A stretch of DNA of 64,000 nucleotides. Source: Flavihumibacter fluminis. Its GTDB lineage: Bacteria > Bacteroidota > Bacteroidia > Chitinophagales > Chitinophagaceae. Position 1 is the stretch's first letter, and the number at the start of each line of letters is the position of its first letter. Below, piece by piece: positions 1 to 64,000 of the stretch. The stretch is from the NCBI RefSeq assembly GCF_021491375.1, contig NZ_JAKEVY010000001.1, positions 1,257,001-1,321,000 of the forward strand. Reading direction: 5' to 3'. Made by a program: the position numbers and the translations under genes. The notes below the pieces were generated by a model. That model was not told the origin of the DNA. It saw only the letters and a list, made by a program, of their open reading frames with translations, and ran no database searches.

Positions 1-761
1 CCGAAAAAGCCAAAAAAGAAAACTGGCAGATTGAAGCCGTTTTAAATAATGATATCATGGGCAGCAATAACAGCAATGAAACCAATATCATTGATAATAC
101 CCGGCTGCGTGTGTTCAGTGAAGGACTTCCTGCCTACGAGCTTGATAAAAAAGCAGGATCCATTCGTGGTATGGGCCTGGAGAATGATGGCCCCTCCCGG
201 CAGTTGGCACGATATGTAAAAGAAGTTGGAGAACGTTATGTGGATCATCTTGAAATCAAACTTATCTATCGCAACGATCGTTTCCTGAGAGGCGGTGATC
301 ATACTCCCTTTGTGCAAAGAGGATTTGCTGCAGTCCGGATTACAGAAATGAACGAAAATTTTCTACACCAGCACCAGGATGTAAGAATAGAAAAAGGTGT
401 GCAGTATGGCGATCTGCGTGAATTCATGGATTTCGAATACCTGAGAAAAAATACAGCTGTAAACCTCGCCTGCCTGGCGAATCTCGCGGGTGCACCGGGT
501 GTTCCGGCAGAAGTGAAGATTGATGTAAAAAATCTTACCAACTCCAGCTATCTGTACTGGAAAGCTCCTGTAACAGGGAAAACCAAAGGCTATTATATAT
601 TAATGAGAGAAACCAGTGAAGCTCATTGGCAGAAAAAAATATTTACAACAGAAACATCGATCCGTCTACCTTATTCCAAGGATAATTATTTTTTTGCGGT
701 TCAATCGGTAAGTGAAAACGGACAGGAAAGTTTACCGGTAGTTCCAACCGTTGGGAGATAA
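1..761 (+). CDS. M28 family zinc peptidase, C-terminal part (5' end outside window)
   Basis: The frame is open from the left edge (codons in phase with base 3), so only the last 252 residues are visible. They include the end of an M28 aminopeptidase fold: the metal-ligand Asp in NNDIMG (visible residue 17) and the last ligand His in GDHTPF (visible residue 100), followed by the family's F-x-x-x-G-x-x-A-V-R-I-T-E strand. From about visible residue 165 there is a fibronectin-III-like beta domain (YLYWKAP near its middle), common on secreted Bacteroidota peptidases. The signal peptide and first metal ligands lie outside the window. An acetyltransferase gene follows after 9 nt. The family is well supported; the substrate is unknown. 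Confidence 0.85.
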   Translation, partial: EKAKKENWQIEAVLNNDIMGSNNSNETNIIDNTRLRVFSEGLPAYELDKKAGSIRGMGLENDGPSRQLARYVKEVGERYVDHLEIKLIYRNDRFLRGGDHTPFVQRGFAAVRITEMNENFLHQHQDVRIEKGVQYGDLREFMDFEYLRKNTAVNLACLANLAGAPGVPAEVKIDVKNLTNSSYLYWKAPVTGKTKGYYILMRETSEAHWQKKIFTTETSIRLPYSKDNYFFAVQSVSENGQESLPVVPTVGR

Positions 762-770
762 AACAGCAAC

Positions 771-1223
771 ATGAAGATTCAATGGCAACTCAAATCCTTT
801 GAGGAGTTAACCCCGCATCAGTTGTATCAATTATTAAGACTTCGAAGTGAAGTATTTGTAGTAGAACAGCAGTGCATCTTTCTCGATATGGATAATAAAG
901 ACCAGCACTGCTTTCATTTATTGGGCTGGAAAGGGGAATTACTGGCAGCCTCTACCCGATTGGTGCCACCGGGAATTTCCTATCCCGAAATGTCTATCGG
1001 CAGGGTAGTAAGTTCTCCTCAGGTTCGGGGAACAGGGATTGGACGGGAACTGATGGAAGTATCTGTCAAAGCCTGTTACGAACTTTGGGGTAACGCTCCC
1101 ATTCGCATTGGAGCACAATGTTATCTGGAAAAATTTTATCAATCATTAGGCTTTGAGCCGGAAGGAGAAATCTACCTGGAAGATGGGATTCCTCACATAG
1201 AAATGGTAAAAATGCCATCGTAA
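771..1223 (+). CDS. ElaA-like GNAT family N-acetyltransferase
   Basis: A 150-residue single-domain GNAT protein of the ElaA subgroup. The N-terminal half has the ElaA signature region LRSEVFVVEQ (24-33) followed by D-x-D-x-x-D and a His-rich strand. The acetyl-CoA-binding loop is QVRGTGIG (84-91), and YLEKFYQSLGFE towards the C-terminus is the usual GNAT motif B region. Length matches the family. It starts 9 nt after the peptidase stop and may be co-transcribed with it. The acceptor substrate cannot be read from the sequence. It is cytosolic, with no signal peptide. Confidence 0.88.
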   Translation: MKIQWQLKSFEELTPHQLYQLLRLRSEVFVVEQQCIFLDMDNKDQHCFHLLGWKGELLAASTRLVPPGISYPEMSIGRVVSSPQVRGTGIGRELMEVSVKACYELWGNAPIRIGAQCYLEKFYQSLGFEPEGEIYLEDGIPHIEMVKMPS

Positions 1224-1341
1224 TATCGGAGCGTAGTTTTACGAAGGTTAAAAAAAAGATTACGAAGCTTATACGAGAGCCGACCAAACCTCGTTAATAG
1301 TAGTAATCCAAGTAACCGTTCGAAAACAAAATCTGATATTC

Positions 1342-2310
1342 ATGAAACAGCATTTACCCCTATTCCTGCGTAAATGTGCCTTATCTCTTGTTGCTCTTGT
1401 AACTACGCAGGCAAGTTTTGCACAACTCGGAATCTTCAACGAGTTCGAGGCAGGCATAACAATTGGACCCTCCAACTTCCTGGGCGACCTGGGAGGAAAC
1501 AGCGGAAAAGGAACTACTTTTCTAAAAGACAATAACTTTTCACAAACCCGTTTTTTTGTTGGTGCACATATAACTGCGTACCAGTCTCCATTACTTGGAC
1601 TGAGACTGGCCGCAAACTATGGTACCATTGCAGGAGACGATGCCGCAATTAAAGGACAGGGGGGCTGGGAAGAAGCCCGCCGTTTTCGCAATACTGATTT
1701 TCGTTCAAGGGTTTTGGAAGGTATGTTGGTAGCAGAAGTTTATCCAACTGTATTATTCGAATGGGATCCGGAAGACCTGTATCGAAAATTTCGCCCCTAT
1801 GGCGTAATCGGTGTGGGTGTGTTTAATTATAACCCCCAGGGTACAGACCCCCTTACCGGTGAATATGTAAACCTGAAACCACTGAGCACAGAAGGGCAGG
1901 GATTTGCCGAGCATCCTGATCGTAAGCCTTACAAATTAACCCAGCTCAATATCCCGATGGGATTAGGTGTAAAGTATTTCCTGAGTGATAAAACAAGTCT
2001 CTCTTTGGAAGTACTTCACCGTAAAACATTTACCGACTATATTGACGACGTAAGTACCAATTACATTGATCCGGATTTGTTTGACCAGTATTTTGGAGTA
2101 GGTACTCAAAAGGCACAGCTTGCCCGGAGAATGGCCAATAAAACAGACCAGACAAATGGAGCATCGGCAGGTTATGGCCCAGGTGATAAAAGAGGTACGC
2201 CTACACAGAATGACGCCTATTATTCATTCAATTTCAAACTCAGTTTCAAACTGGCAAGAGCTACGAACTCGGATCGACAAATGAGGTGCCCGACATTGCT
2301 GCGTTATTAA
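1342..2310 (+). CDS. DUF6089-type outer-membrane beta-barrel protein
   Basis: A 322-residue exported protein with a signal peptide ending near ASFAQ (residue ~28). The mature part begins with the G-x-x-x-G-x-S-N-F-x-G-D-L-G pattern of DUF6089 proteins and continues as alternating amphipathic strands (GLRLAANYG, PYGVIGVGVF, LGVKYFLSDKTSLSLEV), consistent with a small barrel. The C-terminus ends in a QMRCP motif, as I recall for this family, so the end looks natural. Function is unknown; the family is described only as Bacteroidota outer-membrane proteins. The 118-nt upstream gap contains a TTACGAAG direct repeat. A small secreted protein follows 28 nt downstream. Confidence 0.75.
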   Translation: MKQHLPLFLRKCALSLVALVTTQASFAQLGIFNEFEAGITIGPSNFLGDLGGNSGKGTTFLKDNNFSQTRFFVGAHITAYQSPLLGLRLAANYGTIAGDDAAIKGQGGWEEARRFRNTDFRSRVLEGMLVAEVYPTVLFEWDPEDLYRKFRPYGVIGVGVFNYNPQGTDPLTGEYVNLKPLSTEGQGFAEHPDRKPYKLTQLNIPMGLGVKYFLSDKTSLSLEVLHRKTFTDYIDDVSTNYIDPDLFDQYFGVGTQKAQLARRMANKTDQTNGASAGYGPGDKRGTPTQNDAYYSFNFKLSFKLARATNSDRQMRCPTLLRY

Positions 2311-2338
2311 TCAACGATGTAATCAATAATCCGTTCCC

Positions 2339-2716
2339 ATGAAATGCAGGATCCTGAAACGGCAACTGTGGATGATCATGGCGAGTTGTATGGGAAGCAT
2401 AGTTGCGATGGCTGGAAACAGTCATCAACCGACAGACAGAGACAGTATTATTATTCAAAAACTAAACAACAATCACCGGCATTCAGTTAACATCTACACT
2501 AACACTTCTCAAAAGGTATTATTCTTCAGTGCACAGGGCGACGACCAAAGCACTTACAAGTTGCTCCTCTTCAAACAGAAAGGAGTACTGGTAAAGCAGA
2601 GTAAGATCAAGAACCGCGAGACAACGGTAGTCAGCAAACCGGAAAAGGGACGCTACTATTATGAAGTATTCAGTGATGATGTCCTGATTGAAAGCGGAAC
2701 CATTGTAGTACAATAA
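2339..2716 (+). CDS. small secreted protein, function unknown
   Basis: A 125-residue protein with an N-terminal basic stretch and a hydrophobic segment (LWMIMASCMGSIVAMA) typical of a signal peptide. The remainder is predicted beta-rich. Its last 30 residues (KPEKGRYYYEVFSDDVL, then ESGTIVVQ) resemble the final Ig-like strands of Bacteroidota secretion-tail domains, where a glycine turn precedes a Y-x-Y-x-V strand; that resemblance is only visual. It lies 28 nt after the DUF6089 gene on the same strand and is probably co-expressed. I do not recognise a family. Confidence 0.6.
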   Translation: MKCRILKRQLWMIMASCMGSIVAMAGNSHQPTDRDSIIIQKLNNNHRHSVNIYTNTSQKVLFFSAQGDDQSTYKLLLFKQKGVLVKQSKIKNRETTVVSKPEKGRYYYEVFSDDVLIESGTIVVQ

Positions 2717-2734
2717 CATGTATCCATAAGCTTA

Positions 2735-2858
2735 CCGATAAGAAGGCAGGGAAATTGATAAAATCCAATAATCCGGTTTTAGAACCTGATCCGTTCCCTA
2801 TTGTTTGTACCCTTTATATGCAACGATTTTATTAAGACTACCTGCCTCCCCTTATCGG
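2735..2858. other. intergenic element with three nested inverted repeats
   Basis: Three nested arms pair over a 124-nt stretch between the convergent small secreted protein gene and uvrA. CCGATAAG (2735-2742) pairs with CTTATCGG (2851-2858). GGCAGG (2745-2750) pairs with CCTGCC (2841-2846). TTGATAAAATC (2755-2765) pairs with GATTTTATTAA (2825-2835) with one G-T wobble. The 59-nt apical part holds a small GGTT-TTAG-AACC hairpin. No protein-coding frame is convincing here, and I see no target-site duplication to support a mobile element. It may be a structured 3' UTR, a small RNA or a decayed MITE. Confidence 0.45.
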
Positions 2859-2865
2859 AAAAAAA

Positions 2866-2961
2866 GTGAGATGTGAGATGTGAGACGTGAGAAGGGATAT
2901 ATCTTTCGTTTTACATCTCACTTCTCACTTTTCACTTCTCACATCTCACGTCTCACTTCTT
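2866..2961. repeat. heptamer tandem repeats in inverted orientation; likely uvrA terminator hairpin
   Basis: Four units of the type TGAGATG/TGAGACG/TGAGAAG (2866-2894) are separated by 19 nt from six to seven units of the opposite type, CATCTCA/CTTCTCA/CGTCTCA (2914-2961). The two blocks can form a long imperfect hairpin in several registers because the units are interchangeable. Read on the minus strand, the hairpin is followed by seven T (2865-2859), the layout of an intrinsic terminator for uvrA. The uvrA TGA stop (2953-2955) lies inside the repeat. The role as terminator is inferred; the repeat itself is plain. Confidence 0.7.
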
Positions 2962-5817
2962 CTTCATCTCCTCCTTCAAAAACCTGGCAGTATGGCTTTC
3001 TTTCACTTTTATGAGCTCTTCGGGGGTGCCTTCGAATAAAACCTGGCCACCACCATCGCCGCCTTCGGGACCAATATCGATGATATGATCAGCAACCTTG
3101 ATTACATCCAGATTATGTTCAATAACCAGAACCGTATTACCACGATCCACTAATTTATTGAGAACATCCAGCAGGTGCTGAATATCCTGAAAATGCAGAC
3201 CGGTAGTGGGTTCATCCAGTATGTAAAAGGTTTTGCCTGTATCTTTCTTTGATAATTCAGTTGCGAGCTTGACACGTTGTGCTTCTCCCCCACTAAGTGT
3301 AACTGCACTTTGCCCGAGTGTGATATAACCAAGTCCCACTTCCTGCAACACTTTAATCTTCCGGTACAGATAAGGTACTGCCTGAAAAAACTCCACTGCT
3401 TCATCCACCGTCATATCCAACACATCACTGATGGATTTACCCTTGTATCGGATCTCCAACGTTTCCCGATTGTATCGTCTGCCATTGCATTTTTCGCAAT
3501 GCACATACACATCCGGAAGGAAGTTCATTTCAATCACCCGCATGCCTCCACCCTCACACATATCACAACGACCACCTTTTACATTGAAGGAGAACCGTCC
3601 CGCTGCATAGCCCCTGATTTTAGCCTCTGGTACAGCGGCAAAAAGCTGCCTGATTTCGGTAAAGAAACCGCAGTAGGTAGCAGGATTGCTACGCGGTGTG
3701 CGGCCAATCGGCGACTGATCGATCTCAATCACCTTATCAATATGTTCAAGTCCTTTTATGGATTTATATTCCAGGGGTTTCTGTTTGGACTCATAACAAT
3801 ACTGTGATAAAATCGGATAGAGTGTATCATTGATCAGTGTACTCTTACCACTTCCGCTCACACCTGTCACCAGGATCAATTTTCCCAACGGAAACTTCAC
3901 TGAAACATTCTTCAGGTTATTCCCTTTGGCACCTTTGAGATCAAGACTGGCACCACTTCCCTTTCTGCGCGCCTCCGGCACATCAATATTTTTTTTACCG
4001 CTTAGGTATTGCGCTGTTTCAGAATTGGAATCCAGCACTTCTTTAGGTGTTCCCTGGGCAACAATTTCGCCACCGAATTTACCAGCACGCGGACCAATAT
4101 CAACCAGGTAATCCGCTGCCATCATAATGTCTTTATCGTGCTCTACTACCAATACACTATTGCCAATATTGCGCAGGTTCTGCAATGCTGTAATCAGCCG
4201 GTGATTATCCCGTTGATGTAAGCCAATACTTGGTTCATCCAGTACATAGGTGATGCCCTGCAACTGAGAACCAATTTGCGTGGCTAACCGGATTCGCTGG
4301 GATTCACCCCCACTAAGGGTTTTCGTAGCACGGTTCAGTGTTAGATAAGAAAGCCCTACATCCAGCAGAAATTGAAGTCGCTCACGGATTTCTTTCAGAA
4401 TATCTTTTGCGATCACCCGCTGTTTGGGTGTAAGTCGTTGTTCAAGACCATTGAACCAGATAAGCAGTTTATCCAGGTTATACTGACTGATCTCTGCGAT
4501 ATTTTTCCCATCCACTTTAAACCAGAGACTTTCTTTTCTCAAACGGGCACCAGCACACGAAGAACAGGTGGTGAGGTCCATAAAACCTTCTGCCCACTCC
4601 CGAATGCCATCGGAACTGGCGGAAGCAAACCAGCGCTTCAGTTGTGGAATAACACCTTCAAATTCTTCAGCGTATACCCGATCGGCGGCACTGAGCTCAT
4701 CAAAATCGAAATCAGCTTCTTCTCCCGGTTTTTCAGTAGCATAAAGTACCATATTGAGCTGAGCATCCGGTAAATCTCGAACCGGTTTTTTCAAATCAAT
4801 TTTATGTTTTTTTGCCAGTTGCTGTACCTGTTTGTAAACATAGGCTTCCCGCTCTTCACCCAGAGGCGCAATGGCTCCTTCTTTGATGCTTTTGCTCCAA
4901 TCGGGGATGATCTTCTCCATACTCACCTGGTAAACCGTACCAAGGCCTTTACAGGTTGGACAAGCACCATAGGGAGAGTTAAAGGAGAAACTATTGGGAG
5001 AGGGTTCTTCATAGGAGATGCCGGTGTCTTCACACATCAGCTGGCGACTGTATTGAACTACCTGGTTACTGTCGTTTAACAAGAGAAAGAGCAACCCCTT
5101 TCCTACCTGCATGGATTTCTGCACACTCTGACTAAGGCGCAGTTTCATATCGGGTGTAACAGCCAGTCGATCCACCACTACTTCAATATCGTGAATCTTA
5201 TAGCGATCCACCTGCATCTTCGGCACCAGGTCTTTCACTTCCCCGTCTACCCGCACTTTGAGGTATCCTTTCTTGCGGATATCTTCAAAAAGTTCGCGAT
5301 AATGCCCTTTCCGGCCTCGAACCAGTGGTGCCAGCAGTGAAATTTTTTGCTTGGCGTATTTACTGAAAATATTGTCAACGATCTCCTCTTCGGAAAACTT
5401 GGTCATCTGTTTTCCGGTATTGTAGCTATACGCATCGGAAGCACGTGCATATAGCAGGCGCAGGAAATCGTACACTTCGGTGATGGTACCCACAGTGGAA
5501 CGAGGGTTCTTGTTGGTCGTTTTCTGTTCGATCGAGATAACCGGAGAGAGACCGGTAATGCGATCGACATCCGGACGTTCCATATCACCCACAAACTGGC
5601 GGGCGTAGGCAGAGAAACTTTCCATGTAACGGCGTTGCCCTTCATTATAGATAGTATCAAACGCGAGGGAAGATTTTCCGCTACCACTGACACCGGTAAA
5701 AACCACGAGCTGGTTTTTCGGCAATTGTATATCGATATTTTTCAGATTATGTTCTCTTGCGCCGGTAACTTCGATCATTTCCAACACTTCTGTAGCGCCC
5801 ACCTTCTTTTTTTTCAT
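2953..5817 (-). CDS. uvrA: excinuclease ABC subunit UvrA
   Basis: A 954-residue cytosolic protein, slightly longer than the usual 930-950. It is the damage-recognition ATPase of nucleotide excision repair. There are two ABC modules: Walker A GVSGSGKSS (42-50) with signature LSGGESQR and DEPSIGLHQRD, then a second GVSGSGKST with LSGGEAQR and DEPTTGLH. The second zinc finger (CDMC then CEKC) is intact. The first has only one Cys (MCEDTG) in its first half but a normal CPTC in its second half. The stop codon lies in a heptamer repeat. A TAGATTTG box (5829-5822) ends only 4 nt before the ATG, which would make a near-leaderless message if it is the real promoter. Start at Met1 or Met14 is possible. 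Confidence 0.96.
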   Translation of the reverse strand: MKKKKVGATEVLEMIEVTGAREHNLKNIDIQLPKNQLVVFTGVSGSGKSSLAFDTIYNEGQRRYMESFSAYARQFVGDMERPDVDRITGLSPVISIEQKTTNKNPRSTVGTITEVYDFLRLLYARASDAYSYNTGKQMTKFSEEEIVDNIFSKYAKQKISLLAPLVRGRKGHYRELFEDIRKKGYLKVRVDGEVKDLVPKMQVDRYKIHDIEVVVDRLAVTPDMKLRLSQSVQKSMQVGKGLLFLLLNDSNQVVQYSRQLMCEDTGISYEEPSPNSFSFNSPYGACPTCKGLGTVYQVSMEKIIPDWSKSIKEGAIAPLGEEREAYVYKQVQQLAKKHKIDLKKPVRDLPDAQLNMVLYATEKPGEEADFDFDELSAADRVYAEEFEGVIPQLKRWFASASSDGIREWAEGFMDLTTCSSCAGARLRKESLWFKVDGKNIAEISQYNLDKLLIWFNGLEQRLTPKQRVIAKDILKEIRERLQFLLDVGLSYLTLNRATKTLSGGESQRIRLATQIGSQLQGITYVLDEPSIGLHQRDNHRLITALQNLRNIGNSVLVVEHDKDIMMAADYLVDIGPRAGKFGGEIVAQGTPKEVLDSNSETAQYLSGKKNIDVPEARRKGSGASLDLKGAKGNNLKNVSVKFPLGKLILVTGVSGSGKSTLINDTLYPILSQYCYESKQKPLEYKSIKGLEHIDKVIEIDQSPIGRTPRSNPATYCGFFTEIRQLFAAVPEAKIRGYAAGRFSFNVKGGRCDMCEGGGMRVIEMNFLPDVYVHCEKCNGRRYNRETLEIRYKGKSISDVLDMTVDEAVEFFQAVPYLYRKIKVLQEVGLGYITLGQSAVTLSGGEAQRVKLATELSKKDTGKTFYILDEPTTGLHFQDIQHLLDVLNKLVDRGNTVLVIEHNLDVIKVADHIIDIGPEGGDGGGQVLFEGTPEELIKVKESHTARFLKEEMKKK

Positions 5818-5894
5818 AATGCAAATCTAAGACCTCAGACAGATGAATAAATAAGTATCTGACAGCTATAAATACAGTTGTCGGGATGCTAAAG

Positions 5895-5927
5895 TTTGGA
5901 AATATCAACTAATTCTCCCTACCTTTG
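5895..5927 (+). promoter_or_regulatory. Bacteroidota-type promoter of the SAM-riboswitch operon
   Basis: TTTG at 5895-5898 is followed after 21 nt by TACCTTTG at 5920-5927, matching the primary sigma -33 TTTG and -7 TAnnTTTG consensus of Bacteroidota. The expected transcription start, near 5934, lies just upstream of the riboswitch P1 stem. This fits an RNA leader of about 275 nt before the first start codon at 6209. Confidence 0.8.
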
Positions 5928-5947
5928 CGCCAGTTCTTTAGAGCATC

Positions 5948-6058
5948 GCTTATCAAGAAAGGCAGAGGGAAATGGCCCGATGAAGCCTTGACAACCTGTT
6001 CTCCGTTTAACAATGGAGAGTAAGGTGCCAAATCCAGCCCGTAAGGGGACAGATAAGT
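5948..6058 (+). promoter_or_regulatory. SAM-I riboswitch aptamer
   Basis: The SAM-I core is directly visible: CTTATC (5949-5954) and GATAAG (6052-6057) form P1. Between them lie AGAGGGA, TGGCCCGATGAAGCC, ACAACC, AGGTGCCAAATCCAGC and a closing stem, in the canonical order. The variable P3 arm is a simple CTCCGTTTAACAATGGAG hairpin. It sits in the leader of a Cys/Met PLP enzyme gene and homoserine dehydrogenase, the expected targets. The downstream expression platform is an intrinsic terminator, so high S-adenosylmethionine should switch the operon off. Confidence 0.95.
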
Positions 6059-6097
6059 CAGATGAATGGCTTTTGCAGAAATACAACTTCTTCATAG

Positions 6098-6132
6098 AGC
6101 TCTTCTGATGATTTATCGGGAGAGCTTTTTTT
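6098..6132 (+). terminator. riboswitch-controlled intrinsic terminator
   Basis: AGCTCTTCTGAT (6098-6109) pairs with ATCGGGAGAGCT (6115-6126), using G-U wobbles, and is followed by a T tract (6126-6132). An alternative antiterminator is visible. The P1 3' strand and following bases, GATAAGTCAGA (6052-6062), can pair with TCTGA plus TTATC (6104-6108 and 6113-6117). That pairing would dismantle both P1 and the terminator. SAM binding stabilises P1 and so frees the terminator. Confidence 0.85.
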
Positions 6133-6208
6133 ATACCTGCTCCTCCCGATTTTGCTTGGTAGGTGGTGTCGCTAACAACCTGTTTTTCAATTTTAAAACT
6201 GTTTAACA

Positions 6209-7354
6209 ATGCAAGCGACAACACAATTATTGCACAGCATCCCGGTGGATGCACAAACCGGCGCTATCGCCGTTCCGATTTACCAAACCAGCACTTTTGT
6301 GCAGGAAGCTCCGGGCGTCAACAAAGGATTTGACTATAGCCGGACCAACAATCCAACCCGCCAGGAATTGGAAAAAATTGTAGCCAAACTGGAAAAAGGT
6401 TCCGTAGCTGCAGCTTTCTCAAGCGGACTGGCAGCCATTGATGCAGTAATCAAACTGCTGGAATCAGGAGATGAAATCATCGCCGTAAATGACATTTATG
6501 GAGGCGCCTTCCGCCTGTTTGAGAAAGTCTACAAAAAGTTCGGTATCCGGGTGAGCTATGTAGATATGACCGACCTCTCCGCAATTCATCGGGCCATCAC
6601 CTTGAAGACCAAACTGATTTGGTTGGAAACGCCTACTAATCCCACTTTGAAAGTGGCTGATATCCGGGCAATCGCTGCCATTGCCAGGCGGTACAAATTG
6701 CTCTTTGCCGTTGACAATACATTTGCCTCCCCGGTTTACCAGCAACCCTTGTTGCTGGGAGCGGATCTCGTGGTGCACAGTGCTACCAAATTTATTGGTG
6801 GGCACAGTGATGTCATAGCCGGACTGGTAATTGCCAAGGATCCTGAAATCGGTCAGCAGATCAAGTTTTATCAGAATGCCTGCGGAGCGGTATTGGGCCC
6901 GTTTGACAGTTTCCTCCTGATACGCGGACTCGAAACGCTGCACATCCGGTTAAAGCAACATACAGAGACTGCCAGCCGGGTTGCTGCTTATTTGAAAAAT
7001 CATCCGGAAGTTGGAGAAGTTTTTTATCCCGGTTTCGGAGGAGTAGTGAGCTTCCGGTTGAAGAAGGACAGCAGTGCCGCAGCACTTCGATTTGTTGGCG
7101 CAACCAAACTATTTCACCTTGCGGAAAGCCTGGGAGGTGTAAAGAGCCTCGTAAGTCATCCGGCCAGCATGACACACAAAACGGTTGATCCAGAACAGCG
7201 CAAAGCAGCTGGGGTTACAGACGGACTCATCCGGCTTAGTGTTGGCCTGGAAGACGCCACCGACCTGGTAAACGACCTGGAAGATGCTTTCCAGGCAGTA
7301 GGAGAAAAAAGCAGCTCCAGAAAAAAAACTAAAACAGCCTTACTATCTATTTAA
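6209..7354 (+). CDS. Cys/Met-metabolism PLP enzyme (cystathionine gamma-synthase/lyase or O-acylhomoserine sulfhydrylase type)
   Basis: A 381-residue fold-type I PLP enzyme of the Cys/Met metabolism family. The phosphate-binding YSRTNNPT (43-50), SSGLAA (71-76), the Asp in AVDNTFASP (167-175) and the PLP lysine in HSATKFIGGH (Lys194) are all in place. The SAM riboswitch and the following homoserine dehydrogenase point to methionine synthesis, with homoserine-derived ester as substrate. The sequence alone does not separate gamma-synthase from lyase or sulfhydrylase. Oddity: YPG (273-275) runs directly into FGGVVSF (276-282). Relatives carry about 20 residues there, usually a loop with HPxH and an Ala-Lys-rich helix. 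A basic 15-residue C-terminal tail restores normal overall length. Confidence 0.9.
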   Translation: MQATTQLLHSIPVDAQTGAIAVPIYQTSTFVQEAPGVNKGFDYSRTNNPTRQELEKIVAKLEKGSVAAAFSSGLAAIDAVIKLLESGDEIIAVNDIYGGAFRLFEKVYKKFGIRVSYVDMTDLSAIHRAITLKTKLIWLETPTNPTLKVADIRAIAAIARRYKLLFAVDNTFASPVYQQPLLLGADLVVHSATKFIGGHSDVIAGLVIAKDPEIGQQIKFYQNACGAVLGPFDSFLLIRGLETLHIRLKQHTETASRVAAYLKNHPEVGEVFYPGFGGVVSFRLKKDSSAAALRFVGATKLFHLAESLGGVKSLVSHPASMTHKTVDPEQRKAAGVTDGLIRLSVGLEDATDLVNDLEDAFQAVGEKSSSRKKTKTALLSI

Positions 7355-7375
7355 CTTTAAGCAAGAGAACCCACC

Positions 7376-8635
7376 ATGAGTTATCACAAACAATTAACGA
7401 TCGGATTATTCGGATTTGGTGTTGTTGGAGAAGGATTGTACAAAGTGTTGCAACAGACGCCTTCCCTGAGTGCCCGGATAAAAAAAGTTTGTATTAAAGA
7501 CGCAACAAAGCAGCGAAATGCGCCTGCCAGTTTATTCACCACAGATCGGGAGGAGCTATTGAATGACGAAGAAATCAATGTAATTGTGGAAGTAATCAAT
7601 GAAGCGGAACCCGCTTTTGAAATTGTGACCCGTGCGTTGAAAAACGGAAAATCAGTGGTGAGTGCAAGCAAAAAAATGATTGCAGAACACCTGCCTGAAC
7701 TGCTTGAGATACAGAAAAATGTTTCAACCAGTTTTCTCTATGAGGCAGCGGCCTGTGCATCGATTCCGGTTATCCGGAACCTGGAAGAATATTACGACAA
7801 TGACTTGCTGCATGGCATCAAAGCCATCGTAAATGGATCTACCAATTTCATCCTGACCAAAATGTTTGAGGACAAACTGGATTTCCAGCAAGCACTTTTA
7901 CTGGCACAACAACTGGGCTTTGCGGAATCGGATCCATCCCTCGATGTGGAAGGATATGACGCCCTTAACAAATGGACCTTCCTCCTGACACATGCATATG
8001 GAATTGTGGAGCATCCGGACAAACTGCTGTTTACCGGCATACAAAATATTCACGCCATGGATGCCCGGGTAGCAGGGGAAAAAGGTCAGCAGATCAAACT
8101 GGTGGCACAGGCGCAGAAGTTACACAATGGTAAAGTAGCCAGCTTCATATTACCGCAATTCATTCAGCAGGATGATCATCTCTCTTTTGTAAAAAACGAG
8201 TACAATGGAGTGGTAATTGAAAGCGGATTTGCCGACAAACAATTTTTCTATGGAAAAGGGGCCGGCAGTTTCCCCACTGCATCTGCAGTACTGAGCGATT
8301 TGTCTGCACTTCGTTATGAATACAAATACGAATACAAAAAACTTTATCATCACCAGCCTAACAGTTTAACGAACGATTTCTACCTGCGGGTATACCTGAG
8401 TTTTACCGACTGGAAATATGTTCCCCGGGAAAAATTCGAATGGATCGAAGAATGGCATGCCAGGGAAGAGCGCAAGTACCTGGTGGGTGTATTGCACGTA
8501 AAAGAGCTGATCGAAAATGACTGGTGGAAACAGAACAACACCTCCCTGATCCTGACGCCTCAACCTATCATTGAAGACGTTGCGATTCAGCAACTCAAGA
8601 AAAAAAGCCTGGAACTTGCAGGAGTAGCCTTCTAG
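7376..8635 (+). CDS. hom: homoserine dehydrogenase
   Basis: A 419-residue enzyme that reduces aspartate semialdehyde to homoserine for methionine, threonine and isoleucine. The N-terminal Rossmann motif GFGVVG (13-18) is followed by SASKKMIAEH, the catalytic-domain NGSTNFILTKM, and the conserved D-P-S-x-D-V-E-G-Y-D-A-L-N-K segment. The C-terminal ~70 residues are a family-typical extension. I cannot see a clear ACT regulatory domain. It follows the PLP enzyme by 21 nt in the SAM-riboswitch operon. Its stop overlaps the stop of the convergent transporter gene by 3 nt (CTAG at 8632-8635). Confidence 0.93.
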   Translation: MSYHKQLTIGLFGFGVVGEGLYKVLQQTPSLSARIKKVCIKDATKQRNAPASLFTTDREELLNDEEINVIVEVINEAEPAFEIVTRALKNGKSVVSASKKMIAEHLPELLEIQKNVSTSFLYEAAACASIPVIRNLEEYYDNDLLHGIKAIVNGSTNFILTKMFEDKLDFQQALLLAQQLGFAESDPSLDVEGYDALNKWTFLLTHAYGIVEHPDKLLFTGIQNIHAMDARVAGEKGQQIKLVAQAQKLHNGKVASFILPQFIQQDDHLSFVKNEYNGVVIESGFADKQFFYGKGAGSFPTASAVLSDLSALRYEYKYEYKKLYHHQPNSLTNDFYLRVYLSFTDWKYVPREKFEWIEEWHAREERKYLVGVLHVKELIENDWWKQNNTSLILTPQPIIEDVAIQQLKKKSLELAGVAF

Positions 8636-9885
8636 CGAAACAAGAGATAAGCAACAATCAACGTAACCAATATATTAAATCCCTGTGCGATCAGAAATCC
8701 GTACAGGGGTTTTTTATTGTCCTGGTGGAAGAGATCAGCAAATTTAGTTTCCATTCCAATACTGGTAAAAGCCAGCACAAACCACATGGTCTGGATATTT
8801 TTAAGCGGTTCTTTTACAGCAGTTATCGTTTCACCAGAAAGCACAAACGAAAATAACAGAGAGGCAAAAACGAAACCAAGCACAAATTTTGGAAATCGCT
8901 CCCAGATCACTGAAAGCGTAGGTTTTTCTATGGCCTGATTTTCCTTTCGGGAATAGGTCCAGTAGACAGAAATAGCAAATGCTGCCAGTCCGAGTAATAC
9001 ATTCTGCGAAAATTTTACAATGGTGCTGATCTTTAATGCCTCCTCTCCTACCAGGGTGCCGGCGGCCACAACAGCACCGGAAGTATCAATACTGCCACCC
9101 AGCCAGGCACCGGTAACCGCTTCCGGCAGTTGCAACCATTGAGCGATATAAGGCATGCCAATCATCATGGGAATTGCCGTCACCAGTACCAGGGAGATTA
9201 CATAAGAAAGTTTTTTAGTATCGCCACTGATGGCACCGGCGGTAGCTATAGCCGCAGATACACCACAAATGGAAACGGCACTGGAAATCATCATGCGCAT
9301 ATCATCTTCCACGCCTAATTTTTTACATACCCAGAATGCAAAATACCAAACGGATAAAACCACGATCAGTGCTTGCAGCAACCCGAGCGACCCTGCTTTC
9401 AGCATATCACCGAAAATGATGCTGGTACCCAATAATACCAGTCCGATTTTCACAAACAATTCCGTTTGCAATGAATTCCTGAACCATTGTGGCAGGTTAA
9501 CAAAATTCCCAATGAGTAAACCCAGGCAAAGGCTAAAAATCACCGCTTCCAGGTTGAGGTCTTTTATCTGTTTGTTTCCTGCCAATATCATGGCAAGGAT
9601 GGAAACAAAAAACACAACAGGAAAACTTTGAACAAGCGCACGAATGGGTTTCCCAGCAAGCCAGGTGCCTGTTACAGCGATTGCATACATGATGAGAAAA
9701 AGGCCTGCAATTGCAACTATGTTATCCGAACTCAATAGTTTGGCCACAAAGGCAGTTGAATCGGACCAGGAGAATGCGGGTTTAGGAATCGTGAATCCTG
9801 CAACAGCGAGCAGAATGATAATGGCACCCAGCCAAACGGCTGTCCAGTCTTCGTTTAAAATAGGTTTTGCTACTTTTTCCGCCAT
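8632..9885 (-). CDS. YeiH/UPF0324-type putative sulfate exporter
   Basis: A 417-residue integral membrane protein with roughly eleven hydrophobic segments. Family landmarks are GLVLLGTSIIFGDM, the helix SAVSICGVSAAIATAGAI, the GAWLGGSIDTSGAVVAAG signature in the middle, and a C-terminal TSIGMETKF segment. The family (Cons_hypoth698, YeiH) is annotated as a putative sulfate or organosulfonate-linked exporter; direct functional evidence is thin. It starts 2 nt after the FAD oxidoreductase stop, making it the last gene of the TonB-receptor operon. It could equally serve the sulfur-assimilation genes that converge on it. Confidence 0.85.
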   Translation of the reverse strand: MAEKVAKPILNEDWTAVWLGAIIILLAVAGFTIPKPAFSWSDSTAFVAKLLSSDNIVAIAGLFLIMYAIAVTGTWLAGKPIRALVQSFPVVFFVSILAMILAGNKQIKDLNLEAVIFSLCLGLLIGNFVNLPQWFRNSLQTELFVKIGLVLLGTSIIFGDMLKAGSLGLLQALIVVLSVWYFAFWVCKKLGVEDDMRMMISSAVSICGVSAAIATAGAISGDTKKLSYVISLVLVTAIPMMIGMPYIAQWLQLPEAVTGAWLGGSIDTSGAVVAAGTLVGEEALKISTIVKFSQNVLLGLAAFAISVYWTYSRKENQAIEKPTLSVIWERFPKFVLGFVFASLLFSFVLSGETITAVKEPLKNIQTMWFVLAFTSIGMETKFADLFHQDNKKPLYGFLIAQGFNILVTLIVAYLLFR

Positions 9886-9887
9886 AA

Positions 9888-11321
9888 TTAACCTTGTTTA
9901 AAAATATCTTGTAAAACCTGATTTGCTGCATGATAACCACACATGCCGTGCACACCTCCTCCTGGTGGAGTGGAAGAAGAACAAATATAGAGACCTTTTG
10001 TACTGGTACGGTAGGGCGACCAGCGCAAGGCTGGCCGGGTAAACAATTGAAAAATATCCTGCACACCACCATTGATATCGCCGCCGATATAATTCGGGTT
10101 ATAGTCCTGCATGGCTTTTGTATTCATGGTATGCCTTGACAGGATTCGATCTCTGAAACCAGGCGCAAAACGCTCCACCTGTTTTTCGATTGCTTCTGTC
10201 ATATCTTTCTGAGAACCAAAAGGAACATGGCAATAGGCCCAGGCAGTATGTTTACCTTCCGGTGCCCTTGTATTATCAAAAAGGGAAGGCTGCGACAGCA
10301 GAACAAAAGGTTTTTCAGGATGAATACCTCTTGCGGTTGCCGCTTCATTCCAACTGATTTCCTCAAATGTATTTCCAATATGCACCGTACCCGCCAATTT
10401 GATTTCTTCATCCTGCCAGGGAATGGGAGCATCCAACGCCCAATCTATTTTGAAAACGCCCATGCCATACCGGTAGCGATTGAGCTGCCATTTGTAAAAA
10501 TCAGAGAATTTATGACCCGCGATTTGCAAAAGCTGCCGTGGCGTGCAATCAAAAAGAACGGCTTTCGAAGAAGGTAATTGTTGTAGTGAATTTACCTCAA
10601 AGTTGGTTTCTATAACACCCCCGAGTAACCGAAAATGAGCCGCCATGGCATCGGCAATGGATTGAGAGCCGCCAACAGGGATAGGCCAGCCAACTTTATG
10701 TCCTGCTGCCAGCAATACCAGCCCAAATGCACCAGTAGCCCAATTCGAAAGGGGTTGCATGCTATGAGCTGCCATTCCTGCTACCAAAGCTTTTGCCTCC
10801 GCAGATTTAAACCTATTGGCGATCCAACTGGAAGGCTGGATTGCTTTCAATCCGAATCTCAGGATAGTTCCGGGTTGATTTGGCCAGCTAACCGGTGAAA
10901 GAATAAATCTCTTCACCGCTTCAAAATCATTCAACAGTGGCTTGATGAGGTTGGTGTATCGATCCTGATCAATACCCAAGGTCGAAGCAGTAAGTTCCAT
11001 GGAGGATCTTAAAAAGACCGTCCTTTGATGATCAAGCGGATGAGCACCACATATCCCGGGATTCACCATTTGAAGTTGGTAATCTGACCACTTAACAGAA
11101 GCAAAAAAGGGTGAGATAGCGAGTAAAGGATGAACAGCGGAACAGATATCATGTTTAAAACCAGGAATAGTACATTCAACAGTACGCATCCCTCCTCCGA
11201 TCGTTGCTTTAGCTTCCAACAGAAGCACTTTACAGCCAGCCTCCTGAAGAGTAATAGCAGCAGCAAGCCCATTCGGTCCTGCGCCAACGACTACAGCATC
11301 AAACTCTGTTGAAGCAATCAT
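9888..11321 (-). CDS. FAD-dependent oxidoreductase, phytoene-desaturase/PYROXD2-like
   Basis: A 477-residue flavoprotein. The N-terminal dinucleotide motif is VVVGAGPNGLAAAITL with a downstream Glu for the ribose, followed by GGGMRT. The C-terminal FAD-closing signature is PPGGGVHGMCGYHAA near residue 460. Together they place it in the COG1233 group with carotenoid desaturases and PYROXD2. I start it at the ATG at 11321, 1 nt after the upstream DUF1579 stop. A longer in-frame extension has no flavoprotein similarity and overlaps that gene completely. No other carotenoid gene is nearby, so a carotenoid substrate is not supported. Confidence 0.85.
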   Translation of the reverse strand: MIASTEFDAVVVGAGPNGLAAAITLQEAGCKVLLLEAKATIGGGMRTVECTIPGFKHDICSAVHPLLAISPFFASVKWSDYQLQMVNPGICGAHPLDHQRTVFLRSSMELTASTLGIDQDRYTNLIKPLLNDFEAVKRFILSPVSWPNQPGTILRFGLKAIQPSSWIANRFKSAEAKALVAGMAAHSMQPLSNWATGAFGLVLLAAGHKVGWPIPVGGSQSIADAMAAHFRLLGGVIETNFEVNSLQQLPSSKAVLFDCTPRQLLQIAGHKFSDFYKWQLNRYRYGMGVFKIDWALDAPIPWQDEEIKLAGTVHIGNTFEEISWNEAATARGIHPEKPFVLLSQPSLFDNTRAPEGKHTAWAYCHVPFGSQKDMTEAIEKQVERFAPGFRDRILSRHTMNTKAMQDYNPNYIGGDINGGVQDIFQLFTRPALRWSPYRTSTKGLYICSSSTPPGGGVHGMCGYHAANQVLQDIFKQG

Positions 11322-11322
11322 A

Positions 11323-11817
11323 TCAGGCGGGCTGGTAACGGACCTCAGTTGCTTTTCCTGATTGTCCGGTTGGGGTAATGATATAGGCAACAATGACCAG
11401 TTCGGCTCCTTCAAAATGCATATCGGTACGCCAGCCCCATTGTTGCGGAGGCTCCTGTTGATCGGGGAAGGAACCCAGTACTTCAAAATCCTGATCGTTT
11501 GGATTTCCTTTACTGAACATAATGGCTGTACTCATATGAAAGCTGTCAACCCAGGCCACCTGGAACTGATTGGACTGCAAATCAAATCCAATGAGATAAA
11601 GTCCTTCAATATCGCGGTCTTTAAATCGAGTGGTATACCGATGCAGTAAAAACCGTCCATCCAGGACCGGCTCAATGGTTCCTTCAATGGGAGATTCATC
11701 CGATAACTGACCTGCTTCCAGCCATACCCTGCTGACACCTTTCCATTTACCAACAAAGGCCTGCAAGTCCTTGTGTTTTCCTCTCTCCTGAGAGATGGCA
11801 AAGCTCATTTTTTCCAT
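11323..11817 (-). CDS. DUF1579 family protein
   Basis: A 164-residue protein without a signal peptide. It has the lipocalin-like DUF1579 pattern: FVGKWKGVSR near the N-terminus, GTIEPVLDGRFLLHRY (45-60), GLYLIGFDLQSNQFQVAWVDS and a W-x-W-x-T-D-M-x-F-E-G segment. Such proteins are small beta-barrels of unknown role, some suspected of ligand or heme binding. It lies 8 nt after the PepSY gene and 1 nt before the FAD oxidoreductase start, firmly within the receptor operon. Confidence 0.75.
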   Translation of the reverse strand: MEKMSFAISQERGKHKDLQAFVGKWKGVSRVWLEAGQLSDESPIEGTIEPVLDGRFLLHRYTTRFKDRDIEGLYLIGFDLQSNQFQVAWVDSFHMSTAIMFSKGNPNDQDFEVLGSFPDQQEPPQQWGWRTDMHFEGAELVIVAYIITPTGQSGKATEVRYQPA

Positions 11818-11825
11818 ACTTCAAG

Positions 11826-13067
11826 TTAAGCATGTTTCGGTATTATCGGCTTATAAATGATCACATGCTTTCTTCTTTTATTCCACCAGATCAAAAAACC
11901 GGTCAGTGGTAAACTCGCGCAAATCAGGCTGGCAATGAACGCCAGTATTTTCCCGGGCAAACCGGCAATGGCACCAATATGAATATCATAATTAGCTTCC
12001 ACCAACTGTTCTCCGGCATTCTTTTCGATATCCATACGTTTGCCTAGCAATTTGCCACTGAACTGATCAAACTGAAGCTCATCGCGGTTATGATAAGTTT
12101 CTTCATGGCCATAACCATTTATTTTCAAAACAGCGGAAGGATCAGCAGCAGCTGGTAATACATTAAACCTTTTGGCATTCGGCAATATTAGTCGGGCTTC
12201 AGCCAACGCTTTGTCTAACGCGGTCTGGCTTAGAACTGCCGCTGGTTGTTGTTTCAGTAATAAGCTGTCCGCAGAAACTGTTTTCAAAACACCTGGTGCA
12301 GCAGTAGTACGGGCAGCAGCTACATATACAGTTTTTTTAAACCATTGAAACGACCATACCATTCCTGTAAGCGCCAGTATAAGTGAAGGGATAAGCAGGT
12401 AGAAACCCAATACATTATGGAGATCATAATTCAGGCGTTTGAATCTGGCTTTCCATTTTACCGTAAAAGCCTGTTGCTGCTGTTTTTTATTCCATTTTTT
12501 AGGCCACCATAAAATAAGTCCGGTAATCAGCAATACCACAAAAATAAAGGTACTCCAGCCGACAATCGGTTGGCCATACGGCGTATTCAACAATAAACTC
12601 CAGTGCAGGTATTTAATGATGATAAAAAACTCCTCAAGGTAGTTTGTTCTACCGGTAACCTCGCCTGTATAAGGATTCAGGTGTACGCTTTGATAATATT
12701 TTACTGATCCGGCAAACGTGATCGCGTCTTTATCACCTCCTTCGAAAGCCATAAATTCCCAGGTCTTACGCGGATCAGTGGGAATAGTGAAATTCCGGAT
12801 TGTAACACCTTCTCCAATTTCCTTACGGGCAATCTCAAGCAAGGTGGAGGCAGGGAGCGTATGGCTCCATTGTCCTTCAGGAACATAGAGTTTTTCCCTG
12901 TAAACCACCTCACTGATTTCTTTCTGGAATACAAAAATGCATCCCGTAATACTTACGATAAAAACAACCAGCCCGGACGCGAGTCCGAGCCAGAGGTGTA
13001 AGTTTGCTGCCCACCAACGGGCACTAAATTTTCTATTTTTTCCCAATTGAATATATTTATAATCCAA
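11826..13067 (-). CDS. PepSY-associated TM helix protein (PiuB-like)
   Basis: A 413-residue inner-membrane protein with four main hydrophobic segments: near residues 23-46 (LWLGLASGLVVFIVSITG), ~165-190, ~218-242 and ~375-400. There are extracytoplasmic loops between them and a W-W-x-x-K/R-basic motif after the second. This is the layout of the PepSY_TM family that accompanies siderophore receptors and is thought to act in ferric-siderophore reduction. Its start overlaps the end of the TonB-dependent receptor by 11 nt, supporting coupled expression and a role in iron uptake. Confidence 0.9.
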   Translation of the reverse strand: MDYKYIQLGKNRKFSARWWAANLHLWLGLASGLVVFIVSITGCIFVFQKEISEVVYREKLYVPEGQWSHTLPASTLLEIARKEIGEGVTIRNFTIPTDPRKTWEFMAFEGGDKDAITFAGSVKYYQSVHLNPYTGEVTGRTNYLEEFFIIIKYLHWSLLLNTPYGQPIVGWSTFIFVVLLITGLILWWPKKWNKKQQQQAFTVKWKARFKRLNYDLHNVLGFYLLIPSLILALTGMVWSFQWFKKTVYVAAARTTAAPGVLKTVSADSLLLKQQPAAVLSQTALDKALAEARLILPNAKRFNVLPAAADPSAVLKINGYGHEETYHNRDELQFDQFSGKLLGKRMDIEKNAGEQLVEANYDIHIGAIAGLPGKILAFIASLICASLPLTGFLIWWNKRRKHVIIYKPIIPKHA

Positions 13068-15576
13068 TACTAACTGTCATCAATAAGCGACGAGGCATTT
13101 GTGGCTCAATGGTAGTCCAGCCTTTGTAGTACCTGGTATTAGCCAGGTTATCACCCTTCAAGCCAATACGGAACAGTTTTGCCTGGTAATACACAGTTGC
13201 ATTAAGAATTGTGTACTCTGGAAGTATGAACTGACCGGTGGTGCTATTGTTGGTTACAATATTTTCACTGGCATAATTAACTCCCATTCCAATTCCGAAT
13301 CCTGCCAGTTTGCCTGATGGCTGTGTATAACTGGCCCAGGCATTTCCTAAATGTGCCGGTCCGGAACCAACTACCCTACGACCATCCAGGGTTGGGTTTG
13401 TTTTTTCATTGCGACTGTCATTATACGCATATCCTGCAACTACTGATAAACCGGGAACGGGATTTGCCTGGAGTTCCACTTCAACCCCTTTACTTCTTTG
13501 TTCTCCGTTTTGCACTGTAATATTGTAAACTGTACCTTCCCGTTCAACACTTTCCGGACGTGTGATATTGGTAACATGAATATTGTAATAGCTGGCTGTC
13601 AGGAATAATTTACGGTTGAACAATTCCATCTTTACACCCGATTCAAACTGGTTGGCCTGCTGGGGGTTAAATGTTCCATCAATATCAGGTAATGGCTGCA
13701 CCACCGGCGCCAAATTCCGGAAACCATTCATATAGTTGGCGAACAGGCTGATTTTTGAAGGAATCACCTGGTAAACCAATCCGAATTTGGGTGATAGAGC
13801 ATTTTGAGAATACGCTCCTATTGCGTTACCATCACTCATAAAATTGCGGGTACCCTTATTTTCAAAATGGTCGAAACGAAGACTCATCATGGCCATCAGT
13901 TCCGGGGTAATATTTACCACATCCGATATATATACGCTATAGGTGTTGTTAAGTGCTTCATTCTTCACCGTGCCTCCCTGTGCAGCCAGTCTTGCATCCA
14001 GCGCAGGCCGGGTCAAACTTCCATAGGTTGATCCTGCTACACCAGGGGCTTTCACATTCAACACATCAAATACTGCATAACCGGTATTATTATTGGTTGT
14101 TTCCAGACGCATGAAATCAAAACCAACCACTACCCTGTTCCGGATCTTGCCAATGGTAAAATCACCATTGAAATTCTGTTGGAAGTCAAAGCTATTTCCC
14201 TGACCATTTTGGCGGGATGCCAATCTTGACAGGAGTGAATCATTGTCGGCCCCAAGAAACATAACATAGGAATAGTACCCATCTGTACGCCGGTTACTTG
14301 TTGAAACGACGGTTTGGGAGGTCCAGCTTTTATTGATTTTATACAATGCTTCCGCCTGTAAATTGGTGGTAGGTGTTTTGATCGTCAGATCATTGCTGGT
14401 ATAGGAACGGGAGAAATCCATGTTCAGTTGATCGGGTGTTCTGGCCTGGAGATTTCTTGCCCGATTCAAAAATACCATCAATGGATTGGTGCTTTCTCCA
14501 TGGAAGAATTCGGTATGCAGGTTCAATTGGAGTTTATCACTAACCTTATGTGTTAAGGAAGGAGCAACATAAAAGTTTTTTCTGAAGCCCGCATCCTGCC
14601 AGCTATTTTCTGTGTGATAGGCTGTATTAACACGCATCAGTGTTTTACCTTCTTTATCAAGTGGTGTATTGATATCAGCAGTAACCCGATGTAATCCAAA
14701 ACCACCGGCGGTGTAACTGATTTCACCTCCAAAGCGCTCATATGGCTTCTTGGTAACGATATTAATCAGACCTCCAAATGAGATCAGTGAACTTCCAAAC
14801 AAGGTACCTGAAGGACCTTTGATTACTTCTATGCGTTCAACACCTGCAGGATCGAGTCCGCCGTTGGTAAGTCCGGGTAAGCCATTCACCATTGTTGGCT
14901 GCACAGAAAAGCCACGTAGGGTAAAATAGCCGGCACCATCACCCGCACGCCCCGTAGCACTCCACAAACGATCCATTCCCGTTGTATTTTTTAATGCATC
15001 GTCTACATTCACCAGCATCTGTTCCTTCATTAGCGCCTTGTTGACAGTGCTGATGGATTGCGGATTTTCAAGAACAGCCAGTGGCATTTTAGCAGCATGA
15101 AGAGAGGCAACCGGAGCAAACCTGTTTCGGGCGGATTTAACCACAATTTCTTCCAACTGGGCATTGGAAATTTCCAATTGCAGTTGCACGTTGGTTGTTT
15201 TACCCTCTTCTACTGTTACTGATTCTACCAGGGTTTCATAACCAACAAGTGAAACTTCCAGTGTATACTTTCCAGGCTTAAGCCGGCCAATAGTAAAAGA
15301 ACCATTATCACTGGTAATGTACGACTTCCCGGTTTCACGAATGAACACAGTAACCATGGCGGCTGCACGCTGATCATTTGTCTTTATTTTTCCTTCAATC
15401 CTGCCAAAATCATCTTCTGCTACAGAACCAGTTGATATAGTAGTTGCTACCGGTAACTTCGCTGCATCCGGTGTTGCGAGCTGTTGTGCGTGTAAGTCTA
15501 TCCATGAAGTAGTACCAATCAATCCCATTAATGTTGAGGCTATTGTTCTGCGTATTCTAAATTTTGTATATATCAT
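13057..15576 (-). CDS. TonB-dependent siderophore-type receptor
   Basis: An 839-residue outer-membrane receptor. A signal peptide (RRTIASTLMGLIGTTSW, cleaved near LHAQQ) is followed by a carboxypeptidase-regulatory-like domain (~40-120). Then comes the plug (ENPQSISTVNKALM, IEVIKGPSGTLFGSS, GGLINIVTKKP) and a 22-strand-type barrel ending in MTVSIGL. The plug pattern is that of ferric-siderophore receptors. I start at 15576. A longer frame to 15870 adds about 98 residues without signal-peptide character and would run over the divergent promoter region. It heads a five-gene minus-strand operon. Direct repeats lie 90-125 nt upstream. Confidence 0.93.
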   Translation of the reverse strand: MIYTKFRIRRTIASTLMGLIGTTSWIDLHAQQLATPDAAKLPVATTISTGSVAEDDFGRIEGKIKTNDQRAAAMVTVFIRETGKSYITSDNGSFTIGRLKPGKYTLEVSLVGYETLVESVTVEEGKTTNVQLQLEISNAQLEEIVVKSARNRFAPVASLHAAKMPLAVLENPQSISTVNKALMKEQMLVNVDDALKNTTGMDRLWSATGRAGDGAGYFTLRGFSVQPTMVNGLPGLTNGGLDPAGVERIEVIKGPSGTLFGSSLISFGGLINIVTKKPYERFGGEISYTAGGFGLHRVTADINTPLDKEGKTLMRVNTAYHTENSWQDAGFRKNFYVAPSLTHKVSDKLQLNLHTEFFHGESTNPLMVFLNRARNLQARTPDQLNMDFSRSYTSNDLTIKTPTTNLQAEALYKINKSWTSQTVVSTSNRRTDGYYSYVMFLGADNDSLLSRLASRQNGQGNSFDFQQNFNGDFTIGKIRNRVVVGFDFMRLETTNNNTGYAVFDVLNVKAPGVAGSTYGSLTRPALDARLAAQGGTVKNEALNNTYSVYISDVVNITPELMAMMSLRFDHFENKGTRNFMSDGNAIGAYSQNALSPKFGLVYQVIPSKISLFANYMNGFRNLAPVVQPLPDIDGTFNPQQANQFESGVKMELFNRKLFLTASYYNIHVTNITRPESVEREGTVYNITVQNGEQRSKGVEVELQANPVPGLSVVAGYAYNDSRNEKTNPTLDGRRVVGSGPAHLGNAWASYTQPSGKLAGFGIGMGVNYASENIVTNNSTTGQFILPEYTILNATVYYQAKLFRIGLKGDNLANTRYYKGWTTIEPQMPRRLLMTVSIGL

Positions 15577-15664
15577 CTCAGGTTTTAATTTGTTATAAGT
15601 AATTGAAAACAAATGCTGTTTAAATCGTTTGCAAAACTCGCCAACCACCAATAATGAGCTGTTT

Positions 15665-15700
15665 CGAAATCGGGAAAAGCCAGTTACGAAATCGGGAAAA
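15665..15700. promoter_or_regulatory. 14-nt direct repeat, candidate operator of the receptor operon
   Basis: CGAAATCGGGAAAA occurs at 15665-15678 and again at 15687-15700, 22 nt apart (about two helical turns). Tandem direct repeats on one face of the helix are typical of AraC-family binding sites, and siderophore receptor operons are often AraC-regulated. No AraC gene is in this window. The site lies between the receptor start (15576) and the divergent phosphatase start (15869). The rest of that 292-nt gap shows no gene. Confidence 0.5.
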
Positions 15701-15764
15701 TAAATCGTGCGTGATTTGTAAAGATTCGAACGCAAAATGATCCTATTTATCTCCCATGGTGATG

Positions 15765-15794
15765 TTTTATAAGTAGGCATATCGCTTAAATTTG
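15765..15794 (+). promoter_or_regulatory. possible promoter of the phosphatase pair
   Basis: TAAATTTG at 15787-15794 fits the Bacteroidota -7 consensus TAnnTTTG exactly. The -33 partner is weak (TTTT at 15765-15768, 18-nt spacing). It would give a leader of about 70 nt before the ATG at 15869. Confidence 0.35.
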
Positions 15795-15868
15795 ACAACA
15801 TAGAAATAATTCCAATACCTCCCTGTAACTCCAAATTGCCCTTTACATTCACGCATAAAAAAACGGAC

Positions 15869-16858
15869 ATGAAAAATTGGTTAAGTGGCTTGCTGGCTGC
15901 AGTACTGGCAGTTGGTCTTACCGGATCAATAATGGCTCAGGCTCCTCTGGTTGAAGACCTGGGATACAAAGGAGGAAACATCAAAGGCATCAAAAAACTG
16001 GACAAGGCGTTACATTTCCTGGTAATTGGCGACTGGGGCCGGAACGGAGAAAACTACCAGAAAGAAGTAGCAGCTGGTATGGGTAAGGCGGCCCATGATC
16101 TGGACGCTGATTTCGTTATCGCTACGGGTGATAATTTTTATCCCTATGGTGTAGCCAGCACCAGGGATTATCACTGGATCAGTTCCTTTGAATCCATTTA
16201 TCGTGCGCAATCACTTCATGTACGCTGGTATCCGGTACTGGGCAATCACGATTATATATCTAACCCCGATGCACAAGTGGAGTATAGCCAGATCAGCAGT
16301 CGCTGGAGCATGCCATCCCGCTATTACAGCAAAAAATTCCGGGAAGCTGATACGGCAAATTCTGTATTAATACTTTTCCTGGATACGGATCCAATTGAAA
16401 AGGAAATGCGCGGGCATGCTTACGACTCAATTAAATACCGGAAAGGATATGTGCAGCAACAAAAGGAATGGATAATACGTGAACTGTCCCAATCCAAAGC
16501 AAAATGGAAAATCGTAGTAGGACATCATCCGCTCTATACCGGTGGATGGAGAAAAGATTCAAAAGATGTAGCCAACATGAAGGCTTTCCTGGAGCCCTTG
16601 TTTCACCAGTACAAAGTAGATCTGTATATCGCCGGGCATGAACATCACCTGGAGCATGTTAAGCCAGCCGGACCAACGCATCATATCATTTCAGGTGCGG
16701 GATCAGAAGCAAGACCGGTTCAATTACATCCGAACGGCGGAAAATTTGTAGCTGCCACCCAGGGATTTGCCACATTTTCTGTTACCAACAAGGAGATTCT
16801 TGTACAATTCATTGACTATAAAGATCAGATCATCCACACCGTAAGTTTACCAAAATGA
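15869..16858 (+). CDS. secreted metallophosphoesterase, tartrate-resistant acid phosphatase-like
   Basis: A 329-residue protein with a signal peptide (LLAAVLAVGLTGSIMAQ). All calcineurin-type metal motifs are visible: GDWG (54-57), GDNFY, GNHDY, VVGHHPLYTGG and AGHEHHLEH, in the spacing of type 5 (purple) acid phosphatases. It should hydrolyse phosphomonoesters in the periplasm or outside the cell. Its last bases overlap the next start as ATGA (16855-16858), so it is translationally coupled to the alkaline phosphatase fusion. I start at the ATG at 15869, directly before the signal peptide, instead of an upstream in-frame ATG at 15836. Confidence 0.9.
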   Translation: MKNWLSGLLAAVLAVGLTGSIMAQAPLVEDLGYKGGNIKGIKKLDKALHFLVIGDWGRNGENYQKEVAAGMGKAAHDLDADFVIATGDNFYPYGVASTRDYHWISSFESIYRAQSLHVRWYPVLGNHDYISNPDAQVEYSQISSRWSMPSRYYSKKFREADTANSVLILFLDTDPIEKEMRGHAYDSIKYRKGYVQQQKEWIIRELSQSKAKWKIVVGHHPLYTGGWRKDSKDVANMKAFLEPLFHQYKVDLYIAGHEHHLEHVKPAGPTHHIISGAGSEARPVQLHPNGGKFVAATQGFATFSVTNKEILVQFIDYKDQIIHTVSLPK

Positions 16859-18669
16859 AGAAATTAGTTGCGCTTTTACTAGTGGTATCCGGACTACTAC
16901 CAAACCCGTCAAAAGGCCAGGAAAATCAACCAGCCTATACGATCCATTCTCATAACGATTACGAACAAACGATTCCATTCTGGACCGCTTATTATGCGAA
17001 AGCAGGTTCCATAGAAGTGGATATCTACCTGGAAATGGGTCAGATTCTTGTTGGCCACGACAAAGAAGATCTACGCCCCGAAAGAACCATCCAGGCATTG
17101 TACCTGGATCCTATCCGCCAGCAACTGAAGCAGCACAAAGGGTGGCTGGGAGCCGACAGCAGCTACCGGGTACAGTTACTGGTAGATATCAAATCACCTA
17201 CGAATCCCTGCCTCGATACTTTAATTGCCATTCTGAAAACCTATCCCGAGATCATAGGCAGCAGGCAAATACAAATCGTATTATCTGGAAATAAACCACC
17301 GGTAGCGGATTTTGGCAAGTATCCGGCATTTATTCTGTATGATGGATTGCCCTGGGAAAAATATGATCCTTCTATAACCAACCGTGTACCCTTACTGAGC
17401 GCTAATCTTCGTAAGTATACCAATTGGAACGGGAAGGGAATCATCCCTGCAACTGAGCGGGCAGCATTGGAAAAAGTGATCAGGGAAACCCATCAGCTCG
17501 GAAAAAAAATAAGGTTCTGGAATGCCCCGGATTTTATCAATGCCTGGTATGAGCTTGGTAAACTAGGAGTGGATTATATGAATACGGATCATATTCCGGA
17601 ACTGGCCGGTTTCATGGAAAAATTTAAAAACTCAACTTTCATCAATAACCAACCAGCCAGTTCGGTTTATCAACCCAGCTACCTTTCTGATGGCGCTAAA
17701 AAAGCGCCCAAAAATATTATCCTGCTGATTGGCGATGGAATGGGATTAGCGCATATTCATGCAGGTTATACAGCAAATTTCAACAAGCTGAACCTTTATC
17801 AGTTCAGGGCAACCGGTTTATCACTCACCAGTTCATACGATAGTTATATCACCGACTCTGCACCCGGCAGCACCGCTTTTTCTGCAGGCATCAAAACTAA
17901 TAACAGGGCTGTTGGGGTGGATCATACAGGGGTGGCTGTTCCCCTGCTGCCTGTTTTTATGAAAGCAAAAGGGAAAAAGACTGCCGTTATTACTACCGGC
18001 GACGTATCGGATGCCACTCCTGCTGATTTTTATGCGCACCAGTCGGAACGCAACAGCAGCGAGGCAATATTGAGAGACCTGGCAAAGGAACCGATTGATC
18101 TGCTGATGGGAGCCGGACAAAGTAATTTTCCATCCATTATAAGTTCAGCATTGCCAGCATTTAAACTGTCCGAAACGGTAAGCGCATTATCCCCTACAGC
18201 CAGTGGAAAATGGATCGTGCTGGAAGAACGTGCCGGAAAATCCATGTTAAGAGGAAGAGGGAACTGGGCTGTTGAAGCATTTAATAAAGCGATTCAGTTT
18301 TTATCCGGCAGCCAAAAAGGATTTCTGCTGGTACAGGAAGGCTCCCAGATTGACAATGGTGGACACAACAATCATCTCCCAACCCTGGTAGCAGAACTAC
18401 TGGATTTCGATCAGGTAGTAAAAGCGGCCCTGGAGTTTGCCGATAAAGATGGAGAAACCCTGGTAATTGTAACAGCCGATCATGAAACGGGAGGGCTTAC
18501 ATTGGTAAATGGAGATCCGGCAAAAGGCAGTGTTAGCGGTCATTTCAGCACCAATGATCATACTGCCACACCGGTACCTGTATTTGCTTATGGCCCACGT
18601 TCCTATTTATTTACCGGTATTTATGAGAACACCGCGATTCATCACAAAATCAAGGAAGCGCTCAAATAA
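16855..18669 (+). CDS. bifunctional PLC/GDPD-like phosphodiesterase-alkaline phosphatase fusion
   Basis: A 604-residue secreted protein (signal peptide 1-21). The first ~255 residues are a TIM-barrel of the PI-PLC/GDPD-like type, with HSHNDY (31-36), EVDIYLEMG and VGHD marking the catalytic face. Residues ~285-604 are an alkaline phosphatase: LIGDGMG (291-297), nucleophile Ser335 in TDSAPGSTA, QIDNGGHNN and TADHETGG. The logical partnership is release of a phosphomonoester from a diester followed by its dephosphorylation; the exact substrate is unknown. It overlaps the acid phosphatase gene by 4 nt. Convergent with SusD, 39 nt away. Confidence 0.87.
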   Translation: MKKLVALLLVVSGLLPNPSKGQENQPAYTIHSHNDYEQTIPFWTAYYAKAGSIEVDIYLEMGQILVGHDKEDLRPERTIQALYLDPIRQQLKQHKGWLGADSSYRVQLLVDIKSPTNPCLDTLIAILKTYPEIIGSRQIQIVLSGNKPPVADFGKYPAFILYDGLPWEKYDPSITNRVPLLSANLRKYTNWNGKGIIPATERAALEKVIRETHQLGKKIRFWNAPDFINAWYELGKLGVDYMNTDHIPELAGFMEKFKNSTFINNQPASSVYQPSYLSDGAKKAPKNIILLIGDGMGLAHIHAGYTANFNKLNLYQFRATGLSLTSSYDSYITDSAPGSTAFSAGIKTNNRAVGVDHTGVAVPLLPVFMKAKGKKTAVITTGDVSDATPADFYAHQSERNSSEAILRDLAKEPIDLLMGAGQSNFPSIISSALPAFKLSETVSALSPTASGKWIVLEERAGKSMLRGRGNWAVEAFNKAIQFLSGSQKGFLLVQEGSQIDNGGHNNHLPTLVAELLDFDQVVKAALEFADKDGETLVIVTADHETGGLTLVNGDPAKGSVSGHFSTNDHTATPVPVFAYGPRSYLFTGIYENTAIHHKIKEALK

Positions 18670-18672
18670 AAA

Positions 18673-18697
18673 AATGGCAGGAAGTATTCCTGCCATT
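18673..18697 (-). terminator. intrinsic terminator of the SusCD transcript
   Basis: AATGGCAGGAA (18673-18683) pairs perfectly with TTCCTGCCATT (18687-18697) around a 3-nt loop. On the minus strand the hairpin is followed by a T-rich run (complement of the A tract 18668-18674), just past the SusD stop. On the plus strand there is no T tract. Confidence 0.75.
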
Positions 18698-18708
18698 GCT
18701 AAAGAGAA

Positions 18709-20397
18709 TTAATATCCGGGATTCTGAACCAGGTAATTCGGAATGTTGGAAGCACCGTCGATCGCAGTTTGAGGAATCGGGAAGATTCTTTTCTGCGGAT
18801 TGTTATCGGTTTTCTCCGTCCAGGTTCCTTCATATTTACCAAAGCGGATCATATCGGTACGACGCACCATTTCCCAATACAATTCAAAACCTCTTTCGCG
18901 GTACAGAATATCCAGGTTCATTTCTGTAAGCGCCGGAATGGTACCACGGGCAGTCCTGGCAGCACGAACGATATTTACGTCTGCGAGTGCACCTGCCGCA
19001 TCTCCTTTCCTTAATTTGGCTTCTGCTCGCATTAAGTAAATATCAGCGAGGCGCAGAATAACAATATTCGCTTCACCAAAGTTCCGACCACTAACAGACT
19101 TGCGGCTAAACTCATATTTCTCTACACGATAACCAGTGGGGTAATTGCTGCCTTCTGTACTGAAATCAATTTCCTTGGTAAAGTTTACTGCCAGTGTTGG
19201 GCGATTACGGGTATCGTGAAAAAGAGGCCCCACTTTCATATCACCATTCGGACAACGGAGGAATACCCCATTGCGACGAATGAGTCCGTATTGCTGACCA
19301 CGCAGTATTCCGCGGTTGATATGAAAATTTGCTGCTGGCACACAAGTATCATTTGCATTGGAATAAATCGTGAGATTTTCTTTGTAAAAACGCTGATCTG
19401 CTGCAGCAGGATCAACAGGTCCGTAGGCATTCTCCCAGGTTTCATAAAAATCAGAAGTAATACCAGGGCCATCTGTTCCATTTGCTCCGGGAAACTCCGG
19501 CAAAGGAAACTGATCGCCTGAAAGTGAGAAATAAGCAAGACGGTTGTGACCATTCAATTCTGCCCGCTGATCAACAGCAAAAATGATTTCCTTGTTGGTA
19601 TTATTATCATCATCGAAGATGTCAAAATATTCCGGGGAGAACTGGTATGTTCCACTGCTGATAATCTTATCACAGTATTCGATTACTTTATCCATATCTG
19701 CCGCTCCGAAATTGAATTGATTGGCATAAATGTCAGAATATACAGGAGCGTTCAGATGTAATCTTGCCAACAAGCCCCATACAGCAGCTTTACTAAGTCT
19801 TCCATGGGTAGGCGTATTACCCAGCAATGGCTCAACTGCCAACAACTCAGACTTTATGTATTCTACAGCTTCTGCTCCGCGAAGAATGGTGGAAATATCT
19901 GACGGATTATCCTTCACGAAGATCAACCCATACAGGTCGAGCAACATCCAGGAGTAATAGGCGCGCATGCCACGGGCTTCAGCCAGGTAGGCTGGAGCAG
20001 ATGGATCTGTATTAGCAGGAAGTGCATTAATTGCAGTAATACAACGTGACAGACTCTGCACCAGCTCATTAAACACATTCCGAATATTGGGATCAGTGGT
20101 GGAGAAATTATGGGTGTGCATACCGATATAGATACCATTGTCACCCCAGTCGGTACCTCCCCGGTAAGGAAGGATGGCCTCGTCAGTAGAAATTTCCTGC
20201 AAAGCAAAATAACGGGTATGCTGGAAAAGAGAAGGTAACAGTGCGTAAACAGGAGCAATTGCTCCTTCTGCGGCCTGTTTCGGAGTTAAGCCGGTAGCGG
20301 AAGATTCATCCAGCACCACTTCATTCAGCTTGGTACAACCACTCAACACCGTAGCAGTTGTAACAGCAATCATAAGGATCTTACTATATTTAAACAT
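18709..20397 (-). CDS. SusD/RagB family nutrient-binding outer-membrane lipoprotein
   Basis: A 562-residue lipoprotein with lipobox LSGC about 20 residues in. The N-terminal helical TPR-like half begins after the signal, LAEARGMRAYYSWMLLDLYG sits in the first third, and the C-terminal SusD signature includes RLADIYLMRAEA and ERGFELYWEMVRRTDMIRFGKY. It binds a nutrient at the cell surface for its SusC channel partner. I start at the ATG at 20397, 10 nt after the SusC stop; an upstream ATG would overlap SusC. No glycoside hydrolase, lyase or sulfatase is adjacent, so the ligand is not evident. Confidence 0.93.
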   Translation of the reverse strand: MFKYSKILMIAVTTATVLSGCTKLNEVVLDESSATGLTPKQAAEGAIAPVYALLPSLFQHTRYFALQEISTDEAILPYRGGTDWGDNGIYIGMHTHNFSTTDPNIRNVFNELVQSLSRCITAINALPANTDPSAPAYLAEARGMRAYYSWMLLDLYGLIFVKDNPSDISTILRGAEAVEYIKSELLAVEPLLGNTPTHGRLSKAAVWGLLARLHLNAPVYSDIYANQFNFGAADMDKVIEYCDKIISSGTYQFSPEYFDIFDDDNNTNKEIIFAVDQRAELNGHNRLAYFSLSGDQFPLPEFPGANGTDGPGITSDFYETWENAYGPVDPAAADQRFYKENLTIYSNANDTCVPAANFHINRGILRGQQYGLIRRNGVFLRCPNGDMKVGPLFHDTRNRPTLAVNFTKEIDFSTEGSNYPTGYRVEKYEFSRKSVSGRNFGEANIVILRLADIYLMRAEAKLRKGDAAGALADVNIVRAARTARGTIPALTEMNLDILYRERGFELYWEMVRRTDMIRFGKYEGTWTEKTDNNPQKRIFPIPQTAIDGASNIPNYLVQNPGY

Positions 20398-20407
20398 AAC
20401 CGATTTT

Positions 20408-23400
20408 TTAAAATTGAACATTAATTCCCAGAATGAACGAACGGGCCCTGGGATAACTCAGATAATCAACACCGTAAGAAAGTACGTTATCAATGTTACG
20501 GTCAGCATTCACCTCCGGATCAAATCCGTCATACTTGGTTATTACGAAGAGATTCTGTCCGGTCAGTGAAAAACGAATCTGCTTGATAAACTGTCCGTTT
20601 CCGACTTTAGTCATGGGCAGGGTATATCCAAGTGCCAGGTTGTTCAACCGGAAGAAACTTCCATCTTTCAGGAAACGGGAGGATACCCGGGCATCGTTGG
20701 TTGTGGACTCTTCAGGGTATTTCACTGCAGATGTAAACGTATTCACACCCTTGGCGATGAGTGCCTTGTAAGAGCCGGCATTTTCAGTATTATCATAGAG
20801 TTTATTACCAGACACACCATTGAAGTTGATGGCTAAATCAAACGCTTTATAACCCATTGTTCCATACAAGCTGAAGATTCTTTTTGGAAGTGCTGTTCCT
20901 AAAACCACGCGGTCGCGATCATTTACAAAACCATCCTGGTTCGCATCGCGGTACACACTCAGTCCGTCCCGGTCAAATCCGGTAAAATCCAATAGGTAAA
21001 AAGCACCAATCGGTGAACCGTTGATATAACCATTAATAGTAGCCGAAGTAAGTCCCGAGCCCGAAGCAGAACCGGATGGAATTACGGTATAGGGAGAATT
21101 CTTCACTACGTTGTCAATAAAAGTGATATTACCACCAATGGTGTAATTAACAGGTCCTTTTCTATGCTGATAATTCAGATCTATTTCCACACCCTGGTTG
21201 ACAATATTCATATCCTTGATATTGGACCAGGTAGTAGCGGCTGGCTGAACGGGATCTGCCGGCGGAACCTGCAGCAGGATGTTATTCGTCACTTTGCGGA
21301 AATAATCAACCGTACCATTCAAAGCTCCATTAAACAGACCAAAATCAAATCCGAGATCGATTTGTGTTGAAACCTCCCACTGAATATTAGGGTTAGCCAG
21401 GCGGGTAAAGAATACACCGGCAGGATAAGTAGTACCGGCATCCAGCGGATAACTGGCATTACCGGAAACGGTAGCAGTGAACAGCGGCTGGGTGATTTTT
21501 GCAGGAATTTCCTGGTTACCGGTTTGTCCCCAACCACCTCTCAATTTCAAACTGGAAATCCAGGTGCTATTGAAGAATTTTTCCTGCGCAATGTTCCAGG
21601 CTGCTGAGAAAGATGGGAAAATACCGTACTTGTTGTTTTCACCAAACTTCGAAGAACCATCAGCACGAAGGGTAGCAGTGAACAAATAGCGGTTGTCAAA
21701 ATTGTAATTCAGACGTCCAAAAAAGGACTGCAATTCATTTTGTACTGCATAACCGGAAGGTCGGTTATTCGCCAGCGTTAGTTCCTGTCCGGTACCTGGA
21801 TTATAGATAGGCTCTACACCTCCAATCGGGAAGCGGTTGATACTGCTACCGCGGCCCTGCAGGTAAATATCCTGGAAGGAATAACCGGCAAGCGCGGTAA
21901 ACTTATGCAGGTTATTGATATTGAAATTATAGGTGAAATAATGCTCCATCAATACGTTTTTATTATACGTATTGTAGGTTTCCAGGCGGCCATCGCGCTG
22001 CGGAACTGCATTTGGAAGCGACTGCACATCACGTACACCGGTAGAGTTATCGATACCTATGTTAACTTTATATTCCAGTCCTTTGATAATTTTCAAGGTG
22101 GCTGCAACATTTCCTATCACCCGGTTAATAGTTGACCAGTCTTTTTCCAGTTCCAGTGTTTTGAGCGGATTGATACCGTTTTCAAAAACATAAGGAGTAC
22201 CATCTGCATTACGGGCGGGAATGGTGGGGTTGGTGGAAATGGCACCACCAATCAGACTTCCAATATTTGGACGCCTGTTAACTGTATTATTGGCATTCAG
22301 GTTGATATCCAGTGTTAGCCGATCGTCCCAAAGTTTCTGCGTGATATTGATACGTCCGTTATAACGTTTCAGGTCGTTCCGCTGAATAACACCTTCCTGC
22401 AACTGCATACCAAGGCTTGCATAATAGGTCAGTTTATTCACACCACCGGAAACTGCCAGGTTATGATTCTGAGTGAAGGCCGTTCTGGTGATCTCATCCT
22501 GCCAGTTGGTGCTGCCACCGAAATCTTCCAGTTCTCCACCCAGGGCAACGACCTGTCTTTTATACTCTTCCGTAGAGAACAGCGGCAGCGGATTCGCGAT
22601 TTTACTAACACCGGCAGTAAAATTGTAGTTCACAGATGAAAATCCGGATCTGCCTTTTTTCGTGGTGATCAGCACTACTCCATTGGCACCTCTCGCTCCG
22701 TAAATGGCTGTTGCTGATGCGTCTTTCAACACATCCATAGACTCAATATCCTGTGGGTTCAGGAAAGTAAGTGGGTTGACAGCTCCTCCCGTTGAAGAAT
22801 TATCAAGCGCCATACCATCAATTACAAAAAGCGGAGTACTTCCGGTACGTACACCACCCGGGCCACGAATCGTAATGCTCTGGGGAGCACCTGGCTCACC
22901 GCTGGAGGCTGTTACATTCACACCGGCCACTTTACCCTGGAGCAGTTCCTCGGGTGAGTTGATAATGCCTTTGTTAAACTCTTCGGCTTTGATGGACTTC
23001 ACCGCACCGGTCAGGTCGCGTTTACTGGTTTTACCATAACCCACCACTACCATCTCATCCAGGCTCTTGGCAGACTCTTCGAGCGCCTGCTGAATCCTTA
23101 GAAGATTGGCACTACTGTGGTTCAGGCCGGAAATTACTTTGTCGGTATATCCCACATTACTGATGGTGAGTCGGTAGCCATTAGCAAACGGAACATCCTC
23201 AAACCGGAAATTTCCGTTGGCGTCGGCCTGGGTACTTCTTGAAAAACGATTGGAACTGTTTTCAAGCTTGACAGTAGAGCCGGGCAAAGGTTCCGACTGG
23301 GCATTTCGAACGGTACCGGTTACAGCACCGCCGGGAGACTGGGCCTGAATTTGCGCCAGCGTGCATAGAAGCAACAGGCAACAAAGACTCCAGCTCAGCA

Positions 23401-23419
23401 GTTTTGATTTGGTTGTCAT
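20408..23419 (-). CDS. SusC/RagA family TonB-linked outer-membrane protein
   Basis: A 1003-residue receptor. Signal peptide (LLSWSLCCLLLLCTLAQIQAQ), then a carboxypeptidase-D-regulatory-like domain (GTVRNAQSEPLPGSTV), the SusC plug signature (VVVGYGKTSKRDLTGAV, DVLKDASATAIYGARGANGV) and a large barrel ending in LGINVQF. It forms the gated import channel with the SusD lipoprotein. I start at the ATG at 23419, immediately before the signal peptide. The 170-nt gap to the DUF5009 gene shows no convincing promoter box. No sigma/anti-sigma pair adjoins it. Confidence 0.95.
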   Translation of the reverse strand: MTTKSKLLSWSLCCLLLLCTLAQIQAQSPGGAVTGTVRNAQSEPLPGSTVKLENSSNRFSRSTQADANGNFRFEDVPFANGYRLTISNVGYTDKVISGLNHSSANLLRIQQALEESAKSLDEMVVVGYGKTSKRDLTGAVKSIKAEEFNKGIINSPEELLQGKVAGVNVTASSGEPGAPQSITIRGPGGVRTGSTPLFVIDGMALDNSSTGGAVNPLTFLNPQDIESMDVLKDASATAIYGARGANGVVLITTKKGRSGFSSVNYNFTAGVSKIANPLPLFSTEEYKRQVVALGGELEDFGGSTNWQDEITRTAFTQNHNLAVSGGVNKLTYYASLGMQLQEGVIQRNDLKRYNGRINITQKLWDDRLTLDINLNANNTVNRRPNIGSLIGGAISTNPTIPARNADGTPYVFENGINPLKTLELEKDWSTINRVIGNVAATLKIIKGLEYKVNIGIDNSTGVRDVQSLPNAVPQRDGRLETYNTYNKNVLMEHYFTYNFNINNLHKFTALAGYSFQDIYLQGRGSSINRFPIGGVEPIYNPGTGQELTLANNRPSGYAVQNELQSFFGRLNYNFDNRYLFTATLRADGSSKFGENNKYGIFPSFSAAWNIAQEKFFNSTWISSLKLRGGWGQTGNQEIPAKITQPLFTATVSGNASYPLDAGTTYPAGVFFTRLANPNIQWEVSTQIDLGFDFGLFNGALNGTVDYFRKVTNNILLQVPPADPVQPAATTWSNIKDMNIVNQGVEIDLNYQHRKGPVNYTIGGNITFIDNVVKNSPYTVIPSGSASGSGLTSATINGYINGSPIGAFYLLDFTGFDRDGLSVYRDANQDGFVNDRDRVVLGTALPKRIFSLYGTMGYKAFDLAINFNGVSGNKLYDNTENAGSYKALIAKGVNTFTSAVKYPEESTTNDARVSSRFLKDGSFFRLNNLALGYTLPMTKVGNGQFIKQIRFSLTGQNLFVITKYDGFDPEVNADRNIDNVLSYGVDYLSYPRARSFILGINVQF

Positions 23420-23589
23420 GTTAGAAGAATTAAAAATTGGGTATAAAAGTAGATGGGACGTTTTGGGCAATCGTTACGAACAGGTTATTTAATAGTTAAC
23501 TAAATCGTTAAACTTACCCCACGAATATGTTCCATTTCGGGCAATCTTTTGTATAAAATAGTGCCATAGTACTTATTCAAACAACCCCG

Positions 23590-24648
23590 TTAAAGCTTAA
23601 AGAAGACTTTCTTTTTGTAGAGGAAAAAACAGAGATACCAAAGGATAAAAAGAGTGACCAGCGACGCCAGAACAGGCTGCTGCACGAAGATAGCTACCAC
23701 TCCGTTGAGCCATTGATGGCCGACGGTTTCAAAAAACAGGTAGATAAAAATGGCATTCATACCCACGACGGAAAAAATCCAGGCATATCGGTTCGCCTGC
23801 CGGATATCGGTCAGCCAGTATAAAAAGGCCATGAAAAGCAGAATCCAGCCACCCGATACCAATACAAAGGAGCCGGTGCAGATGCGTTTAATGATGGGTG
23901 ATAGTCCGCCCAGGTCTGCTGCATATCCTACCAATAGCAGCACAGTGCCGCTACCTACGAGGTACCGGAGTTTCTGTCCTGCCTGAAACCGCTGATCCAC
24001 AAACAGTTTCCCGGCCAGTACACCCCAGATCGTATGTGCACTGGTTGGAATAAAATTGACAAATACCCATCCCCCGGAATTGATCTTACCCATCACGAGC
24101 ATATCGGTATAAGATCCGAAGTTCTTTCCCATCACGAATGGCTGATTGAATTCACCCACCAGCACAGTCCGGTAAAGAACCTCCGAAAGCAGGATCAGGC
24201 CGAAGCTCACTATTAACTGAAACAAGTAAGATTTTCGGATAATCAGATACGCGATAAGGGTGGTGAACGCAAGCTGTGTCAATACATTCCAGAGTTCCCA
24301 TACCAGTTTGCCACTATATACACAATGCAGGGCCGTTCCAAAAAGAAAAAGCTTCAGGCACCGGGACAGAATATGAGGAAGATTGTCCTTCCAGGTAATT
24401 CCCTTTTGTTGTTTGAAATAAAATGAAAGAAACATGGCTGAACCGGCCATCGTCATAAAGCCGGGCTGAATCAGATCCCAGAACCGAAGCCCATGCCAGT
24501 CGTGGTGAAAGAACTGCTCTGTCACCCGCTGCAACCAGGTTCCTGCTGCGGCTTTATCCAGCCGGCTGTAAAGTGAAGTACTTTCGGCAGCAAGCAGGAT
24601 CATGATCAATCCGCGCATAACATCCAGGGATAGCAATCGTTTTGGCAT
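23590..24648 (-). CDS. DUF5009/HGSNAT-like multi-pass acyltransferase-type membrane protein
   Basis: A 352-residue membrane protein with about ten hydrophobic helices. It starts with LLSLDVMRGLIMILL, the opening motif of the DUF5009/heparan-alpha-glucosaminide N-acetyltransferase-like family, and contains the conserved PTSAHTIWGVLAGKL segment and a C-terminal GMNAIFIYLF helix. The family may acetylate glycans using cytosolic acetyl-CoA, but this has not been shown for bacterial members generally. I start at 24648; upstream in-frame Met codons add hydrophilic sequence extending over the divergent regulatory region. Same strand as SusCD, 170 nt upstream, so co-transcription is possible. Confidence 0.8.
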   Translation of the reverse strand: MPKRLLSLDVMRGLIMILLAAESTSLYSRLDKAAAGTWLQRVTEQFFHHDWHGLRFWDLIQPGFMTMAGSAMFLSFYFKQQKGITWKDNLPHILSRCLKLFLFGTALHCVYSGKLVWELWNVLTQLAFTTLIAYLIIRKSYLFQLIVSFGLILLSEVLYRTVLVGEFNQPFVMGKNFGSYTDMLVMGKINSGGWVFVNFIPTSAHTIWGVLAGKLFVDQRFQAGQKLRYLVGSGTVLLLVGYAADLGGLSPIIKRICTGSFVLVSGGWILLFMAFLYWLTDIRQANRYAWIFSVVGMNAIFIYLFFETVGHQWLNGVVAIFVQQPVLASLVTLFILWYLCFFLYKKKVFFKL

Positions 24649-24694
24649 ATACTTCAGAAAAGATGGTAAATCTGTATAATTTATGTTTGTTTTA

Positions 24695-24720
24695 GCGAAT
24701 TCGCAACAGGCAAACGTTTG
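24695..24720. promoter_or_regulatory. two adjacent perfect 10-bp palindromes in a divergent promoter region
   Basis: GCGAATTCGC (24695-24704) and CAAACGTTTG (24711-24720) are both perfect palindromes with centres 16 bp apart. The second has the central CpG and AAACGTTT core of LacI/PurR-family operators. TTTG (24717-24720) and TAATTTTC (24739-24746) form a weak promoter pair overlapping it and pointing to the efflux operon. The regulator is not identified. Confidence 0.4.
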
Positions 24721-24755
24721 TGTTGAATTTATTTTGAGTAATTTTCCGGCGCCGA

Positions 24756-25160
24756 ATGAGCTGGTTGAAAAAAATACGGGTTTCCTGCCTGCTGTTAGTA
24801 GTACTGACAGTTCTTGGCTTTCATGCAGAAGCTGAAACACTACATTCTACCCAGGGCAGGTTTCACCAGGAACAAGTTTCTACCCAGGATGCAGCCCTCT
24901 CCCATTCCGATTATCAGTGGATCAATGCACCGCTTCCAGAAAGACCGGAAGAGTTGCTCTTTATTGAAGAATCCGAAGACAAACAGCAGTATTGGATACT
25001 CGAGTTAGGCAACCGGCAGTTATCCATCTGCATCAGCATTTTATTTGGACAGCCCGATCCCGGATTTGAACTGGAAGCTGTACCATTTACCGGCAGTCTG
25101 CCAATTGCCCAGCTTTCCACCAGTGAACGATTGAGTTCCCTGCAAATCTTCCGCATTTAA
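24756..25160 (+). CDS. small exported protein, function unknown
   Basis: A 134-residue protein with a clear signal peptide (VSCLLLVVLTVLGFHAEA). The mature part is acidic and predicted mixed alpha/beta. I recognise no domain. It stands 68 nt upstream of the RND adaptor gene on the same strand and may be the first gene of that operon. It starts 107 nt from the divergent DUF5009 gene. An ORF of this length with a good signal peptide is likely real. Confidence 0.6.
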   Translation: MSWLKKIRVSCLLLVVLTVLGFHAEAETLHSTQGRFHQEQVSTQDAALSHSDYQWINAPLPERPEELLFIEESEDKQQYWILELGNRQLSICISILFGQPDPGFELEAVPFTGSLPIAQLSTSERLSSLQIFRI

Positions 25161-25228
25161 TACAGCGCTCCTCCAAGCTTTCTCATTTATTACTGCCTTT
25201 TATTTTATTGATTAAATCTCCTATTTAC

Positions 25229-26308
25229 ATGAAGCAAATTTTCGTGCTTGCTGGTCTGTATGCAATACTGGCCAGTACAGGATGTGGCCATAAAGCGGAA
25301 GAAAAAGAAACCACTACCCATTTTATCGTTACCCAACCACTTATTATAGATACCGTACTGGAAAGAGAATATGTAGCCCAGATCCGTTCGATTCAACATA
25401 TTGAAGTTCGTGCCCAGGAAAGAGGTTATCTGCAGGATATATATATCGACGAAGGGCAATCTGTAAAAAAAGGACAGTTGCTCTTCAAAATCATGCCTCA
25501 GTTATATGATGCAGAGGCGCAGAAAGCCAAAGCAGAAGTTGAATTTGCTGAGATCGAATACCAGAACACTCAAAAACTGGCCGAATCGAATATCGTTTCT
25601 CCCAATGAGCTGGCAATGGCTAAAGCAAGACTGAACAAAGCAAAGGCAGAACTCAATATTAAAAATGTTCACCTGCAGTTTACCAGTATTTATGCCCCCT
25701 TCAATGGCATGATCGATCGCTTTCTTGTCAGGAAAGGCAGTCTGCTGGATGAAGGAGATCTGCTCACGCATCTTTCTGATAATAGTCACATGTGGGTGTA
25801 TTTTAATGTGCCGGAAGCAGAATACCTGAATCTCTTTAACAACAGTGATATCAAAAATCAACCTGTTGAATTACGCATGGCCAACCAGCAAATTTTTCCG
25901 CAAAAAGGAAAGGTAGAAACCATTGAGGCGGATTTTGATAATGAAACCGGGAACATTTCTTTCAGAGCCACTTTCCCTAACCCAAAAGGACTTTTAAGAA
26001 ATGGAGAAACAGGAAATATACTGGTGAAAGAAGCATTAAAGCAGGCCATCCTGGTACCACAAAAAGCAAGTTTTGAAGTGATGGATAAAATCTTTGTTTA
26101 CATAGTAGATAAAGACAATACCGTTCATACGCGAGAAATCAAAGTAGGTGCGGAACTGGAAGATTTATTTGTCGTAAACGGCGGCTTGAAACCAGGAGAA
26201 AACATCCTGCTGGAGGGTATCCGAAAAGTGCAGGACGGCGATAAAATTCAATTCCAGACAGAAGATCCGAAAGCCGTACTGAATTCCCTCAAACTGCCCG
26301 TGCAATAA
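25229..26308 (+). CDS. RND efflux periplasmic adaptor (membrane fusion protein), lipoprotein
   Basis: A 359-residue membrane fusion protein. The signal ends in lipobox LASTGC, so it is probably inner-membrane anchored. It has a barrel-sandwich/lipoyl half (VRAQERGYLQDIYIDEGQSVKKGQLLF), a helical hairpin (~95-145), the second lipoyl half (LQFTSIYAPFNGMIDR, VRKGSLLDEGDLL), and beta-barrel and membrane-proximal domains ending GLKPGENILLEGIRKVQDGDKI. This is the MexE/AcrA layout. I start at 25229, adjacent to the hydrophobic signal. The permease follows after 24 nt. Confidence 0.93.
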   Translation: MKQIFVLAGLYAILASTGCGHKAEEKETTTHFIVTQPLIIDTVLEREYVAQIRSIQHIEVRAQERGYLQDIYIDEGQSVKKGQLLFKIMPQLYDAEAQKAKAEVEFAEIEYQNTQKLAESNIVSPNELAMAKARLNKAKAELNIKNVHLQFTSIYAPFNGMIDRFLVRKGSLLDEGDLLTHLSDNSHMWVYFNVPEAEYLNLFNNSDIKNQPVELRMANQQIFPQKGKVETIEADFDNETGNISFRATFPNPKGLLRNGETGNILVKEALKQAILVPQKASFEVMDKIFVYIVDKDNTVHTREIKVGAELEDLFVVNGGLKPGENILLEGIRKVQDGDKIQFQTEDPKAVLNSLKLPVQ

Positions 26309-26332
26309 TCCCGAACCTCAAAACTGAAGAAC

Positions 26333-29300
26333 ATGTTTAAAATGTTTATGCAGCGACCGGTACTCGCGATTGTAATCTCCGTGGTGATTATTTTCATGGG
26401 TATTCTGTCGATTGAAACCCTTCCGGTTTCGCAATTCCCCTCTGTAGCCCCACCGATGGTGGTGGTAAACGTTGCCTACCCCGGAGCCAGTGCCAATGTG
26501 TTGGTGGAATCTGTGCTCATCCCGATGGAAAAAGCCATCAATGGAACACCCGGTATGAAGTACATGACATCCGATGCTACCAGTGCTGGTGAAGCCACGA
26601 TCCAGGTAGTGTTTGACCTGGAAACAGACCCCAGTCAGGCAATGGTGAATGTTAAGACAAGAATCGAACAGGTAACCAACCGCCTGCCGCCTTTGGTACA
26701 ACGGGAAGGACTGGTAGTTAGTTATACTTCTCCCAACATGCTGATGTACGTGAACGTCTTCAGCACCAACAAAAATGTGGACGAAAAATTCGCCTACAAT
26801 TTTGCCAATGTCAATATTATTCCGGAGTTAAGCCGACTGAAAGGAGTAGGTAGTGCTAAAATCCTGGGTAGCCGGCAATATGCCATGCGAATCTGGCTGA
26901 AGCCGGATCGCATGCGAGCCTATAATGTATCCACAGAAGAAGTGATGGAAGCGATGGCGGAGCAAAGTGTAATCGGATCTCCGGGCCGACTGGGCCAAAG
27001 CACGGGTAAACGATCTCAATCACTGGAATATGTATTAACCTACCCCGGCCGTTACAATAAACCAGAGCAATATGAAGATATCATTGTACGTGCTACTCCC
27101 GATGGAGAAATCCTGCACCTGAAAGATGTAGCTGAAGTTGAACTGGGCAGCGAGTTCTATGATATCTATTCCAACCTCGACAATCACCCTTCTGCGGCCA
27201 TTGTATTGAAACAAACCTATGGCAGTAACGCAACAGAGGTAATTAAGGAAGTAAAGGAAAAACTGGAGGAGATTAAGAAGACATCTTTCCCTCCGGAAAT
27301 GGAATACCAGATCAGTTATGATGTATCCACCTTCCTGGATGCGTCGATTGAAAAAGTAATCCATACCCTTACAGAAGCTTTTATACTGGTAGCGCTTGTA
27401 GTATTTGTTTTCCTGGGCGATTGGCGATCGACCCTTATTCCTACCCTGGCGGTACTGGTTTCCCTGGTTGGTGCTTTTATGGCGATGAAGTTTTTTGGTA
27501 TTACGATCAACCTGATTACACTCTTCGCCCTGGTATTGGCCATTGGTATTGTGGTGGACAATGCGATAGTTGTAGTGGAAGCAGTGCATGCCAAAATGGA
27601 AGAAGAAGATTTAAACCCTTATAAAGCTACCAAACAGGTATTGAATGAAATCAGCGGTGCGATCATCGCCATTACCCTCTTAATGACAGCGGTATTTGTG
27701 CCGGTTGCCTTTATGAGTGGACCGGTGGGAGTTTTCTATCGCCAGTTTTCCATTACCATGGCCAGTTCCATCGTGATCTCGGGTATTGTGGCACTTACCC
27801 TTACACCGGTACTCTGTGCAATGATCCTGAAAAACAACCATGGAAAACCAAGAAAGAAAACACCCATCAACCTGTTTATCGACTGGTTTAACCGGAAGTT
27901 CAATGGACTGTTAGGTTCTTACACGAAGTTCCTGCGCGTGATCACTCATCGCAGGGTATTAACCTTTGGTATGCTGATTGCCTTTTGTGCCAGTATTCTC
28001 TTTACCACAGCAGCGCTTCCTTCCGGATTCATTCCGGGAGAAGACCAGGGTATGATCTATGCCATTATCCAAACACCACCTGGCTCAACGCTTGAACGCA
28101 CCAATGATATCGCCCGCAAATTGCAAGAGATCTGTGAAAAAAATGAAGGAGTGCAATCTGTATCTGCATTGGCCGGTTATGAAATCATGACAGAGGGCCG
28201 CGGTTCCAACGCAGGAACATGTCTGATCAACCTTAAAAACTGGTCGGAAAGAAAGCAATCGGTTCACGAGATCATTGAAGAACTGGAATCGGAAGCCAAG
28301 ACAATACCAGGTGCCACTATAGAATTCTTTGAACCACCAGCGGTGCCGGGTTATGGTGCAACAGGTGGTTTCTCCCTTCGTTTGCTGGACAAAACCAACA
28401 CGGGTGACTATAAAGCATTCGGTGAGGTGAATACTGCTTTTATGGAGGCACTTGAAAAAAGAAAAGAGTTAACCGGACTCTTTACTTTTTTCGCTGCGAA
28501 TTATCCGCAGTATGAGTTGGAGATTGACAACCAGGCTGCCATGCAGAAAGGCGTTTCCATTGGTAAAGCAATGGATAATCTATCAATACTTATAGGAAGT
28601 ACGTATGAACAGGGTTTTATCCGTTTTGGTACTTTCTTCAAAGTATATGTGCAGGCAGATGCGAAATACCGGGAAATGCCCAGCGACCTGATGCAACTCT
28701 ACGTGAAAAACAACCGCGATGAAATGGTGCCTTATTCGGCCTTTATGAAGATCAAAAAATCTCAGGGCATGAATGAGATCACCCGGTACAACATGTATAC
28801 CTCATCCGCCATCAATGGATCTCCTGCATCCGGCTATAGTAGCGGACAGGCAATTGATGTGATCAAAGAGGTTGCCAAAGAAACATTACCTAAGGGTTAT
28901 GATATCGACTGGCTGGGACTTTCCAAAGATGAGGTACAGCGAGGCAATGAATCACTTTATATTTTTCTGATTGTACTAGGATTTGTTTACCTGGTACTGG
29001 CGGCCCAATATGAAAGTTTTATCATCCCACTGGCGGTTATTCTTTCTTTACCTGCCGGAGTGTTTGGAGCTTTCCTGTTTTTGAAAATGATGGGACTCGC
29101 GAATGATATCTATGCGCAGGTAGGGCTGGTAATGCTGGTCGGATTACTGGGTAAAAACGCCGTATTGATTGTAGAATTTGCTATCCAGAAACGACAGGAA
29201 GGATTTACTGTATTGGAAGCGGCGATTGAAGGAGCGAAAGTGCGTTTCCGACCGATCCTTATGACCTCCTTCGCATTTATTGCGGGCTTGTTACCGCTAT

Positions 29301-29560
29301 TAGTGGCTACTGGTCCGGGTGCGATCGGCAACCGTACGATCGGAGCCTCCTCAGCAGGTGGCATGTTGCTAGGAACCGTGTTTGGAGTAATTGTAGTACC
29401 TGGACTCTACTATGTTTTCGGAAGCCTGGCAGACGGACGCAAACTCATCAAAAAAGAAGAAGACACCCCATTAACTGAAGAATTTTCACATCATGCAAAA
29501 AAGAAACATCCAAAAATACAGCTGGATCGTACTGACGACCCTGCTGCTGGGCAGTTGTAA
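26333..29560 (+). CDS. RND multidrug efflux permease (HAE1/AcrB family)
   Basis: A 1075-residue, 12-TM proton-driven exporter. TM1 is followed by the family's FPSVAPPMVVVNVAYPGA. The proton-relay helix TM4 contains AIGIVVDNAIVVVEA with its paired Asp region, and the second half repeats with GLLGKNAVLIVEFA. Two large periplasmic porter loops are present. It should drive a tripartite pump with the adaptor and TolC-like protein; substrates are unknown. Its last 68 nt overlap the outer-membrane factor gene. Confidence 0.96.
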   Translation: MFKMFMQRPVLAIVISVVIIFMGILSIETLPVSQFPSVAPPMVVVNVAYPGASANVLVESVLIPMEKAINGTPGMKYMTSDATSAGEATIQVVFDLETDPSQAMVNVKTRIEQVTNRLPPLVQREGLVVSYTSPNMLMYVNVFSTNKNVDEKFAYNFANVNIIPELSRLKGVGSAKILGSRQYAMRIWLKPDRMRAYNVSTEEVMEAMAEQSVIGSPGRLGQSTGKRSQSLEYVLTYPGRYNKPEQYEDIIVRATPDGEILHLKDVAEVELGSEFYDIYSNLDNHPSAAIVLKQTYGSNATEVIKEVKEKLEEIKKTSFPPEMEYQISYDVSTFLDASIEKVIHTLTEAFILVALVVFVFLGDWRSTLIPTLAVLVSLVGAFMAMKFFGITINLITLFALVLAIGIVVDNAIVVVEAVHAKMEEEDLNPYKATKQVLNEISGAIIAITLLMTAVFVPVAFMSGPVGVFYRQFSITMASSIVISGIVALTLTPVLCAMILKNNHGKPRKKTPINLFIDWFNRKFNGLLGSYTKFLRVITHRRVLTFGMLIAFCASILFTTAALPSGFIPGEDQGMIYAIIQTPPGSTLERTNDIARKLQEICEKNEGVQSVSALAGYEIMTEGRGSNAGTCLINLKNWSERKQSVHEIIEELESEAKTIPGATIEFFEPPAVPGYGATGGFSLRLLDKTNTGDYKAFGEVNTAFMEALEKRKELTGLFTFFAANYPQYELEIDNQAAMQKGVSIGKAMDNLSILIGSTYEQGFIRFGTFFKVYVQADAKYREMPSDLMQLYVKNNRDEMVPYSAFMKIKKSQGMNEITRYNMYTSSAINGSPASGYSSGQAIDVIKEVAKETLPKGYDIDWLGLSKDEVQRGNESLYIFLIVLGFVYLVLAAQYESFIIPLAVILSLPAGVFGAFLFLKMMGLANDIYAQVGLVMLVGLLGKNAVLIVEFAIQKRQEGFTVLEAAIEGAKVRFRPILMTSFAFIAGLLPLLVATGPGAIGNRTIGASSAGGMLLGTVFGVIVVPGLYYVFGSLADGRKLIKKEEDTPLTEEFSHHAKKKHPKIQLDRTDDPAAGQL

Positions 29561-30929
29561 ACTACCGGCACTGGTAAACAGAGAGGTCAGCAATACTGTA
29601 CCAGAAAGTTATACAGGACCTGCAACTGACAGCACGAACAGTGCCTCTATTAACTGGAAAACCATCTTTACTGATCCGGATCTGAGTGCATTAATAGATA
29701 CAGCACTGGCGCATAACCAGGAGCTGAATATCCTGCTCCAGGAAATAGAAATCAGTAAGAATGAAATCCGTGCAAGGAAAGGTGAATACCTCCCCTTTGT
29801 TGGAGTAAAAGCCGGTGCGGGAGCAACAAAAGTTCCGAGGTATACCAATATTGGAGCGCTGGAGGCAACTACGGAAATCAAGCCCGGAAAAGAAATGCCG
29901 GAACCCCTGGGCGAATTTGGTATTGGTGCCTATGCCAGCTGGGAAGTGGATATCTGGCACAAATTGCGCAATGCTACAAAAGCAGCAAGTATTCGGTACC
30001 TGGCAAGTATGGAAGGAAAAAATTTCATGATCACGAACCTGGTTGCTGAAATTGCCAGCTCTTATTATGAATTGCTGGCACTTGACAAACAACTGGAAAT
30101 CCTGCAACAGAATATTGCCATTCAGCAGAATGCGTATGAACTGGTTAAAGTGCAGAAAGAGGCGACCAAGGTAACGGAACTGGCTGTACGCAGATTTGAT
30201 GCACAACTGGCCAGTACGCGTAGCATGGAATTCAACATACGGCAGCAGATAACGGAAACGGAGAACCGAATTAATTTTTTATTGGGTCGGTTTCCACAAC
30301 CCATTCCAAGAAACCGGGGTGATTTTGAACAAAGCCTGGTACCAGCCCTGCAAACAGGACTCCCTACTCAATTGCTGTTTAACCGTCCGGATATCCGGCA
30401 ATCCGAATTGGAATTGTCTGCTGCCAAACTGGATGTCAGTGTGGCAAGAGCACAGTTTTATCCATCGCTTGGCATCCAGTCGGCAATTGGATTTGGAGCC
30501 TTTAATCCGGGATACCTCTTCAAAGCGCCGGAATCCATGCTGTTCTCATTGATGGGAGACCTGGCAGCTCCGCTGATCAACCGGAATGCGTTGAAAGCCT
30601 CTTACCTGAATGCCAATGCCAAACAAATGCAGCTGGTATATGAATATGAACAGAAGCTGTTAACCGCGTTCCTGGAAACCAAAAACCAGGTATCCAATAT
30701 CAGTAAGCTGGAAAACAGTTACCTGCAAAAGAAACAGCAGGTGGAGGACCTCGTGCTATCGGTGGACATTTCGAATCGTTTATTCAATGCAGCAAGAGCG
30801 GATTATACCGAAGTCCTGTTTACCCAGCGGGAAGCACTGGAAGCCCGTTTTGAACTGGTAGAAACCAAATTAAAACAATGGCAGGCTTCTATAAACCTAT
30901 ATCACGCCCTTGGGGGTGGCTGGAAGTAA
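29493..30929 (+). CDS. TolC/NodT-family outer-membrane efflux lipoprotein
   Basis: A 478-residue outer-membrane factor with lipobox LLGSC at residue ~22. It has two repeats of the TolC helical domain (ALAHNQELNILLQEIEISKNEIR, and SELELSAAKLDVSVARAQFYPSL in the second half) and the conserved NRPDIRQ motif. It completes the RND pump. The only start that keeps the lipoprotein signal is the ATG at 29493, which overlaps the permease gene by 68 nt. A strong terminator follows 22 nt after its stop. Confidence 0.93.
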   Translation: MQKRNIQKYSWIVLTTLLLGSCKLPALVNREVSNTVPESYTGPATDSTNSASINWKTIFTDPDLSALIDTALAHNQELNILLQEIEISKNEIRARKGEYLPFVGVKAGAGATKVPRYTNIGALEATTEIKPGKEMPEPLGEFGIGAYASWEVDIWHKLRNATKAASIRYLASMEGKNFMITNLVAEIASSYYELLALDKQLEILQQNIAIQQNAYELVKVQKEATKVTELAVRRFDAQLASTRSMEFNIRQQITETENRINFLLGRFPQPIPRNRGDFEQSLVPALQTGLPTQLLFNRPDIRQSELELSAAKLDVSVARAQFYPSLGIQSAIGFGAFNPGYLFKAPESMLFSLMGDLAAPLINRNALKASYLNANAKQMQLVYEYEQKLLTAFLETKNQVSNISKLENSYLQKKQQVEDLVLSVDISNRLFNAARADYTEVLFTQREALEARFELVETKLKQWQASINLYHALGGGWK

Positions 30930-30950
30930 AAATCACATCAATATGCGCAA

Positions 30951-30981
30951 AGCAATGGCAGGTATCTGTCATTGCTTTTTA
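30951..30981 (+). terminator. intrinsic terminator of the RND efflux operon
   Basis: AGCAATGGCAG (30951-30961) pairs with CTGTCATTGCT (30966-30976), with one G-U pair and a 4-nt loop, followed by TTTTT (30976-30980). It ends the three- or four-gene efflux transcript. Confidence 0.85.
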
Positions 30982-31022
30982 TATTTCCTATTTTACGGCA
31001 CTGGTTAACAAAACCATTTGCC

Positions 31023-32771
31023 ATGAAAGTCAGCAGCATACTTGCAGGATGTTTTCTCCTGGTTGGAACAAACTGCTTTGCACAGCAGGAATCGATCCTT
31101 TCAGAAAAAAATAAAGGAAATAAATTACCCGTTAACCATCTGCGCTTTAACAATGATACCAACCTGGTTCAGTTTGCCATACTGAGCGACAGAACTGGCG
31201 GAATGTTGCCTGGCATTTTTGAAGACGCCGTTAAGAAAGCAAATCAGTTACAACCTCAGTTTGTTATGTCTGTTGGAGATCTGATCAATGGATACTCTAC
31301 AGATTCCGTGCTGATTGATACACAATGGAAAGAATTCAACCAACTACTTGAACCACTTACCGTTCCATTTTTTTATGTATCCGGCAATCATGATATCAGT
31401 AATTCCTGGATGCAGCAGGAATGGATCAGACGATATGGTCAATCCCATTATTACTTTGTATATAGAAACACCTTGTTTCTTTGCCTGAACTCTCAGGATA
31501 ACGGCTCTTATGGAATGTCGGAATCGCAGATTACGTATTTCAGAACTGTTTTGCAGGAACATCAAAAAGTCAGGTGGACTTTTGTGTTCATGCACCAGCC
31601 CATGTGGACATCCAACAAAAGCGGATTTGAGAAAATAGAACAAGCATTGGAGAGAAGAAACTTCACCATATTTGCGGGTCATACTCATAACTACCTGCTT
31701 AGCAAGCGGAACAACCACAAGTATTATATCCTCGCTACTTCCGGAGGCGGAAGCGAACGAAGAGGCGAACAGTTTGGCGAATTTGATCATATTACTTGGG
31801 TTACCTTACAGGATAACAAGGAGCCAATAGTTGCCCATATCAAACTGGATGGAATTATTGATGAAAACATCGTCACAGAAGCAATTGCCAAAAAAATCCG
31901 CCCTCTTAAATCAGGTAGCTGGATGCAGCCAATTGCCTATCGCCATTCAACTGGTAATTCAACAGAAATTACTCCCACTGTACAATTCAATAACCCCAAT
32001 CAAACGCCCCTCAGCATCAGCGGTCGCCTTCCCAATAGCGCTCATTTCAAATCCATTCCTGAACATATCGATACCATTCTTGCTCCAGGCGCAAGCATCA
32101 ACTATGCTTTCAAAATCGAACACGCAACAAAGCGTGGATTCCAACTGATGGATTTGCCACCCATTGAAATTGAGCTGCAGGCCAGTCAGGAACTGGAGGG
32201 TAAAACCTATAGTCTGCCTGCTAAAAAACGATTACTCATTGACTGGCCATATTCAATAGGGAAAAATGAAATGATCCGGCTGGATCATCCGGAGCAGGTT
32301 TTCGAAGACTGGGATTGGTCCGGAACACAGGATCTTGATTTGCGATTCACGGTAGGAGAAGACGAAAATTATCTGGACCTGAAGTATTTTATAAAAGATG
32401 ACAACTTCATATTTCAAGCAGGGGATTACCAGGACCAGCTGCTGGTATACCTGGAAGATAAAAATCAGGAAAAATTGTTACTGACGATTCATCCAGATCC
32501 GAAGCAAACTAATAAGTACAGGCTCACTACGTTGGATGGGCGCCAGCTTAAGAAAAAACTACAGATTTCAAGCACACTGAAGGAGGGTGAATTAACAGTA
32601 ACCGTAAGACTTCCAAAGAAAGATTTCCTGAAAGCAGATGGATCGTTTAGACTAAATGTTGGCTATATGGACCAGGACGATCCAACCAGTACGGAAGCTG
32701 CCACTTTATTCTGGAAACCCAAATGGGATTCAAAAGAAAACTATCCCGGTTCAGGTACCTGGGTAAAATAA
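31023..32771 (+). CDS. secreted calcineurin-like phosphoesterase with C-terminal CBM9-like domain
   Basis: A 582-residue protein with a signal peptide (ILAGCFLLVGTNCFAQ). The phosphoesterase core shows SDRTGG, SVGDLINGY, VSGNHD, FMHQP and FAGHTHNY. The first motif is S-D-R where many relatives have D-x-H, so one metal ligand position may differ. The last ~160 residues (from FEDWDWSGTQDLDLRF) look like the CBM9/DOMON-like ligand-binding fold seen on secreted Bacteroidota enzymes. It stands alone between a terminator and the convergent Gfo/Idh gene, 2 nt away. Substrate unknown. Confidence 0.82.
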   Translation: MKVSSILAGCFLLVGTNCFAQQESILSEKNKGNKLPVNHLRFNNDTNLVQFAILSDRTGGMLPGIFEDAVKKANQLQPQFVMSVGDLINGYSTDSVLIDTQWKEFNQLLEPLTVPFFYVSGNHDISNSWMQQEWIRRYGQSHYYFVYRNTLFLCLNSQDNGSYGMSESQITYFRTVLQEHQKVRWTFVFMHQPMWTSNKSGFEKIEQALERRNFTIFAGHTHNYLLSKRNNHKYYILATSGGGSERRGEQFGEFDHITWVTLQDNKEPIVAHIKLDGIIDENIVTEAIAKKIRPLKSGSWMQPIAYRHSTGNSTEITPTVQFNNPNQTPLSISGRLPNSAHFKSIPEHIDTILAPGASINYAFKIEHATKRGFQLMDLPPIEIELQASQELEGKTYSLPAKKRLLIDWPYSIGKNEMIRLDHPEQVFEDWDWSGTQDLDLRFTVGEDENYLDLKYFIKDDNFIFQAGDYQDQLLVYLEDKNQEKLLLTIHPDPKQTNKYRLTTLDGRQLKKKLQISSTLKEGELTVTVRLPKKDFLKADGSFRLNVGYMDQDDPTSTEAATLFWKPKWDSKENYPGSGTWVK

Positions 32772-32773
32772 AA

Positions 32774-33760
32774 TCAAACTGCTGCCAGCGCAATTTTCTT
32801 TCTTTTTTTCCGGCTCCTGTCTGCTGCTTCCATAAAAGAAATGAGCTCAATCGTTTCTTTTGCTGAAACAGGTGCCCTACCCGTTTGGAAGAATTTTACG
32901 ATTTCTTCCAGCAATGGTACATAGCCCGTAAAGGGGCCTAACTGTACATTGGCTTTTTCACAGAAAGCAGTTCCGCCAAAATCAGCCTTGCCTTTTCTGG
33001 TTCCACGAAAGGTTCCAATGCGGCCATCGGCCCATTCACCAATTACAAGGTCGGCATCAGGACTATAAGAACGATATACAGAACGACAACCGGTTCCCAT
33101 TACCGCAAATAACATTTCTATGCCATGAATACCATACCAGAAAAGATCCGGATGTGTTTTTTCGATGGTAGCCGGACTGAATGTATCAGCACCCAATACA
33201 GCTCCAAAATCGCCTTTTGCCACCAATTTGGTATTGGCTGTATAACGAAGCGAAGAACTTGAAAACACCGGCACTTTATACTGCTCAGCAGCCTCGTAAA
33301 CTGCGATGGCATCTTTTAAAGAAGCTGTTACCGGTTTGTCGATGAAAACGGGTTTGCCTGATTTGAATACTTCCAATGCCTGTTCAAGGTGACGTCGGCC
33401 ATCATTGGTTTCAAGGCAGACTAGATCCACCTGGTTCAGCAATTCTGCAATAGAGGATGTAATTACTACACCCAGTTTTTTCATTTCCTCCGTATTTGGA
33501 GCAATACGTGACGTTGATGAAACAATATCCAGGCTGCCATGTGGATAGGCTGCAACAACCTTATACCCTCCGGTTTCGGCTTCCACATTTTCCCTGTTAA
33601 ACCATTTGGTAAACGCGATGCTATGGGATGTATCCAGTCCAATTATACCAATTCGTTTTCCTGCTAGTGCGCCCTCTTCTTTTGCGGCCAGTAACCATCC
33701 CGGGCTTACAATGGCAGCTCCTGCAAGTGAGGACTGAAGTAAAAAATTACGTCTATGCAT
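32774..33760 (-). CDS. Gfo/Idh/MocA family oxidoreductase, Tat-type signal
   Basis: A 328-residue NAD(P)-dependent oxidoreductase with a twin-arginine N-terminus (HRRNFLLQSS) and an AG-rich hydrophobic stretch. The Rossmann motif reads IGIIGLDTSHS in place of the common GxGxxG. DKPVTASLKDA is the variant of the EKP catalytic motif. It is the last gene of the eight-gene amino-sugar operon, 10 nt after the FAD oxidoreductase. I start at the ATG at 33760; the upstream frame overlaps the preceding gene. Tat export would allow the cofactor to be bound before transport. Substrate unknown; redox chemistry on an amino sugar or glycoside is inferred from context. Confidence 0.85.
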   Translation of the reverse strand: MHRRNFLLQSSLAGAAIVSPGWLLAAKEEGALAGKRIGIIGLDTSHSIAFTKWFNRENVEAETGGYKVVAAYPHGSLDIVSSTSRIAPNTEEMKKLGVVITSSIAELLNQVDLVCLETNDGRRHLEQALEVFKSGKPVFIDKPVTASLKDAIAVYEAAEQYKVPVFSSSSLRYTANTKLVAKGDFGAVLGADTFSPATIEKTHPDLFWYGIHGIEMLFAVMGTGCRSVYRSYSPDADLVIGEWADGRIGTFRGTRKGKADFGGTAFCEKANVQLGPFTGYVPLLEEIVKFFQTGRAPVSAKETIELISFMEAADRSRKKRKKIALAAV

Positions 33761-33770
33761 AATCGTTTGT

Positions 33771-35492
33771 TTAACTTCTGGGCCAGTCAAGTTCAATGCC
33801 CTGTCCCTCTATAAATTGTTGAAATTCTTTTAGTTTTTGTTCGCGTATCTGCCTGGGATTCAGCTTCAGCTCTTTTGCATAGGCAACCAGGCAACCCACG
33901 GCTTCTCCGATACTCCATTCAACGGGGTGCAGCCTAAAACAGCCATTGGTTATATGGGTGGTTCCAATATTCTTATTAGCGGGCAGCAGGTTTTCCATGC
34001 GAATTGGAATCAAAGCGCCCATGGGTATCTGAAAAGGAAGAGATCCAAAATCCACATAATTCACTTTGTTACTGGAAGGATGCAGATCAATATGATAATA
34101 ACCCACGCCAACACTGTCTGCAAAAGGGGCAGCCCATTTCACATCAGGATCGCCCACAAGCTGCGCCCGCTGGTCCTTTCCAACATGTTCTTCCGTAACG
34201 GTGAATACCGCTTTTATTCTTCTTGATTCCCGCACATAAGGATATTTTGCCAGACCGTCTTCCGTACCCATAACGTCCTTGCGTAACCGAAGTCCGGGCC
34301 AACCCTTACCCCCATCCGGCCTTGGTGCTTCTTTTTGTAACCAGTACAATAATGACAGACTCAATTGTTTGGCCTGATGAATATGCCGCAGTTGCTCTTT
34401 TTCACTTACATCAATGATATTTCCCAGCATATAATCGTTCTGTGGCCAGTTCACAATGGTGATATCGCCGGAATAAGTTCCGGGTACAAAATTGTCTTTA
34501 TTGATTATTCTGCGATAATTCCACAGATTCAATAATTCCCCCGTTGTAATGCCTTCGGGATGAAAGCCAAGTTTTTTGGGCTTTAGGGTACGCGGATCCG
34601 AATAGTGCAGGTCCAATAGTTTACCTGCCCATGCCGGCTTCAAATCCGGAATATGATTTTTCCAAAATTCATAGGTTGCAGGTTTGGGAATGGTATGATC
34701 TTCACCCGGCACATAATCCATGGCAAAACACATAGTGAACGACTGGTTATTTATCGGATCTGGCTGATCAGGCGCATGCAGTTCACCGGTTTGTGCTTTT
34801 GATTCCGTTCCGGTCACATATTCTGTACCCGTCAAGGGTAGCAAATCACCCAACTCAGTTGCATCAATAAAATAGGGCGCCTTCAATTCCTTACGCTGAC
34901 CGTACCTTCCCTTCACAACAAGCGAGACTACTCTATTCCCTACCACCTCAGCTTTTACGGCTTTGTATTCCAATAGCAGGATCAGTTTACCTGAACTGAT
35001 ATAGGGTGCTAGCATATCCATGAAAACGGCTACGGCTACACGTGGCTCATGGCAAATTCTCGACACAGCACCATCACCCGGATTCAGATTCGGCTTTTGC
35101 TTTGCGGCTTCGGTTAAGGGATAGTGTTGGCGGTAGTAATCCCGAACCCTGTTACGGTATTCGCGATAGAGTTTGGTTGCACCATGTGTTTCAATCCACA
35201 TATGCTCATCTGGTGGCACTCCCTGCTGCGATACCTGTCCGCCTACCCAATCTGTTTCCTCCGTAAGGATTACATGCTGACCATTCCGAAGTGCCGCCAA
35301 TGCTGCAGCAAGTCCCCCCATTCCAGCACCTGCAATCACGATATCTGCAGACAGGCTTTCCAATTGTCCTTTCTTCTTTCGATCAGCAGCATGTTTAATG
35401 GATGCAGGCTCATCTGCCAGGCTAGACAGAGGTGCCGTAATCAGAGCAGTACTACTCAATGCAAGACTTTCCAAAAAATTTCTTCTTTTCAT
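33771..35492 (-). CDS. FAD-dependent oxidoreductase (FAD_oxidored/PF12831 type), Tat-type signal
   Basis: A 573-residue flavoprotein with a twin-arginine signal (KRRNFLESLALSSTALI). The FAD motif VIAGAGMGGLAAALAAL is followed by TEETDWVGGQVSQQG, typical of the PF12831 group found beside sugar catabolism genes in Bacteroidota. FIDATELGDLLPL and the C-terminal region with NIGTTHITNGCFRLHPVEW also fit. No catalytic specificity can be deduced. It is co-operonic with LacI, NagB and NagA, gaps of 10 nt on both sides. Together with the three oxidoreductases of the operon it suggests oxidative processing of the imported or periplasmic sugar. Confidence 0.87.
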   Translation of the reverse strand: MKRRNFLESLALSSTALITAPLSSLADEPASIKHAADRKKKGQLESLSADIVIAGAGMGGLAAALAALRNGQHVILTEETDWVGGQVSQQGVPPDEHMWIETHGATKLYREYRNRVRDYYRQHYPLTEAAKQKPNLNPGDGAVSRICHEPRVAVAVFMDMLAPYISSGKLILLLEYKAVKAEVVGNRVVSLVVKGRYGQRKELKAPYFIDATELGDLLPLTGTEYVTGTESKAQTGELHAPDQPDPINNQSFTMCFAMDYVPGEDHTIPKPATYEFWKNHIPDLKPAWAGKLLDLHYSDPRTLKPKKLGFHPEGITTGELLNLWNYRRIINKDNFVPGTYSGDITIVNWPQNDYMLGNIIDVSEKEQLRHIHQAKQLSLSLLYWLQKEAPRPDGGKGWPGLRLRKDVMGTEDGLAKYPYVRESRRIKAVFTVTEEHVGKDQRAQLVGDPDVKWAAPFADSVGVGYYHIDLHPSSNKVNYVDFGSLPFQIPMGALIPIRMENLLPANKNIGTTHITNGCFRLHPVEWSIGEAVGCLVAYAKELKLNPRQIREQKLKEFQQFIEGQGIELDWPRS

Positions 35493-35502
35493 ACAGCGAG
35501 CA

Positions 35503-36564
35503 TCAATTATTGTAAAAGAGATGATTTTCCCTGGTGATGATATCGATCGGCATAAAATGAACGCTCTTCACGGGCTGGTTCAATACCAGCTTATCATAAA
35601 GTGCCATCATGCCCAGGTAGGCCTGTTCCTGGGGTTTCTGGCAGATCAGGAAATCAATCACATTTTTTTTCAGGTAGGCGATGGAGTCTTCCAGGAAATC
35701 ATAACCGATCAGCAGCAGATCCGTGCGATCCAGTTCTTCCAGCACTTTCGCTACTGCCGCCACCCTTGAATTGGTAACAAAGAGTACCCGTATCGAAGAA
35801 TTTTTCAATTGCCTGCTGATATGATGGCGAATGGTTTCGGTATCGGTCTGGCCAATATGCAGGGTGATCAATTCGTGTGTATATCCCTGCTGTTGCCAGT
35901 ACGCACGAAATCCTTCTTCTTTCCGAAGCAGGTGGTGATCCATTTCCAGTTCACGGGTAATATGCAACATCAATATACTGTCAGATGGACGAACCAGGTA
36001 ACTGATCAGATGAGCACTCAGATAACCGCTCTGATAAAGGTCCGGGCCAAAATAGGCAAGTCCCGATTGTCCCGGCAAATCCGAGTTAATAAAAACAACC
36101 GGAATGGATTGCTCCCGGCACTGCTGCATAAACTGGTTGGATTCTTCTACAAACATGGGAGCGAGCAGAATACCATCCGGTTTTTGTTGCAGTAGCGTTG
36201 CCGATTGCTTTACAAAGGTTTTTCGGTTGTTTTGATCAAACAGATATTTTTCTACGCTGATTCCATACTGCCTCAATTCCTGTTCTGCTTGTAGTACGCC
36301 ATCCAATGGCGCCTTCCAATAACTGGTTTCTTCGGAGCTGGCCGGTATGATGATGGCGAACTTTAATTTTTTACGGCTTGCCAAGGTGCGGGCCACGATA
36401 TTCGGCTGATAGTTCAGCTCTTTAATTATTTGCTGGATCTTTTCCTTTGTTTTGAGTGAAACACCGGGACGATCATGCAGCACCCGGTCTACCGTTGCAA
36501 TGGAGACATTCGCGCGACGGGCAATTTCCTTAACCCCAACCAGTTCTTCCGATTCTTTTTTCAT
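35503..36564 (-). CDS. LacI family transcriptional regulator
   Basis: A 353-residue repressor. The N-terminal helix-turn-helix reads GVKEIARRANVSIATVDRVLHDRPGVS (9-35), then a hinge helix with YQPNIVARTLASRK. The effector domain is of the ribose-binding/type 1 periplasmic-binding-protein kind. It sits inside the operon between nagB (5 nt) and the FAD oxidoreductase, so it is probably autoregulated. A near-palindromic site before the first gene (42539-42556) is a plausible operator. The inducer may be GlcNAc-6-P or a related sugar, by context only. Confidence 0.92.
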   Translation of the reverse strand: MKKESEELVGVKEIARRANVSIATVDRVLHDRPGVSLKTKEKIQQIIKELNYQPNIVARTLASRKKLKFAIIIPASSEETSYWKAPLDGVLQAEQELRQYGISVEKYLFDQNNRKTFVKQSATLLQQKPDGILLAPMFVEESNQFMQQCREQSIPVVFINSDLPGQSGLAYFGPDLYQSGYLSAHLISYLVRPSDSILMLHITRELEMDHHLLRKEEGFRAYWQQQGYTHELITLHIGQTDTETIRHHISRQLKNSSIRVLFVTNSRVAAVAKVLEELDRTDLLLIGYDFLEDSIAYLKKNVIDFLICQKPQEQAYLGMMALYDKLVLNQPVKSVHFMPIDIITRENHLFYNN

Positions 36565-36569
36565 AAGCG

Positions 36570-37313
36570 TCAGTTATGGGATGGCATTAAAGCTGCACTA
36601 TCCCTGTCTAAAAATAAGACAACCGCAGGATGCTTCCGCAAAAGGGTGGAAGGAAAAACCGGACTGATTGCCTCCTCCATCGTATGCAGTACTGCCTGGG
36701 CCTTGTTTTTACCTGGCACCATGCAGAAAAGATAGCTTCCACTAAAAAGCGTCGGAAGGCTAACGGTAATGGCTAGTGCCGGTACCCCTTCCAGGGTTTC
36801 GAAACAGCCATCATTTACCTGTTGTTGCCTGCAGGCGGGATCAAGATCCACCAGTTTCACCAGGCAGGGATCCTGGAAATCTGCTACATGCGGATCATTG
36901 AAAGCCAGGTGGGTATTCTCCCCAATTCCAAGACAAATGATATCCATCGGTGACTCAGATAACAAGGCGGCATATCGATCCGCTTCCTGCTGCGGATCGT
37001 CAACCTCTCCATTAATGAGATGAATTTCCCTGAAGGGTACCAAATCAAAAAGATGGCGGTTCAGGAAGTTTCGAAAGGAGGCAGGATGAGAAGCAGGCAA
37101 CCCGATGTATTCATCCATATGAAAAGCAACAATGCCCTGCCAGTTGATTGACTCTTTGATCAATGCCTGCAAAAATTCCAGTTGCGAGGGTGCGGCAGCA
37201 AACATCATCCGTAACACCGGTTTCTCCTGCTGCAGTTCCCGGATCTTTTCTGAAACCCGTTTTGCTGCTGTAAGACCCATCTCTAGCCTGGTATCAAGAA
37301 TTACTACTTCCAT
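36570..37313 (-). CDS. nagB: glucosamine-6-phosphate deaminase (NagB-like)
   Basis: A 247-residue enzyme converting glucosamine-6-P to fructose-6-P and ammonia. Recognisable parts are FHMDEYIGLPASHPASF (catalytic Asp in DEY), GIGENTHLAFNDP with the ring-opening His, and CRQQQVNDGCF. The third motif has Thr where E. coli NagB has Gly (DGHIAF), a variation I think is common to this subgroup. It is somewhat shorter than the ~266-residue E. coli enzyme. It lies 7 nt after nagA and 5 nt before lacI; the pairing with NagA supports the assignment. Confidence 0.88.
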   Translation of the reverse strand: MEVVILDTRLEMGLTAAKRVSEKIRELQQEKPVLRMMFAAAPSQLEFLQALIKESINWQGIVAFHMDEYIGLPASHPASFRNFLNRHLFDLVPFREIHLINGEVDDPQQEADRYAALLSESPMDIICLGIGENTHLAFNDPHVADFQDPCLVKLVDLDPACRQQQVNDGCFETLEGVPALAITVSLPTLFSGSYLFCMVPGKNKAQAVLHTMEEAISPVFPSTLLRKHPAVVLFLDRDSAALMPSHN

Positions 37314-37320
37314 TTTTGAA

Positions 37321-38496
37321 TCATAAAACCGGTTTCCCGTTTATAAATGTTTGCTGAACCCGGATGCCATCATCAAATAATACCAGGTCTGCCATTTTTC
37401 CAATTTCAATACTGCCAAACTGATCAGCTACTCCCATTATACGTGCCGGTGTAGTGCTCATCATATATACCGCATCCGGGATACTAACCTCAGCCAGCTG
37501 CACCATGGTACGTACCAGGCGGTCAGCTGTTGCTACACTTCCTGCAAACGCAGAACGGTCGGATAGTTTAGCAACATCGTCTTCAATAATCACTTCGAGT
37601 CCGGATGTATTACTCCCCAGAATGGATTTCGTTACAGTGGTTCCCGCGGCACGCATGGCATCTGTTACCAGGGCAATTTTCTCTTTCCCTTTTATTTTCA
37701 CTACCAGTTTCAACAAGGCCTCCGGAAGATGCACGCCATCCGCAATCAGCTCCACATCAATTTCATCCAACAGCAAACTCGACTCAATTGCTCCGGCTAT
37801 CCGGAATCCGTTTCGGCGGGTTAGTCCCGACATGGCAGAATACAAATGCGTCGCCAAGCAATAGCCATGCTTCACTCCTGTTTTCACCTGCTCATACTCC
37901 GCGTTGGTATGAGCTAATGCGGGAAGTATTCCTTTTGAGCGACAAAAATCTGCGAAGGCCAGCGCACCCGGCAGTTCAGGAGCAGCACTCCATCTTCGGA
38001 CATGTATAGATTTTTCCTGGATCGCCCGGTATTCTTCAGGATCTGGATTCCGGATATATCGCTCATCCTGTGCACCCCGCTGCTCCTTTGAAAAATAGGG
38101 TCCCTCAAGGTGAAGTCCCAGAAAACGCGCTCCATCATGTGTGTGAGTAAGCGCTTTTTCATAACAATCAATCGTTGCATACAGATCGGGCAATTCACTG
38201 GTTAGTGTTGTAGGGAACATCGAAGTGGTGCCATGTTGTGCATGTAATCTGGCTATTGCCAGGAAGGCTTCAACAGTATTATCCATGAAGTCAAACCCTC
38301 CCCCACCATGTACATGAATATCAATGAAACCGGGAGCAAGCCAGTTACCGCCGGCATCCAGTACCGGACCATCCGGTAGCGCTGCTCCAGCTGGTTGGAG
38401 CTGATGGATCTTTCCGTCTTTTATTACCAGGCAAGCATCTTCCAGCACTCCGGCAGGTGTGATTATACGGGCATGTATGATCGATAACTGAGCCAT
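37321..38496 (-). CDS. nagA: N-acetylglucosamine-6-phosphate deacetylase
   Basis: A 391-residue amidohydrolase. Metal and substrate motifs are HVHGGGGFDFMD near residue 60, HLEGPYFS (metal Glu), ALAHTNAEYEQ (His), ATHLYSAMSGLTRRNG and LVTDAMRAAG (catalytic Asp), all in NagA order and spacing. It removes acetate from GlcNAc-6-P ahead of NagB. I start at the ATG at 38496, 1 nt after the upstream stop; a more upstream ATG would overlap by 14 nt. No cytoplasmic kinase gene is visible in the operon. Confidence 0.94.
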   Translation of the reverse strand: MAQLSIIHARIITPAGVLEDACLVIKDGKIHQLQPAGAALPDGPVLDAGGNWLAPGFIDIHVHGGGGFDFMDNTVEAFLAIARLHAQHGTTSMFPTTLTSELPDLYATIDCYEKALTHTHDGARFLGLHLEGPYFSKEQRGAQDERYIRNPDPEEYRAIQEKSIHVRRWSAAPELPGALAFADFCRSKGILPALAHTNAEYEQVKTGVKHGYCLATHLYSAMSGLTRRNGFRIAGAIESSLLLDEIDVELIADGVHLPEALLKLVVKIKGKEKIALVTDAMRAAGTTVTKSILGSNTSGLEVIIEDDVAKLSDRSAFAGSVATADRLVRTMVQLAEVSIPDAVYMMSTTPARIMGVADQFGSIEIGKMADLVLFDDGIRVQQTFINGKPVL

Positions 38497-38497
38497 A

Positions 38498-39865
38498 TCA
38501 GGGTTTCGCAATAACCAGTGATTGAGTGGTGATAAAATATTTCGACAATAAAAAGGACCATTCCCAATCGGGCATACGGCCTGCTTTCAGATACCTAAGA
38601 AATTGTTCTGTCACTTTTACAAAATGTGCTTCATGTCCGGCTCTGTAATGATCCGGCACCAAAATCTTCCAGCCGTTTCCATCTTTTTTAAACCGGATAT
38701 CAGGATAAACCCGCTGGATTTCTTTAATTGCAGCGATCAGCTTTTCTTCATTCAGGGTTTTTCCTTTCACAGGCTCTACATACAAACTGGCACCAAACCG
38801 ATCTGTGGGCGCCTGTCGAATTACGAGCTCGCAACCGGTTCCGCGAATCAGGGAATAATGTGTGTCACCAGCACCAATGGTTGATTCATAGTTCCATTCC
38901 ACTTTAATACGCACATGAACCCCCTTTAAAGCATACACCATTTCCCCATTCGAGGGAATAAGAATGGAATCACCTTTACGGTACGTATCAAGAAAATCCG
39001 GAAAGCGGGCTGCTCCGGTAGAGGCGCTGTATTGCGGCAGACTGATGGCTGTAGGCCATAACCTGGCACGTATCGGTTGTACGTCACTGTTATAGTTAAG
39101 TACCTGTTCCGGAAAACAGGTCCACTGTACCTGGTCTACCAGGTGCGTGGTAACATCCACCAGCCCACTGCCCGCCTGTTTGGGATCGTATTGCCATTCG
39201 GTTCGTTTAAGGGGTACGCCTGCCACCAGTTTGTAATAATGATGCAGGCTTTCTTTTACAATGGATGGATTATCCGGACTTCCTTTTTCCAGTTCACCAA
39301 AAAGATCCTTTTGCTGCATCAATAAACGCTGCAGGATATTCAGAATTTCATAACGTTCCGTCATGATATCATATACCAGTTGTCCTTTGTTCTTCGCAGT
39401 TGTTATTGCCAGTTCCAGTTTGGCAAATCCTTCCGGATCAATAGCCATGGGCTTGTCGGCCAACACTGCATATCCCCTGTTCACTGCTTCACTGATCCAG
39501 GCTGTTTTGGTGCGATTGTTTCCGGCCAGCACCAGAATGCTTCCCTTCGGTTGGTTCCAGATCTGTTCCAGGTAGTCTTTTACCTTATACCAGACCGTGT
39601 TCCAGGAAGTTGGGTTTTGTTTTCGTGTGTTGAAATTTTTTATAAAATCCAGGTATTGTTGTGTAGCCGCATTATCCGGCGCATACAGATAACAGGTAGT
39701 ATCAATCTGCGGATTTGATTCCTTCATAACCAGGGCCGCATGAAAATGGCCGGGTTCAAGCGTGAGTATACGATATTTTTCAACAGGATTATAATTGGTT
39801 TGTGTCATAGCAGGATATATGAATAGCAGGTTTGCCAGAACTGTATATAGAATTTGTCGCTTCAT
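38498..39865 (-). CDS. exported putative oxidoreductase (Oxidoreduct_C/Gfo-like)
   Basis: A 455-residue protein with a signal peptide (VLANLLFIYPAMTQ). The N-terminal part is Gfo/Idh-like: EPGHFHAALVM, ILVLAGNNRTK, then VLADKPMAI in place of EKP. The C-terminal part, with HYRAGHEAHF and the stretch leading to SKYFITTQSL, is typical of the putative oxidoreductase C-terminal domain (PF16490) of Bacteroidota sugar clusters. It overlaps the transporter gene by 4 nt (ATGA at 39865-39862) and nagA follows after 1 nt. It is presumably periplasmic; its cofactor and reaction are unknown. Confidence 0.82.
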   Translation of the reverse strand: MKRQILYTVLANLLFIYPAMTQTNYNPVEKYRILTLEPGHFHAALVMKESNPQIDTTCYLYAPDNAATQQYLDFIKNFNTRKQNPTSWNTVWYKVKDYLEQIWNQPKGSILVLAGNNRTKTAWISEAVNRGYAVLADKPMAIDPEGFAKLELAITTAKNKGQLVYDIMTERYEILNILQRLLMQQKDLFGELEKGSPDNPSIVKESLHHYYKLVAGVPLKRTEWQYDPKQAGSGLVDVTTHLVDQVQWTCFPEQVLNYNSDVQPIRARLWPTAISLPQYSASTGAARFPDFLDTYRKGDSILIPSNGEMVYALKGVHVRIKVEWNYESTIGAGDTHYSLIRGTGCELVIRQAPTDRFGASLYVEPVKGKTLNEEKLIAAIKEIQRVYPDIRFKKDGNGWKILVPDHYRAGHEAHFVKVTEQFLRYLKAGRMPDWEWSFLLSKYFITTQSLVIAKP

Positions 39866-41154
39866 GCCTTTCTCCAGTTTCTGAATTGATGGCCTCTAAC
39901 TGCATAAAAAATCAGGTAAAGGTAACAGGGAATCAATACCGCATAGGCGAGTCGTTGTCCCCATACATCCGCAGCCCATCCATACAACAAGGGCATTAGT
40001 GCATTTCCACAAAGTCCCATAATCATCAGGGAAGCACCTATTTTTGTGAACCTGCCCAATCCATCCAGTGCCAGCGGCCAGATACCCGCCCACACCAGTG
40101 AGTTGGCTAGGCCCAGTAACACCACAAACCAGATGGAGAGATCAGCGGTATGTCCCAGCAGGGTTATATTCCCTTTCGCCAGCAGGATCAGCACAGAAAA
40201 CAACAATCCCAACAGGGTACAGATTCGTAGTGCCGTTACCTGGCTGATTAATTTCGGAATGGCTATGATACCAAGGATATAACCGACGATAGTTGCTGCG
40301 AGCGTATAACCCGGGAAGGTTTTGGCTTCCAGCAAATCAATCTGCATGGAACCGGCATAAGGAATGATGGTATCAATTGCAATCACCTGGGTTCCTACAT
40401 GCACAAAAATCGCAATGGCCCCCAAAACCAGGTGCGGAAACTGCAATACAGATGTTTTAGTAGAATTTTGCAAAGCCAGCTCACCCGTTTCTTCGTCGGT
40501 ATTGATTTCCGGCAAGGGAGAATACCGAATGGCGATACCCAGCAAAAAGAGCACCGTTCCAACAACAGAATAGGGTACAATCACCCGGCGGATCAATTCA
40601 TCCAGGGCGGCAGTTCTGCCTGCTTCATCCATCAATGGAATCTGTTTAAATAATTCAGCATCCGTTGGACGTAAAATAGCAGCAGCAAATAACAAAGGCG
40701 CCAGTATACCGGCGAATTTGTTGCAGATCCCCATGATACTGATCCGTTGAGCGGCACGTTCTTTGGGCCCCAATACCGTGATATAGGGATTGGCAGCGGT
40801 TTGAAGAATCGCGAGTCCCGCTCCCAGAGAAAACAAGCCCGCCAGGAATATGCCATAAGTTCTGCCATATGCAGCGGGCACAAAGAGAAAAGCGCCCATC
40901 GCCATGATCCAGAACCCGATCATCATGCCTTTTTTGAATCCTGCTTTTTTGAGTAAAAAAGAAGCCGGCACTGATAACACGAAATAGGAAATATAAAAGG
41001 CAAATGCAACCAGGTAACTTTGCAGGTGGGTGAGTTCACAGGCCAGTTTGAAATAGGGAATCAGGATGGCATTCACCCAACTCACCAGTCCGAATATGAA
41101 AAAAAGTCCGGCTATGATACCAATAGAAACGACCGTTGATTGTTTCATGAACAC
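39862..41154 (-). CDS. sugar MFS transporter, FucP/NagP family
   Basis: A 430-residue 12-TM major facilitator of the fucose/glucose-galactose permease branch. TM1 is VSIGIIAGLFFIFGLVSWVNAILIPYF. The loop motif FKKGMMIGFWIMAMGAFLF and LQTAANPYITVLGP are family hallmarks. The operon context (nagA, nagB) suggests N-acetylglucosamine or a related amino sugar as cargo, imported by proton symport across the inner membrane. It starts 3 nt after the upstream Gfo/Idh stop and overlaps the following gene by 4 nt. Confidence 0.92.
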   Translation of the reverse strand: MFMKQSTVVSIGIIAGLFFIFGLVSWVNAILIPYFKLACELTHLQSYLVAFAFYISYFVLSVPASFLLKKAGFKKGMMIGFWIMAMGAFLFVPAAYGRTYGIFLAGLFSLGAGLAILQTAANPYITVLGPKERAAQRISIMGICNKFAGILAPLLFAAAILRPTDAELFKQIPLMDEAGRTAALDELIRRVIVPYSVVGTVLFLLGIAIRYSPLPEINTDEETGELALQNSTKTSVLQFPHLVLGAIAIFVHVGTQVIAIDTIIPYAGSMQIDLLEAKTFPGYTLAATIVGYILGIIAIPKLISQVTALRICTLLGLLFSVLILLAKGNITLLGHTADLSIWFVVLLGLANSLVWAGIWPLALDGLGRFTKIGASLMIMGLCGNALMPLLYGWAADVWGQRLAYAVLIPCYLYLIFYAVRGHQFRNWRKA

Positions 41155-41157
41155 AGC

Positions 41158-42510
41158 TTAAATAGTGGGTTCCCAACCCGGTTGATAACTGCGTTTCCAA
41201 AGTGCTTCAGCCTTCGGATTGTTTTTAATCCTACCCGTAGCGGAATCAATTTCCAGAATCGTACCGGTACGCTGCGCGATATTCCCCAATTGAACAAGCA
41301 GCGTGCTTTGGTGACCGCCAACGATTTCCGCATTCAACGGACTGCCTTTACGGATAGCATCCAGGAAATTATTCAGGTGGATGGCATCCAATTGTTGAGA
41401 AGGACTAGACAAACTGCTGGTATTAATGGTAGCATCGTTGCGCACTTCTTTAACCAGTTTGTTTTTCAGGTCATAAATGGAATAAGCATTGGTACCATCA
41501 AATTCCATGGTGCCGTTTTCGGCATAAAAAATAACTCCAACACTGGCTCCTTCCACATACCGCGGGTTGCAGCTTCTGCCCTCCCAGGTAATGGTGGAAC
41601 GATTGCCAAACTCAATGCTGATATTCTGCGTATCGGGTGTTTCCCAATCATCCTGGTAACGGTAACGACCACCCGAAGAGAGTACTCTTGTGGGATATGT
41701 TTCCTGCAAGCCCCAGCGTGCGATATCCACCATATGGGTTCCGTTGTTCAGAGCTTCTCCCGTACCCCAATGCCAGAACCAATGCCAGTTGTAGTGGATC
41801 AGGTTATCCTGGTAGGCTTTGCGGGGTGCAGGGCCTTGCCAGAGCTCAAAATCCAGCCAATCAGGAATCGCTGTTTTTTTGCCGGTTCCAATACCCGGAC
41901 GATTATTTGAATACCAGGTCTTGGCCATATAAGGTCTTCCGATAACACCCTCATGCAGGGCTTTTATACCAGCTGCAACATTGGGCCAGGAGCGGCGCTG
42001 GTTACCCATCTGGATAACGGTTTTGTATTTTTTCTGAGCAGCTATCAGCCATTCTCCTTCCTGTGGATTGTGGCTGGCGGGTTTTTCCAGGTATACATGT
42101 TTACCTGCTTTGGCGGCAAGAATGGCAGCAGGCGCGTGCCAGTGATCGGGAGCTGCTACCACCAGGGCATCAATCGATTTATTTTCCAGTACTTTACGTA
42201 TATCCTTCTCCGTTACAGGCGACTGTCCTTGTACTTTTGCCACCTCCGCCTGGGTTTTCGCAGCTGCCCGGCTATCCACATCACAAATGATGCTTACCCT
42301 GGAATTCGGTTGTACTGCAAAGTTGGTAGCGAGTGCGTTCCCCCTTGAGTTCACTCCCATAACGGCGAGGTTCAAGCGCTCATTGGAGCCCAGAATATTG
42401 GCATAACTGGAGGCGCTGAATCCTGGAAGGATCCCGCCAACCGTGAGCAGGGCTGCTCCCTGGGTAGCGGTTTTTAAAAAGCGACGACGACTGTTTCGGG
42501 ATGCTGACAT
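41158..42510 (-). CDS. Gfo/Idh/MocA family oxidoreductase, Tat-type signal (operon leader)
   Basis: A 450-residue enzyme with a strong twin-arginine signal (SRRRFLKTATQGAALL). The Rossmann region reads LNLAVMGVNSRGNAL. YLEKPASHNPQEGEW is the catalytic EKP motif, and a His/Trp-rich segment (HYNWHWFWHWGTGEALNNG) is typical of the exported subgroup. Some relatives in GH109 use NAD+ to cleave glycosides by transient oxidation. This could be such an enzyme acting on an amino-sugar glycoside, but that is inference. It is the first gene of the eight-gene operon and is preceded by a LacI-type palindrome. Confidence 0.9.
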   Translation of the reverse strand: MSASRNSRRRFLKTATQGAALLTVGGILPGFSASSYANILGSNERLNLAVMGVNSRGNALATNFAVQPNSRVSIICDVDSRAAAKTQAEVAKVQGQSPVTEKDIRKVLENKSIDALVVAAPDHWHAPAAILAAKAGKHVYLEKPASHNPQEGEWLIAAQKKYKTVIQMGNQRRSWPNVAAGIKALHEGVIGRPYMAKTWYSNNRPGIGTGKKTAIPDWLDFELWQGPAPRKAYQDNLIHYNWHWFWHWGTGEALNNGTHMVDIARWGLQETYPTRVLSSGGRYRYQDDWETPDTQNISIEFGNRSTITWEGRSCNPRYVEGASVGVIFYAENGTMEFDGTNAYSIYDLKNKLVKEVRNDATINTSSLSSPSQQLDAIHLNNFLDAIRKGSPLNAEIVGGHQSTLLVQLGNIAQRTGTILEIDSATGRIKNNPKAEALWKRSYQPGWEPTI

Positions 42511-42538
42511 GACAGACTGCGGGTTGTTGGTTGATAAT

Positions 42539-42556
42539 TTCGTGTACGTACCCGAA
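42539..42556. promoter_or_regulatory. candidate LacI-family operator
   Basis: TTCGTGTACGTACCCGAA is an 18-bp palindrome with one mismatched pair and a central CG, the symmetry expected of LacI-family sites. It lies 29-46 nt upstream of the operon's first ATG (42510). It overlaps a weak -7-like box TATATTCG (42560-42553, minus). The operon encodes one LacI regulator, making it the natural ligand of this site. Confidence 0.5.
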
Positions 42557-42579
42557 TATAAGGAAAATTGATATAAAAC

Positions 42580-42906
42580 TCAACCTTCCAAAAATTTTCT
42601 GCCTTCTGCAGAGATGCGGCTGGCATTCCAGGGTGGGTGGAATTGAAGCGCTACAATAATCTCAAAACCAGGGAAAGCATTTTCCAGGCGATGCCGGCAA
42701 TTAGCACGGATCGAACCACCCATTGGACAAAACTGGGTAGTGAGCGTCATAGTACAATAGATCTTTTTTTCCTGTTCATCAAAATCAAGCTGGTAGATCA
42801 GTCCGAGATCTACTATATTCAAACCAATCTCGGGATCTTCCACGTCTTGCAAGGCAGCCAATGCAATCGTTGCCATCAGTTCATTATTGGTTGTGATATC
42901 CCTCAT
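42580..42906 (-). CDS. SufT/MIP18-like metal-sulfur cluster assembly factor (DUF59)
   Basis: A 108-residue DUF59 protein: DVEDPEIGLNIVDLGLIYQL is the family core and TQFCPMGGSI carries the reactive Cys. Such proteins help deliver Fe-S clusters to apo-proteins. I start at the ATG at 42906, which overlaps the preceding gene's stop as ATGA; an upstream extension overlaps that gene and has no similarity. As last gene of the Ric operon it fits a role in restoring Fe-S proteins after nitrosative damage. Confidence 0.88.
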   Translation of the reverse strand: MRDITTNNELMATIALAALQDVEDPEIGLNIVDLGLIYQLDFDEQEKKIYCTMTLTTQFCPMGGSIRANCRHRLENAFPGFEIIVALQFHPPWNASRISAEGRKFLEG

Positions 42907-44192
42907 GATTGCGCTTTGTGATTCAATAAATACAAAACATTCCAATTGTATAATATGGCGGTGACCAATAGAAGAATTCCTCCTAACCGTAGCAACAAGA
43001 CCGATTCCCACAGTATACCCATAAAAAACAGTCCTAATCCTGCGAAGAAACAATACAACATTGCTTGTACGATTTTGTCATTGAATAACTCCCTTGGATT
43101 AGGTGCTTTGACTTTACCAAGAAGCCGGTGATAAACTTTGTTCCAGATAATAAAGGGTAGCGTTTTAAAGGTCATACCCAGTATGATGGCAGTAAGCCAT
43201 CCAAAGAATACGAGGAATCCATAGGCCATTACCAGCTTTGAAGGGGCCTGTTGCATTCCTGTCAACATACCCAGTAATACGATCATCACAAGTGCCGGAA
43301 GGGCCAGCAGAAGAATCGATACCAGCGAAAGTTTCATGGGATCATCCACTTTTTTTCGAATTCGTTCGCGGTAAGCCTGGTAACAGTAGTATATAAACAG
43401 AAAAAGTCCGGCCAGTATCATAAGCAGCGGTATGAAAAACAGGTAGGCGGCACCGTTATACAGGAAGAAACCGGCAAAAGCAAGTAGTCCGCCATTTACC
43501 AAACCAAAGATCCACCAGAGTATTCCATACTGCTGGTATTTGGAGATCAGGAACATTGGGATCAGCCTGGAGCCTACTCCAATGACAAGGAGCAGAAACC
43601 AACCAACGATTCCAATATGCGCATGAAAAGAAAGATACTCCACAGAGTTTCGTTGTAACAGTGGAATAGTGAAATTGTAAACCAATAACAGGCCAACAAT
43701 CGTAGTAATAAGCAACCATAGACTGGCAGACAGAATAAAAGACGACTGAACAGCTTCTTTTCCGCTTTTCGAAATACTGAGTCCAAGGTTCACCGCATAG
43801 GACAACACTGCCAACACAATGAGAATACCACCCAGCTTTGCAGGCCAGCCCATATTGAACTGGTAGAATCCGTAAACAAGCAAAGGAATACCAATCGCAG
43901 ATAGAACAAAGGAACTCATTGCCAAAACCGGACTGTAGAGACTCCCTTCAATAATCACTGGTACCAGTTGATGACTGGCTCCCAGAATAATCATAGTACA
44001 CCAGCCCAGGGCCATGATATGGGTGATGGCTAAAATATGCGGATTGAAAAAATGACCGGTAAAATCCTTCACTGAAATCAAGAGTAGGATGGCCGCGGTC
44101 AGAAAGGACAGGGCTGCATACAAATAAAACGGCAAGACCAGTTTTGCCGGGGTAGTTTTGGCGGGATCCGTATGATTACCAGAAGGAAACAT
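42903..44192 (-). CDS. heme-copper-oxidase-subunit-I-like 12-TM membrane protein
   Basis: A 429-residue protein with about twelve helices. Histidines fall at helix ends in the pattern of a heme-copper oxidase subunit I relative (HILAITHIMALGWCTMIILGASHQLVP, then LSFHAHIGIVGWF and SRLIPMF). I do not see the full set of oxidase metal ligands, so it may bind heme without being a terminal oxidase. Relatives occur beside NO-response genes. It starts 1 nt after DUF2249 and is coupled by 4 nt to the SufT-like gene, supporting a role in NO or nitrite handling. Confidence 0.7.
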   Translation of the reverse strand: MFPSGNHTDPAKTTPAKLVLPFYLYAALSFLTAAILLLISVKDFTGHFFNPHILAITHIMALGWCTMIILGASHQLVPVIIEGSLYSPVLAMSSFVLSAIGIPLLVYGFYQFNMGWPAKLGGILIVLAVLSYAVNLGLSISKSGKEAVQSSFILSASLWLLITTIVGLLLVYNFTIPLLQRNSVEYLSFHAHIGIVGWFLLLVIGVGSRLIPMFLISKYQQYGILWWIFGLVNGGLLAFAGFFLYNGAAYLFFIPLLMILAGLFLFIYYCYQAYRERIRKKVDDPMKLSLVSILLLALPALVMIVLLGMLTGMQQAPSKLVMAYGFLVFFGWLTAIILGMTFKTLPFIIWNKVYHRLLGKVKAPNPRELFNDKIVQAMLYCFFAGLGLFFMGILWESVLLLRLGGILLLVTAILYNWNVLYLLNHKAQS

Positions 44193-44193
44193 T

Positions 44194-45000
44194 TCATTCT
44201 TTGAAGATTAGCAGCTGTACTTCCGAATCACTGAGTTCCTTTACCCTATAACTTAACTGACGGTCTGCCAGTTCTGGCAATAAAAATACCGGGATGCGTT
44301 TATGAAATACAAAGAGCGCATGATCCTCGGGTAATTGATCCAATCGCTTTAAAATGGCCTGCATGGGCATTGGCATCGGCAGGTGCTGCACATCAATCAG
44401 ATCCAGTTTTCCGGCAAACCGATTCAGGGTTTCATCAAAATCTTCTCTCGCTGTTATTACTGCTGATGATTCTTCACCTACGTTTTCAGTGCGATAAAAA
44501 TAACTGTGAATGCAATCCGGTTCAATGGTTTCAACATACGCATCAAATCCCTGTTTTTTCAATAAATGGATCAATGGGGTCGGTTCAAAACCATTGATGA
44601 TCAACAAAGCGTGCCCTTGTTTTACCTCTTTTAGTTTTTGCAGAATAAGTGAAAGCGGGTCTTTGCCCGCATCAATTACCGGTCGTACATCCAGGGTATG
44701 TAGTTGTTGCGGGCTCAGTTGGGAAAGGATTGCAGGTTTCGGCTTCTGCATTTCGGGGGAACTCGCAGCTCTTTTATTATCTACCTCAAACCCCAAGGGA
44801 ACCAGTAACCTGAAAAAATCATCTACTGTACATCCTCCCATTTTAGCTGCGGTTGCGATACTGGTTCTGCCTGCCATCAGCTTACGCAAGAGTGGGTTTC
44901 GCAAGGCATTAAATTTGGCAGAAAGGCTGATGATCGCATCCATTGCTTCCGGATGTTGCTTCAGGATAGCTGCAATTTTTGTTTCGGCATTGATAAGCAT
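44194..45000 (-). CDS. DUF1858-DUF2249 protein
   Basis: A 268-residue cytosolic protein. The N-terminal ~65 residues (TKIAAILKQHPEAMDAIISLS, then TSIATAAKMGGCTVDDFF) are a DUF1858/ScdA-N-like helical domain with a single CTVDDF Cys. Two DUF2249-type segments follow: LDVRPVIDAGKDPLSLILQKL with GHALLIINGFEPTPL, and a degenerate repeat from LDLIDVQHLPMPMPMQAIL. DUF2249 domains are associated with di-iron repair proteins and nitrosative stress. It is 6 nt from the DGC gene. The precise role is unknown. Confidence 0.82.
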   Translation of the reverse strand: MLINAETKIAAILKQHPEAMDAIISLSAKFNALRNPLLRKLMAGRTSIATAAKMGGCTVDDFFRLLVPLGFEVDNKRAASSPEMQKPKPAILSQLSPQQLHTLDVRPVIDAGKDPLSLILQKLKEVKQGHALLIINGFEPTPLIHLLKKQGFDAYVETIEPDCIHSYFYRTENVGEESSAVITAREDFDETLNRFAGKLDLIDVQHLPMPMPMQAILKRLDQLPEDHALFVFHKRIPVFLLPELADRQLSYRVKELSDSEVQLLIFKE

Positions 45001-45006
45001 GGTGGG

Positions 45007-45375
45007 TCAGATTTGCATCCTGGTTTCGATCCTAGTCAGCACTTCCGCAGCTTCAACCGGATCAAAATCTTCATGCTGCTTTTTTCGCACACCGAAGACC
45101 GTTAGTTCAAAATGATGATCTGGTATCAGCTGATGGTTGGAGAGGCAGGCTTTGGCACAGGCGAGCGGACAACCATCGATTACTATGATCTTCCGCCCGG
45201 ACTGTGCCGTTTTGACCAGCTTTTTTACATTTCCTCCGACACCCGCAATGCAGGACATTTCAGCAACCCCTCTGCGATCCAACTGAAGTGCAATATAGTT
45301 GGCCATCTGGGCAGCACTGCTGCAGCCCGAGCAGGAGTACACCAACGGTTTCTCTGCACCATGTTCGGATCTCAT
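45007..45375 (-). CDS. DGC-domain putative zinc-binding protein
   Basis: A 122-residue protein with the DGC arrangement: YSCSGCSSAAQMAN near the N-terminus, MSCIAGVGG in the middle and DGCPLACAKACL, giving clustered cysteines for metal binding. DGC proteins are annotated as putative zinc binders with no settled function. It lies 10 nt after Ric and 6 nt before DUF1858-DUF2249. A role as metal donor or thiol sensor in Fe-S repair is plausible but unproven. Confidence 0.85.
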   Translation of the reverse strand: MRSEHGAEKPLVYSCSGCSSAAQMANYIALQLDRRGVAEMSCIAGVGGNVKKLVKTAQSGRKIIVIDGCPLACAKACLSNHQLIPDHHFELTVFGVRKKQHEDFDPVEAAEVLTRIETRMQI

Positions 45376-45385
45376 CGTTAAGGAT

Positions 45386-46351
45386 TTAATTCAAAAGAGA
45401 TTTCTCCAGTTCAATTGCTGCAGGGAAGAGAATATTGTTTTCGAGATGCACGTGCAGGTGCAGATCATCTTCAAATTCACTCAGCATACGATACAAAAGA
45501 TCGTAACTGGCACAGGCATCTTCAGGCAAGGCATAGTTATCTGTCAATTGACGAATCTGCTCCAGGATGCTGCCGGCTGTATCGTGTTCATGCTCCATCA
45601 TGTGTACCGGGTTTTCAATACTGCCAAAGCGGGAAGCGGTTAATCCATCCATCTGATTTTTAACGGCAACCAGTTCCTTTATATAGGGAAACAGGATTTG
45701 TTCTTCTTTCACCAGATGTGAACTCAATTCATTGGCCAGGGCTTCTACCAGGGGTTGAATCGTATTTAATTCGGGATGACGACCACCATGTACCCGTTGC
45801 ACTTTTGCCGCATAATGTCGAATATCCGGTAGTACCCGCTTTACATAACTGTGATGGGTATTCACAATATAATCCGCCAGGAAATCGCTGCTCCAGTCCT
45901 GGTAGGGAATTGGCCTGGTGGATGCAGCGAGATGATCTGTTTGCTGCAGTTCTCTTTCTACCGCCAACACATCCAACCCTTTTTCGGCACAGGCCTGGTC
46001 CAGTGTTTTTTTACCACCGCAACAAAAATCGAGACCGTATTTTTTAAACACCTGCGCTTTGCGAATGTCTTTGGCAGCTATTTGTCCCAGTGTTTCTTTG
46101 GACTCTCCTGCCGAATGTTTACTGATCCTCACTTTCCACCATTCCGGTCCCTGCTCCAGGTATTCCCAGTTAAAACTGTTTCCTCTTTCGCCCAGTAACT
46201 GATAGTACAGCGGTTTGGGGTCATGGTCATTGTGAATAGTAAAACATTCTCCCTGATCCAGCGCATCAAAGCGGGCAAAAATGGTGGGATGTTTCTGACG
46301 TGGTTCCAGGAGCGTTACATCCAGGATATTGTCGGTTGTTGCAGTAGCCAT
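45386..46351 (-). CDS. ric: iron-sulfur cluster repair di-iron protein Ric (YtfE/ScdA) with N-terminal DUF2249
   Basis: A 321-residue protein that repairs Fe-S clusters damaged by NO or oxidants. Residues ~10-75 are a DUF2249 domain (LEPRQKHPTIFARFDALDQGE). Then DUF542 carries GLDFCCGGKKTLDQAC (~105-120). The C-terminal hemerythrin-like bundle has its ligand residues in NTHHSY, HLVKEEQILFPYI, MMEHEHD and HVHLENNILFP. The extra DUF2249 makes it longer than the ~220-residue E. coli YtfE. It heads a five-gene operon preceded by a 24-nt palindrome. Confidence 0.93.
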   Translation of the reverse strand: MATATTDNILDVTLLEPRQKHPTIFARFDALDQGECFTIHNDHDPKPLYYQLLGERGNSFNWEYLEQGPEWWKVRISKHSAGESKETLGQIAAKDIRKAQVFKKYGLDFCCGGKKTLDQACAEKGLDVLAVERELQQTDHLAASTRPIPYQDWSSDFLADYIVNTHHSYVKRVLPDIRHYAAKVQRVHGGRHPELNTIQPLVEALANELSSHLVKEEQILFPYIKELVAVKNQMDGLTASRFGSIENPVHMMEHEHDTAGSILEQIRQLTDNYALPEDACASYDLLYRMLSEFEDDLHLHVHLENNILFPAAIELEKSLLN

Positions 46352-46399
46352 ATAAAGGGTTTTATTGTTTGATGCAATAAAGATAGGGATTCTTTTTCT

Positions 46400-46423
46400 A
46401 TAAAAGTATTTATTTACTTTTAT
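46400..46423. promoter_or_regulatory. 24-nt palindrome upstream of the Ric operon, candidate NO/redox-regulator site
   Basis: ATAAAAGTA (46400-46408) and TACTTTTAT (46415-46423) form perfect 9-bp arms around a 6-nt A/T spacer, centred about 60 nt upstream of the ric ATG (46351). A -7-like TATCTTTA (46385-46378, minus) lies downstream, which would put the palindrome over the -33 region. Size and symmetry fit an Rrf2 (NsrR) or Crp/Fnr-type site. The 122-nt gap holds no gene. Confidence 0.55.
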
Positions 46424-46473
46424 TTAGTAAATCAAACCATTTTGTTCATCATAACATACCGAACCAGCTCTGC

Positions 46474-47208
46474 TTAGCCGGGAAATTTCACTCCGCTATA
46501 TTTTTCGCAAAGTTGCAGCAACTGCTCCTGAAGATCAGTCGCCTCTGTTAAGGGATGTGCCTTCCTTTCCACCCGGTGATAAAAATATTTCCCGGAAACG
46601 CAGGCATTGGGTTCCATACTGGTGGCCAGCCAAACCTGTGTCTCATATCCTTTGTCCAGGTTATCAGGGGCACCGCTTCCTCCCATTTTAGTAGGCACCC
46701 AACCCGGGTCGACGGCATTGGAGAAAACAGCCGGCCATTTCCGGGCGATCGCTTTAGCCAACAGCACCATATGAAATTTCGAATCGGAATAGGTTAGTTG
46801 ATTGGTTGCAGCTTCAAACTGTGCGGAATGCAATCGCCCCTGCAGATGCATGTTGGAGCACAGGTAAATCAGGCGTTGAGGCGGTTGAATCAAACAGGTT
46901 AGTATATACGGTGCAATGGTATTCACATGCAGAATAGTCTGCTGGTTTACCTGGTACACGCCAGCGTTGTGAATGATGACATCAAAACTTCCAGCCTTGT
47001 TAACTGCATTTGCCAATTCGATGGTTTGCTCCATATCTGAAAGGTCGCCGGTAACAAGCTGTATTGGAGCAGTCAGTTTATTGCGAAGTTCCTGGGCACG
47101 TGCTGCGTTGCGTACATGAAGCAACACCTCATGGCCTAAAGCAAGCAGCCGACGGGCGGCTAAGAAACCGAGCCCATCGGCTGAACCTGTTATAAAGATT
47201 CTTGCCAT
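46474..47208 (-). CDS. SDR family oxidoreductase
   Basis: A 244-residue short-chain dehydrogenase. It has the N-terminal cofactor motif ITGSADGLG, IHNAGVYQV (the NAG motif), a catalytic Ser in LCSNMHLQG, and YSDSKF giving the Y-x-x-x-K pair. The Arg-rich loop after beta-2 (HVRNAAR) suggests NADP(H). Substrate unknown. It lies 5 nt after the zinc alcohol dehydrogenase on the same strand, so the two probably form an operon for carbonyl or aldehyde reduction. Confidence 0.88.
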   Translation of the reverse strand: MARIFITGSADGLGFLAARRLLALGHEVLLHVRNAARAQELRNKLTAPIQLVTGDLSDMEQTIELANAVNKAGSFDVIIHNAGVYQVNQQTILHVNTIAPYILTCLIQPPQRLIYLCSNMHLQGRLHSAQFEAATNQLTYSDSKFHMVLLAKAIARKWPAVFSNAVDPGWVPTKMGGSGAPDNLDKGYETQVWLATSMEPNACVSGKYFYHRVERKAHPLTEATDLQEQLLQLCEKYSGVKFPG

Positions 47209-47213
47209 CTTTA

Positions 47214-48284
47214 TTACTGCTTCAGAGATGCCATATCAATCACAAAGCGATATTTCACATCCCCTTTCAGCAGTCGCTCATAGGCTTCATTAATGTCCTG
47301 CATGCGGATCATTTCGATATCAGAAACAATATTGTGTTCTCCGCAGAAATCCAGCATTTCCTGTGTTTGTGCGATGCCACCGATCATGGATCCGGCGAAT
47401 GTCTTGCGCATTGGAATCAGACTGAAAGGAGCAACCGGCAGTGGATTTTCGGGTGCACCAACCAATACCAGCGCACCATCCACCCGTAACTGGCTGAGAT
47501 AGGAATTGATATCATGCTGTGCGGATACGGCATCTAAAATAAAATGCAGTTTACCGGCATACCGTTGCATCTGCGCTTCGTCTTTGGACAAGACCACATC
47601 ATCTGCCCCAAGCCTTTTGGCATCCGCCACTTTAGAAGGAGAAGTGGTGAAAACAATCACTTCCGCACCCATTGCTTTAGCGATTTTCACTCCCATGTGT
47701 CCCAATCCGCCTAACCCAACAATACCCACTTTTTTACCCGGGCCCACCTTCCAATGCTTCAAAGGAGAATAGGTGGTGATACCGGCGCAGAGCAAGGGTG
47801 CGGTTGCTGCGAGATCGAGATTTTCAGGAACCCGTAACACGAATGCTTCATCCACTACAATGCTTTCAGAATACCCGCCATAGGTGGCCGTTCCAAGATG
47901 TTTATCAGGCGAATTATAGGTTTGAGTATGACCGGTACTGCAATATTGTTCGAGGTCTTCCTTGCAGTAATCACATTCTCGGCAGCTATCCACCAGGCAA
48001 CCAACTGCAGCATGATCACCTACTTTGAAATTTTTCACATGGGCACCTACGCTAACCACGCGGCCAACGATTTCATGTCCGGGTACACAGGGATACACCG
48101 TTCCATGCCATTCATTTCTGGCCGTATGTAAATCAGAATGACAAACACCACAATAGAGAATTTCAATTTCCACATCGTGGGGCTGTGGTGCACGACGGTT
48201 AATATTAAGCTGGTCCAAAAGCGCATCAGCAGCCTGGGCTCCAAAGGCTTTGACAGGTTTGGTAGGGATGGAGGAGGTTGACAT
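47214..48284 (-). CDS. zinc-dependent NAD(P) alcohol dehydrogenase (YahK/cinnamyl type)
   Basis: A 356-residue medium-chain dehydrogenase. Catalytic zinc ligands lie in CGVCHSDLH and PGHEIVG; structural zinc cysteines are in CRECDYC with a fourth in QYCSTG. The Rossmann motif is GLGGLGHMGVKIAKAMGAEV. The subgroup reduces aldehydes with NADPH, such as YahK and AdhC-type enzymes. It is first in a two-gene unit with an SDR. Upstream, a weak TTGA/TACAATTG pair (48340-48333 on the minus strand for the -7) may be its promoter. Confidence 0.93.
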   Translation of the reverse strand: MSTSSIPTKPVKAFGAQAADALLDQLNINRRAPQPHDVEIEILYCGVCHSDLHTARNEWHGTVYPCVPGHEIVGRVVSVGAHVKNFKVGDHAAVGCLVDSCRECDYCKEDLEQYCSTGHTQTYNSPDKHLGTATYGGYSESIVVDEAFVLRVPENLDLAATAPLLCAGITTYSPLKHWKVGPGKKVGIVGLGGLGHMGVKIAKAMGAEVIVFTTSPSKVADAKRLGADDVVLSKDEAQMQRYAGKLHFILDAVSAQHDINSYLSQLRVDGALVLVGAPENPLPVAPFSLIPMRKTFAGSMIGGIAQTQEMLDFCGEHNIVSDIEMIRMQDINEAYERLLKGDVKYRFVIDMASLKQ

Positions 48285-48386
48285 AACTTATATTGAGCGT
48301 TTTAAAATTCGTTGAGTGATGGGATAACAACAGTACAATTGTAAAGTTCGGAATTAACTCGCCTCAATAGCAGCAGTATATAAATG

Positions 48387-48419
48387 AAAAAGGAGCTGCA
48401 ACACTGCAACTCCTTTTTT
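48387..48419 (-). terminator. intrinsic terminator behind tRNA-Pro
   Basis: AAAAAGGAGCTGCA (48387-48400) pairs with TGCAACTCCTTTTT (48405-48418) except for one C-A mismatch, around an ACAC loop. It lies just 3' of the minus-strand tRNA and gives a U run on that strand. Confidence 0.8.
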
Positions 48420-48422
48420 CGG

Positions 48423-48496
48423 TCGGGAAGACAGGATTCGAACCTGCGACCCCCTGGTCCCAAACCAGGTGCGCTACCGGCCTGCGCTACTTCCCG
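48423..48496 (-). tRNA. tRNA-Pro (anticodon TGG)
   Basis: A 74-nt cloverleaf on the minus strand. Acceptor stem CGGGAAG pairs with CTTCCCG, discriminator A. The D arm includes AGCGCAGGCCGGTAGCGC, and anticodon stem CCTGG/CCAGG encloses loop TTTGGGA with anticodon TGG. The T arm GCAGGTTCGAATCCTGT has the invariant TTCGA. CCA is not encoded. A promoter 5' and a terminator 3' make it a self-contained unit. Confidence 0.97.
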
Positions 48497-48509
48497 ATCT
48501 CTTTTATTT

Positions 48510-48536
48510 CACCCGACCGGTGGCACCGGTCGGGTG
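48510..48536. other. GC-rich perfect hairpin between tRNA-Pro and the GSDH gene
   Basis: CACCCGACCGGTG (48510-48522) and CACCGGTCGGGTG (48524-48536) are exact inverted repeats around one base, folding to an 11-bp stem with a 5-nt loop. No U tract follows on either strand. It lies downstream of the putative tRNA promoter, so it would be part of the pre-tRNA leader. It could also stop or protect the 3' end of the upstream operon. Confidence 0.6.
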
Positions 48537-48549
48537 GGTTAAGAGGGTG

Positions 48550-48580
48550 CAAAGGTAGGGATACAGGTGATTGCTTCCAA
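48550..48580 (-). promoter_or_regulatory. promoter of tRNA-Pro
   Basis: On the minus strand TTGG (48580-48577) is followed after 19 nt by TACCTTTG (48557-48550), an exact TAnnTTTG -7 box. Transcription would start near 48543, giving a leader of about 47 nt before the mature tRNA 5' end at 48496. Confidence 0.65.
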
Positions 48581-48594
48581 CAGATTGCAAAAAT

Positions 48595-49722
48595 TTATTC
48601 GAGCGAACTGATTTCCACCAGGATATCCTGGTTATTGCCATTGCTGGTGCAGAGGTAAACCCGGCCAGCCGGACTTACACATACATCCCTAAGGCGGCCC
48701 CACCGGGTGCGGAACAATTGCTCGGTAGACTGGATCGCGGTTCCATCCGCATTCAACTGGTGCCGAAACAGGGTAGCGTTTTTGAGGCTGGTCATCAGCA
48801 GGGAGTTTTTCCAGCCAGGGATGCGATCGCTCCCATAATAATCCAGGCCACAGGCGGCTACGGTGGAAGCTCCGCTCGACCATATCGGTTCCTTTACCTG
48901 GTTGGCATCACAAAAGGCCTGCTCTCCCGGGTCACAGGGGCCATTCACGGATGGCCATCCATAATTCCTGCCCTTTTCAATGATGTTGATTTCATCTTCA
49001 ATATTGGGACCATGTTCCGATGCATACAGCTTGTTATTGGCCCAGACCAGTCCCTGCGGATTCCGGTGGCCCAGCGACCAGTAATAATTCCCCGCAACCG
49101 GATTATCTCCAGGCACGGATCCGTCCAGCAAGATGCGCAGTACTTTGCCGGCCAGTGATCCCGGCTGTTGCGCCAGGGCTGTATTGGCAGCATCACCCGT
49201 GGTCATATACAACACAGCAGGATTCCCTTCCACTATCACCAGCCTGGATCCATTGTGAATGTTGGCAGCGGGGATATTATCCAGTAGCACTTTAGCATCA
49301 GCCAGGGCCCCACCGGTAAACCGATATCGCACCAGTTTCTCCCGATAGGCATCCCCCTCCAGGTAATTGTGTACAAAATAAATCCAGCCATTCTGCGCAA
49401 AGGCGGGATCCTGCACCATACCGAGCAAGCCTCCCTCCCCTCTTGCCACCACTCCATCCAGGGTAGTGCTGAACAGGGTTTCCCCGGTGCGGGGATCTAT
49501 TCTTGAAACCCGGCCACCCCGCTCGGTCAGCCAAAGATGTTCATCCTTGCCCCATACAATTTCCCAGGGAAAATTCAATCCGCCTTTCAACACCCGGATA
49601 CTGTCCGATGGCCAGTTGTCATCTGGGTTGGTAACAGGCGGATCATCCTCCCGCGAGCAGGAGAATAAAACGGTGCTTAGAACCGCCAACATACACACAC
49701 TGAAAAAGGATCGATTTCGCAT
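48595..49722 (-). CDS. PQQ-dependent aldose sugar dehydrogenase (GSDH family), lipoprotein
   Basis: A 375-residue lipoprotein (lipobox LFSC). The six-bladed propeller markers are PWEIVWGKDEHLWLTERGG, GLLGMVQDPAF, HNGSRLVI, TTGDAAN, LGHRNPQGLVW, SEHGPNIEDEINIIEKGRNYGWP and RTRWGRLRDV, as in soluble aldose dehydrogenases that oxidise sugars to lactones with PQQ. It follows the MFS gene by 42 nt and is likely the last gene of the large minus-strand cluster. Anchored in the periplasm, it could make the lactone that the SMP-30 protein opens. No PQQ biosynthesis gene is visible in the window. Confidence 0.9.
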   Translation of the reverse strand: MRNRSFFSVCMLAVLSTVLFSCSREDDPPVTNPDDNWPSDSIRVLKGGLNFPWEIVWGKDEHLWLTERGGRVSRIDPRTGETLFSTTLDGVVARGEGGLLGMVQDPAFAQNGWIYFVHNYLEGDAYREKLVRYRFTGGALADAKVLLDNIPAANIHNGSRLVIVEGNPAVLYMTTGDAANTALAQQPGSLAGKVLRILLDGSVPGDNPVAGNYYWSLGHRNPQGLVWANNKLYASEHGPNIEDEINIIEKGRNYGWPSVNGPCDPGEQAFCDANQVKEPIWSSGASTVAACGLDYYGSDRIPGWKNSLLMTSLKNATLFRHQLNADGTAIQSTEQLFRTRWGRLRDVCVSPAGRVYLCTSNGNNQDILVEISSLE

Positions 49723-49764
49723 AACCGGTATTTCCCTTAATTACGCAAAAATCCTGCCCGAGGT

Positions 49765-50952
49765 TCAGGCAACTGCCTTTCGTTCGTGAAAGAAAAAGAT
49801 AAAATAAAGCAATACGGCGGCGGCAATTGCTGCGGGTATTAACCAGATGGATTGCCAATCATGCCCCTCTCCCACTACATAATGATCCGCCACCAGTCCG
49901 GAGAACCAGGTACCGATCACCATGCCCAATCCATAAGTGGCAAACGTGAACAAGCCCTGCGCGGCATTTTTATTTTTCTCACCGGCTTTTTTCTCGGAAT
50001 ACATATAACCGGTCACAAAGAAGAAATCGTAACAAACCCCGTGTAAAATGATGCCGAGGTAGATCATCCAACCATTCGGTTCCCCATAACCGTAAGCAAA
50101 CAATACATAGCGGAGAATCCAGGCCAGGATACCAATCAGCAAAATATTTTTTACCCCGATCCGGTTGAATAAAAAGGGAATTGCGAGAATGAACAGTCCT
50201 TCGGAAAATTGACCGAGAATCATCTTCTGCGCCGGCTTATCCATACCGATTTCGTTCAGGAAAGGATTCGCAAATCCATAATAAAATGCGAGTGGAATAC
50301 AAACCAGGATTGCGGCAATAAAGAAAATAGAATAGGAACGATCCTTGAATATGCTAAGTGATTCTTTGCTGAAGAGCGCCGTCGACTCACCTACTTCCCT
50401 ACCCTTAGGAGGTGTATTCGGCAAGGCAAAACTCAGCAATCCCAGCGCCACGGATACTCCCGCTGCGAGATAAAAGGTTTCAGGTGTTTTCTCAATCTCC
50501 CAGGTTCCAACTAATAAACCAGCCACAATCCAACCCAATGTTCCAAATACCCGGATCCAGGGAAACTGTTTTCCGGGGTCGGTCATCTGGGCAAAGGCAA
50601 CACTGTTACTAAGCGCCACGGTTGGCATATAAACCAGTGAATAAGCCAGTATTACCCAATAAAAAAGTTGGCTGTTCTCCACCTTTGTAGCCAGTACTAG
50701 CAGGATGGCTCCCACAAGGTGTAATACGCCCATGATCTTCTGCGCAGCAAAGAATCGATCTGCAATCATCCCTACAAAAAAAGGAGAGATCATGGTTGCC
50801 AATGCCAGCGCACTGAATGCCTGCCCAATATCCTGTCCGGTTGCTCCCAAACTGGATTCCATATAGGTTCCCATGGTTACATACCAGGCGCTCCATATAA
50901 AATACTGGAGGAACATCATCAGGGAGAGCGAAATTGCTATGGAGGTTTTCAT
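49765..50952 (-). CDS. nucleoside:H+ symporter-family MFS transporter (NupG-like)
   Basis: A 395-residue 12-TM protein of the NHS branch: LQYFIWSAWYVTMGTYM in TM1, then ISPFFVGMIADRFFAAQK, PWIRVFGTLGWIVAG and LHGVCYDFFFVTGYMY. Bacteroidota use this family for a range of small molecules besides nucleosides, and members recur in sugar and amino-acid catabolic clusters. It is 12 nt after the NTF2-like gene. It may import the pathway's product or substrate from the periplasm. Confidence 0.9.
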   Translation of the reverse strand: MKTSIAISLSLMMFLQYFIWSAWYVTMGTYMESSLGATGQDIGQAFSALALATMISPFFVGMIADRFFAAQKIMGVLHLVGAILLVLATKVENSQLFYWVILAYSLVYMPTVALSNSVAFAQMTDPGKQFPWIRVFGTLGWIVAGLLVGTWEIEKTPETFYLAAGVSVALGLLSFALPNTPPKGREVGESTALFSKESLSIFKDRSYSIFFIAAILVCIPLAFYYGFANPFLNEIGMDKPAQKMILGQFSEGLFILAIPFLFNRIGVKNILLIGILAWILRYVLFAYGYGEPNGWMIYLGIILHGVCYDFFFVTGYMYSEKKAGEKNKNAAQGLFTFATYGLGMVIGTWFSGLVADHYVVGEGHDWQSIWLIPAAIAAAVLLYFIFFFHERKAVA

Positions 50953-50964
50953 GCAGTCTGTTGC

Positions 50965-51390
50965 TTATAGTTTATAAGCCTGCCGGGCAAACAATTTCCA
51001 ACCGGATTTTTCTTTTTTCCAAACTGTCATCACGCCAATCCGGATCGTTTGCTCCTGCCCATTATTGGTGGCTTTTGCTTCAAATATAAAACGAATCATT
51101 GCGTTTTTCTCCACTAGCTGGATCTTTCTGTCGGTTGCTTCCAGGGTGATAAAATCTACCGGCCCTTCCATCACATCCTTGATAGTAGCCAGTTTATCAT
51201 CGAGCCTGCCACTGGAATGGCCATACCACATGTTCGCGTGGAAAATATCCTCCAGCACAGCCAGGTTTTTGTCCACCATCGCTTTGTTCAATCTATCCAG
51301 CTGCGCAGCTACCGCCACTTCTTCTTTCGATTGCGCATTACCGGTAGTGGCCAACAATAGGAAAATATACAGCATAAAAGCCCTAACCAT
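50965..51390 (-). CDS. exported NTF2-like (DUF4440) protein
   Basis: A 141-residue protein with a signal peptide (FMLYIFLLLATTGNAQ). The mature part has the SnoaL/DUF4440 cone fold pattern: a long first helix (VAAQLDRLNKAMVDKNLAVLEDIF), then HANMWYGHSSGRLDD and paired strands ending TVWKKEKSGWKLFARQ. Such proteins are small enzymes or binding modules; specific function unknown. It is embedded in the cluster, 5 nt from the SBF gene and 12 nt from the MFS gene. Confidence 0.83.
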   Translation of the reverse strand: MVRAFMLYIFLLLATTGNAQSKEEVAVAAQLDRLNKAMVDKNLAVLEDIFHANMWYGHSSGRLDDKLATIKDVMEGPVDFITLEATDRKIQLVEKNAMIRFIFEAKATNNGQEQTIRIGVMTVWKKEKSGWKLFARQAYKL

Positions 51391-51395
51391 AACCG

Positions 51396-52529
51396 TTATT
51401 TTAAGGAATGAGTTAATTCGGCAGATTCCAGGGCTTCAATGGGATCATATCCCTCCGGTACTTTTTTGTGCCAGTAAGATGCCAGAATAGATCCAGTGAC
51501 ATTCATCAACGGACCAAATACTGCAGCTGCCAGTCCCACCGTTGCAATCTTGCCCATCTCTTTGGCTATGCCGGAGGCCAATCCTCCATTCTGCATGCCT
51601 ACTTCAATAGCAACCGTCCTCGAATCACGCTCATTCATCTTAAGCAACCGCGCAAACCAATAACCCAGGAAATAACCAAAAAGATTGTGAATAAGGACCA
51701 GCAATATCAACAAGGGACCAATATTTAACAGGCTATCCCGACCCGCAGCAGTGATCACCACTATAATCAGCGCAATCCCCAACATAGAAAGAACCGGCAT
51801 AGCCTCATCCAGCCATTTCGACTTACCTCGTAGTAATTTATTTACAATTAGCCCCAAACCAATAGGCAGGATGATCATCTTGGAGATATCCCACATCATG
51901 TTCAGCACGTTGATCTCAATAAAGGCACCTGCCAGCATCTTCATGAGCAAAGGCGTCACAAAAGGCGCCATCAAAGTAGTAATGGAGGTGATGGTGATGG
52001 ATAAAGCCAGGTTCGCTTTTGCGAGATAAGACATCACGTTGGAGGCAAGCCCACTGGGTGAACACCCAATCAGAATAATACCTGCCGCGATCTCTGCACT
52101 AAAGCCACTTATACTAGCCAGTGTGAAACCCAGCAATGGCATGATCATGAACTGACTGACAACACCGATCACAACGCCCTTTGGCGTTTTCACCACACTC
52201 ACAAAATCTTTTACGCTCATGGAGGTTCCCATCCCAAACATGATCAGTTGAATTAGTGGCGTAATCAGGTTGGTGTATTTAAAATCGCCCCAGGAAATAA
52301 AATACTGCGGATAACAAAGCGAAGTGGTTACAGCCGCGAAGATCATCAGCGTATAAGTATAGCGCTTCAATGTTTCATATCCTCTGAACCCAATGGCCAA
52401 TAAAACAAAAAAGGCAATGGCAGCCGGACCAGCAACGGTCCAGTTACCCTGGAAGGCAAAAAGCAGCGTTAACGCAAGCAATACCAGGGCAAGTCCGATC
52501 AGTGTTTTTGATAAGCTTAGTTCTTTCAC
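51396..52529 (-). CDS. bile acid:sodium symporter family (SBF) transporter
   Basis: A 377-residue membrane protein with ten-odd helices. Sodium-binding family motifs are LIQLIMFGMGTSMSV and GCSPSGLASNVMSYLAKAN, and the crossover helices include MPVLSMLGIALIIVVIT. SBF/BASS proteins carry organic anions with Na+, including 2-keto acids such as pyruvate. It overlaps the RraA-like gene by 4 nt. Tight coupling to a putative keto-acid aldolase makes import of an organic acid across the inner membrane the natural guess. Confidence 0.9.
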   Translation of the reverse strand: MKELSLSKTLIGLALVLLALTLLFAFQGNWTVAGPAAIAFFVLLAIGFRGYETLKRYTYTLMIFAAVTTSLCYPQYFISWGDFKYTNLITPLIQLIMFGMGTSMSVKDFVSVVKTPKGVVIGVVSQFMIMPLLGFTLASISGFSAEIAAGIILIGCSPSGLASNVMSYLAKANLALSITITSITTLMAPFVTPLLMKMLAGAFIEINVLNMMWDISKMIILPIGLGLIVNKLLRGKSKWLDEAMPVLSMLGIALIIVVITAAGRDSLLNIGPLLILLVLIHNLFGYFLGYWFARLLKMNERDSRTVAIEVGMQNGGLASGIAKEMGKIATVGLAAAVFGPLMNVTGSILASYWHKKVPEGYDPIEALESAELTHSLK

Positions 52530-53458
52530 CAGGTTCTTTTTTTCATGACTTCATCCAATTCCTGTTTGGTCATCTTACCTTCTTCCGGATGTTGTTCCAG
52601 CCATTTCAGGAAAGCGAGTTTGATTTCCTCGGTCCACTGGCTATCGATTTGTCCGGTATTATAGCGACCCGTTTTCAGCATCTCTTTGCCAAACTTGTCT
52701 TTGCGACCAATAAACTCGGCGGTCAATATTACCTGCTCCGCCATATGAGCCGGTATAAAGAGCACCCCTTCTCTTTCTGAAATCACCAGGTCGCCAGGCA
52801 ATACAATGGCTTTGCCTATCCGGATCGGTGTATTCAATCCCATCAATACCATTTCTTTCAGGAAGGAAGGATCAAAATCACGTACAAAGGCATTGAATCC
52901 TTTGATCTTTGCAAGTCCGCTTAAATCGCGCGCACTGCCATCGAAAATGACACCGGTTCCGGTTTTATTAAAGATGGCAGTTCCCAGGTTATCGCCAATC
53001 AAGGTGCCTCCCTCTATCTTGCCAAATCCATCTGCTACATACACATCGCCTTTCACAAGGGTTTCTATTGGCCAGGCATTGGTATTACCTACCCGACCCT
53101 GTTTAGCACCCCTTTCCTTAATCTTTTTTTCAATATCCGGCCGCGATGGCATATACATGGCTGTTACCGCCCTGCCCACCACTGGCACATCATCATGAAT
53201 CATTTTCCAGTTGCGTTCAAACTGATTCACATAACCCTCATTCATGAGTACCTGCCAGGCTTCTTCAATACCGATCTTTTTGGCGCGTTCCACCAGGTCA
53301 TCACTTACCTTGGGGCGACCATCCGCAAACCGTTCTCCTTTCCATTCGGATGTCAGGTAAATCAGTTCTTCTTTCGGGATAGTTTGTCCCTGCGTTTGTT
53401 GTGCTAACAGTAAAACACAACCGAAAGCAAGGATTTTATTAAACTTGTTCAGGAGCAT
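52526..53458 (-). CDS. exported RraA-family protein (4-hydroxy-2-oxo-acid aldolase-like)
   Basis: A 310-residue protein with a signal peptide (ILAFGCVLLLAQQTQGQ). The RraA/HMG-aldolase core spans ~90-245: VVGRAVTAMY, GDVYVADGFGKIEGGTLIGDNLGTA, GVIFDGSARDL with the Arg-Asp pair that binds substrate and metal, and LPGDLVISEREGVLFIP. It has extra N- and C-terminal helical regions. The family includes Mg-dependent aldolases cleaving 4-hydroxy-2-oxo acids to pyruvate as well as RNase E regulators. An exported copy cannot be an RNase E regulator, so an aldolase/decarboxylase role is favoured. Confidence 0.85.
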   Translation of the reverse strand: MLLNKFNKILAFGCVLLLAQQTQGQTIPKEELIYLTSEWKGERFADGRPKVSDDLVERAKKIGIEEAWQVLMNEGYVNQFERNWKMIHDDVPVVGRAVTAMYMPSRPDIEKKIKERGAKQGRVGNTNAWPIETLVKGDVYVADGFGKIEGGTLIGDNLGTAIFNKTGTGVIFDGSARDLSGLAKIKGFNAFVRDFDPSFLKEMVLMGLNTPIRIGKAIVLPGDLVISEREGVLFIPAHMAEQVILTAEFIGRKDKFGKEMLKTGRYNTGQIDSQWTEEIKLAFLKWLEQHPEEGKMTKQELDEVMKKRTW

Positions 53459-53476
53459 GCTAAAAATTTAGAGTTC

Positions 53477-54739
53477 TTATTTCCGGGGCGGTAATCCATG
53501 CAGGGTTACCGGGGTTGCCCGGGCATTCAGGTCGTATACAATTCGTCCGGCGCGAATCGTAAGTTCACATTCGAGTTTATCAGTTGCCTTTACCTTATAA
53601 CCGGTATAATCAAAGAGCCCGAAATTTCCTTTGCGAACACCCAGGATCGCAATATCTGCTACAGCACCTTCTGACAGATGCCCCAGTTCCTCGCGTTTGA
53701 TTACCTGTGCGGGTGTCCAGGTACTGGCTTTGATTACCTCCTGCAGTGGCATACCCATTTGCAAAAACTTCGACATGCAGGTAAGCTGATCCTTCATCGC
53801 AGCATTCATACTGCCCACATGCAGGTCCGTTGAAATGGTGGTTGGGAAAAATTTCTCTTTTGCTGCTATCAGTGCCTGTGAGTAAGAGAAACTGATACCA
53901 CCATAACCTACATCAAATACAATCCCCCTTTTTCGTGCTTCATACACAAAGGGTTTGATTTTTTTGGTAGTTGTATCTGCAATGAATTCACGTCCGTTCA
54001 CTTGTGCATAACAGTGGGTAAAAATATCACCCGGACGCAAATGCTCAAGGAACAGCGACTTAAGTGAGAGAGGCGGTTGGGAGCCACCAAAGTCGATCAT
54101 CACCGGAATACCACCAGCGAGATTACCTGCTTTTACCGCATTGTCTACTGGTGTCCAGTCAGGGCGACTGTAATGCGCTACTTTAAAGCCGACGATATGT
54201 TCTTTATTGGCAAGTGCCACGCGAGCTGCTTCTTCCGGGATCATATCCGTAGTATCGGACTCGTATTTGCCGCCGCGCATACCGTGTCCAACAATATTCA
54301 GAAAAGCCAGCACCCTGGTTTGTGATTGCTGAATGGTCTGTTTTTTATACAGATCAAAGTTCCGCCAGCCAGGAGAACCTGCATCCACCACGGTAGTAAC
54401 GCCTACCCGAAAGGTGAATCCATCCGGAGGCAGTGCACTCGGGGCATCCATATAGGCCTGATCTGCATGATTTCCCCAGAAATTGTGCGTATGCATGTCG
54501 ATAAGGCCAGGTGTTACATATAGTCCCTTGGCATCCACCACCTGTACCGCATCCCCCGGAATCGACCTGGCAATTTTTACAATCTTTCCTTTATCAATAG
54601 CGATATCCATGATTCCATTGATACCATTTTTCGGATCAATTACATGTCCGCCTTTGATAACAATGGCATAAGTCTGAGCCTGAATCGCGGAACAGAAAAC
54701 CAATCCGGACAGGCAAAGGGCAAGCAATTTTTTCATCAT
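53477..54739 (-). CDS. exported amidohydrolase/deacetylase (EF0837/Atu3266-like), copy 1
   Basis: A 420-residue binuclear-metal amidohydrolase with a signal peptide (LLALCLSGLVFCSAIQAQ). Metal motifs: H83-x-H85 in DMHTHNF, the carboxylatable Lys186 and His189 in GFKVAHY, His242 in FTHCY and Asp305 in STDLH. It belongs to the dihydroorotase-like group whose characterised members EF0837 and Atu3266 deacetylate small N- or O-acetyl compounds and sit beside SelA-like PLP genes. It is coupled to the SelA-like gene by ATGA (54739-54736). Residues align nearly gap-free with copy 2. Confidence 0.87.
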   Translation of the reverse strand: MMKKLLALCLSGLVFCSAIQAQTYAIVIKGGHVIDPKNGINGIMDIAIDKGKIVKIARSIPGDAVQVVDAKGLYVTPGLIDMHTHNFWGNHADQAYMDAPSALPPDGFTFRVGVTTVVDAGSPGWRNFDLYKKQTIQQSQTRVLAFLNIVGHGMRGGKYESDTTDMIPEEAARVALANKEHIVGFKVAHYSRPDWTPVDNAVKAGNLAGGIPVMIDFGGSQPPLSLKSLFLEHLRPGDIFTHCYAQVNGREFIADTTTKKIKPFVYEARKRGIVFDVGYGGISFSYSQALIAAKEKFFPTTISTDLHVGSMNAAMKDQLTCMSKFLQMGMPLQEVIKASTWTPAQVIKREELGHLSEGAVADIAILGVRKGNFGLFDYTGYKVKATDKLECELTIRAGRIVYDLNARATPVTLHGLPPRK

Positions 54740-55947
54740 GCTAAGAGGCTTTGTAATTCTTCTTTGATTCTACGGGCAACGATCTTGTCTTCTCCTGGCT
54801 TAAGCATCCAGGCCGTAACATTGATCCCTTTTTTACCACCACCTACTTCAATAGAGGGACTTCCATTTCTAAGACGTTCCTGCAACTCTTTTCCTTCTGG
54901 TGTTTTACCGGATTTCTCCCAGCTAATAGAAAGATTCGGTGTGATATTACCACCCTGAGGAACCCAGATTTTTGTTTCCACATCCTTCACAGATTTCGCA
55001 GCAGCTTCAATCAGCGCAATGCTTTTTTCCCACTGCTTCCATTCCTTATCGTGATCTCTGGCAATGTATTGCTCCAGTGCTACATACATGCCCAGTATTT
55101 CTTCCTTGTTCACTTTCATACCCCGGCCGATGTTGAAACCACGTGGTGGCATATGCAGGCGGGCAGCCTGTATGATGGACTTACGTCCCATTAATAAACC
55201 CGCGCTTTGCGGACCGCGAATGGCTTTACCACCTGAAATCTGCACCATATCAAAACCCATATCATTGAACTTCCAGAGATTCGAAACCGGAGGCACATCT
55301 GCTGCGATATCAATACTGGTGGGAATACCATGTTTTTTACCCAGGGCCACCCATTCTTCCTGTGAAATTTTTCCTCCCTGTGAGATGTTCAGAAAATGCA
55401 TCAGGGCTGTTTTTTCATTGATGGCGCGCTCCAGTTCTTCCACTGTTTCAATGGCCACAATCTTACAACCGGTATTGATAAATGCGTGATTGTAGACAAT
55501 GTCATGCGCTTTCTGACAGATCACTTCTGATTTCATGCCAGTGCCTGCAATATGAGGAAGCGCTTCCACTTTTTTCTGATCCATTCCGGTAAGGATACCG
55601 GCCAAACCAAGCGTCATTGCCGAGAAAGCCCCGGAGGTCACAACAGCTGATTCGGAGTGAACCATTTTCGCGATACGTTCGCCGACTTTATCCTGCAATT
55701 CATCCAGCATGCAGAACTGATCAGCTCCATAATTGATGGCATCCAGCACATAATCGTGCATGAGAGAACCTGTCATATAGGTCAGGGTACCGGTTGCATT
55801 GATAAACGTACGTACGCCCAATTCCTTGAACAGATCCCGCTTGGGTGCTGCCATAGGTGAACCTGTACCTGCAAAAGCGTCTAGACCACCCGCTAATCCG
55901 CCAACCGGTAGCAGGCCAAGGCCTTTTATTACATCCCTTCTTTTCAT
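54736..55947 (-). CDS. exported SelA/DgaE-like PLP enzyme (ammonia-lyase type), copy 1
   Basis: A 403-residue fold-type I PLP enzyme. The N-terminus is twin-arginine-like (KRRDVIKGLGLLPVGG). The PLP lysine is Lys241 in ISGGKAIRGPQSAG and Asp213 in SIDIAADVPP should contact the pyridine nitrogen. The SelA-like family includes D-glucosaminate-6-phosphate ammonia-lyase DgaE, which dehydrates a 2-amino-3-hydroxy acid to a 2-keto acid. Tat export would carry the folded, PLP-loaded enzyme. It is 17 nt after ridA and 4-nt coupled to amidohydrolase copy 1. Selenocysteine synthase proper is unlikely, as it would be cytosolic. Confidence 0.85.
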   Translation of the reverse strand: MKRRDVIKGLGLLPVGGLAGGLDAFAGTGSPMAAPKRDLFKELGVRTFINATGTLTYMTGSLMHDYVLDAINYGADQFCMLDELQDKVGERIAKMVHSESAVVTSGAFSAMTLGLAGILTGMDQKKVEALPHIAGTGMKSEVICQKAHDIVYNHAFINTGCKIVAIETVEELERAINEKTALMHFLNISQGGKISQEEWVALGKKHGIPTSIDIAADVPPVSNLWKFNDMGFDMVQISGGKAIRGPQSAGLLMGRKSIIQAARLHMPPRGFNIGRGMKVNKEEILGMYVALEQYIARDHDKEWKQWEKSIALIEAAAKSVKDVETKIWVPQGGNITPNLSISWEKSGKTPEGKELQERLRNGSPSIEVGGGKKGINVTAWMLKPGEDKIVARRIKEELQSLLA

Positions 55948-55964
55948 GGGTTGTTATTGTGGGG

Positions 55965-56426
55965 TTATTTATATGCGATACAATCGATTTCTACCAGAGA
56001 ATCTCCAGGCACACCACCTTTTGCAACGGCAACGGTTGTACGAACCGGAGGATTTTTACCAAAACGGCCTATGTACACTTCATTCATCGCTTTGTAATCA
56101 GCGATATCATTCAGGTATACATTCACCTTCAGCACTTTTTCCATGGATGATCCTGCTTTGATCAGTTCTTTTTCCAACTCTTTTAATACATGGTCTGTAT
56201 GTGCTTTTACATCGCCATCGAAATGGGCGCCTTTGCCCGCAATAAATACCAAACCATTATAAGTGGTGGATCCGGAAAACAGGGGTACACCCTGGAAATC
56301 CGTTACATTTTTCACTTCCTTTTCCGGGGCACTGTTCCCTGCCGCTTTAGCTGCAGCAGATATACCGGTAACACCCAGAATGGATGCAAACAGTGATTTC
56401 AAAACAGATCGTCTTTGTGTAGCCAT
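55965..56426 (-). CDS. exported RidA-family enamine/imine deaminase
   Basis: A 153-residue protein: a twin-arginine-like signal (QRRSVLKSLFASILG) followed by a normal RidA domain. Catalytic Arg129 lies in NPPVRTTVAVA and Glu147 in VEIDCIAYK; FSGSTTYNGLVFIAG forms the active-site cleft. RidA hydrolyses the enamine/imine intermediates released by PLP ammonia-lyases. Most RidA proteins are cytosolic, so the signal is notable. Its position directly before a SelA-like gene (17 nt) supports work on that enzyme's product in the periplasm. Confidence 0.9.
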   Translation of the reverse strand: MATQRRSVLKSLFASILGVTGISAAAKAAGNSAPEKEVKNVTDFQGVPLFSGSTTYNGLVFIAGKGAHFDGDVKAHTDHVLKELEKELIKAGSSMEKVLKVNVYLNDIADYKAMNEVYIGRFGKNPPVRTTVAVAKGGVPGDSLVEIDCIAYK

Positions 56427-56440
56427 GGTATTCAGTTTTA

Positions 56441-57352
56441 TTATTTAGAAGTTGATTTGCCAGCTTTGAATTCCCTTCCTGGAAATTCCACCCGAAATTG
56501 TTCTACATTTCCCTGGTCCTGCATGGTAACATATGCCGTTCTGCCATCCGGACCACCAAATGCGATATTCGTTGGGCGTTTACCCATCAGCGTTATCTCC
56601 TCCAGTTTGGTGCCATCCGGTGCAAGCATCAGAATCGTACCTTTTCCAAATCTTGTTACATAAAGATTTCCCTTCTGATCGCAACGCATGCCATCCAGTC
56701 CATGATCAGTAAACTCATAGAACAATTGCTTGTTTTTGACAGAACCATCAGCACCCAGGTCATAGACCCAGATTTTACGCTGTACGGATTCACCTACATA
56801 GAGCTTTTTATTATCCGGACTCACTTCCACTCCATTCGTTGTGCCCATGGTGTCCAGCAAATGAGTTGTACCATTGGGATCGATTCTCCACAATTGACCG
56901 GTACCATTTTTCCAGCTTGGATCACTGGCATATATCCGGTCTTTATTATCAATAGCCAGATCGTTGGGCTGGTTCATGCGTGGTTCATGTGCCAGCAGAC
57001 TGATCTTTTTGGTACGCGGATCCACTTTCCACACATTATGTTTGGTATAGTCTGCCAGTAATAATTGGCCTTTGCTGTTAATCCGGATCCCATTGGCGAT
57101 ACTGCCTTCCGGAAGCACCAGCCAAACAGTGGCTGTACCATCTGGTTTCACCTGACCAATCGTGCCCTGTTTTTCGTAATTCACGGCATAGAGATTTCCT
57201 TTGCCATCTACAGCAGGACCTTCCACGCCGCTGGTAAAGGAATTCACCGGCGTAAGCAGGGTTGATTTATGCAATACCTCAGGCTGCGCTGTTGCCGAGC
57301 TCGTCAACATTACCGCTGCTACCAATAAAACTGCCTTCGCTTGTCCTTTCAT
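56441..57352 (-). CDS. exported SMP-30/gluconolactonase-family protein
   Basis: A 303-residue six-bladed propeller with a signal peptide (VLLVAAVMLTSSATAQ). Family residues include the metal-ligand Glu in GVEGPAVDGKGNLYAVNY, MNQPNDLAIDNKDRIYASDP (ligand Asn), GTTNGVEVSPDNKKLYVGES and DGMRCDQKGNLYVTRFG (ligand Asp). These proteins hydrolyse sugar lactones. In this cluster it would open lactones made by the PQQ dehydrogenases. It lies 38 nt after the CBM9-like gene and 14 nt before ridA. Confidence 0.9.
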   Translation of the reverse strand: MKGQAKAVLLVAAVMLTSSATAQPEVLHKSTLLTPVNSFTSGVEGPAVDGKGNLYAVNYEKQGTIGQVKPDGTATVWLVLPEGSIANGIRINSKGQLLLADYTKHNVWKVDPRTKKISLLAHEPRMNQPNDLAIDNKDRIYASDPSWKNGTGQLWRIDPNGTTHLLDTMGTTNGVEVSPDNKKLYVGESVQRKIWVYDLGADGSVKNKQLFYEFTDHGLDGMRCDQKGNLYVTRFGKGTILMLAPDGTKLEEITLMGKRPTNIAFGGPDGRTAYVTMQDQGNVEQFRVEFPGREFKAGKSTSK

Positions 57353-57390
57353 TATTTCTTTCTGAGTACAGGGGAACTATTTTCCCCTAG

Positions 57391-58488
57391 TTAGTTATTG
57401 ATTTTAATCTGTTGCAATCGGCCATCTGCATCTAGTCGCCATTCCCTACCGGATTTTCTTTCTTTACCAACCAACACAAAACCGGTAGGATCTTTCAATA
57501 GTTGCACCTGTTTTGCATCCTTCCAGTTGAGGCCCGGATACTTTTTTCTAAGCTCTTCCATTCCGGATGCATATTGTTTGTGTTGTTCCCGGTGATCTCT
57601 TTGAAGGTAATAATATTTCCAAAGCGATCGCTGCATTTCAAGTGTTTCAGCAGAAATAAAGGCAGCGGGACCAGCCTCTTCTGAAAACAGTATATATCCC
57701 CAGCGTTCCGGCATGTGCAGATCCACTCTGCCCTGGGGTGACCAAACAATGTAATGAGGTTGCGCTATACGACCGGATGCATCCTTTTGTTTCTGATACA
57801 CTCCATTCACCACATCCAGTTTCCAGTTTACATGAGAAAAATTCATACGTGCAATTTGTCCGTTACGCGGTGCCAGTGGTATAGCCAATTCCACATCCCA
57901 TCCTTCGTCTATATCACCAGGCTGATTCAATGTTCCGCGCAGGCGAACAGCTTTTTTTAATCCGGGAAATTCAAAATCGGAATCCCCCTTTCCTCCATCG
58001 CGGTAAGCTTTGGAAAGTATTAAATCCCAGGTGGTACCAAATGCATTAATCTGGAATTCAATATACTGCTGCATATCCCCGTCCATATCGATGAAAAACT
58101 CCAGTGCGTTATCCATAAATACGGCAGTGTCTTTTTTAGTCAGACTTGCCCATAACTGGGGTTGCTCCAACTGTGCAAATACATAGAGATACTGTTCATC
58201 CCAGCAGAGCTTGAGTGCTGATTTATTCCCTGTTGGACCACCTGCAATATCCCGGAAATTCGATGTGAACGGAATTTTTTGCCAAATCGCTTCATTGGCA
58301 AATCCATCTACCTCAATCGCCTGGTTTGTTTTAACAGCCCGGTATTGCGGAGGTGTAGTTAACAGCGGCTTTAATTTTTCCTCGGTTACTCCATCCGGCA
58401 AATAGGCCGCTTTTTGAGCAGCTACCGGTACTATACAAACGAAGCAAAGGCATACCGCCAGCAATCGGTTTATGGTTATTTTTTCCAA
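57391..58488 (-). CDS. exported CBM9-like carbohydrate-binding protein
   Basis: A 365-residue protein with a signal peptide (LLAVCLCFVCIVPVAAQ). Residues ~50-260 form a CBM9-like (family 9) fold: EVDGFANEAIWQKIPFT, ALKLCWDEQYLYVFAQL, DNALEFFIDMDGDMQQYIEFQINAFG and WDVELAIPL. The C-terminal part is helical plus a small strand pair. It has no evident catalytic motif and may hold a sugar ligand for the cluster's enzymes. It starts 6 nt after amidohydrolase copy 2. Confidence 0.85.
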   Translation of the reverse strand: MEKITINRLLAVCLCFVCIVPVAAQKAAYLPDGVTEEKLKPLLTTPPQYRAVKTNQAIEVDGFANEAIWQKIPFTSNFRDIAGGPTGNKSALKLCWDEQYLYVFAQLEQPQLWASLTKKDTAVFMDNALEFFIDMDGDMQQYIEFQINAFGTTWDLILSKAYRDGGKGDSDFEFPGLKKAVRLRGTLNQPGDIDEGWDVELAIPLAPRNGQIARMNFSHVNWKLDVVNGVYQKQKDASGRIAQPHYIVWSPQGRVDLHMPERWGYILFSEEAGPAAFISAETLEMQRSLWKYYYLQRDHREQHKQYASGMEELRKKYPGLNWKDAKQVQLLKDPTGFVLVGKERKSGREWRLDADGRLQQIKINN

Positions 58489-58494
58489 CTGGTT

Positions 58495-59748
58495 TTATTT
58501 CGAATAAGATAACACAATAGGTCGCGCAATGCCATTCTGGTCGTATACAATCTTTCCTCCAAGGATCGTCATTTCGCAAACCAGTTTTTGGTTGGAGGTG
58601 ATCTTTGCACCGCTCCGATCCCAGAATCCAAAGTTCCCGGGCATCTGTTGCAATATTGCCAGATCCGCTTCTGCGCCAACACTGAGATGCCCCAGATCTT
58701 TACGCTGAATCGCCAATGCAGGCGACCAGGTACTGGCTTTAATTACTTCTTTCAAATCCATCTTCAGGGCAAGAAAGGTATTCATCACATTGAGCATATC
58801 TTTCATGGAAGCATTCATACTGCCGATATGCAAATCGGTACTGATGGTATTGGGATAGAACCCTGCTGCCGCGGCTGGTTGCGCCTGTGATAGCACAAAA
58901 CTGGCACCGCCATAACCCACATCGAAAATGATCCCGCGTTCCTGTGCTTTTTTTACAAAGGGCTTGAGCTTCCGGGTTGCTGGATCTACAATGGGTTCAC
59001 GACGGTTGAGTTCTGTAAAGGCATGCGTATAGATATCACCCGGACGTAAATGCTGAAAGAACAATTCTTCAATGGAGAGGGGCGGAGGATCACTGCCACC
59101 AAAGTCAATGATCACCGGCAGGTTGGTCAGTCTGCCAGCTTCAACTGCCCGATCCACCGGAATCCATTCTCTTCGCTCATAGTGAGCTACTTTGAAACCT
59201 ACAATATGATCCGGGAATTGTTTGGCAACTGCAGCCGCCATTCGTGCATTCATATCCGTAGTATCCTGTTCCCAGGCACCACCCCGCATACCCTCTCCCA
59301 CGATGTTCAGAAAAGAGAGGATCCGCGTTCTGCTGTTATCAATTATGTTCCGTTTGAAAACAGTAAAATTTTTCCATCCCGCACCACCACAATCAACGGA
59401 AGTAGTAACTCCATTACGCAGGGTGAAGCCATCCGGAGCCACTGCTGTTAAGCCATTGCTCAAATAATGATCCGGTTCCGTTCCAAAGAAATAATGACCA
59501 TGAATGTCTATGAGTCCGGGTACCACCAGCATACCCGCAGCCATCACCACCTGTTTGGCGCCTGTCGTATCCAACTGTTTTTGAACCGCCACAATTTTTC
59601 CATCGCGGATGCCTACATCCAGTATGGCATCAATGCCATTTTTGGGATCGATTACCCTCCCACCTTTTATCACGATGGAATAGGATTGAGCCTGCACCCA
59701 GCCGGAAAAAAGCAACAGGCCAATCAGGAGTTGTATACTTTTTCTCAT
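58495..59748 (-). CDS. exported amidohydrolase/deacetylase (EF0837/Atu3266-like), copy 2
   Basis: A 417-residue paralogue of the amidohydrolase at 53477-54739. Signal peptide IQLLIGLLLFSGWVQAQ, H83-x-H85 (DIHGHYFFG), Lys186/His189 (GFKVAHY), a later His in YTHAFTELNRRE and Asp in STDLHIGS. The first 190 residues align with copy 1 without gaps at the motifs. One difference is Gly in H-G-H where copy 1 has Thr (H-T-H). It is coupled to SelA-like copy 2 by ATGA (59748-59745). Two copies may handle different acyl groups or stereoisomers. Confidence 0.87.
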   Translation of the reverse strand: MRKSIQLLIGLLLFSGWVQAQSYSIVIKGGRVIDPKNGIDAILDVGIRDGKIVAVQKQLDTTGAKQVVMAAGMLVVPGLIDIHGHYFFGTEPDHYLSNGLTAVAPDGFTLRNGVTTSVDCGGAGWKNFTVFKRNIIDNSRTRILSFLNIVGEGMRGGAWEQDTTDMNARMAAAVAKQFPDHIVGFKVAHYERREWIPVDRAVEAGRLTNLPVIIDFGGSDPPPLSIEELFFQHLRPGDIYTHAFTELNRREPIVDPATRKLKPFVKKAQERGIIFDVGYGGASFVLSQAQPAAAAGFYPNTISTDLHIGSMNASMKDMLNVMNTFLALKMDLKEVIKASTWSPALAIQRKDLGHLSVGAEADLAILQQMPGNFGFWDRSGAKITSNQKLVCEMTILGGKIVYDQNGIARPIVLSYSK

Positions 59749-60932
59749 GCTGATTTTTTTAATTCTTCCAGGATGCGTTTGGCCACGATTTTATATTCCC
59801 CTTCGCGCAGCATAAAAACAGTGAGGCTGATGCCTTTGTCATTTGCCAGCACTTCAATAGAGGGAGCACCATTACGAAGAGCAAGCTGCAGTTCAGCAGG
59901 CTTGAGAGAGATATCACCTGTACTCCATTGAATATTCAGCGTGGGCGTATGATTGGCCAAAGGCGGAATCACAATTTCTGTCTGGATGCCCTTGCGCTGT
60001 TTGGCCTGTGCCGCAATGTATTCCACCTGGTTCATCCAGTCTTTCCATTCCTTATCGTGATCAATGCTGACATATTTTTCCAGTGCGGCCAGCATGCCTA
60101 CAATTTCTTCCTTGTTTACTTTCATACCTCTTCCAATGGTTCCGCCTCTTGGAGGAGCACTTAACCTCGCTGCCTTGATCAGGTCCTTTCTTCCCATGAG
60201 GATGCCGGCACTCTGGGGGCCTCTTAATGCTTTTCCTCCGGAAATACAAACCAGGTCAAACCCCATCTCGTTGAAGCGCCAGAGATTTTCTACCGGTGGC
60301 ACATCCGCCGCGATATCAATCATCGTAGGAACACCATGTTTCTTGCCTGCAGCCACCCATTCTTCATGGGAGATCTTTCCCAGGTTGGCGTGGGCATTCA
60401 GAAACCAGAGCATCGCGGTCTGCTCATTGATGGCTTTATGCAGCTCCTCCAATGTTTCAATTTCAACAATTCGTACACCCGTGTTCGTTAGTGCATGTAC
60501 ATATCCGCTGTTATGTGATTTCTGAACCAGCACTACTGATTTCATTCCATCCAGGCGGGGCAGCTGGGCAATCTTTTTGAGATCGGTTCCGGTGAGTACA
60601 CCTGCGGTTCCCAATACCATGGCCGACCAGCAGCCGGCAGTAACAGTTGCCGCTTCCGCGCGACATATCTTAGCAATCCGCTCTCCCACTTTATCCTGAA
60701 CTTCGTCCAGCATTACATAGGATTTTGAAACCGCATTGATGGCTTCCATTACTTCCGGATACATCAGGGAGGCTGTCATGGCTGTATAGGTTCCGGCAGC
60801 ATTGATAAAGGAGCGCAAACCCAGCTCGGTTATATAATCTTTCTTAGGCGCTGGCATGGCAAATCCGCCGAGCGGTAAAGCTGCTCCTGCTGGCGCAACA
60901 GATAAATATTTCAGTAACTCTCTTCTTTTCAT
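59745..60932 (-). CDS. exported SelA/DgaE-like PLP enzyme (ammonia-lyase type), copy 2
   Basis: A 395-residue paralogue of the enzyme at 54736-55947. Twin-arginine-like start KRRELLKYLSVAPAGAALP, PLP lysine Lys234 in ISGGKALRGPQSAG and Asp206 in MIDIAADVPP. The segment NMGFD/NEMGFDLV and the RGMKVNKEEI region match copy 1 closely. It lies 17 nt after the FecR-like gene and 4-nt coupled to amidohydrolase copy 2, so the PLP-amidohydrolase module occurs twice in one transcript. The reaction is inferred from DgaE. Confidence 0.85.
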   Translation of the reverse strand: MKRRELLKYLSVAPAGAALPLGGFAMPAPKKDYITELGLRSFINAAGTYTAMTASLMYPEVMEAINAVSKSYVMLDEVQDKVGERIAKICRAEAATVTAGCWSAMVLGTAGVLTGTDLKKIAQLPRLDGMKSVVLVQKSHNSGYVHALTNTGVRIVEIETLEELHKAINEQTAMLWFLNAHANLGKISHEEWVAAGKKHGVPTMIDIAADVPPVENLWRFNEMGFDLVCISGGKALRGPQSAGILMGRKDLIKAARLSAPPRGGTIGRGMKVNKEEIVGMLAALEKYVSIDHDKEWKDWMNQVEYIAAQAKQRKGIQTEIVIPPLANHTPTLNIQWSTGDISLKPAELQLALRNGAPSIEVLANDKGISLTVFMLREGEYKIVAKRILEELKKSA

Positions 60933-60949
60933 GTTGGCATTTTTAATAG

Positions 60950-61687
60950 TTAAATCCTCGAGCTTAGCAGCACCTGTTTCCCCTCTATACTCACTTCAAA
61001 GAGACCGGAGGAAACCAGCAACTTCACTACCATTTTAAGATTCAGGCCCGTAGATATAAATCCGGAAAATTGTTGTTCGGGTAGCTGGCCGGTTACAGTA
61101 AAATCAACCTGGTATTTTTCTTTCAGCACTGCCAGTAACTGATTGATATCCTGGTCCTCAAAAACCAGGTAACGGGCATCCTGATCCTGGGTTATTTCTT
61201 TCAGCAGCGATGCTGATTCAATCAATTTGGATTCAAACCGCAGGTAGCCATCTTCGGTAGTATTTACAAAACTAACTTTTGACAACTGTTGCAGTTTGGG
61301 CTCTACATAAAGCGCCGCCAGCATTGCAGAAACCGGCTCCTCGCCTACCCGAAGATCCGCCTGCGTACAGCGATGCACCAGTGAAGCAGGTTTCAGGTAA
61401 AAATAGAGGGAAGCAGTAAACAGCAATCCAAAACAGGTAATGGCAAAATGTCTTACCCAATTAATGGCAGGTTTGCGATAGGATGTCTTTTCAGCCTGTT
61501 GTACCTTATTCAATAATATCTCCAGCTGTTGTTCCCGCCTGGCTTCCAGGTTCATGATACCTGGATTTGCAGCCCCATCCAATTCACTTCGCTCCATAGT
61601 TTCCATCAGTTGAAGCAGGGATGCTTCATCCAGTTCTCCACTTAAAAAGCGGTCAATGACAGATTGGAAAGGTTGTTTATCCGGCAT
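60950..61687 (-). CDS. short FecR-like anti-sigma factor
   Basis: A 245-residue single-pass membrane protein: a cytosolic N-terminus rich in helix, one TM helix (HFAITCFGLLFTASLYFYL, ~84-102) and a periplasmic part. Its end (DINQLLAVLKEKYQVDFTV, then LNLKMVVKLLVSSGLFEVS) is the DUF4974/STN-like domain of Bacteroidota FecR proteins. It is ~100 residues shorter than usual and the central FecR domain is reduced or absent. It follows the ECF sigma gene by 10 nt and presumably holds that sigma factor. There is no TonB receptor beside it to transmit a signal. Confidence 0.72.
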   Translation of the reverse strand: MPDKQPFQSVIDRFLSGELDEASLLQLMETMERSELDGAANPGIMNLEARREQQLEILLNKVQQAEKTSYRKPAINWVRHFAITCFGLLFTASLYFYLKPASLVHRCTQADLRVGEEPVSAMLAALYVEPKLQQLSKVSFVNTTEDGYLRFESKLIESASLLKEITQDQDARYLVFEDQDINQLLAVLKEKYQVDFTVTGQLPEQQFSGFISTGLNLKMVVKLLVSSGLFEVSIEGKQVLLSSRI

Positions 61688-61697
61688 AGGTATGTGC

Positions 61698-62267
61698 TTA
61701 GAAAATATGCAGGAAAATAATCAGCAGGGTATAACCCAATGAATATCGTAGTTCTCTTAGTGCTTTGGTTAAATGATTTTCAACTGTTTTAGGTGATATC
61801 TGAAGCAGCGCCGCAATTTCCTTATGACTCAATTGTTCTTCCCTGCTCAGTTTATATACTTGTTTACATTTCGTAGACAACTGATTCACGATGGAATTTA
61901 TGTGGTGCAGCAATTCCTTTTCTTCCATCTGTTCCTGGCTGCTGACCTGCTGGTATTGGTTGGCCAATGCGGCAAAAGCATCTGCATGTACTTTACCAGC
62001 TTTGATTTTCCGGATCACTTCATAGCGCACAGAAGCAGACAGATAAGCAGATAAGGAAGCAGTGATCGCCAATGAATGCCGGTTGTTCCAGATACGCACA
62101 AAGATTTCCTGGATAATATCTTCACAGGCAGGCTCATCCTTCAAAAGGGCATACGCTTTGCGAAATAAATTCTCCCAATACCGGCGATACAAGATGGCCA
62201 GTGCTTCCTCATTGTTATTCCGCATCCGGATCAGCAGTTCTTCATCCCGAATAGTTGCCTCCTCCAT
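61698..62267 (-). CDS. ECF-type RNA polymerase sigma-70 factor
   Basis: A 189-residue ECF sigma factor. Region 2 spans ~18-65 (EALAILYRRYWENLFRKAY, then EDIIQEIFVRIWNNR) and region 4 spans ~125-175 (LSHKEIAALLQISPKTVENHLTKALRELR). It belongs to the Bacteroidota FecI-like expansion. Here it sits 17 nt after a PQQ dehydrogenase gene and 10 nt before its FecR-like partner, inside a catabolic transcript. It probably drives this cluster once released from the membrane protein. Confidence 0.93.
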   Translation of the reverse strand: MEEATIRDEELLIRMRNNNEEALAILYRRYWENLFRKAYALLKDEPACEDIIQEIFVRIWNNRHSLAITASLSAYLSASVRYEVIRKIKAGKVHADAFAALANQYQQVSSQEQMEEKELLHHINSIVNQLSTKCKQVYKLSREEQLSHKEIAALLQISPKTVENHLTKALRELRYSLGYTLLIIFLHIF

Positions 62268-62284
62268 GAGTTCTAGTTTAAGCG

Positions 62285-64000
62285 TTATTTGGATCCTGTT
62301 TGAGTATTGAGTTCTTTTCTTACTTCACTTACTTCTTCCGGACTGATCGCACTGGCTGAATTACCAAACTGTGAACGTATATAAGTAAGCACCTGTGCAA
62401 TGTCATCATCTTTCAAAAACCGGTGTTGCGGCATATTGGAATTATAAGGTTTGCCATTTACCTCGATGGGGCCATCCATCCCCATCAATACCAGGCGTAT
62501 CAGGCGATTCTTATCACCAGTCACCCAATCGGTATTTCCTAAAGGAGGAAAGCGGTTTCCATCACCCTGGCCATTTTTCTGGTGACAACCACTGCAATAC
62601 CGGTTGTATATTTTTTCACTATTGGTAACCAATCCGGCTTCGAGATCATCTTTCTTTATATCGGGAGTACGAATATGCGCCTGCAGTTTTCTCGCTTCCA
62701 TCGAAGCCAGCTGTTTTTTGCCAAACTTCTTCTTGCCGGTATACATTACCCGCCAGATTTTTCCGTGTTCGGTATCACTGAAATACATGGAACCATCCGG
62801 CCCCATACTGATGCCCATAGGACGATAACGTGCATTGTTTACATTTACAATTGGATCCACTTCTGCGAAGCCATCGGCAAACACTTCCCACTCGCCTGTA
62901 GGCTGATTGTTTTTAAAAGGAACAAAAACAATAATATAACCCGCCTGCGGGTAAGGGGCCCTGTTAGTAGAACCATGAAAGGCTATGAAAGCACCATTTT
63001 TATAGTGCGCAGGAAACTGATCACCGGTGTAAAAGAACAAATCATTGGGAGCCCAGTGCCCGGGAAATCCTATAAGCGGATCTACATATTTACCGGAACT
63101 GTCAGCAATTTTTCCATCGCCACCATATTCCGGTGCGAGTATGCGCTTTCCAACCAGTTGATCATAGTAGTAGTAGGGCCATCCTGCATCATCGCCTTCC
63201 TTTAGCTTGAGAAATTCTTCTGAAGGAAGCATCGCACTCTGCCAGGGAGTGTAGAGGTCAGGATACAACCGATAGAGATCATCTCTTCCATGATGCACCA
63301 CATAGAGTGCATCGTCTGCATGATTCCAGTCCATTCCAACTATGCTGCGCAATCCGGTAGCATATCGTACGCCATCTTCCTGGCGCTGGTTGAGTTTATT
63401 GGCATCGAATTTCCAGACACCACCATGGTCATCGAGCCAGGGACAGGGATTAATACCCGGGGAGCCCGGCACCCGGTTTTTTTCCTGGCAATTGTTATTG
63501 GGTGCACCAAATGCAACATAGATATTTCCTTTCTTATCAAAGGCAATAGGTTTGGCGATATGCTCATGGCGACCATGTGCATGATCATCTATTACCACTG
63601 TTTCAATTGGACCGGTTGGTACCAGTTTACCAGGCTCCAGTTTCTGGCGAAACACATATAATTCGGAACTAAAATAAATATAGCCATTATGAACTTTCAT
63701 GGCAGTTCCATAACTGCCTTTATCCTCGTAATTACCGAATTTAACCACCTGGTCGGCTTTGCCATCGCCATTGGTATCACGGATGGCTGCATTACCACCA
63801 ATACTGTCGGGGAACCGAAGTTTCACATAGATATCACCGTTAGTATTAACAGTAATATGGCGGGCTCGTTCCCGCAAACTGTCCACCACCACTACCGCCT
63901 CGAATCCATCGGGCAGAAAAAGTCCGCCGTTTTCAGGATCGGCCTTGGGCAAAGTGGTTGGACTGATACCCGATGTACATATCAGCAATACTACTAATCC
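62285..64000 (-). CDS. PQQ-dependent sugar dehydrogenase with C-terminal cytochrome c domain (5' end outside window)
   Basis: The frame is open to the right edge: the first visible residues, GLVVLLICTSG, look like the end of a signal peptide, so almost the whole mature protein (about 570 residues) is present. A sorbosone-dehydrogenase-like propeller (FLPDGFEAVVVVDSLRERAR, HGRHEHIAKPIAFD, GLRSIVGMDWNHADDALYVVHHGRDDL, YRPMGISMGPDGSMYFSDTEHGKIWRV) is followed by a cytochrome c domain with CSGCH and a likely axial Met in NSNMPQHRF. It would oxidise a sugar in the periplasm and pass electrons to respiration. It is 17 nt upstream of the sigma gene. Confidence 0.9.
   Translation of the reverse strand, partial: GLVVLLICTSGISPTTLPKADPENGGLFLPDGFEAVVVVDSLRERARHITVNTNGDIYVKLRFPDSIGGNAAIRDTNGDGKADQVVKFGNYEDKGSYGTAMKVHNGYIYFSSELYVFRQKLEPGKLVPTGPIETVVIDDHAHGRHEHIAKPIAFDKKGNIYVAFGAPNNNCQEKNRVPGSPGINPCPWLDDHGGVWKFDANKLNQRQEDGVRYATGLRSIVGMDWNHADDALYVVHHGRDDLYRLYPDLYTPWQSAMLPSEEFLKLKEGDDAGWPYYYYDQLVGKRILAPEYGGDGKIADSSGKYVDPLIGFPGHWAPNDLFFYTGDQFPAHYKNGAFIAFHGSTNRAPYPQAGYIIVFVPFKNNQPTGEWEVFADGFAEVDPIVNVNNARYRPMGISMGPDGSMYFSDTEHGKIWRVMYTGKKKFGKKQLASMEARKLQAHIRTPDIKKDDLEAGLVTNSEKIYNRYCSGCHQKNGQGDGNRFPPLGNTDWVTGDKNRLIRLVLMGMDGPIEVNGKPYNSNMPQHRFLKDDDIAQVLTYIRSQFGNSASAISPEEVSEVRKELNTQTGSK

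Follow-up and report, generated by a model that had tools for sequence, protein, structure and literature searches.

Can an N-acylated amino sugar be degraded entirely outside the cytoplasm, from oxidation to aldol cleavage? The question is raised by a long run of genes in Flavihumibacter fluminis, at one end of the window (the whole stretch of 64,000 nucleotides that was analysed), for which a sequence-only reading had proposed such a pathway.

The gene run and its export signals

The minus strand carries 15 contiguous genes (Table 1), extending from 48595 to just past 64000, as read from the open reading frames and from the neighbouring stretch (L005). The upstream end of the run was taken from that stretch, where the ATG of the first gene lies at L005:5021, equivalent to window position 64021. 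The intergenic gaps, in 5' to 3' order, are 17, 10, 17, -4, 6, 38, 14, 17, -4, 18, -4, 5, 12 and 42 nt. The coordinates thus bear out the earlier description of at least fifteen minus-strand genes, in which no gap exceeds 42 nt and some neighbours overlap by 4 nt; there are three such overlaps. A weak minus-strand terminator-like site (49772-49754) overlaps the largest gap, between the MFS and GSDH genes; such sites are not enriched across the stretch (16, against 15.7 ± 3.9 in shuffles).

Table 1 Genes of the minus-strand run, from its upstream end. Family names follow Pfam or NCBIfam profile matches.
Feature	Position	Strand	Profile match
GSDH-like beta-propeller and cytochrome c protein	62285..64000, runs past window	-	PF00034 8.6e-12, PF07995 1.2e-7
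ECF sigma factor	61698..62267	-	TIGR02985 135 bits (cut-off 126)
FecR-type anti-sigma variant, C-terminal domain only	60950..61687	-	PF16344 4e-9
SelA2, DgaE-like PLP ammonia-lyase candidate, twin-arginine signal (MKRRELLKYL)	59745..60932	-	TIGR01437 7.7e-48
AH2, amidohydrolase/deacetylase-family metallohydrolase, Sec-type signal	58495..59748	-	NF006689 413 bits (cut-off 371)
CBM9-like exported binding protein	57391..58488	-	PF06452 7.7e-8
SMP-30 family lactonase candidate, Sec-type signal	56441..57352	-	PF08450 3.1e-44
RidA-family protein, twin-arginine signal (MATQRRSVLK)	55965..56426	-	PF01042 1.9e-20
SelA1, DgaE-like PLP ammonia-lyase candidate, twin-arginine signal (MKRRDVIKGL)	54736..55947	-	TIGR01437 7.1e-49
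AH1, amidohydrolase/deacetylase-family metallohydrolase, Sec-type signal	53477..54739	-	NF006689 435 bits (cut-off 371)
RraA-like aldolase candidate, Sec-type signal	52526..53458	-	PF03737 1.8e-15
SBF/BASS-family inner-membrane transporter, 2-oxo-acid importer candidate	51396..52529	-	PF01758 9.8e-38
Exported DUF4440 (NTF2-like) protein	50965..51390	-	PF14534 1.1e-16
MFS transporter, nucleoside/sugar H+ symporter type	49765..50952	-	PF03825 8.1e-115
PQQ glucose/sorbosone dehydrogenase family (GSDH)	48595..49722	-	PF07995 2e-76

Export was judged from N-terminal motif and hydropathy. An RRx motif lies near the N-terminus in 105 of 108 SelA homologues and 63 of 72 RidA homologues, and TatC is present in 12 of 12 genomes, so that both proteins combine the RRx-hydrophobic motif of a twin-arginine substrate with a Tat system in the genome. 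The N-terminus is hydrophobic in 100 of 102 AH, 55 of 55 RraA and 27 of 27 SMP-30 proteins; when residues 71-130 of these sequences are scored instead, the counts fall to 9, 2 and 0. Export signals on the soluble enzymes, as first read from the sequence, are thereby upheld, with the refinement that those of SelA1, SelA2 and RidA are twin-arginine and not Sec signals.

Candidate activities along the run

We favour, at slightly better than even confidence, a reading in which the products of the locus break down N-acylated amino sugars by an exported route without phosphorylation, running from oxidation through to aldol cleavage. In the first step, the GSDH and GSDH/cytochrome c proteins would oxidise C1 of an N-acetyl-hexosamine, for which GlcNAc and/or GalNAc are the likeliest candidates. 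The GSDH protein matches PDB entry 3a9g (1.8e-58) and soluble glucose dehydrogenase (about 5e-44), and a lipobox-like Cys was read by eye in both proteins (as LFSC in the GSDH protein). The GSDH/cytochrome c protein matches GSDH weakly (31.8 bits against a cut-off of 25). A CSGCH heme motif and an N-terminal signal were read from its sequence, and it is probably a sugar dehydrogenase located in the periplasm, perhaps as a lipoprotein. Of the two PQQ sugar dehydrogenases originally proposed, the downstream one stands, whereas the upstream one is a weak GSDH match with a cytochrome c and starts outside the window. The lactone would then be opened by the SMP-30 protein, which matches the PDB lactonases 7ris and 8djf (8.4e-21); E44, N130, N173 and D220, presumably its metal-site residues, are kept in 18 of 18 aligned sequences.

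Removal of the N-acetyl group from the N-acetyl-aldonate would fall to AH1 and AH2. Both exceed the curated cut-off for the PRK09237 (NF006689) family, and they share with the COG3964 / EF_0837 / PRK09237 amidohydrolases (2ogj, 2ics, 8je0, 8wzy) the fold and the metal-site HxH, Lys, second His and Asp. AH2 matches 8je0 at 7.6e-44, and also 2ogj and 2ics, while the predicted model of AH1 (pLDDT 81.2) has structural matches to 8je0, 2ics, 8wzy and 2ogj. They differ from these relatives in their Sec-type signal and at the beta-5 position, which is His in four of four solved relatives, D216 in AH1, and never His among the 96 aligned sequences (Asp in 89, Glu in 7). The binuclear metal site, which we take to be HxH, Lys, His, His and Asp, is thus incomplete at the beta-5 His, and the activity may differ because of this replacement. 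Of the other site residues, H83 and H85 are each kept in 95 of 96, the exception being a gap in both cases, K186 is kept in 94 of 96 (two Arg), and H242 and D305 in all 96.

Water and ammonia would be eliminated from the amino-aldonate by the twin-arginine-exported SelA1 and SelA2, and the enamine or imine hydrolysed by RidA (R129 kept in 68 of 68 aligned), yielding a 2-keto-3-deoxy-aldonate. Among NCBIfam models, TIGR01437, the DgaE family, scores best with both SelA proteins, at 167 and 163 bits (below the curated cut-off of 385); NF047797 gives 123 and 142 bits (below its curated cut-off of 600). With DgaE (D-glucosaminate-6-phosphate ammonia-lyase, PDB 7lc0, of the dga operon) they share the PLP family, the fold and the PLP lysine (K241, kept in 104 of 104 aligned), and a product of the 2-keto-3-deoxy type is expected, as for DgaE. 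The AlphaFold model of SelA1 (pLDDT 85.4) matches Cap15 (8t7j, E 6.6e-28, TM 0.79) and DgaE (9.9e-28, TM 0.77), and also SelA and cysteine desulfurases, all presumably fold-type I proteins; SelA1 thus has both the lysine and the fold of a DgaE-type enzyme. DgaE is located in the cytoplasm and acts on a phosphorylated sugar acid, whereas the SelA-like proteins are extended at the N-terminus by about 28 residues that include the twin-arginine motif, and should meet no phosphorylated substrate outside.

The exported RraA-like protein would split the 2-keto-3-deoxy-aldonate into pyruvate and glyceraldehyde, and the SBF protein (for the 2-oxo acid) and the MFS transporter would carry the products inwards. 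The SBF protein scores 238 bits with bass and 222 bits with PanS, both below cut-off. The RraA-like protein is weakly similar to solved aldolases (3noj 8.8e-6; best 5x15, 1.6e-12). It differs from the RraA / HMG-CHA aldolase (LigK, PcmE) family in being exported, about 310 residues long and of low similarity to characterised members, but shares with it R177-D178, presumably the active-site Arg-Asp pair, which is kept in 28 of 28 and aligns with the R-D of 3noj and 5x15. Elsewhere in Bacteroidota, 22 of 28 counted exported RraA-like genes lie no more than five genes away from one for an MR/MLE aldonate-dehydratase-like protein (assignments below curated cut-offs), and 14 of 28 are accompanied by an SBF gene. 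The MR/MLE proteins (at least 400 residues, at least 28% identity) have an RR motif in 25 of 25 cases. This neighbourhood fits a putative role of the exported RraA-like protein as a 2-keto-3-deoxy-aldonate aldolase.

The ECF/FecR pair may regulate the route. PF16344 is the sole Pfam match of the FecR-type protein at E ≤ 0.001, and no SusC/SusD adjoins its gene at the window locus; the window's gene block as a whole lacks the SusC/SusD pair of a polysaccharide utilisation locus.

Comparison with known pathways

Part of this chemistry is proven in Pseudoalteromonas prydzensis ACAM 620, whose Ong oxidative chitin pathway converts N-acetylglucosaminate to glucosaminate and 2-keto-3-deoxygluconate (KDG) (PMC9537276; PMC12017989). 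The front end of that pathway consists of a periplasmic GH20 and TonB-dependent uptake; OngB, a D-aminoacylase-type subtype V amidohydrolase (Cys/His/His), and OngC, a fold-type III PLP enzyme, are predicted to be cytoplasmic, downstream of inner-membrane uptake by OngIT; OngD is an essential RidA protein; and KDG is phosphorylated by KdgK. The proposed route shares N-acetyl-aldonate deacetylation, PLP-dependent deamination to KDG and a RidA protein. It differs in the predicted export of the enzymes, in the families they belong to (COG3964/PRK09237 and DgaE/SelA) and in the addition of a candidate aldolase that is likewise exported.

AH1 and AH2 were considered as OngB-type enzymes and rejected, their matches being PRK09237/EF_0837, 8je0, 2ogj and 2ics; AH2 matches D-aminoacylase-type chains (3gip, 1m7j, 1rjp) at 1e-6 to 8e-6 over the first ~100 residues only. 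SelA1 as a fold-type III deaminase of the OngC kind was likewise rejected from its structural matches. The claim that no such route has been described therefore holds in part: the chemistry from GlcNAc1A through GlcN1A to KDG, with an essential RidA, is known (PMC9537276), but that pathway is predicted to be cytoplasmic and uses other enzyme families. An exported version of the route from N-acetyl-aldonate to 2-keto-3-deoxy-aldonate was not found among the open-access literature matches listed.

The non-phosphorylative Entner-Doudoroff pathway, which is cytoplasmic, also uses a dehydratase or lyase to reach a 2-keto-3-deoxy-aldonate, followed by direct aldol cleavage. Here these steps are predicted to lie outside the cytoplasm, with an RraA-like aldolase.

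Related loci, alternative readings and wider meaning

Linkage was counted in 63 named relatives' loci of at least 15 kb, found by SelA. AH is present in 52 of them and a RidA-type gene in 50. Among the 52 with AH, a RidA-type gene occurs in 49 (a RidA-family partner, as in the Ong pathway, is present also in the window block), GSDH/cytochrome c in 40, lactonase in 25, small CBM9 in 20 and RraA in 15; among the 11 without AH, the first three number 1, 0 and 0. Across 78 named relatives' loci, a GSDH/cytochrome c-like protein is found in 44 (47 including the cytochrome-first form), SusC-like in 28 and SusD-like in 22. The low count of RraA and the 11 long loci in which SelA occurs without AH speak against the favoured reading.

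A GH20 hexosaminidase gene adjoins AH in two loci, L041 and L037, whose SelA proteins group with the window's SelA2 in a clade of 13 members, and L128 has a SusCD-GH20-fucosidase-RidA-SelA-AH run, in which the fucosidase is a partial piece. A PIG-L protein, of the GlcNAc-deacetylase family, lies inside the block of L047/L099; one locus of the SelA2 clade is of this kind. In L130 and L131, also of this clade, SelA-AH is followed by DgoK (KDGal kinase), Eda (KDPG aldolase) and a galactonate-type MFS; DgoK and the MFS are identified no further than family, and the MFS match is below its curated cut-off. L115 has a KDG-kinase-like gene near SelA (match below curated cut-off), and in L042 SelA sits among other enzymes, without AH. 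The GH20, PIG-L, DgoK/Eda and SusCD genes lend support to an amino-sugar substrate, and comparison of the loci to the predicted order of oxidation, delactonisation, deacetylation, deamination and cleavage outside the cytoplasm, both as originally suggested. For the window locus, conversion of N-acetyl-aldonate to KDG is suggested solely by these neighbours in relatives. Of the 12 family genomes compared, just 2 have GH20 within the block. The window genome has eight GH20 matches, none within the locus, and a NagB-family gene (PF01182 8.5e-69), so that the organism may use GlcNAc in the ordinary way.

The same exported route might serve an amino sugar other than GlcNAc (GalNAc, ManNAc, muramic or dideoxy-diamino), the two AH/SelA pairs handling two epimers. 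SelA1 and SelA2 do form separate clades, that of SelA2 holds both loci with DgoK and the galactonate-type MFS, and in L128 the block comes after the fucosidase piece and GH20. However, the window itself has no epimer-specific gene and a DgoK-family name is no proof of KDGal specificity, and we regard this as unlikely.

It is distinctly improbable that N-acylated hydroxy-amino acids are the substrates of the exported enzymes, with AH deacylating, SelA dehydrating or deaminating, RidA clearing the enamine, and the dehydrogenases and lactonase forming a second operon function. In its favour, products of the 2-aminoacrylate type are the classical substrates of RidA proteins, and Atu3266, a solved relative of AH, presumably hydrolyses acetylated alpha-substituted acids. 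OngC, at the matching step, also takes D-serine and D-threonine (PMC9537276). Against this stand the GSDH/cytochrome c, lactonase and small CBM9 genes in the long AH loci, the sugar genes of relatives (GH20, PIG-L, DgoK, Eda, KdgK-like) and the recurrence of RraA beside sugar-acid dehydratases.

Cap15, an enzyme that depends on O2 and PLP and the best structural match of SelA1 though level with DgaE, raises a very improbable reading, in which the SelA-like proteins would be oxidases of this sort and not ammonia-lyases, and the route consequently one of oxidative decarboxylation or deamination. An exported enzyme would indeed meet O2, but the SelA2 sequence is nearer to DgaE (8.7e-32) than to Cap15 (6.5e-23), TIGR01437 is the top model for both proteins, and KDG-type kinase and aldolase genes beside relatives fit a lyase product. 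A chance or historical neighbourhood of exported proteins with no single pathway, to which the varying gene order and content and the 11 loci without AH might point, is hardly credible given how often AH and RidA-type genes of the same export types accompany SelA, with catalytic residues kept.

If the favoured exported amino-sugar route is correct, no phosphorylation and no sugar transporter would be needed, small acids alone would be left to import, and electrons would be fed straight to the respiratory chain. In the pathways compared, PLP ammonia-lyase chemistry and sugar-acid aldol cleavage are described as cytoplasmic steps; relative to the Ong chemistry, the new part would be export, different enzyme families and an exported aldolase candidate. 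Such a route would also suggest testable functions for the exported RraA-like, PRK09237-like, SelA-like and RidA families, which are met repeatedly in Chitinophagaceae, Spirosoma, Larkinella, Dyadobacter and other groups. The locus would also be a place to study the role of RidA in amino-sugar acid breakdown, which is left unsettled in the Ong paper (PMC9537276).

More tentatively, and at somewhat below even confidence, Bacteroidota may have a general periplasmic, non-phosphorylative Entner-Doudoroff-like metabolism, with two entries to 2-keto-3-deoxy-aldonates: a twin-arginine MR/MLE dehydratase, or AH with a twin-arginine DgaE-like lyase and RidA. An exported RraA-like aldolase would cut these acids, so that only pyruvate and glyceraldehyde would enter the cell.

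Organisation of the gene run

The sequence-only reading had proposed a long minus-strand run, and this is borne out: 15 genes extend from 48595 to just beyond the window end, with the ATG of the first at L005:5021, in the neighbouring stretch. The block is likely to be a single transcript, as judged from sequence. The 14 intergenic gaps are 17, 10, 17, -4, 6, 38, 14, 17, -4, 18, -4, 5, 12 and 42 nt; the nearest upstream neighbour, a GH32 protein gene, lies about 230 nt away. Downstream, the block is followed by a tRNA gene and, after it, by a strong terminator-like hairpin of 14 pairs. The stretch holds no excess of terminator-like sites over shuffled sequence.

The block contains an ECF sigma factor and a FecR protein; in several relatives ECF, FecR, SusC and SusD precede the block, and in the window the transporter pair has perhaps been lost. 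Further upstream lies a phosphonate gene set, in which DUF5690 is a possible partner in phosphonate use; a DUF5690 homologue also adjoins RraA in locus L193.

Features and their positions (L, compared stretches; positions without a label are in the window, which is G000:C11:1257001-1321000 in its own genome)
Feature	Position	Strand	Remarks
tRNA-Pro(tgg)	48421-48496	minus, as last gene	98 nt downstream of last gene
Amidohydrolases with Asp/Glu in place of His at the beta-5 position	53477-54739; 58495-59748	minus	
ECF sigma and FecR	60950-62267	minus	FecR with C-terminal domain only; SusC/SusD partner absent
PhnW, DUF5690 membrane protein, PhnY, PhnA	L005:7751-12938 (G000:C11:1323751-1328938)		three exceed curated cut-offs
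Two consecutive FAD-dependent oxidoreductase-like genes	L064:14313-17874; L057:14320-17832		before GH20, near Spirosoma block
Longer exported SelA-like subfamily	L044:7218-8825; L131:12200-13807; L086:13804-15525		about 535-575 aa, with an extra part
Second exported RidA-like family	L202:5539-6096; L206:14298-15512; others		Sec-type signal; within SelA loci
RraA, twin-arginine MR/MLE and SBF sets	L203:7805-12918; L191:7626-12781; L201:3509-8443; others		without SelA

Families, active sites and export signals

The families originally assigned to the genes were confirmed by family searches, with small corrections. The first gene matches GSDH weakly and also encodes a cytochrome c domain (its propeller is only a weak match, at 3.9e-7, to soluble glucose dehydrogenase), the FecR protein is reduced as tabulated, and the NTF2-like protein is a DUF4440 protein. 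For the last gene the GSDH match is good, and its solved relatives are 3a9g and soluble glucose dehydrogenase. Solved relatives were also found for RraA (5x15, 3noj), for SMP-30 (the lactonases 7ris and 8djf) and for the amidohydrolases AH1 and AH2 (8je0, 2ogj, 2ics, 8wzy), both of which score above the curated threshold of NF006689, an amidohydrolase/deacetylase model.

The two PLP proteins, SelA1 and SelA2, are closest to the DgaE family, yet score under its cut-off; the DgaE match is better than that to true SelA, and the latter identity was rejected. The solved relatives of SelA2 are DgaE (7lc0, 8.7e-32) and Cap15 (8t7j, 6.5e-23). AlphaFold models of SelA1 (pLDDT 85.4) and AH1 (pLDDT 81.2) match Cap15/DgaE and 8je0/2ics/8wzy/2ogj, respectively. 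Cap15, which is O2- and PLP-dependent according to its PDB title, nearly ties with DgaE in the structural match, and we therefore keep alive the alternative that the SelA-like proteins would act oxidatively, as Cap15 does. A longer SelA-like subfamily shares loci with the SelA block genes, and a second RidA-like family comprises 10 proteins, the one member tested being PF14588.

Active-site residues were compared in alignments from which duplicates had been removed (104 of 112 sequences kept for SelA, 96/109 for AH, 68/77 for RidA, 28/29 for RraA and 18/19 for SMP-30). The PLP lysine K241 is present in 104/104 SelA, R129 in 68/68 RidA, R177 and D178 in 28/28 RraA, and E44, N130, N173 and D220 in 18/18 SMP-30. 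In AH, H242 and D305 are found in 96/96, H83 and H85 each in 95/96 (one gap each), and K186 in 94/96, the other two having Arg. The beta-5 position is His in 4/4 solved relatives, and we take its equivalent, H208 of 2ogj, to be a metal ligand. It is Asp in 89/96 and Glu in 7/96 of the AH sequences. Because this His is replaced in 96/96, the altered metal site is a conserved mark of the exported amidohydrolase group.

Export was called from motif and hydropathy, in proteins that passed fixed length limits and a threshold of 28% identity. The twin-arginine motif, scored as RRx[FLIVMA][hydrophobic] within the first 60 residues of homologues from relatives, is present in 105/108 SelA and 63/72 RidA, as against 1/102 AH and 1/55 RraA. 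An N-terminal hydrophobic stretch is found in 100/102 AH, 55/55 RraA and 27/27 SMP-30, compared with 9, 2 and 0 in a control stretch (residues 71-130). Hydropathy does not discriminate for SelA (60/108, vs 92/108 in the control stretch), so that its export is called from the twin-arginine motif and the N-terminal extension only. TatC is present in 12/12 genomes tested. These counts suggest Tat export for RidA and the SelA-type PLP enzyme, and Sec export for AH, RraA and SMP-30. In these five families the export signals that had been claimed hold across homologues, and since they are conserved, mispredicted starts were rejected as their source.

Conserved neighbourhood and substrate clues

SelA2 has a match at E <= 1e-3 in 16/98 genomes of the window's family, 12 of which, the window genome included, match at 1.1e-99 or better; in the phylum sample, 8/395 genomes match at E <= 1e-40. 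A scan of named genomes gave at least 580 relatives, from which the best 78 distinct loci were taken. They come from Flavihumibacter (90% identity), Terrimonas, Niastella, Spirosoma, Larkinella, Dyadobacter, Chryseolinea, Olivibacter, Sphingobacterium and others. They are close relatives and non-independent, several genomes contributing two loci each, and five contigs, equal in length to contigs of G045, G055, G059, G063 and G070, were taken to come from those very genomes. Among these best 78 loci, AH is found in 63, RidA in 59, GSDH-cytochrome c in 44, SusC in 28, SBF in 24, RraA in 21, SMP-30 in 17 and GH20 in 3.

The linkage of SelA, AH and RidA recurs among Bacteroidota relatives. Of the 63 loci of at least 15 kb, 52 have AH, and these carry RidA-type (49), GSDH/cytochrome c (40), lactonase (25), small CBM9 protein (20), SBF (20) and RraA (15) genes; the corresponding numbers for the 11 long loci without AH are 1, 0, 0, 0, 1 and 1. 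The gene set is real, conserved and exported.

Some loci carry sugar-linked genes. A GH20 beta-N-acetylhexosaminidase gene lies between AH and SMP-30 in G058 (L041) and G063 (L037), and in Spirosoma telluris (L128) the run is SusC-SusD-GH20 (two pieces)-fucosidase piece-RidA-SelA-AH. Two further Spirosoma loci have GH20 about 5.5 kb beyond AH, on the far side of an opposite-strand gene. The same-type GH20 copy of G059 (L149) does not adjoin the block, and the 8 GH20 matches of the window genome are all outside it. GH20 is common (12/12 genomes), so the argument is built on GH20 genes located within the block and on the SelA clade rather than on GH20 counts. HGSNAT/NagX-like genes near 7 loci appear to be on the strand opposite to SelA and were excluded from the evidence. 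The tabulated FAD-dependent oxidoreductase-like pair was tested in L064, where it matches PF12831.

Product clues come from L130 and L131. Behind SelA-AH, both carry a gene of the 2-keto-3-deoxy-galactonokinase (DgoK) family (PF05035; 173 bits for the L131 copy), one for a KDPG aldolase (Eda; the L131 copy passes the eda model, 175 vs 156 bits) and one for a galactonate-type MFS protein. The MFS match is below cut-off; its gene is complete in L131, and the L130 stretch ends within it. In L115 the neighbours of SelA are SBF and a KDG-kinase-like gene (below cut-off), and RraA adjoins a twin-arginine galactonate-dehydratase-like protein.

In a midpoint-rooted FastTree of 109 SelA proteins (at least 380 aa and 40% identity), SelA2 falls in a 13-member clade and SelA1 in an 86-member clade, with support 0.94 each, and a recent tandem copy was rejected on these grounds. 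The SelA2 clade holds the GH20 loci L041 and L037, the DgoK-Eda loci L130 and L131, and the locus of Ginsengibacter (L047/L099), in which a PIG-L protein (GlcNAc-PI de-N-acetylase family) is encoded inside the block, five genes downstream. Since these loci share its clade, the sugar evidence applies to near relatives of the window's SelA2. The amino-sugar route first suggested gains from these neighbours, but the clade also includes L042, which has no AH. The amino-sugar reading is the best available.

Exported RraA and the Ong pathway

Exported RraA has 36 matches at E <= 1e-30, in 24/395 Bacteroidota genomes. Those counted are 28 genes of at least 200 aa in 25 of 30 stretches, leaving out the match of G035 (L190) and seven others, three of them (G000, G008, G070) in SelA blocks. 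Within five genes, 22 of the 28 have an MR/MLE dehydratase-like gene, 2 have SelA/AH/RidA and 4 have neither; SBF accompanies 14. The twin-arginine motif is present in 25/25 MR/MLE proteins of at least 400 aa and 28% identity, a threshold that leaves out, for example, a motif-free protein of 399 aa and 26% identity in L198. Three of these proteins tested by Pfam are PF13378/PF02746, and the name galactonate dehydratase comes from a single member, whose match falls short of the cut-off (171 vs 311 bits). A role as RNase E regulator was rejected for RraA, which is exported and has sugar-acid dehydratase neighbours. A candidate aldolase for 2-keto-3-deoxy-aldonates would be the simplest common denominator of both contexts.

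As published, the Ong pathway of Pseudoalteromonas deacetylates N-acetylglucosaminate by OngB and deaminates it by OngC, both predicted to be cytoplasmic, and depends on a RidA protein to which the authors assign no definite role (PMC9537276; PMC12017989). The block is proposed to work alike, yet the counterparts here of two enzymes that define the Ong pathway belong to different families, and the block's enzymes are predicted to be exported; for these reasons it is not a member of the Ong pathway. Among the open-access matches listed, covered mostly as titles and the starts of abstracts, an exported version of the route was not found. The proposed mechanism would be a new form of known chemistry, placed in another compartment.
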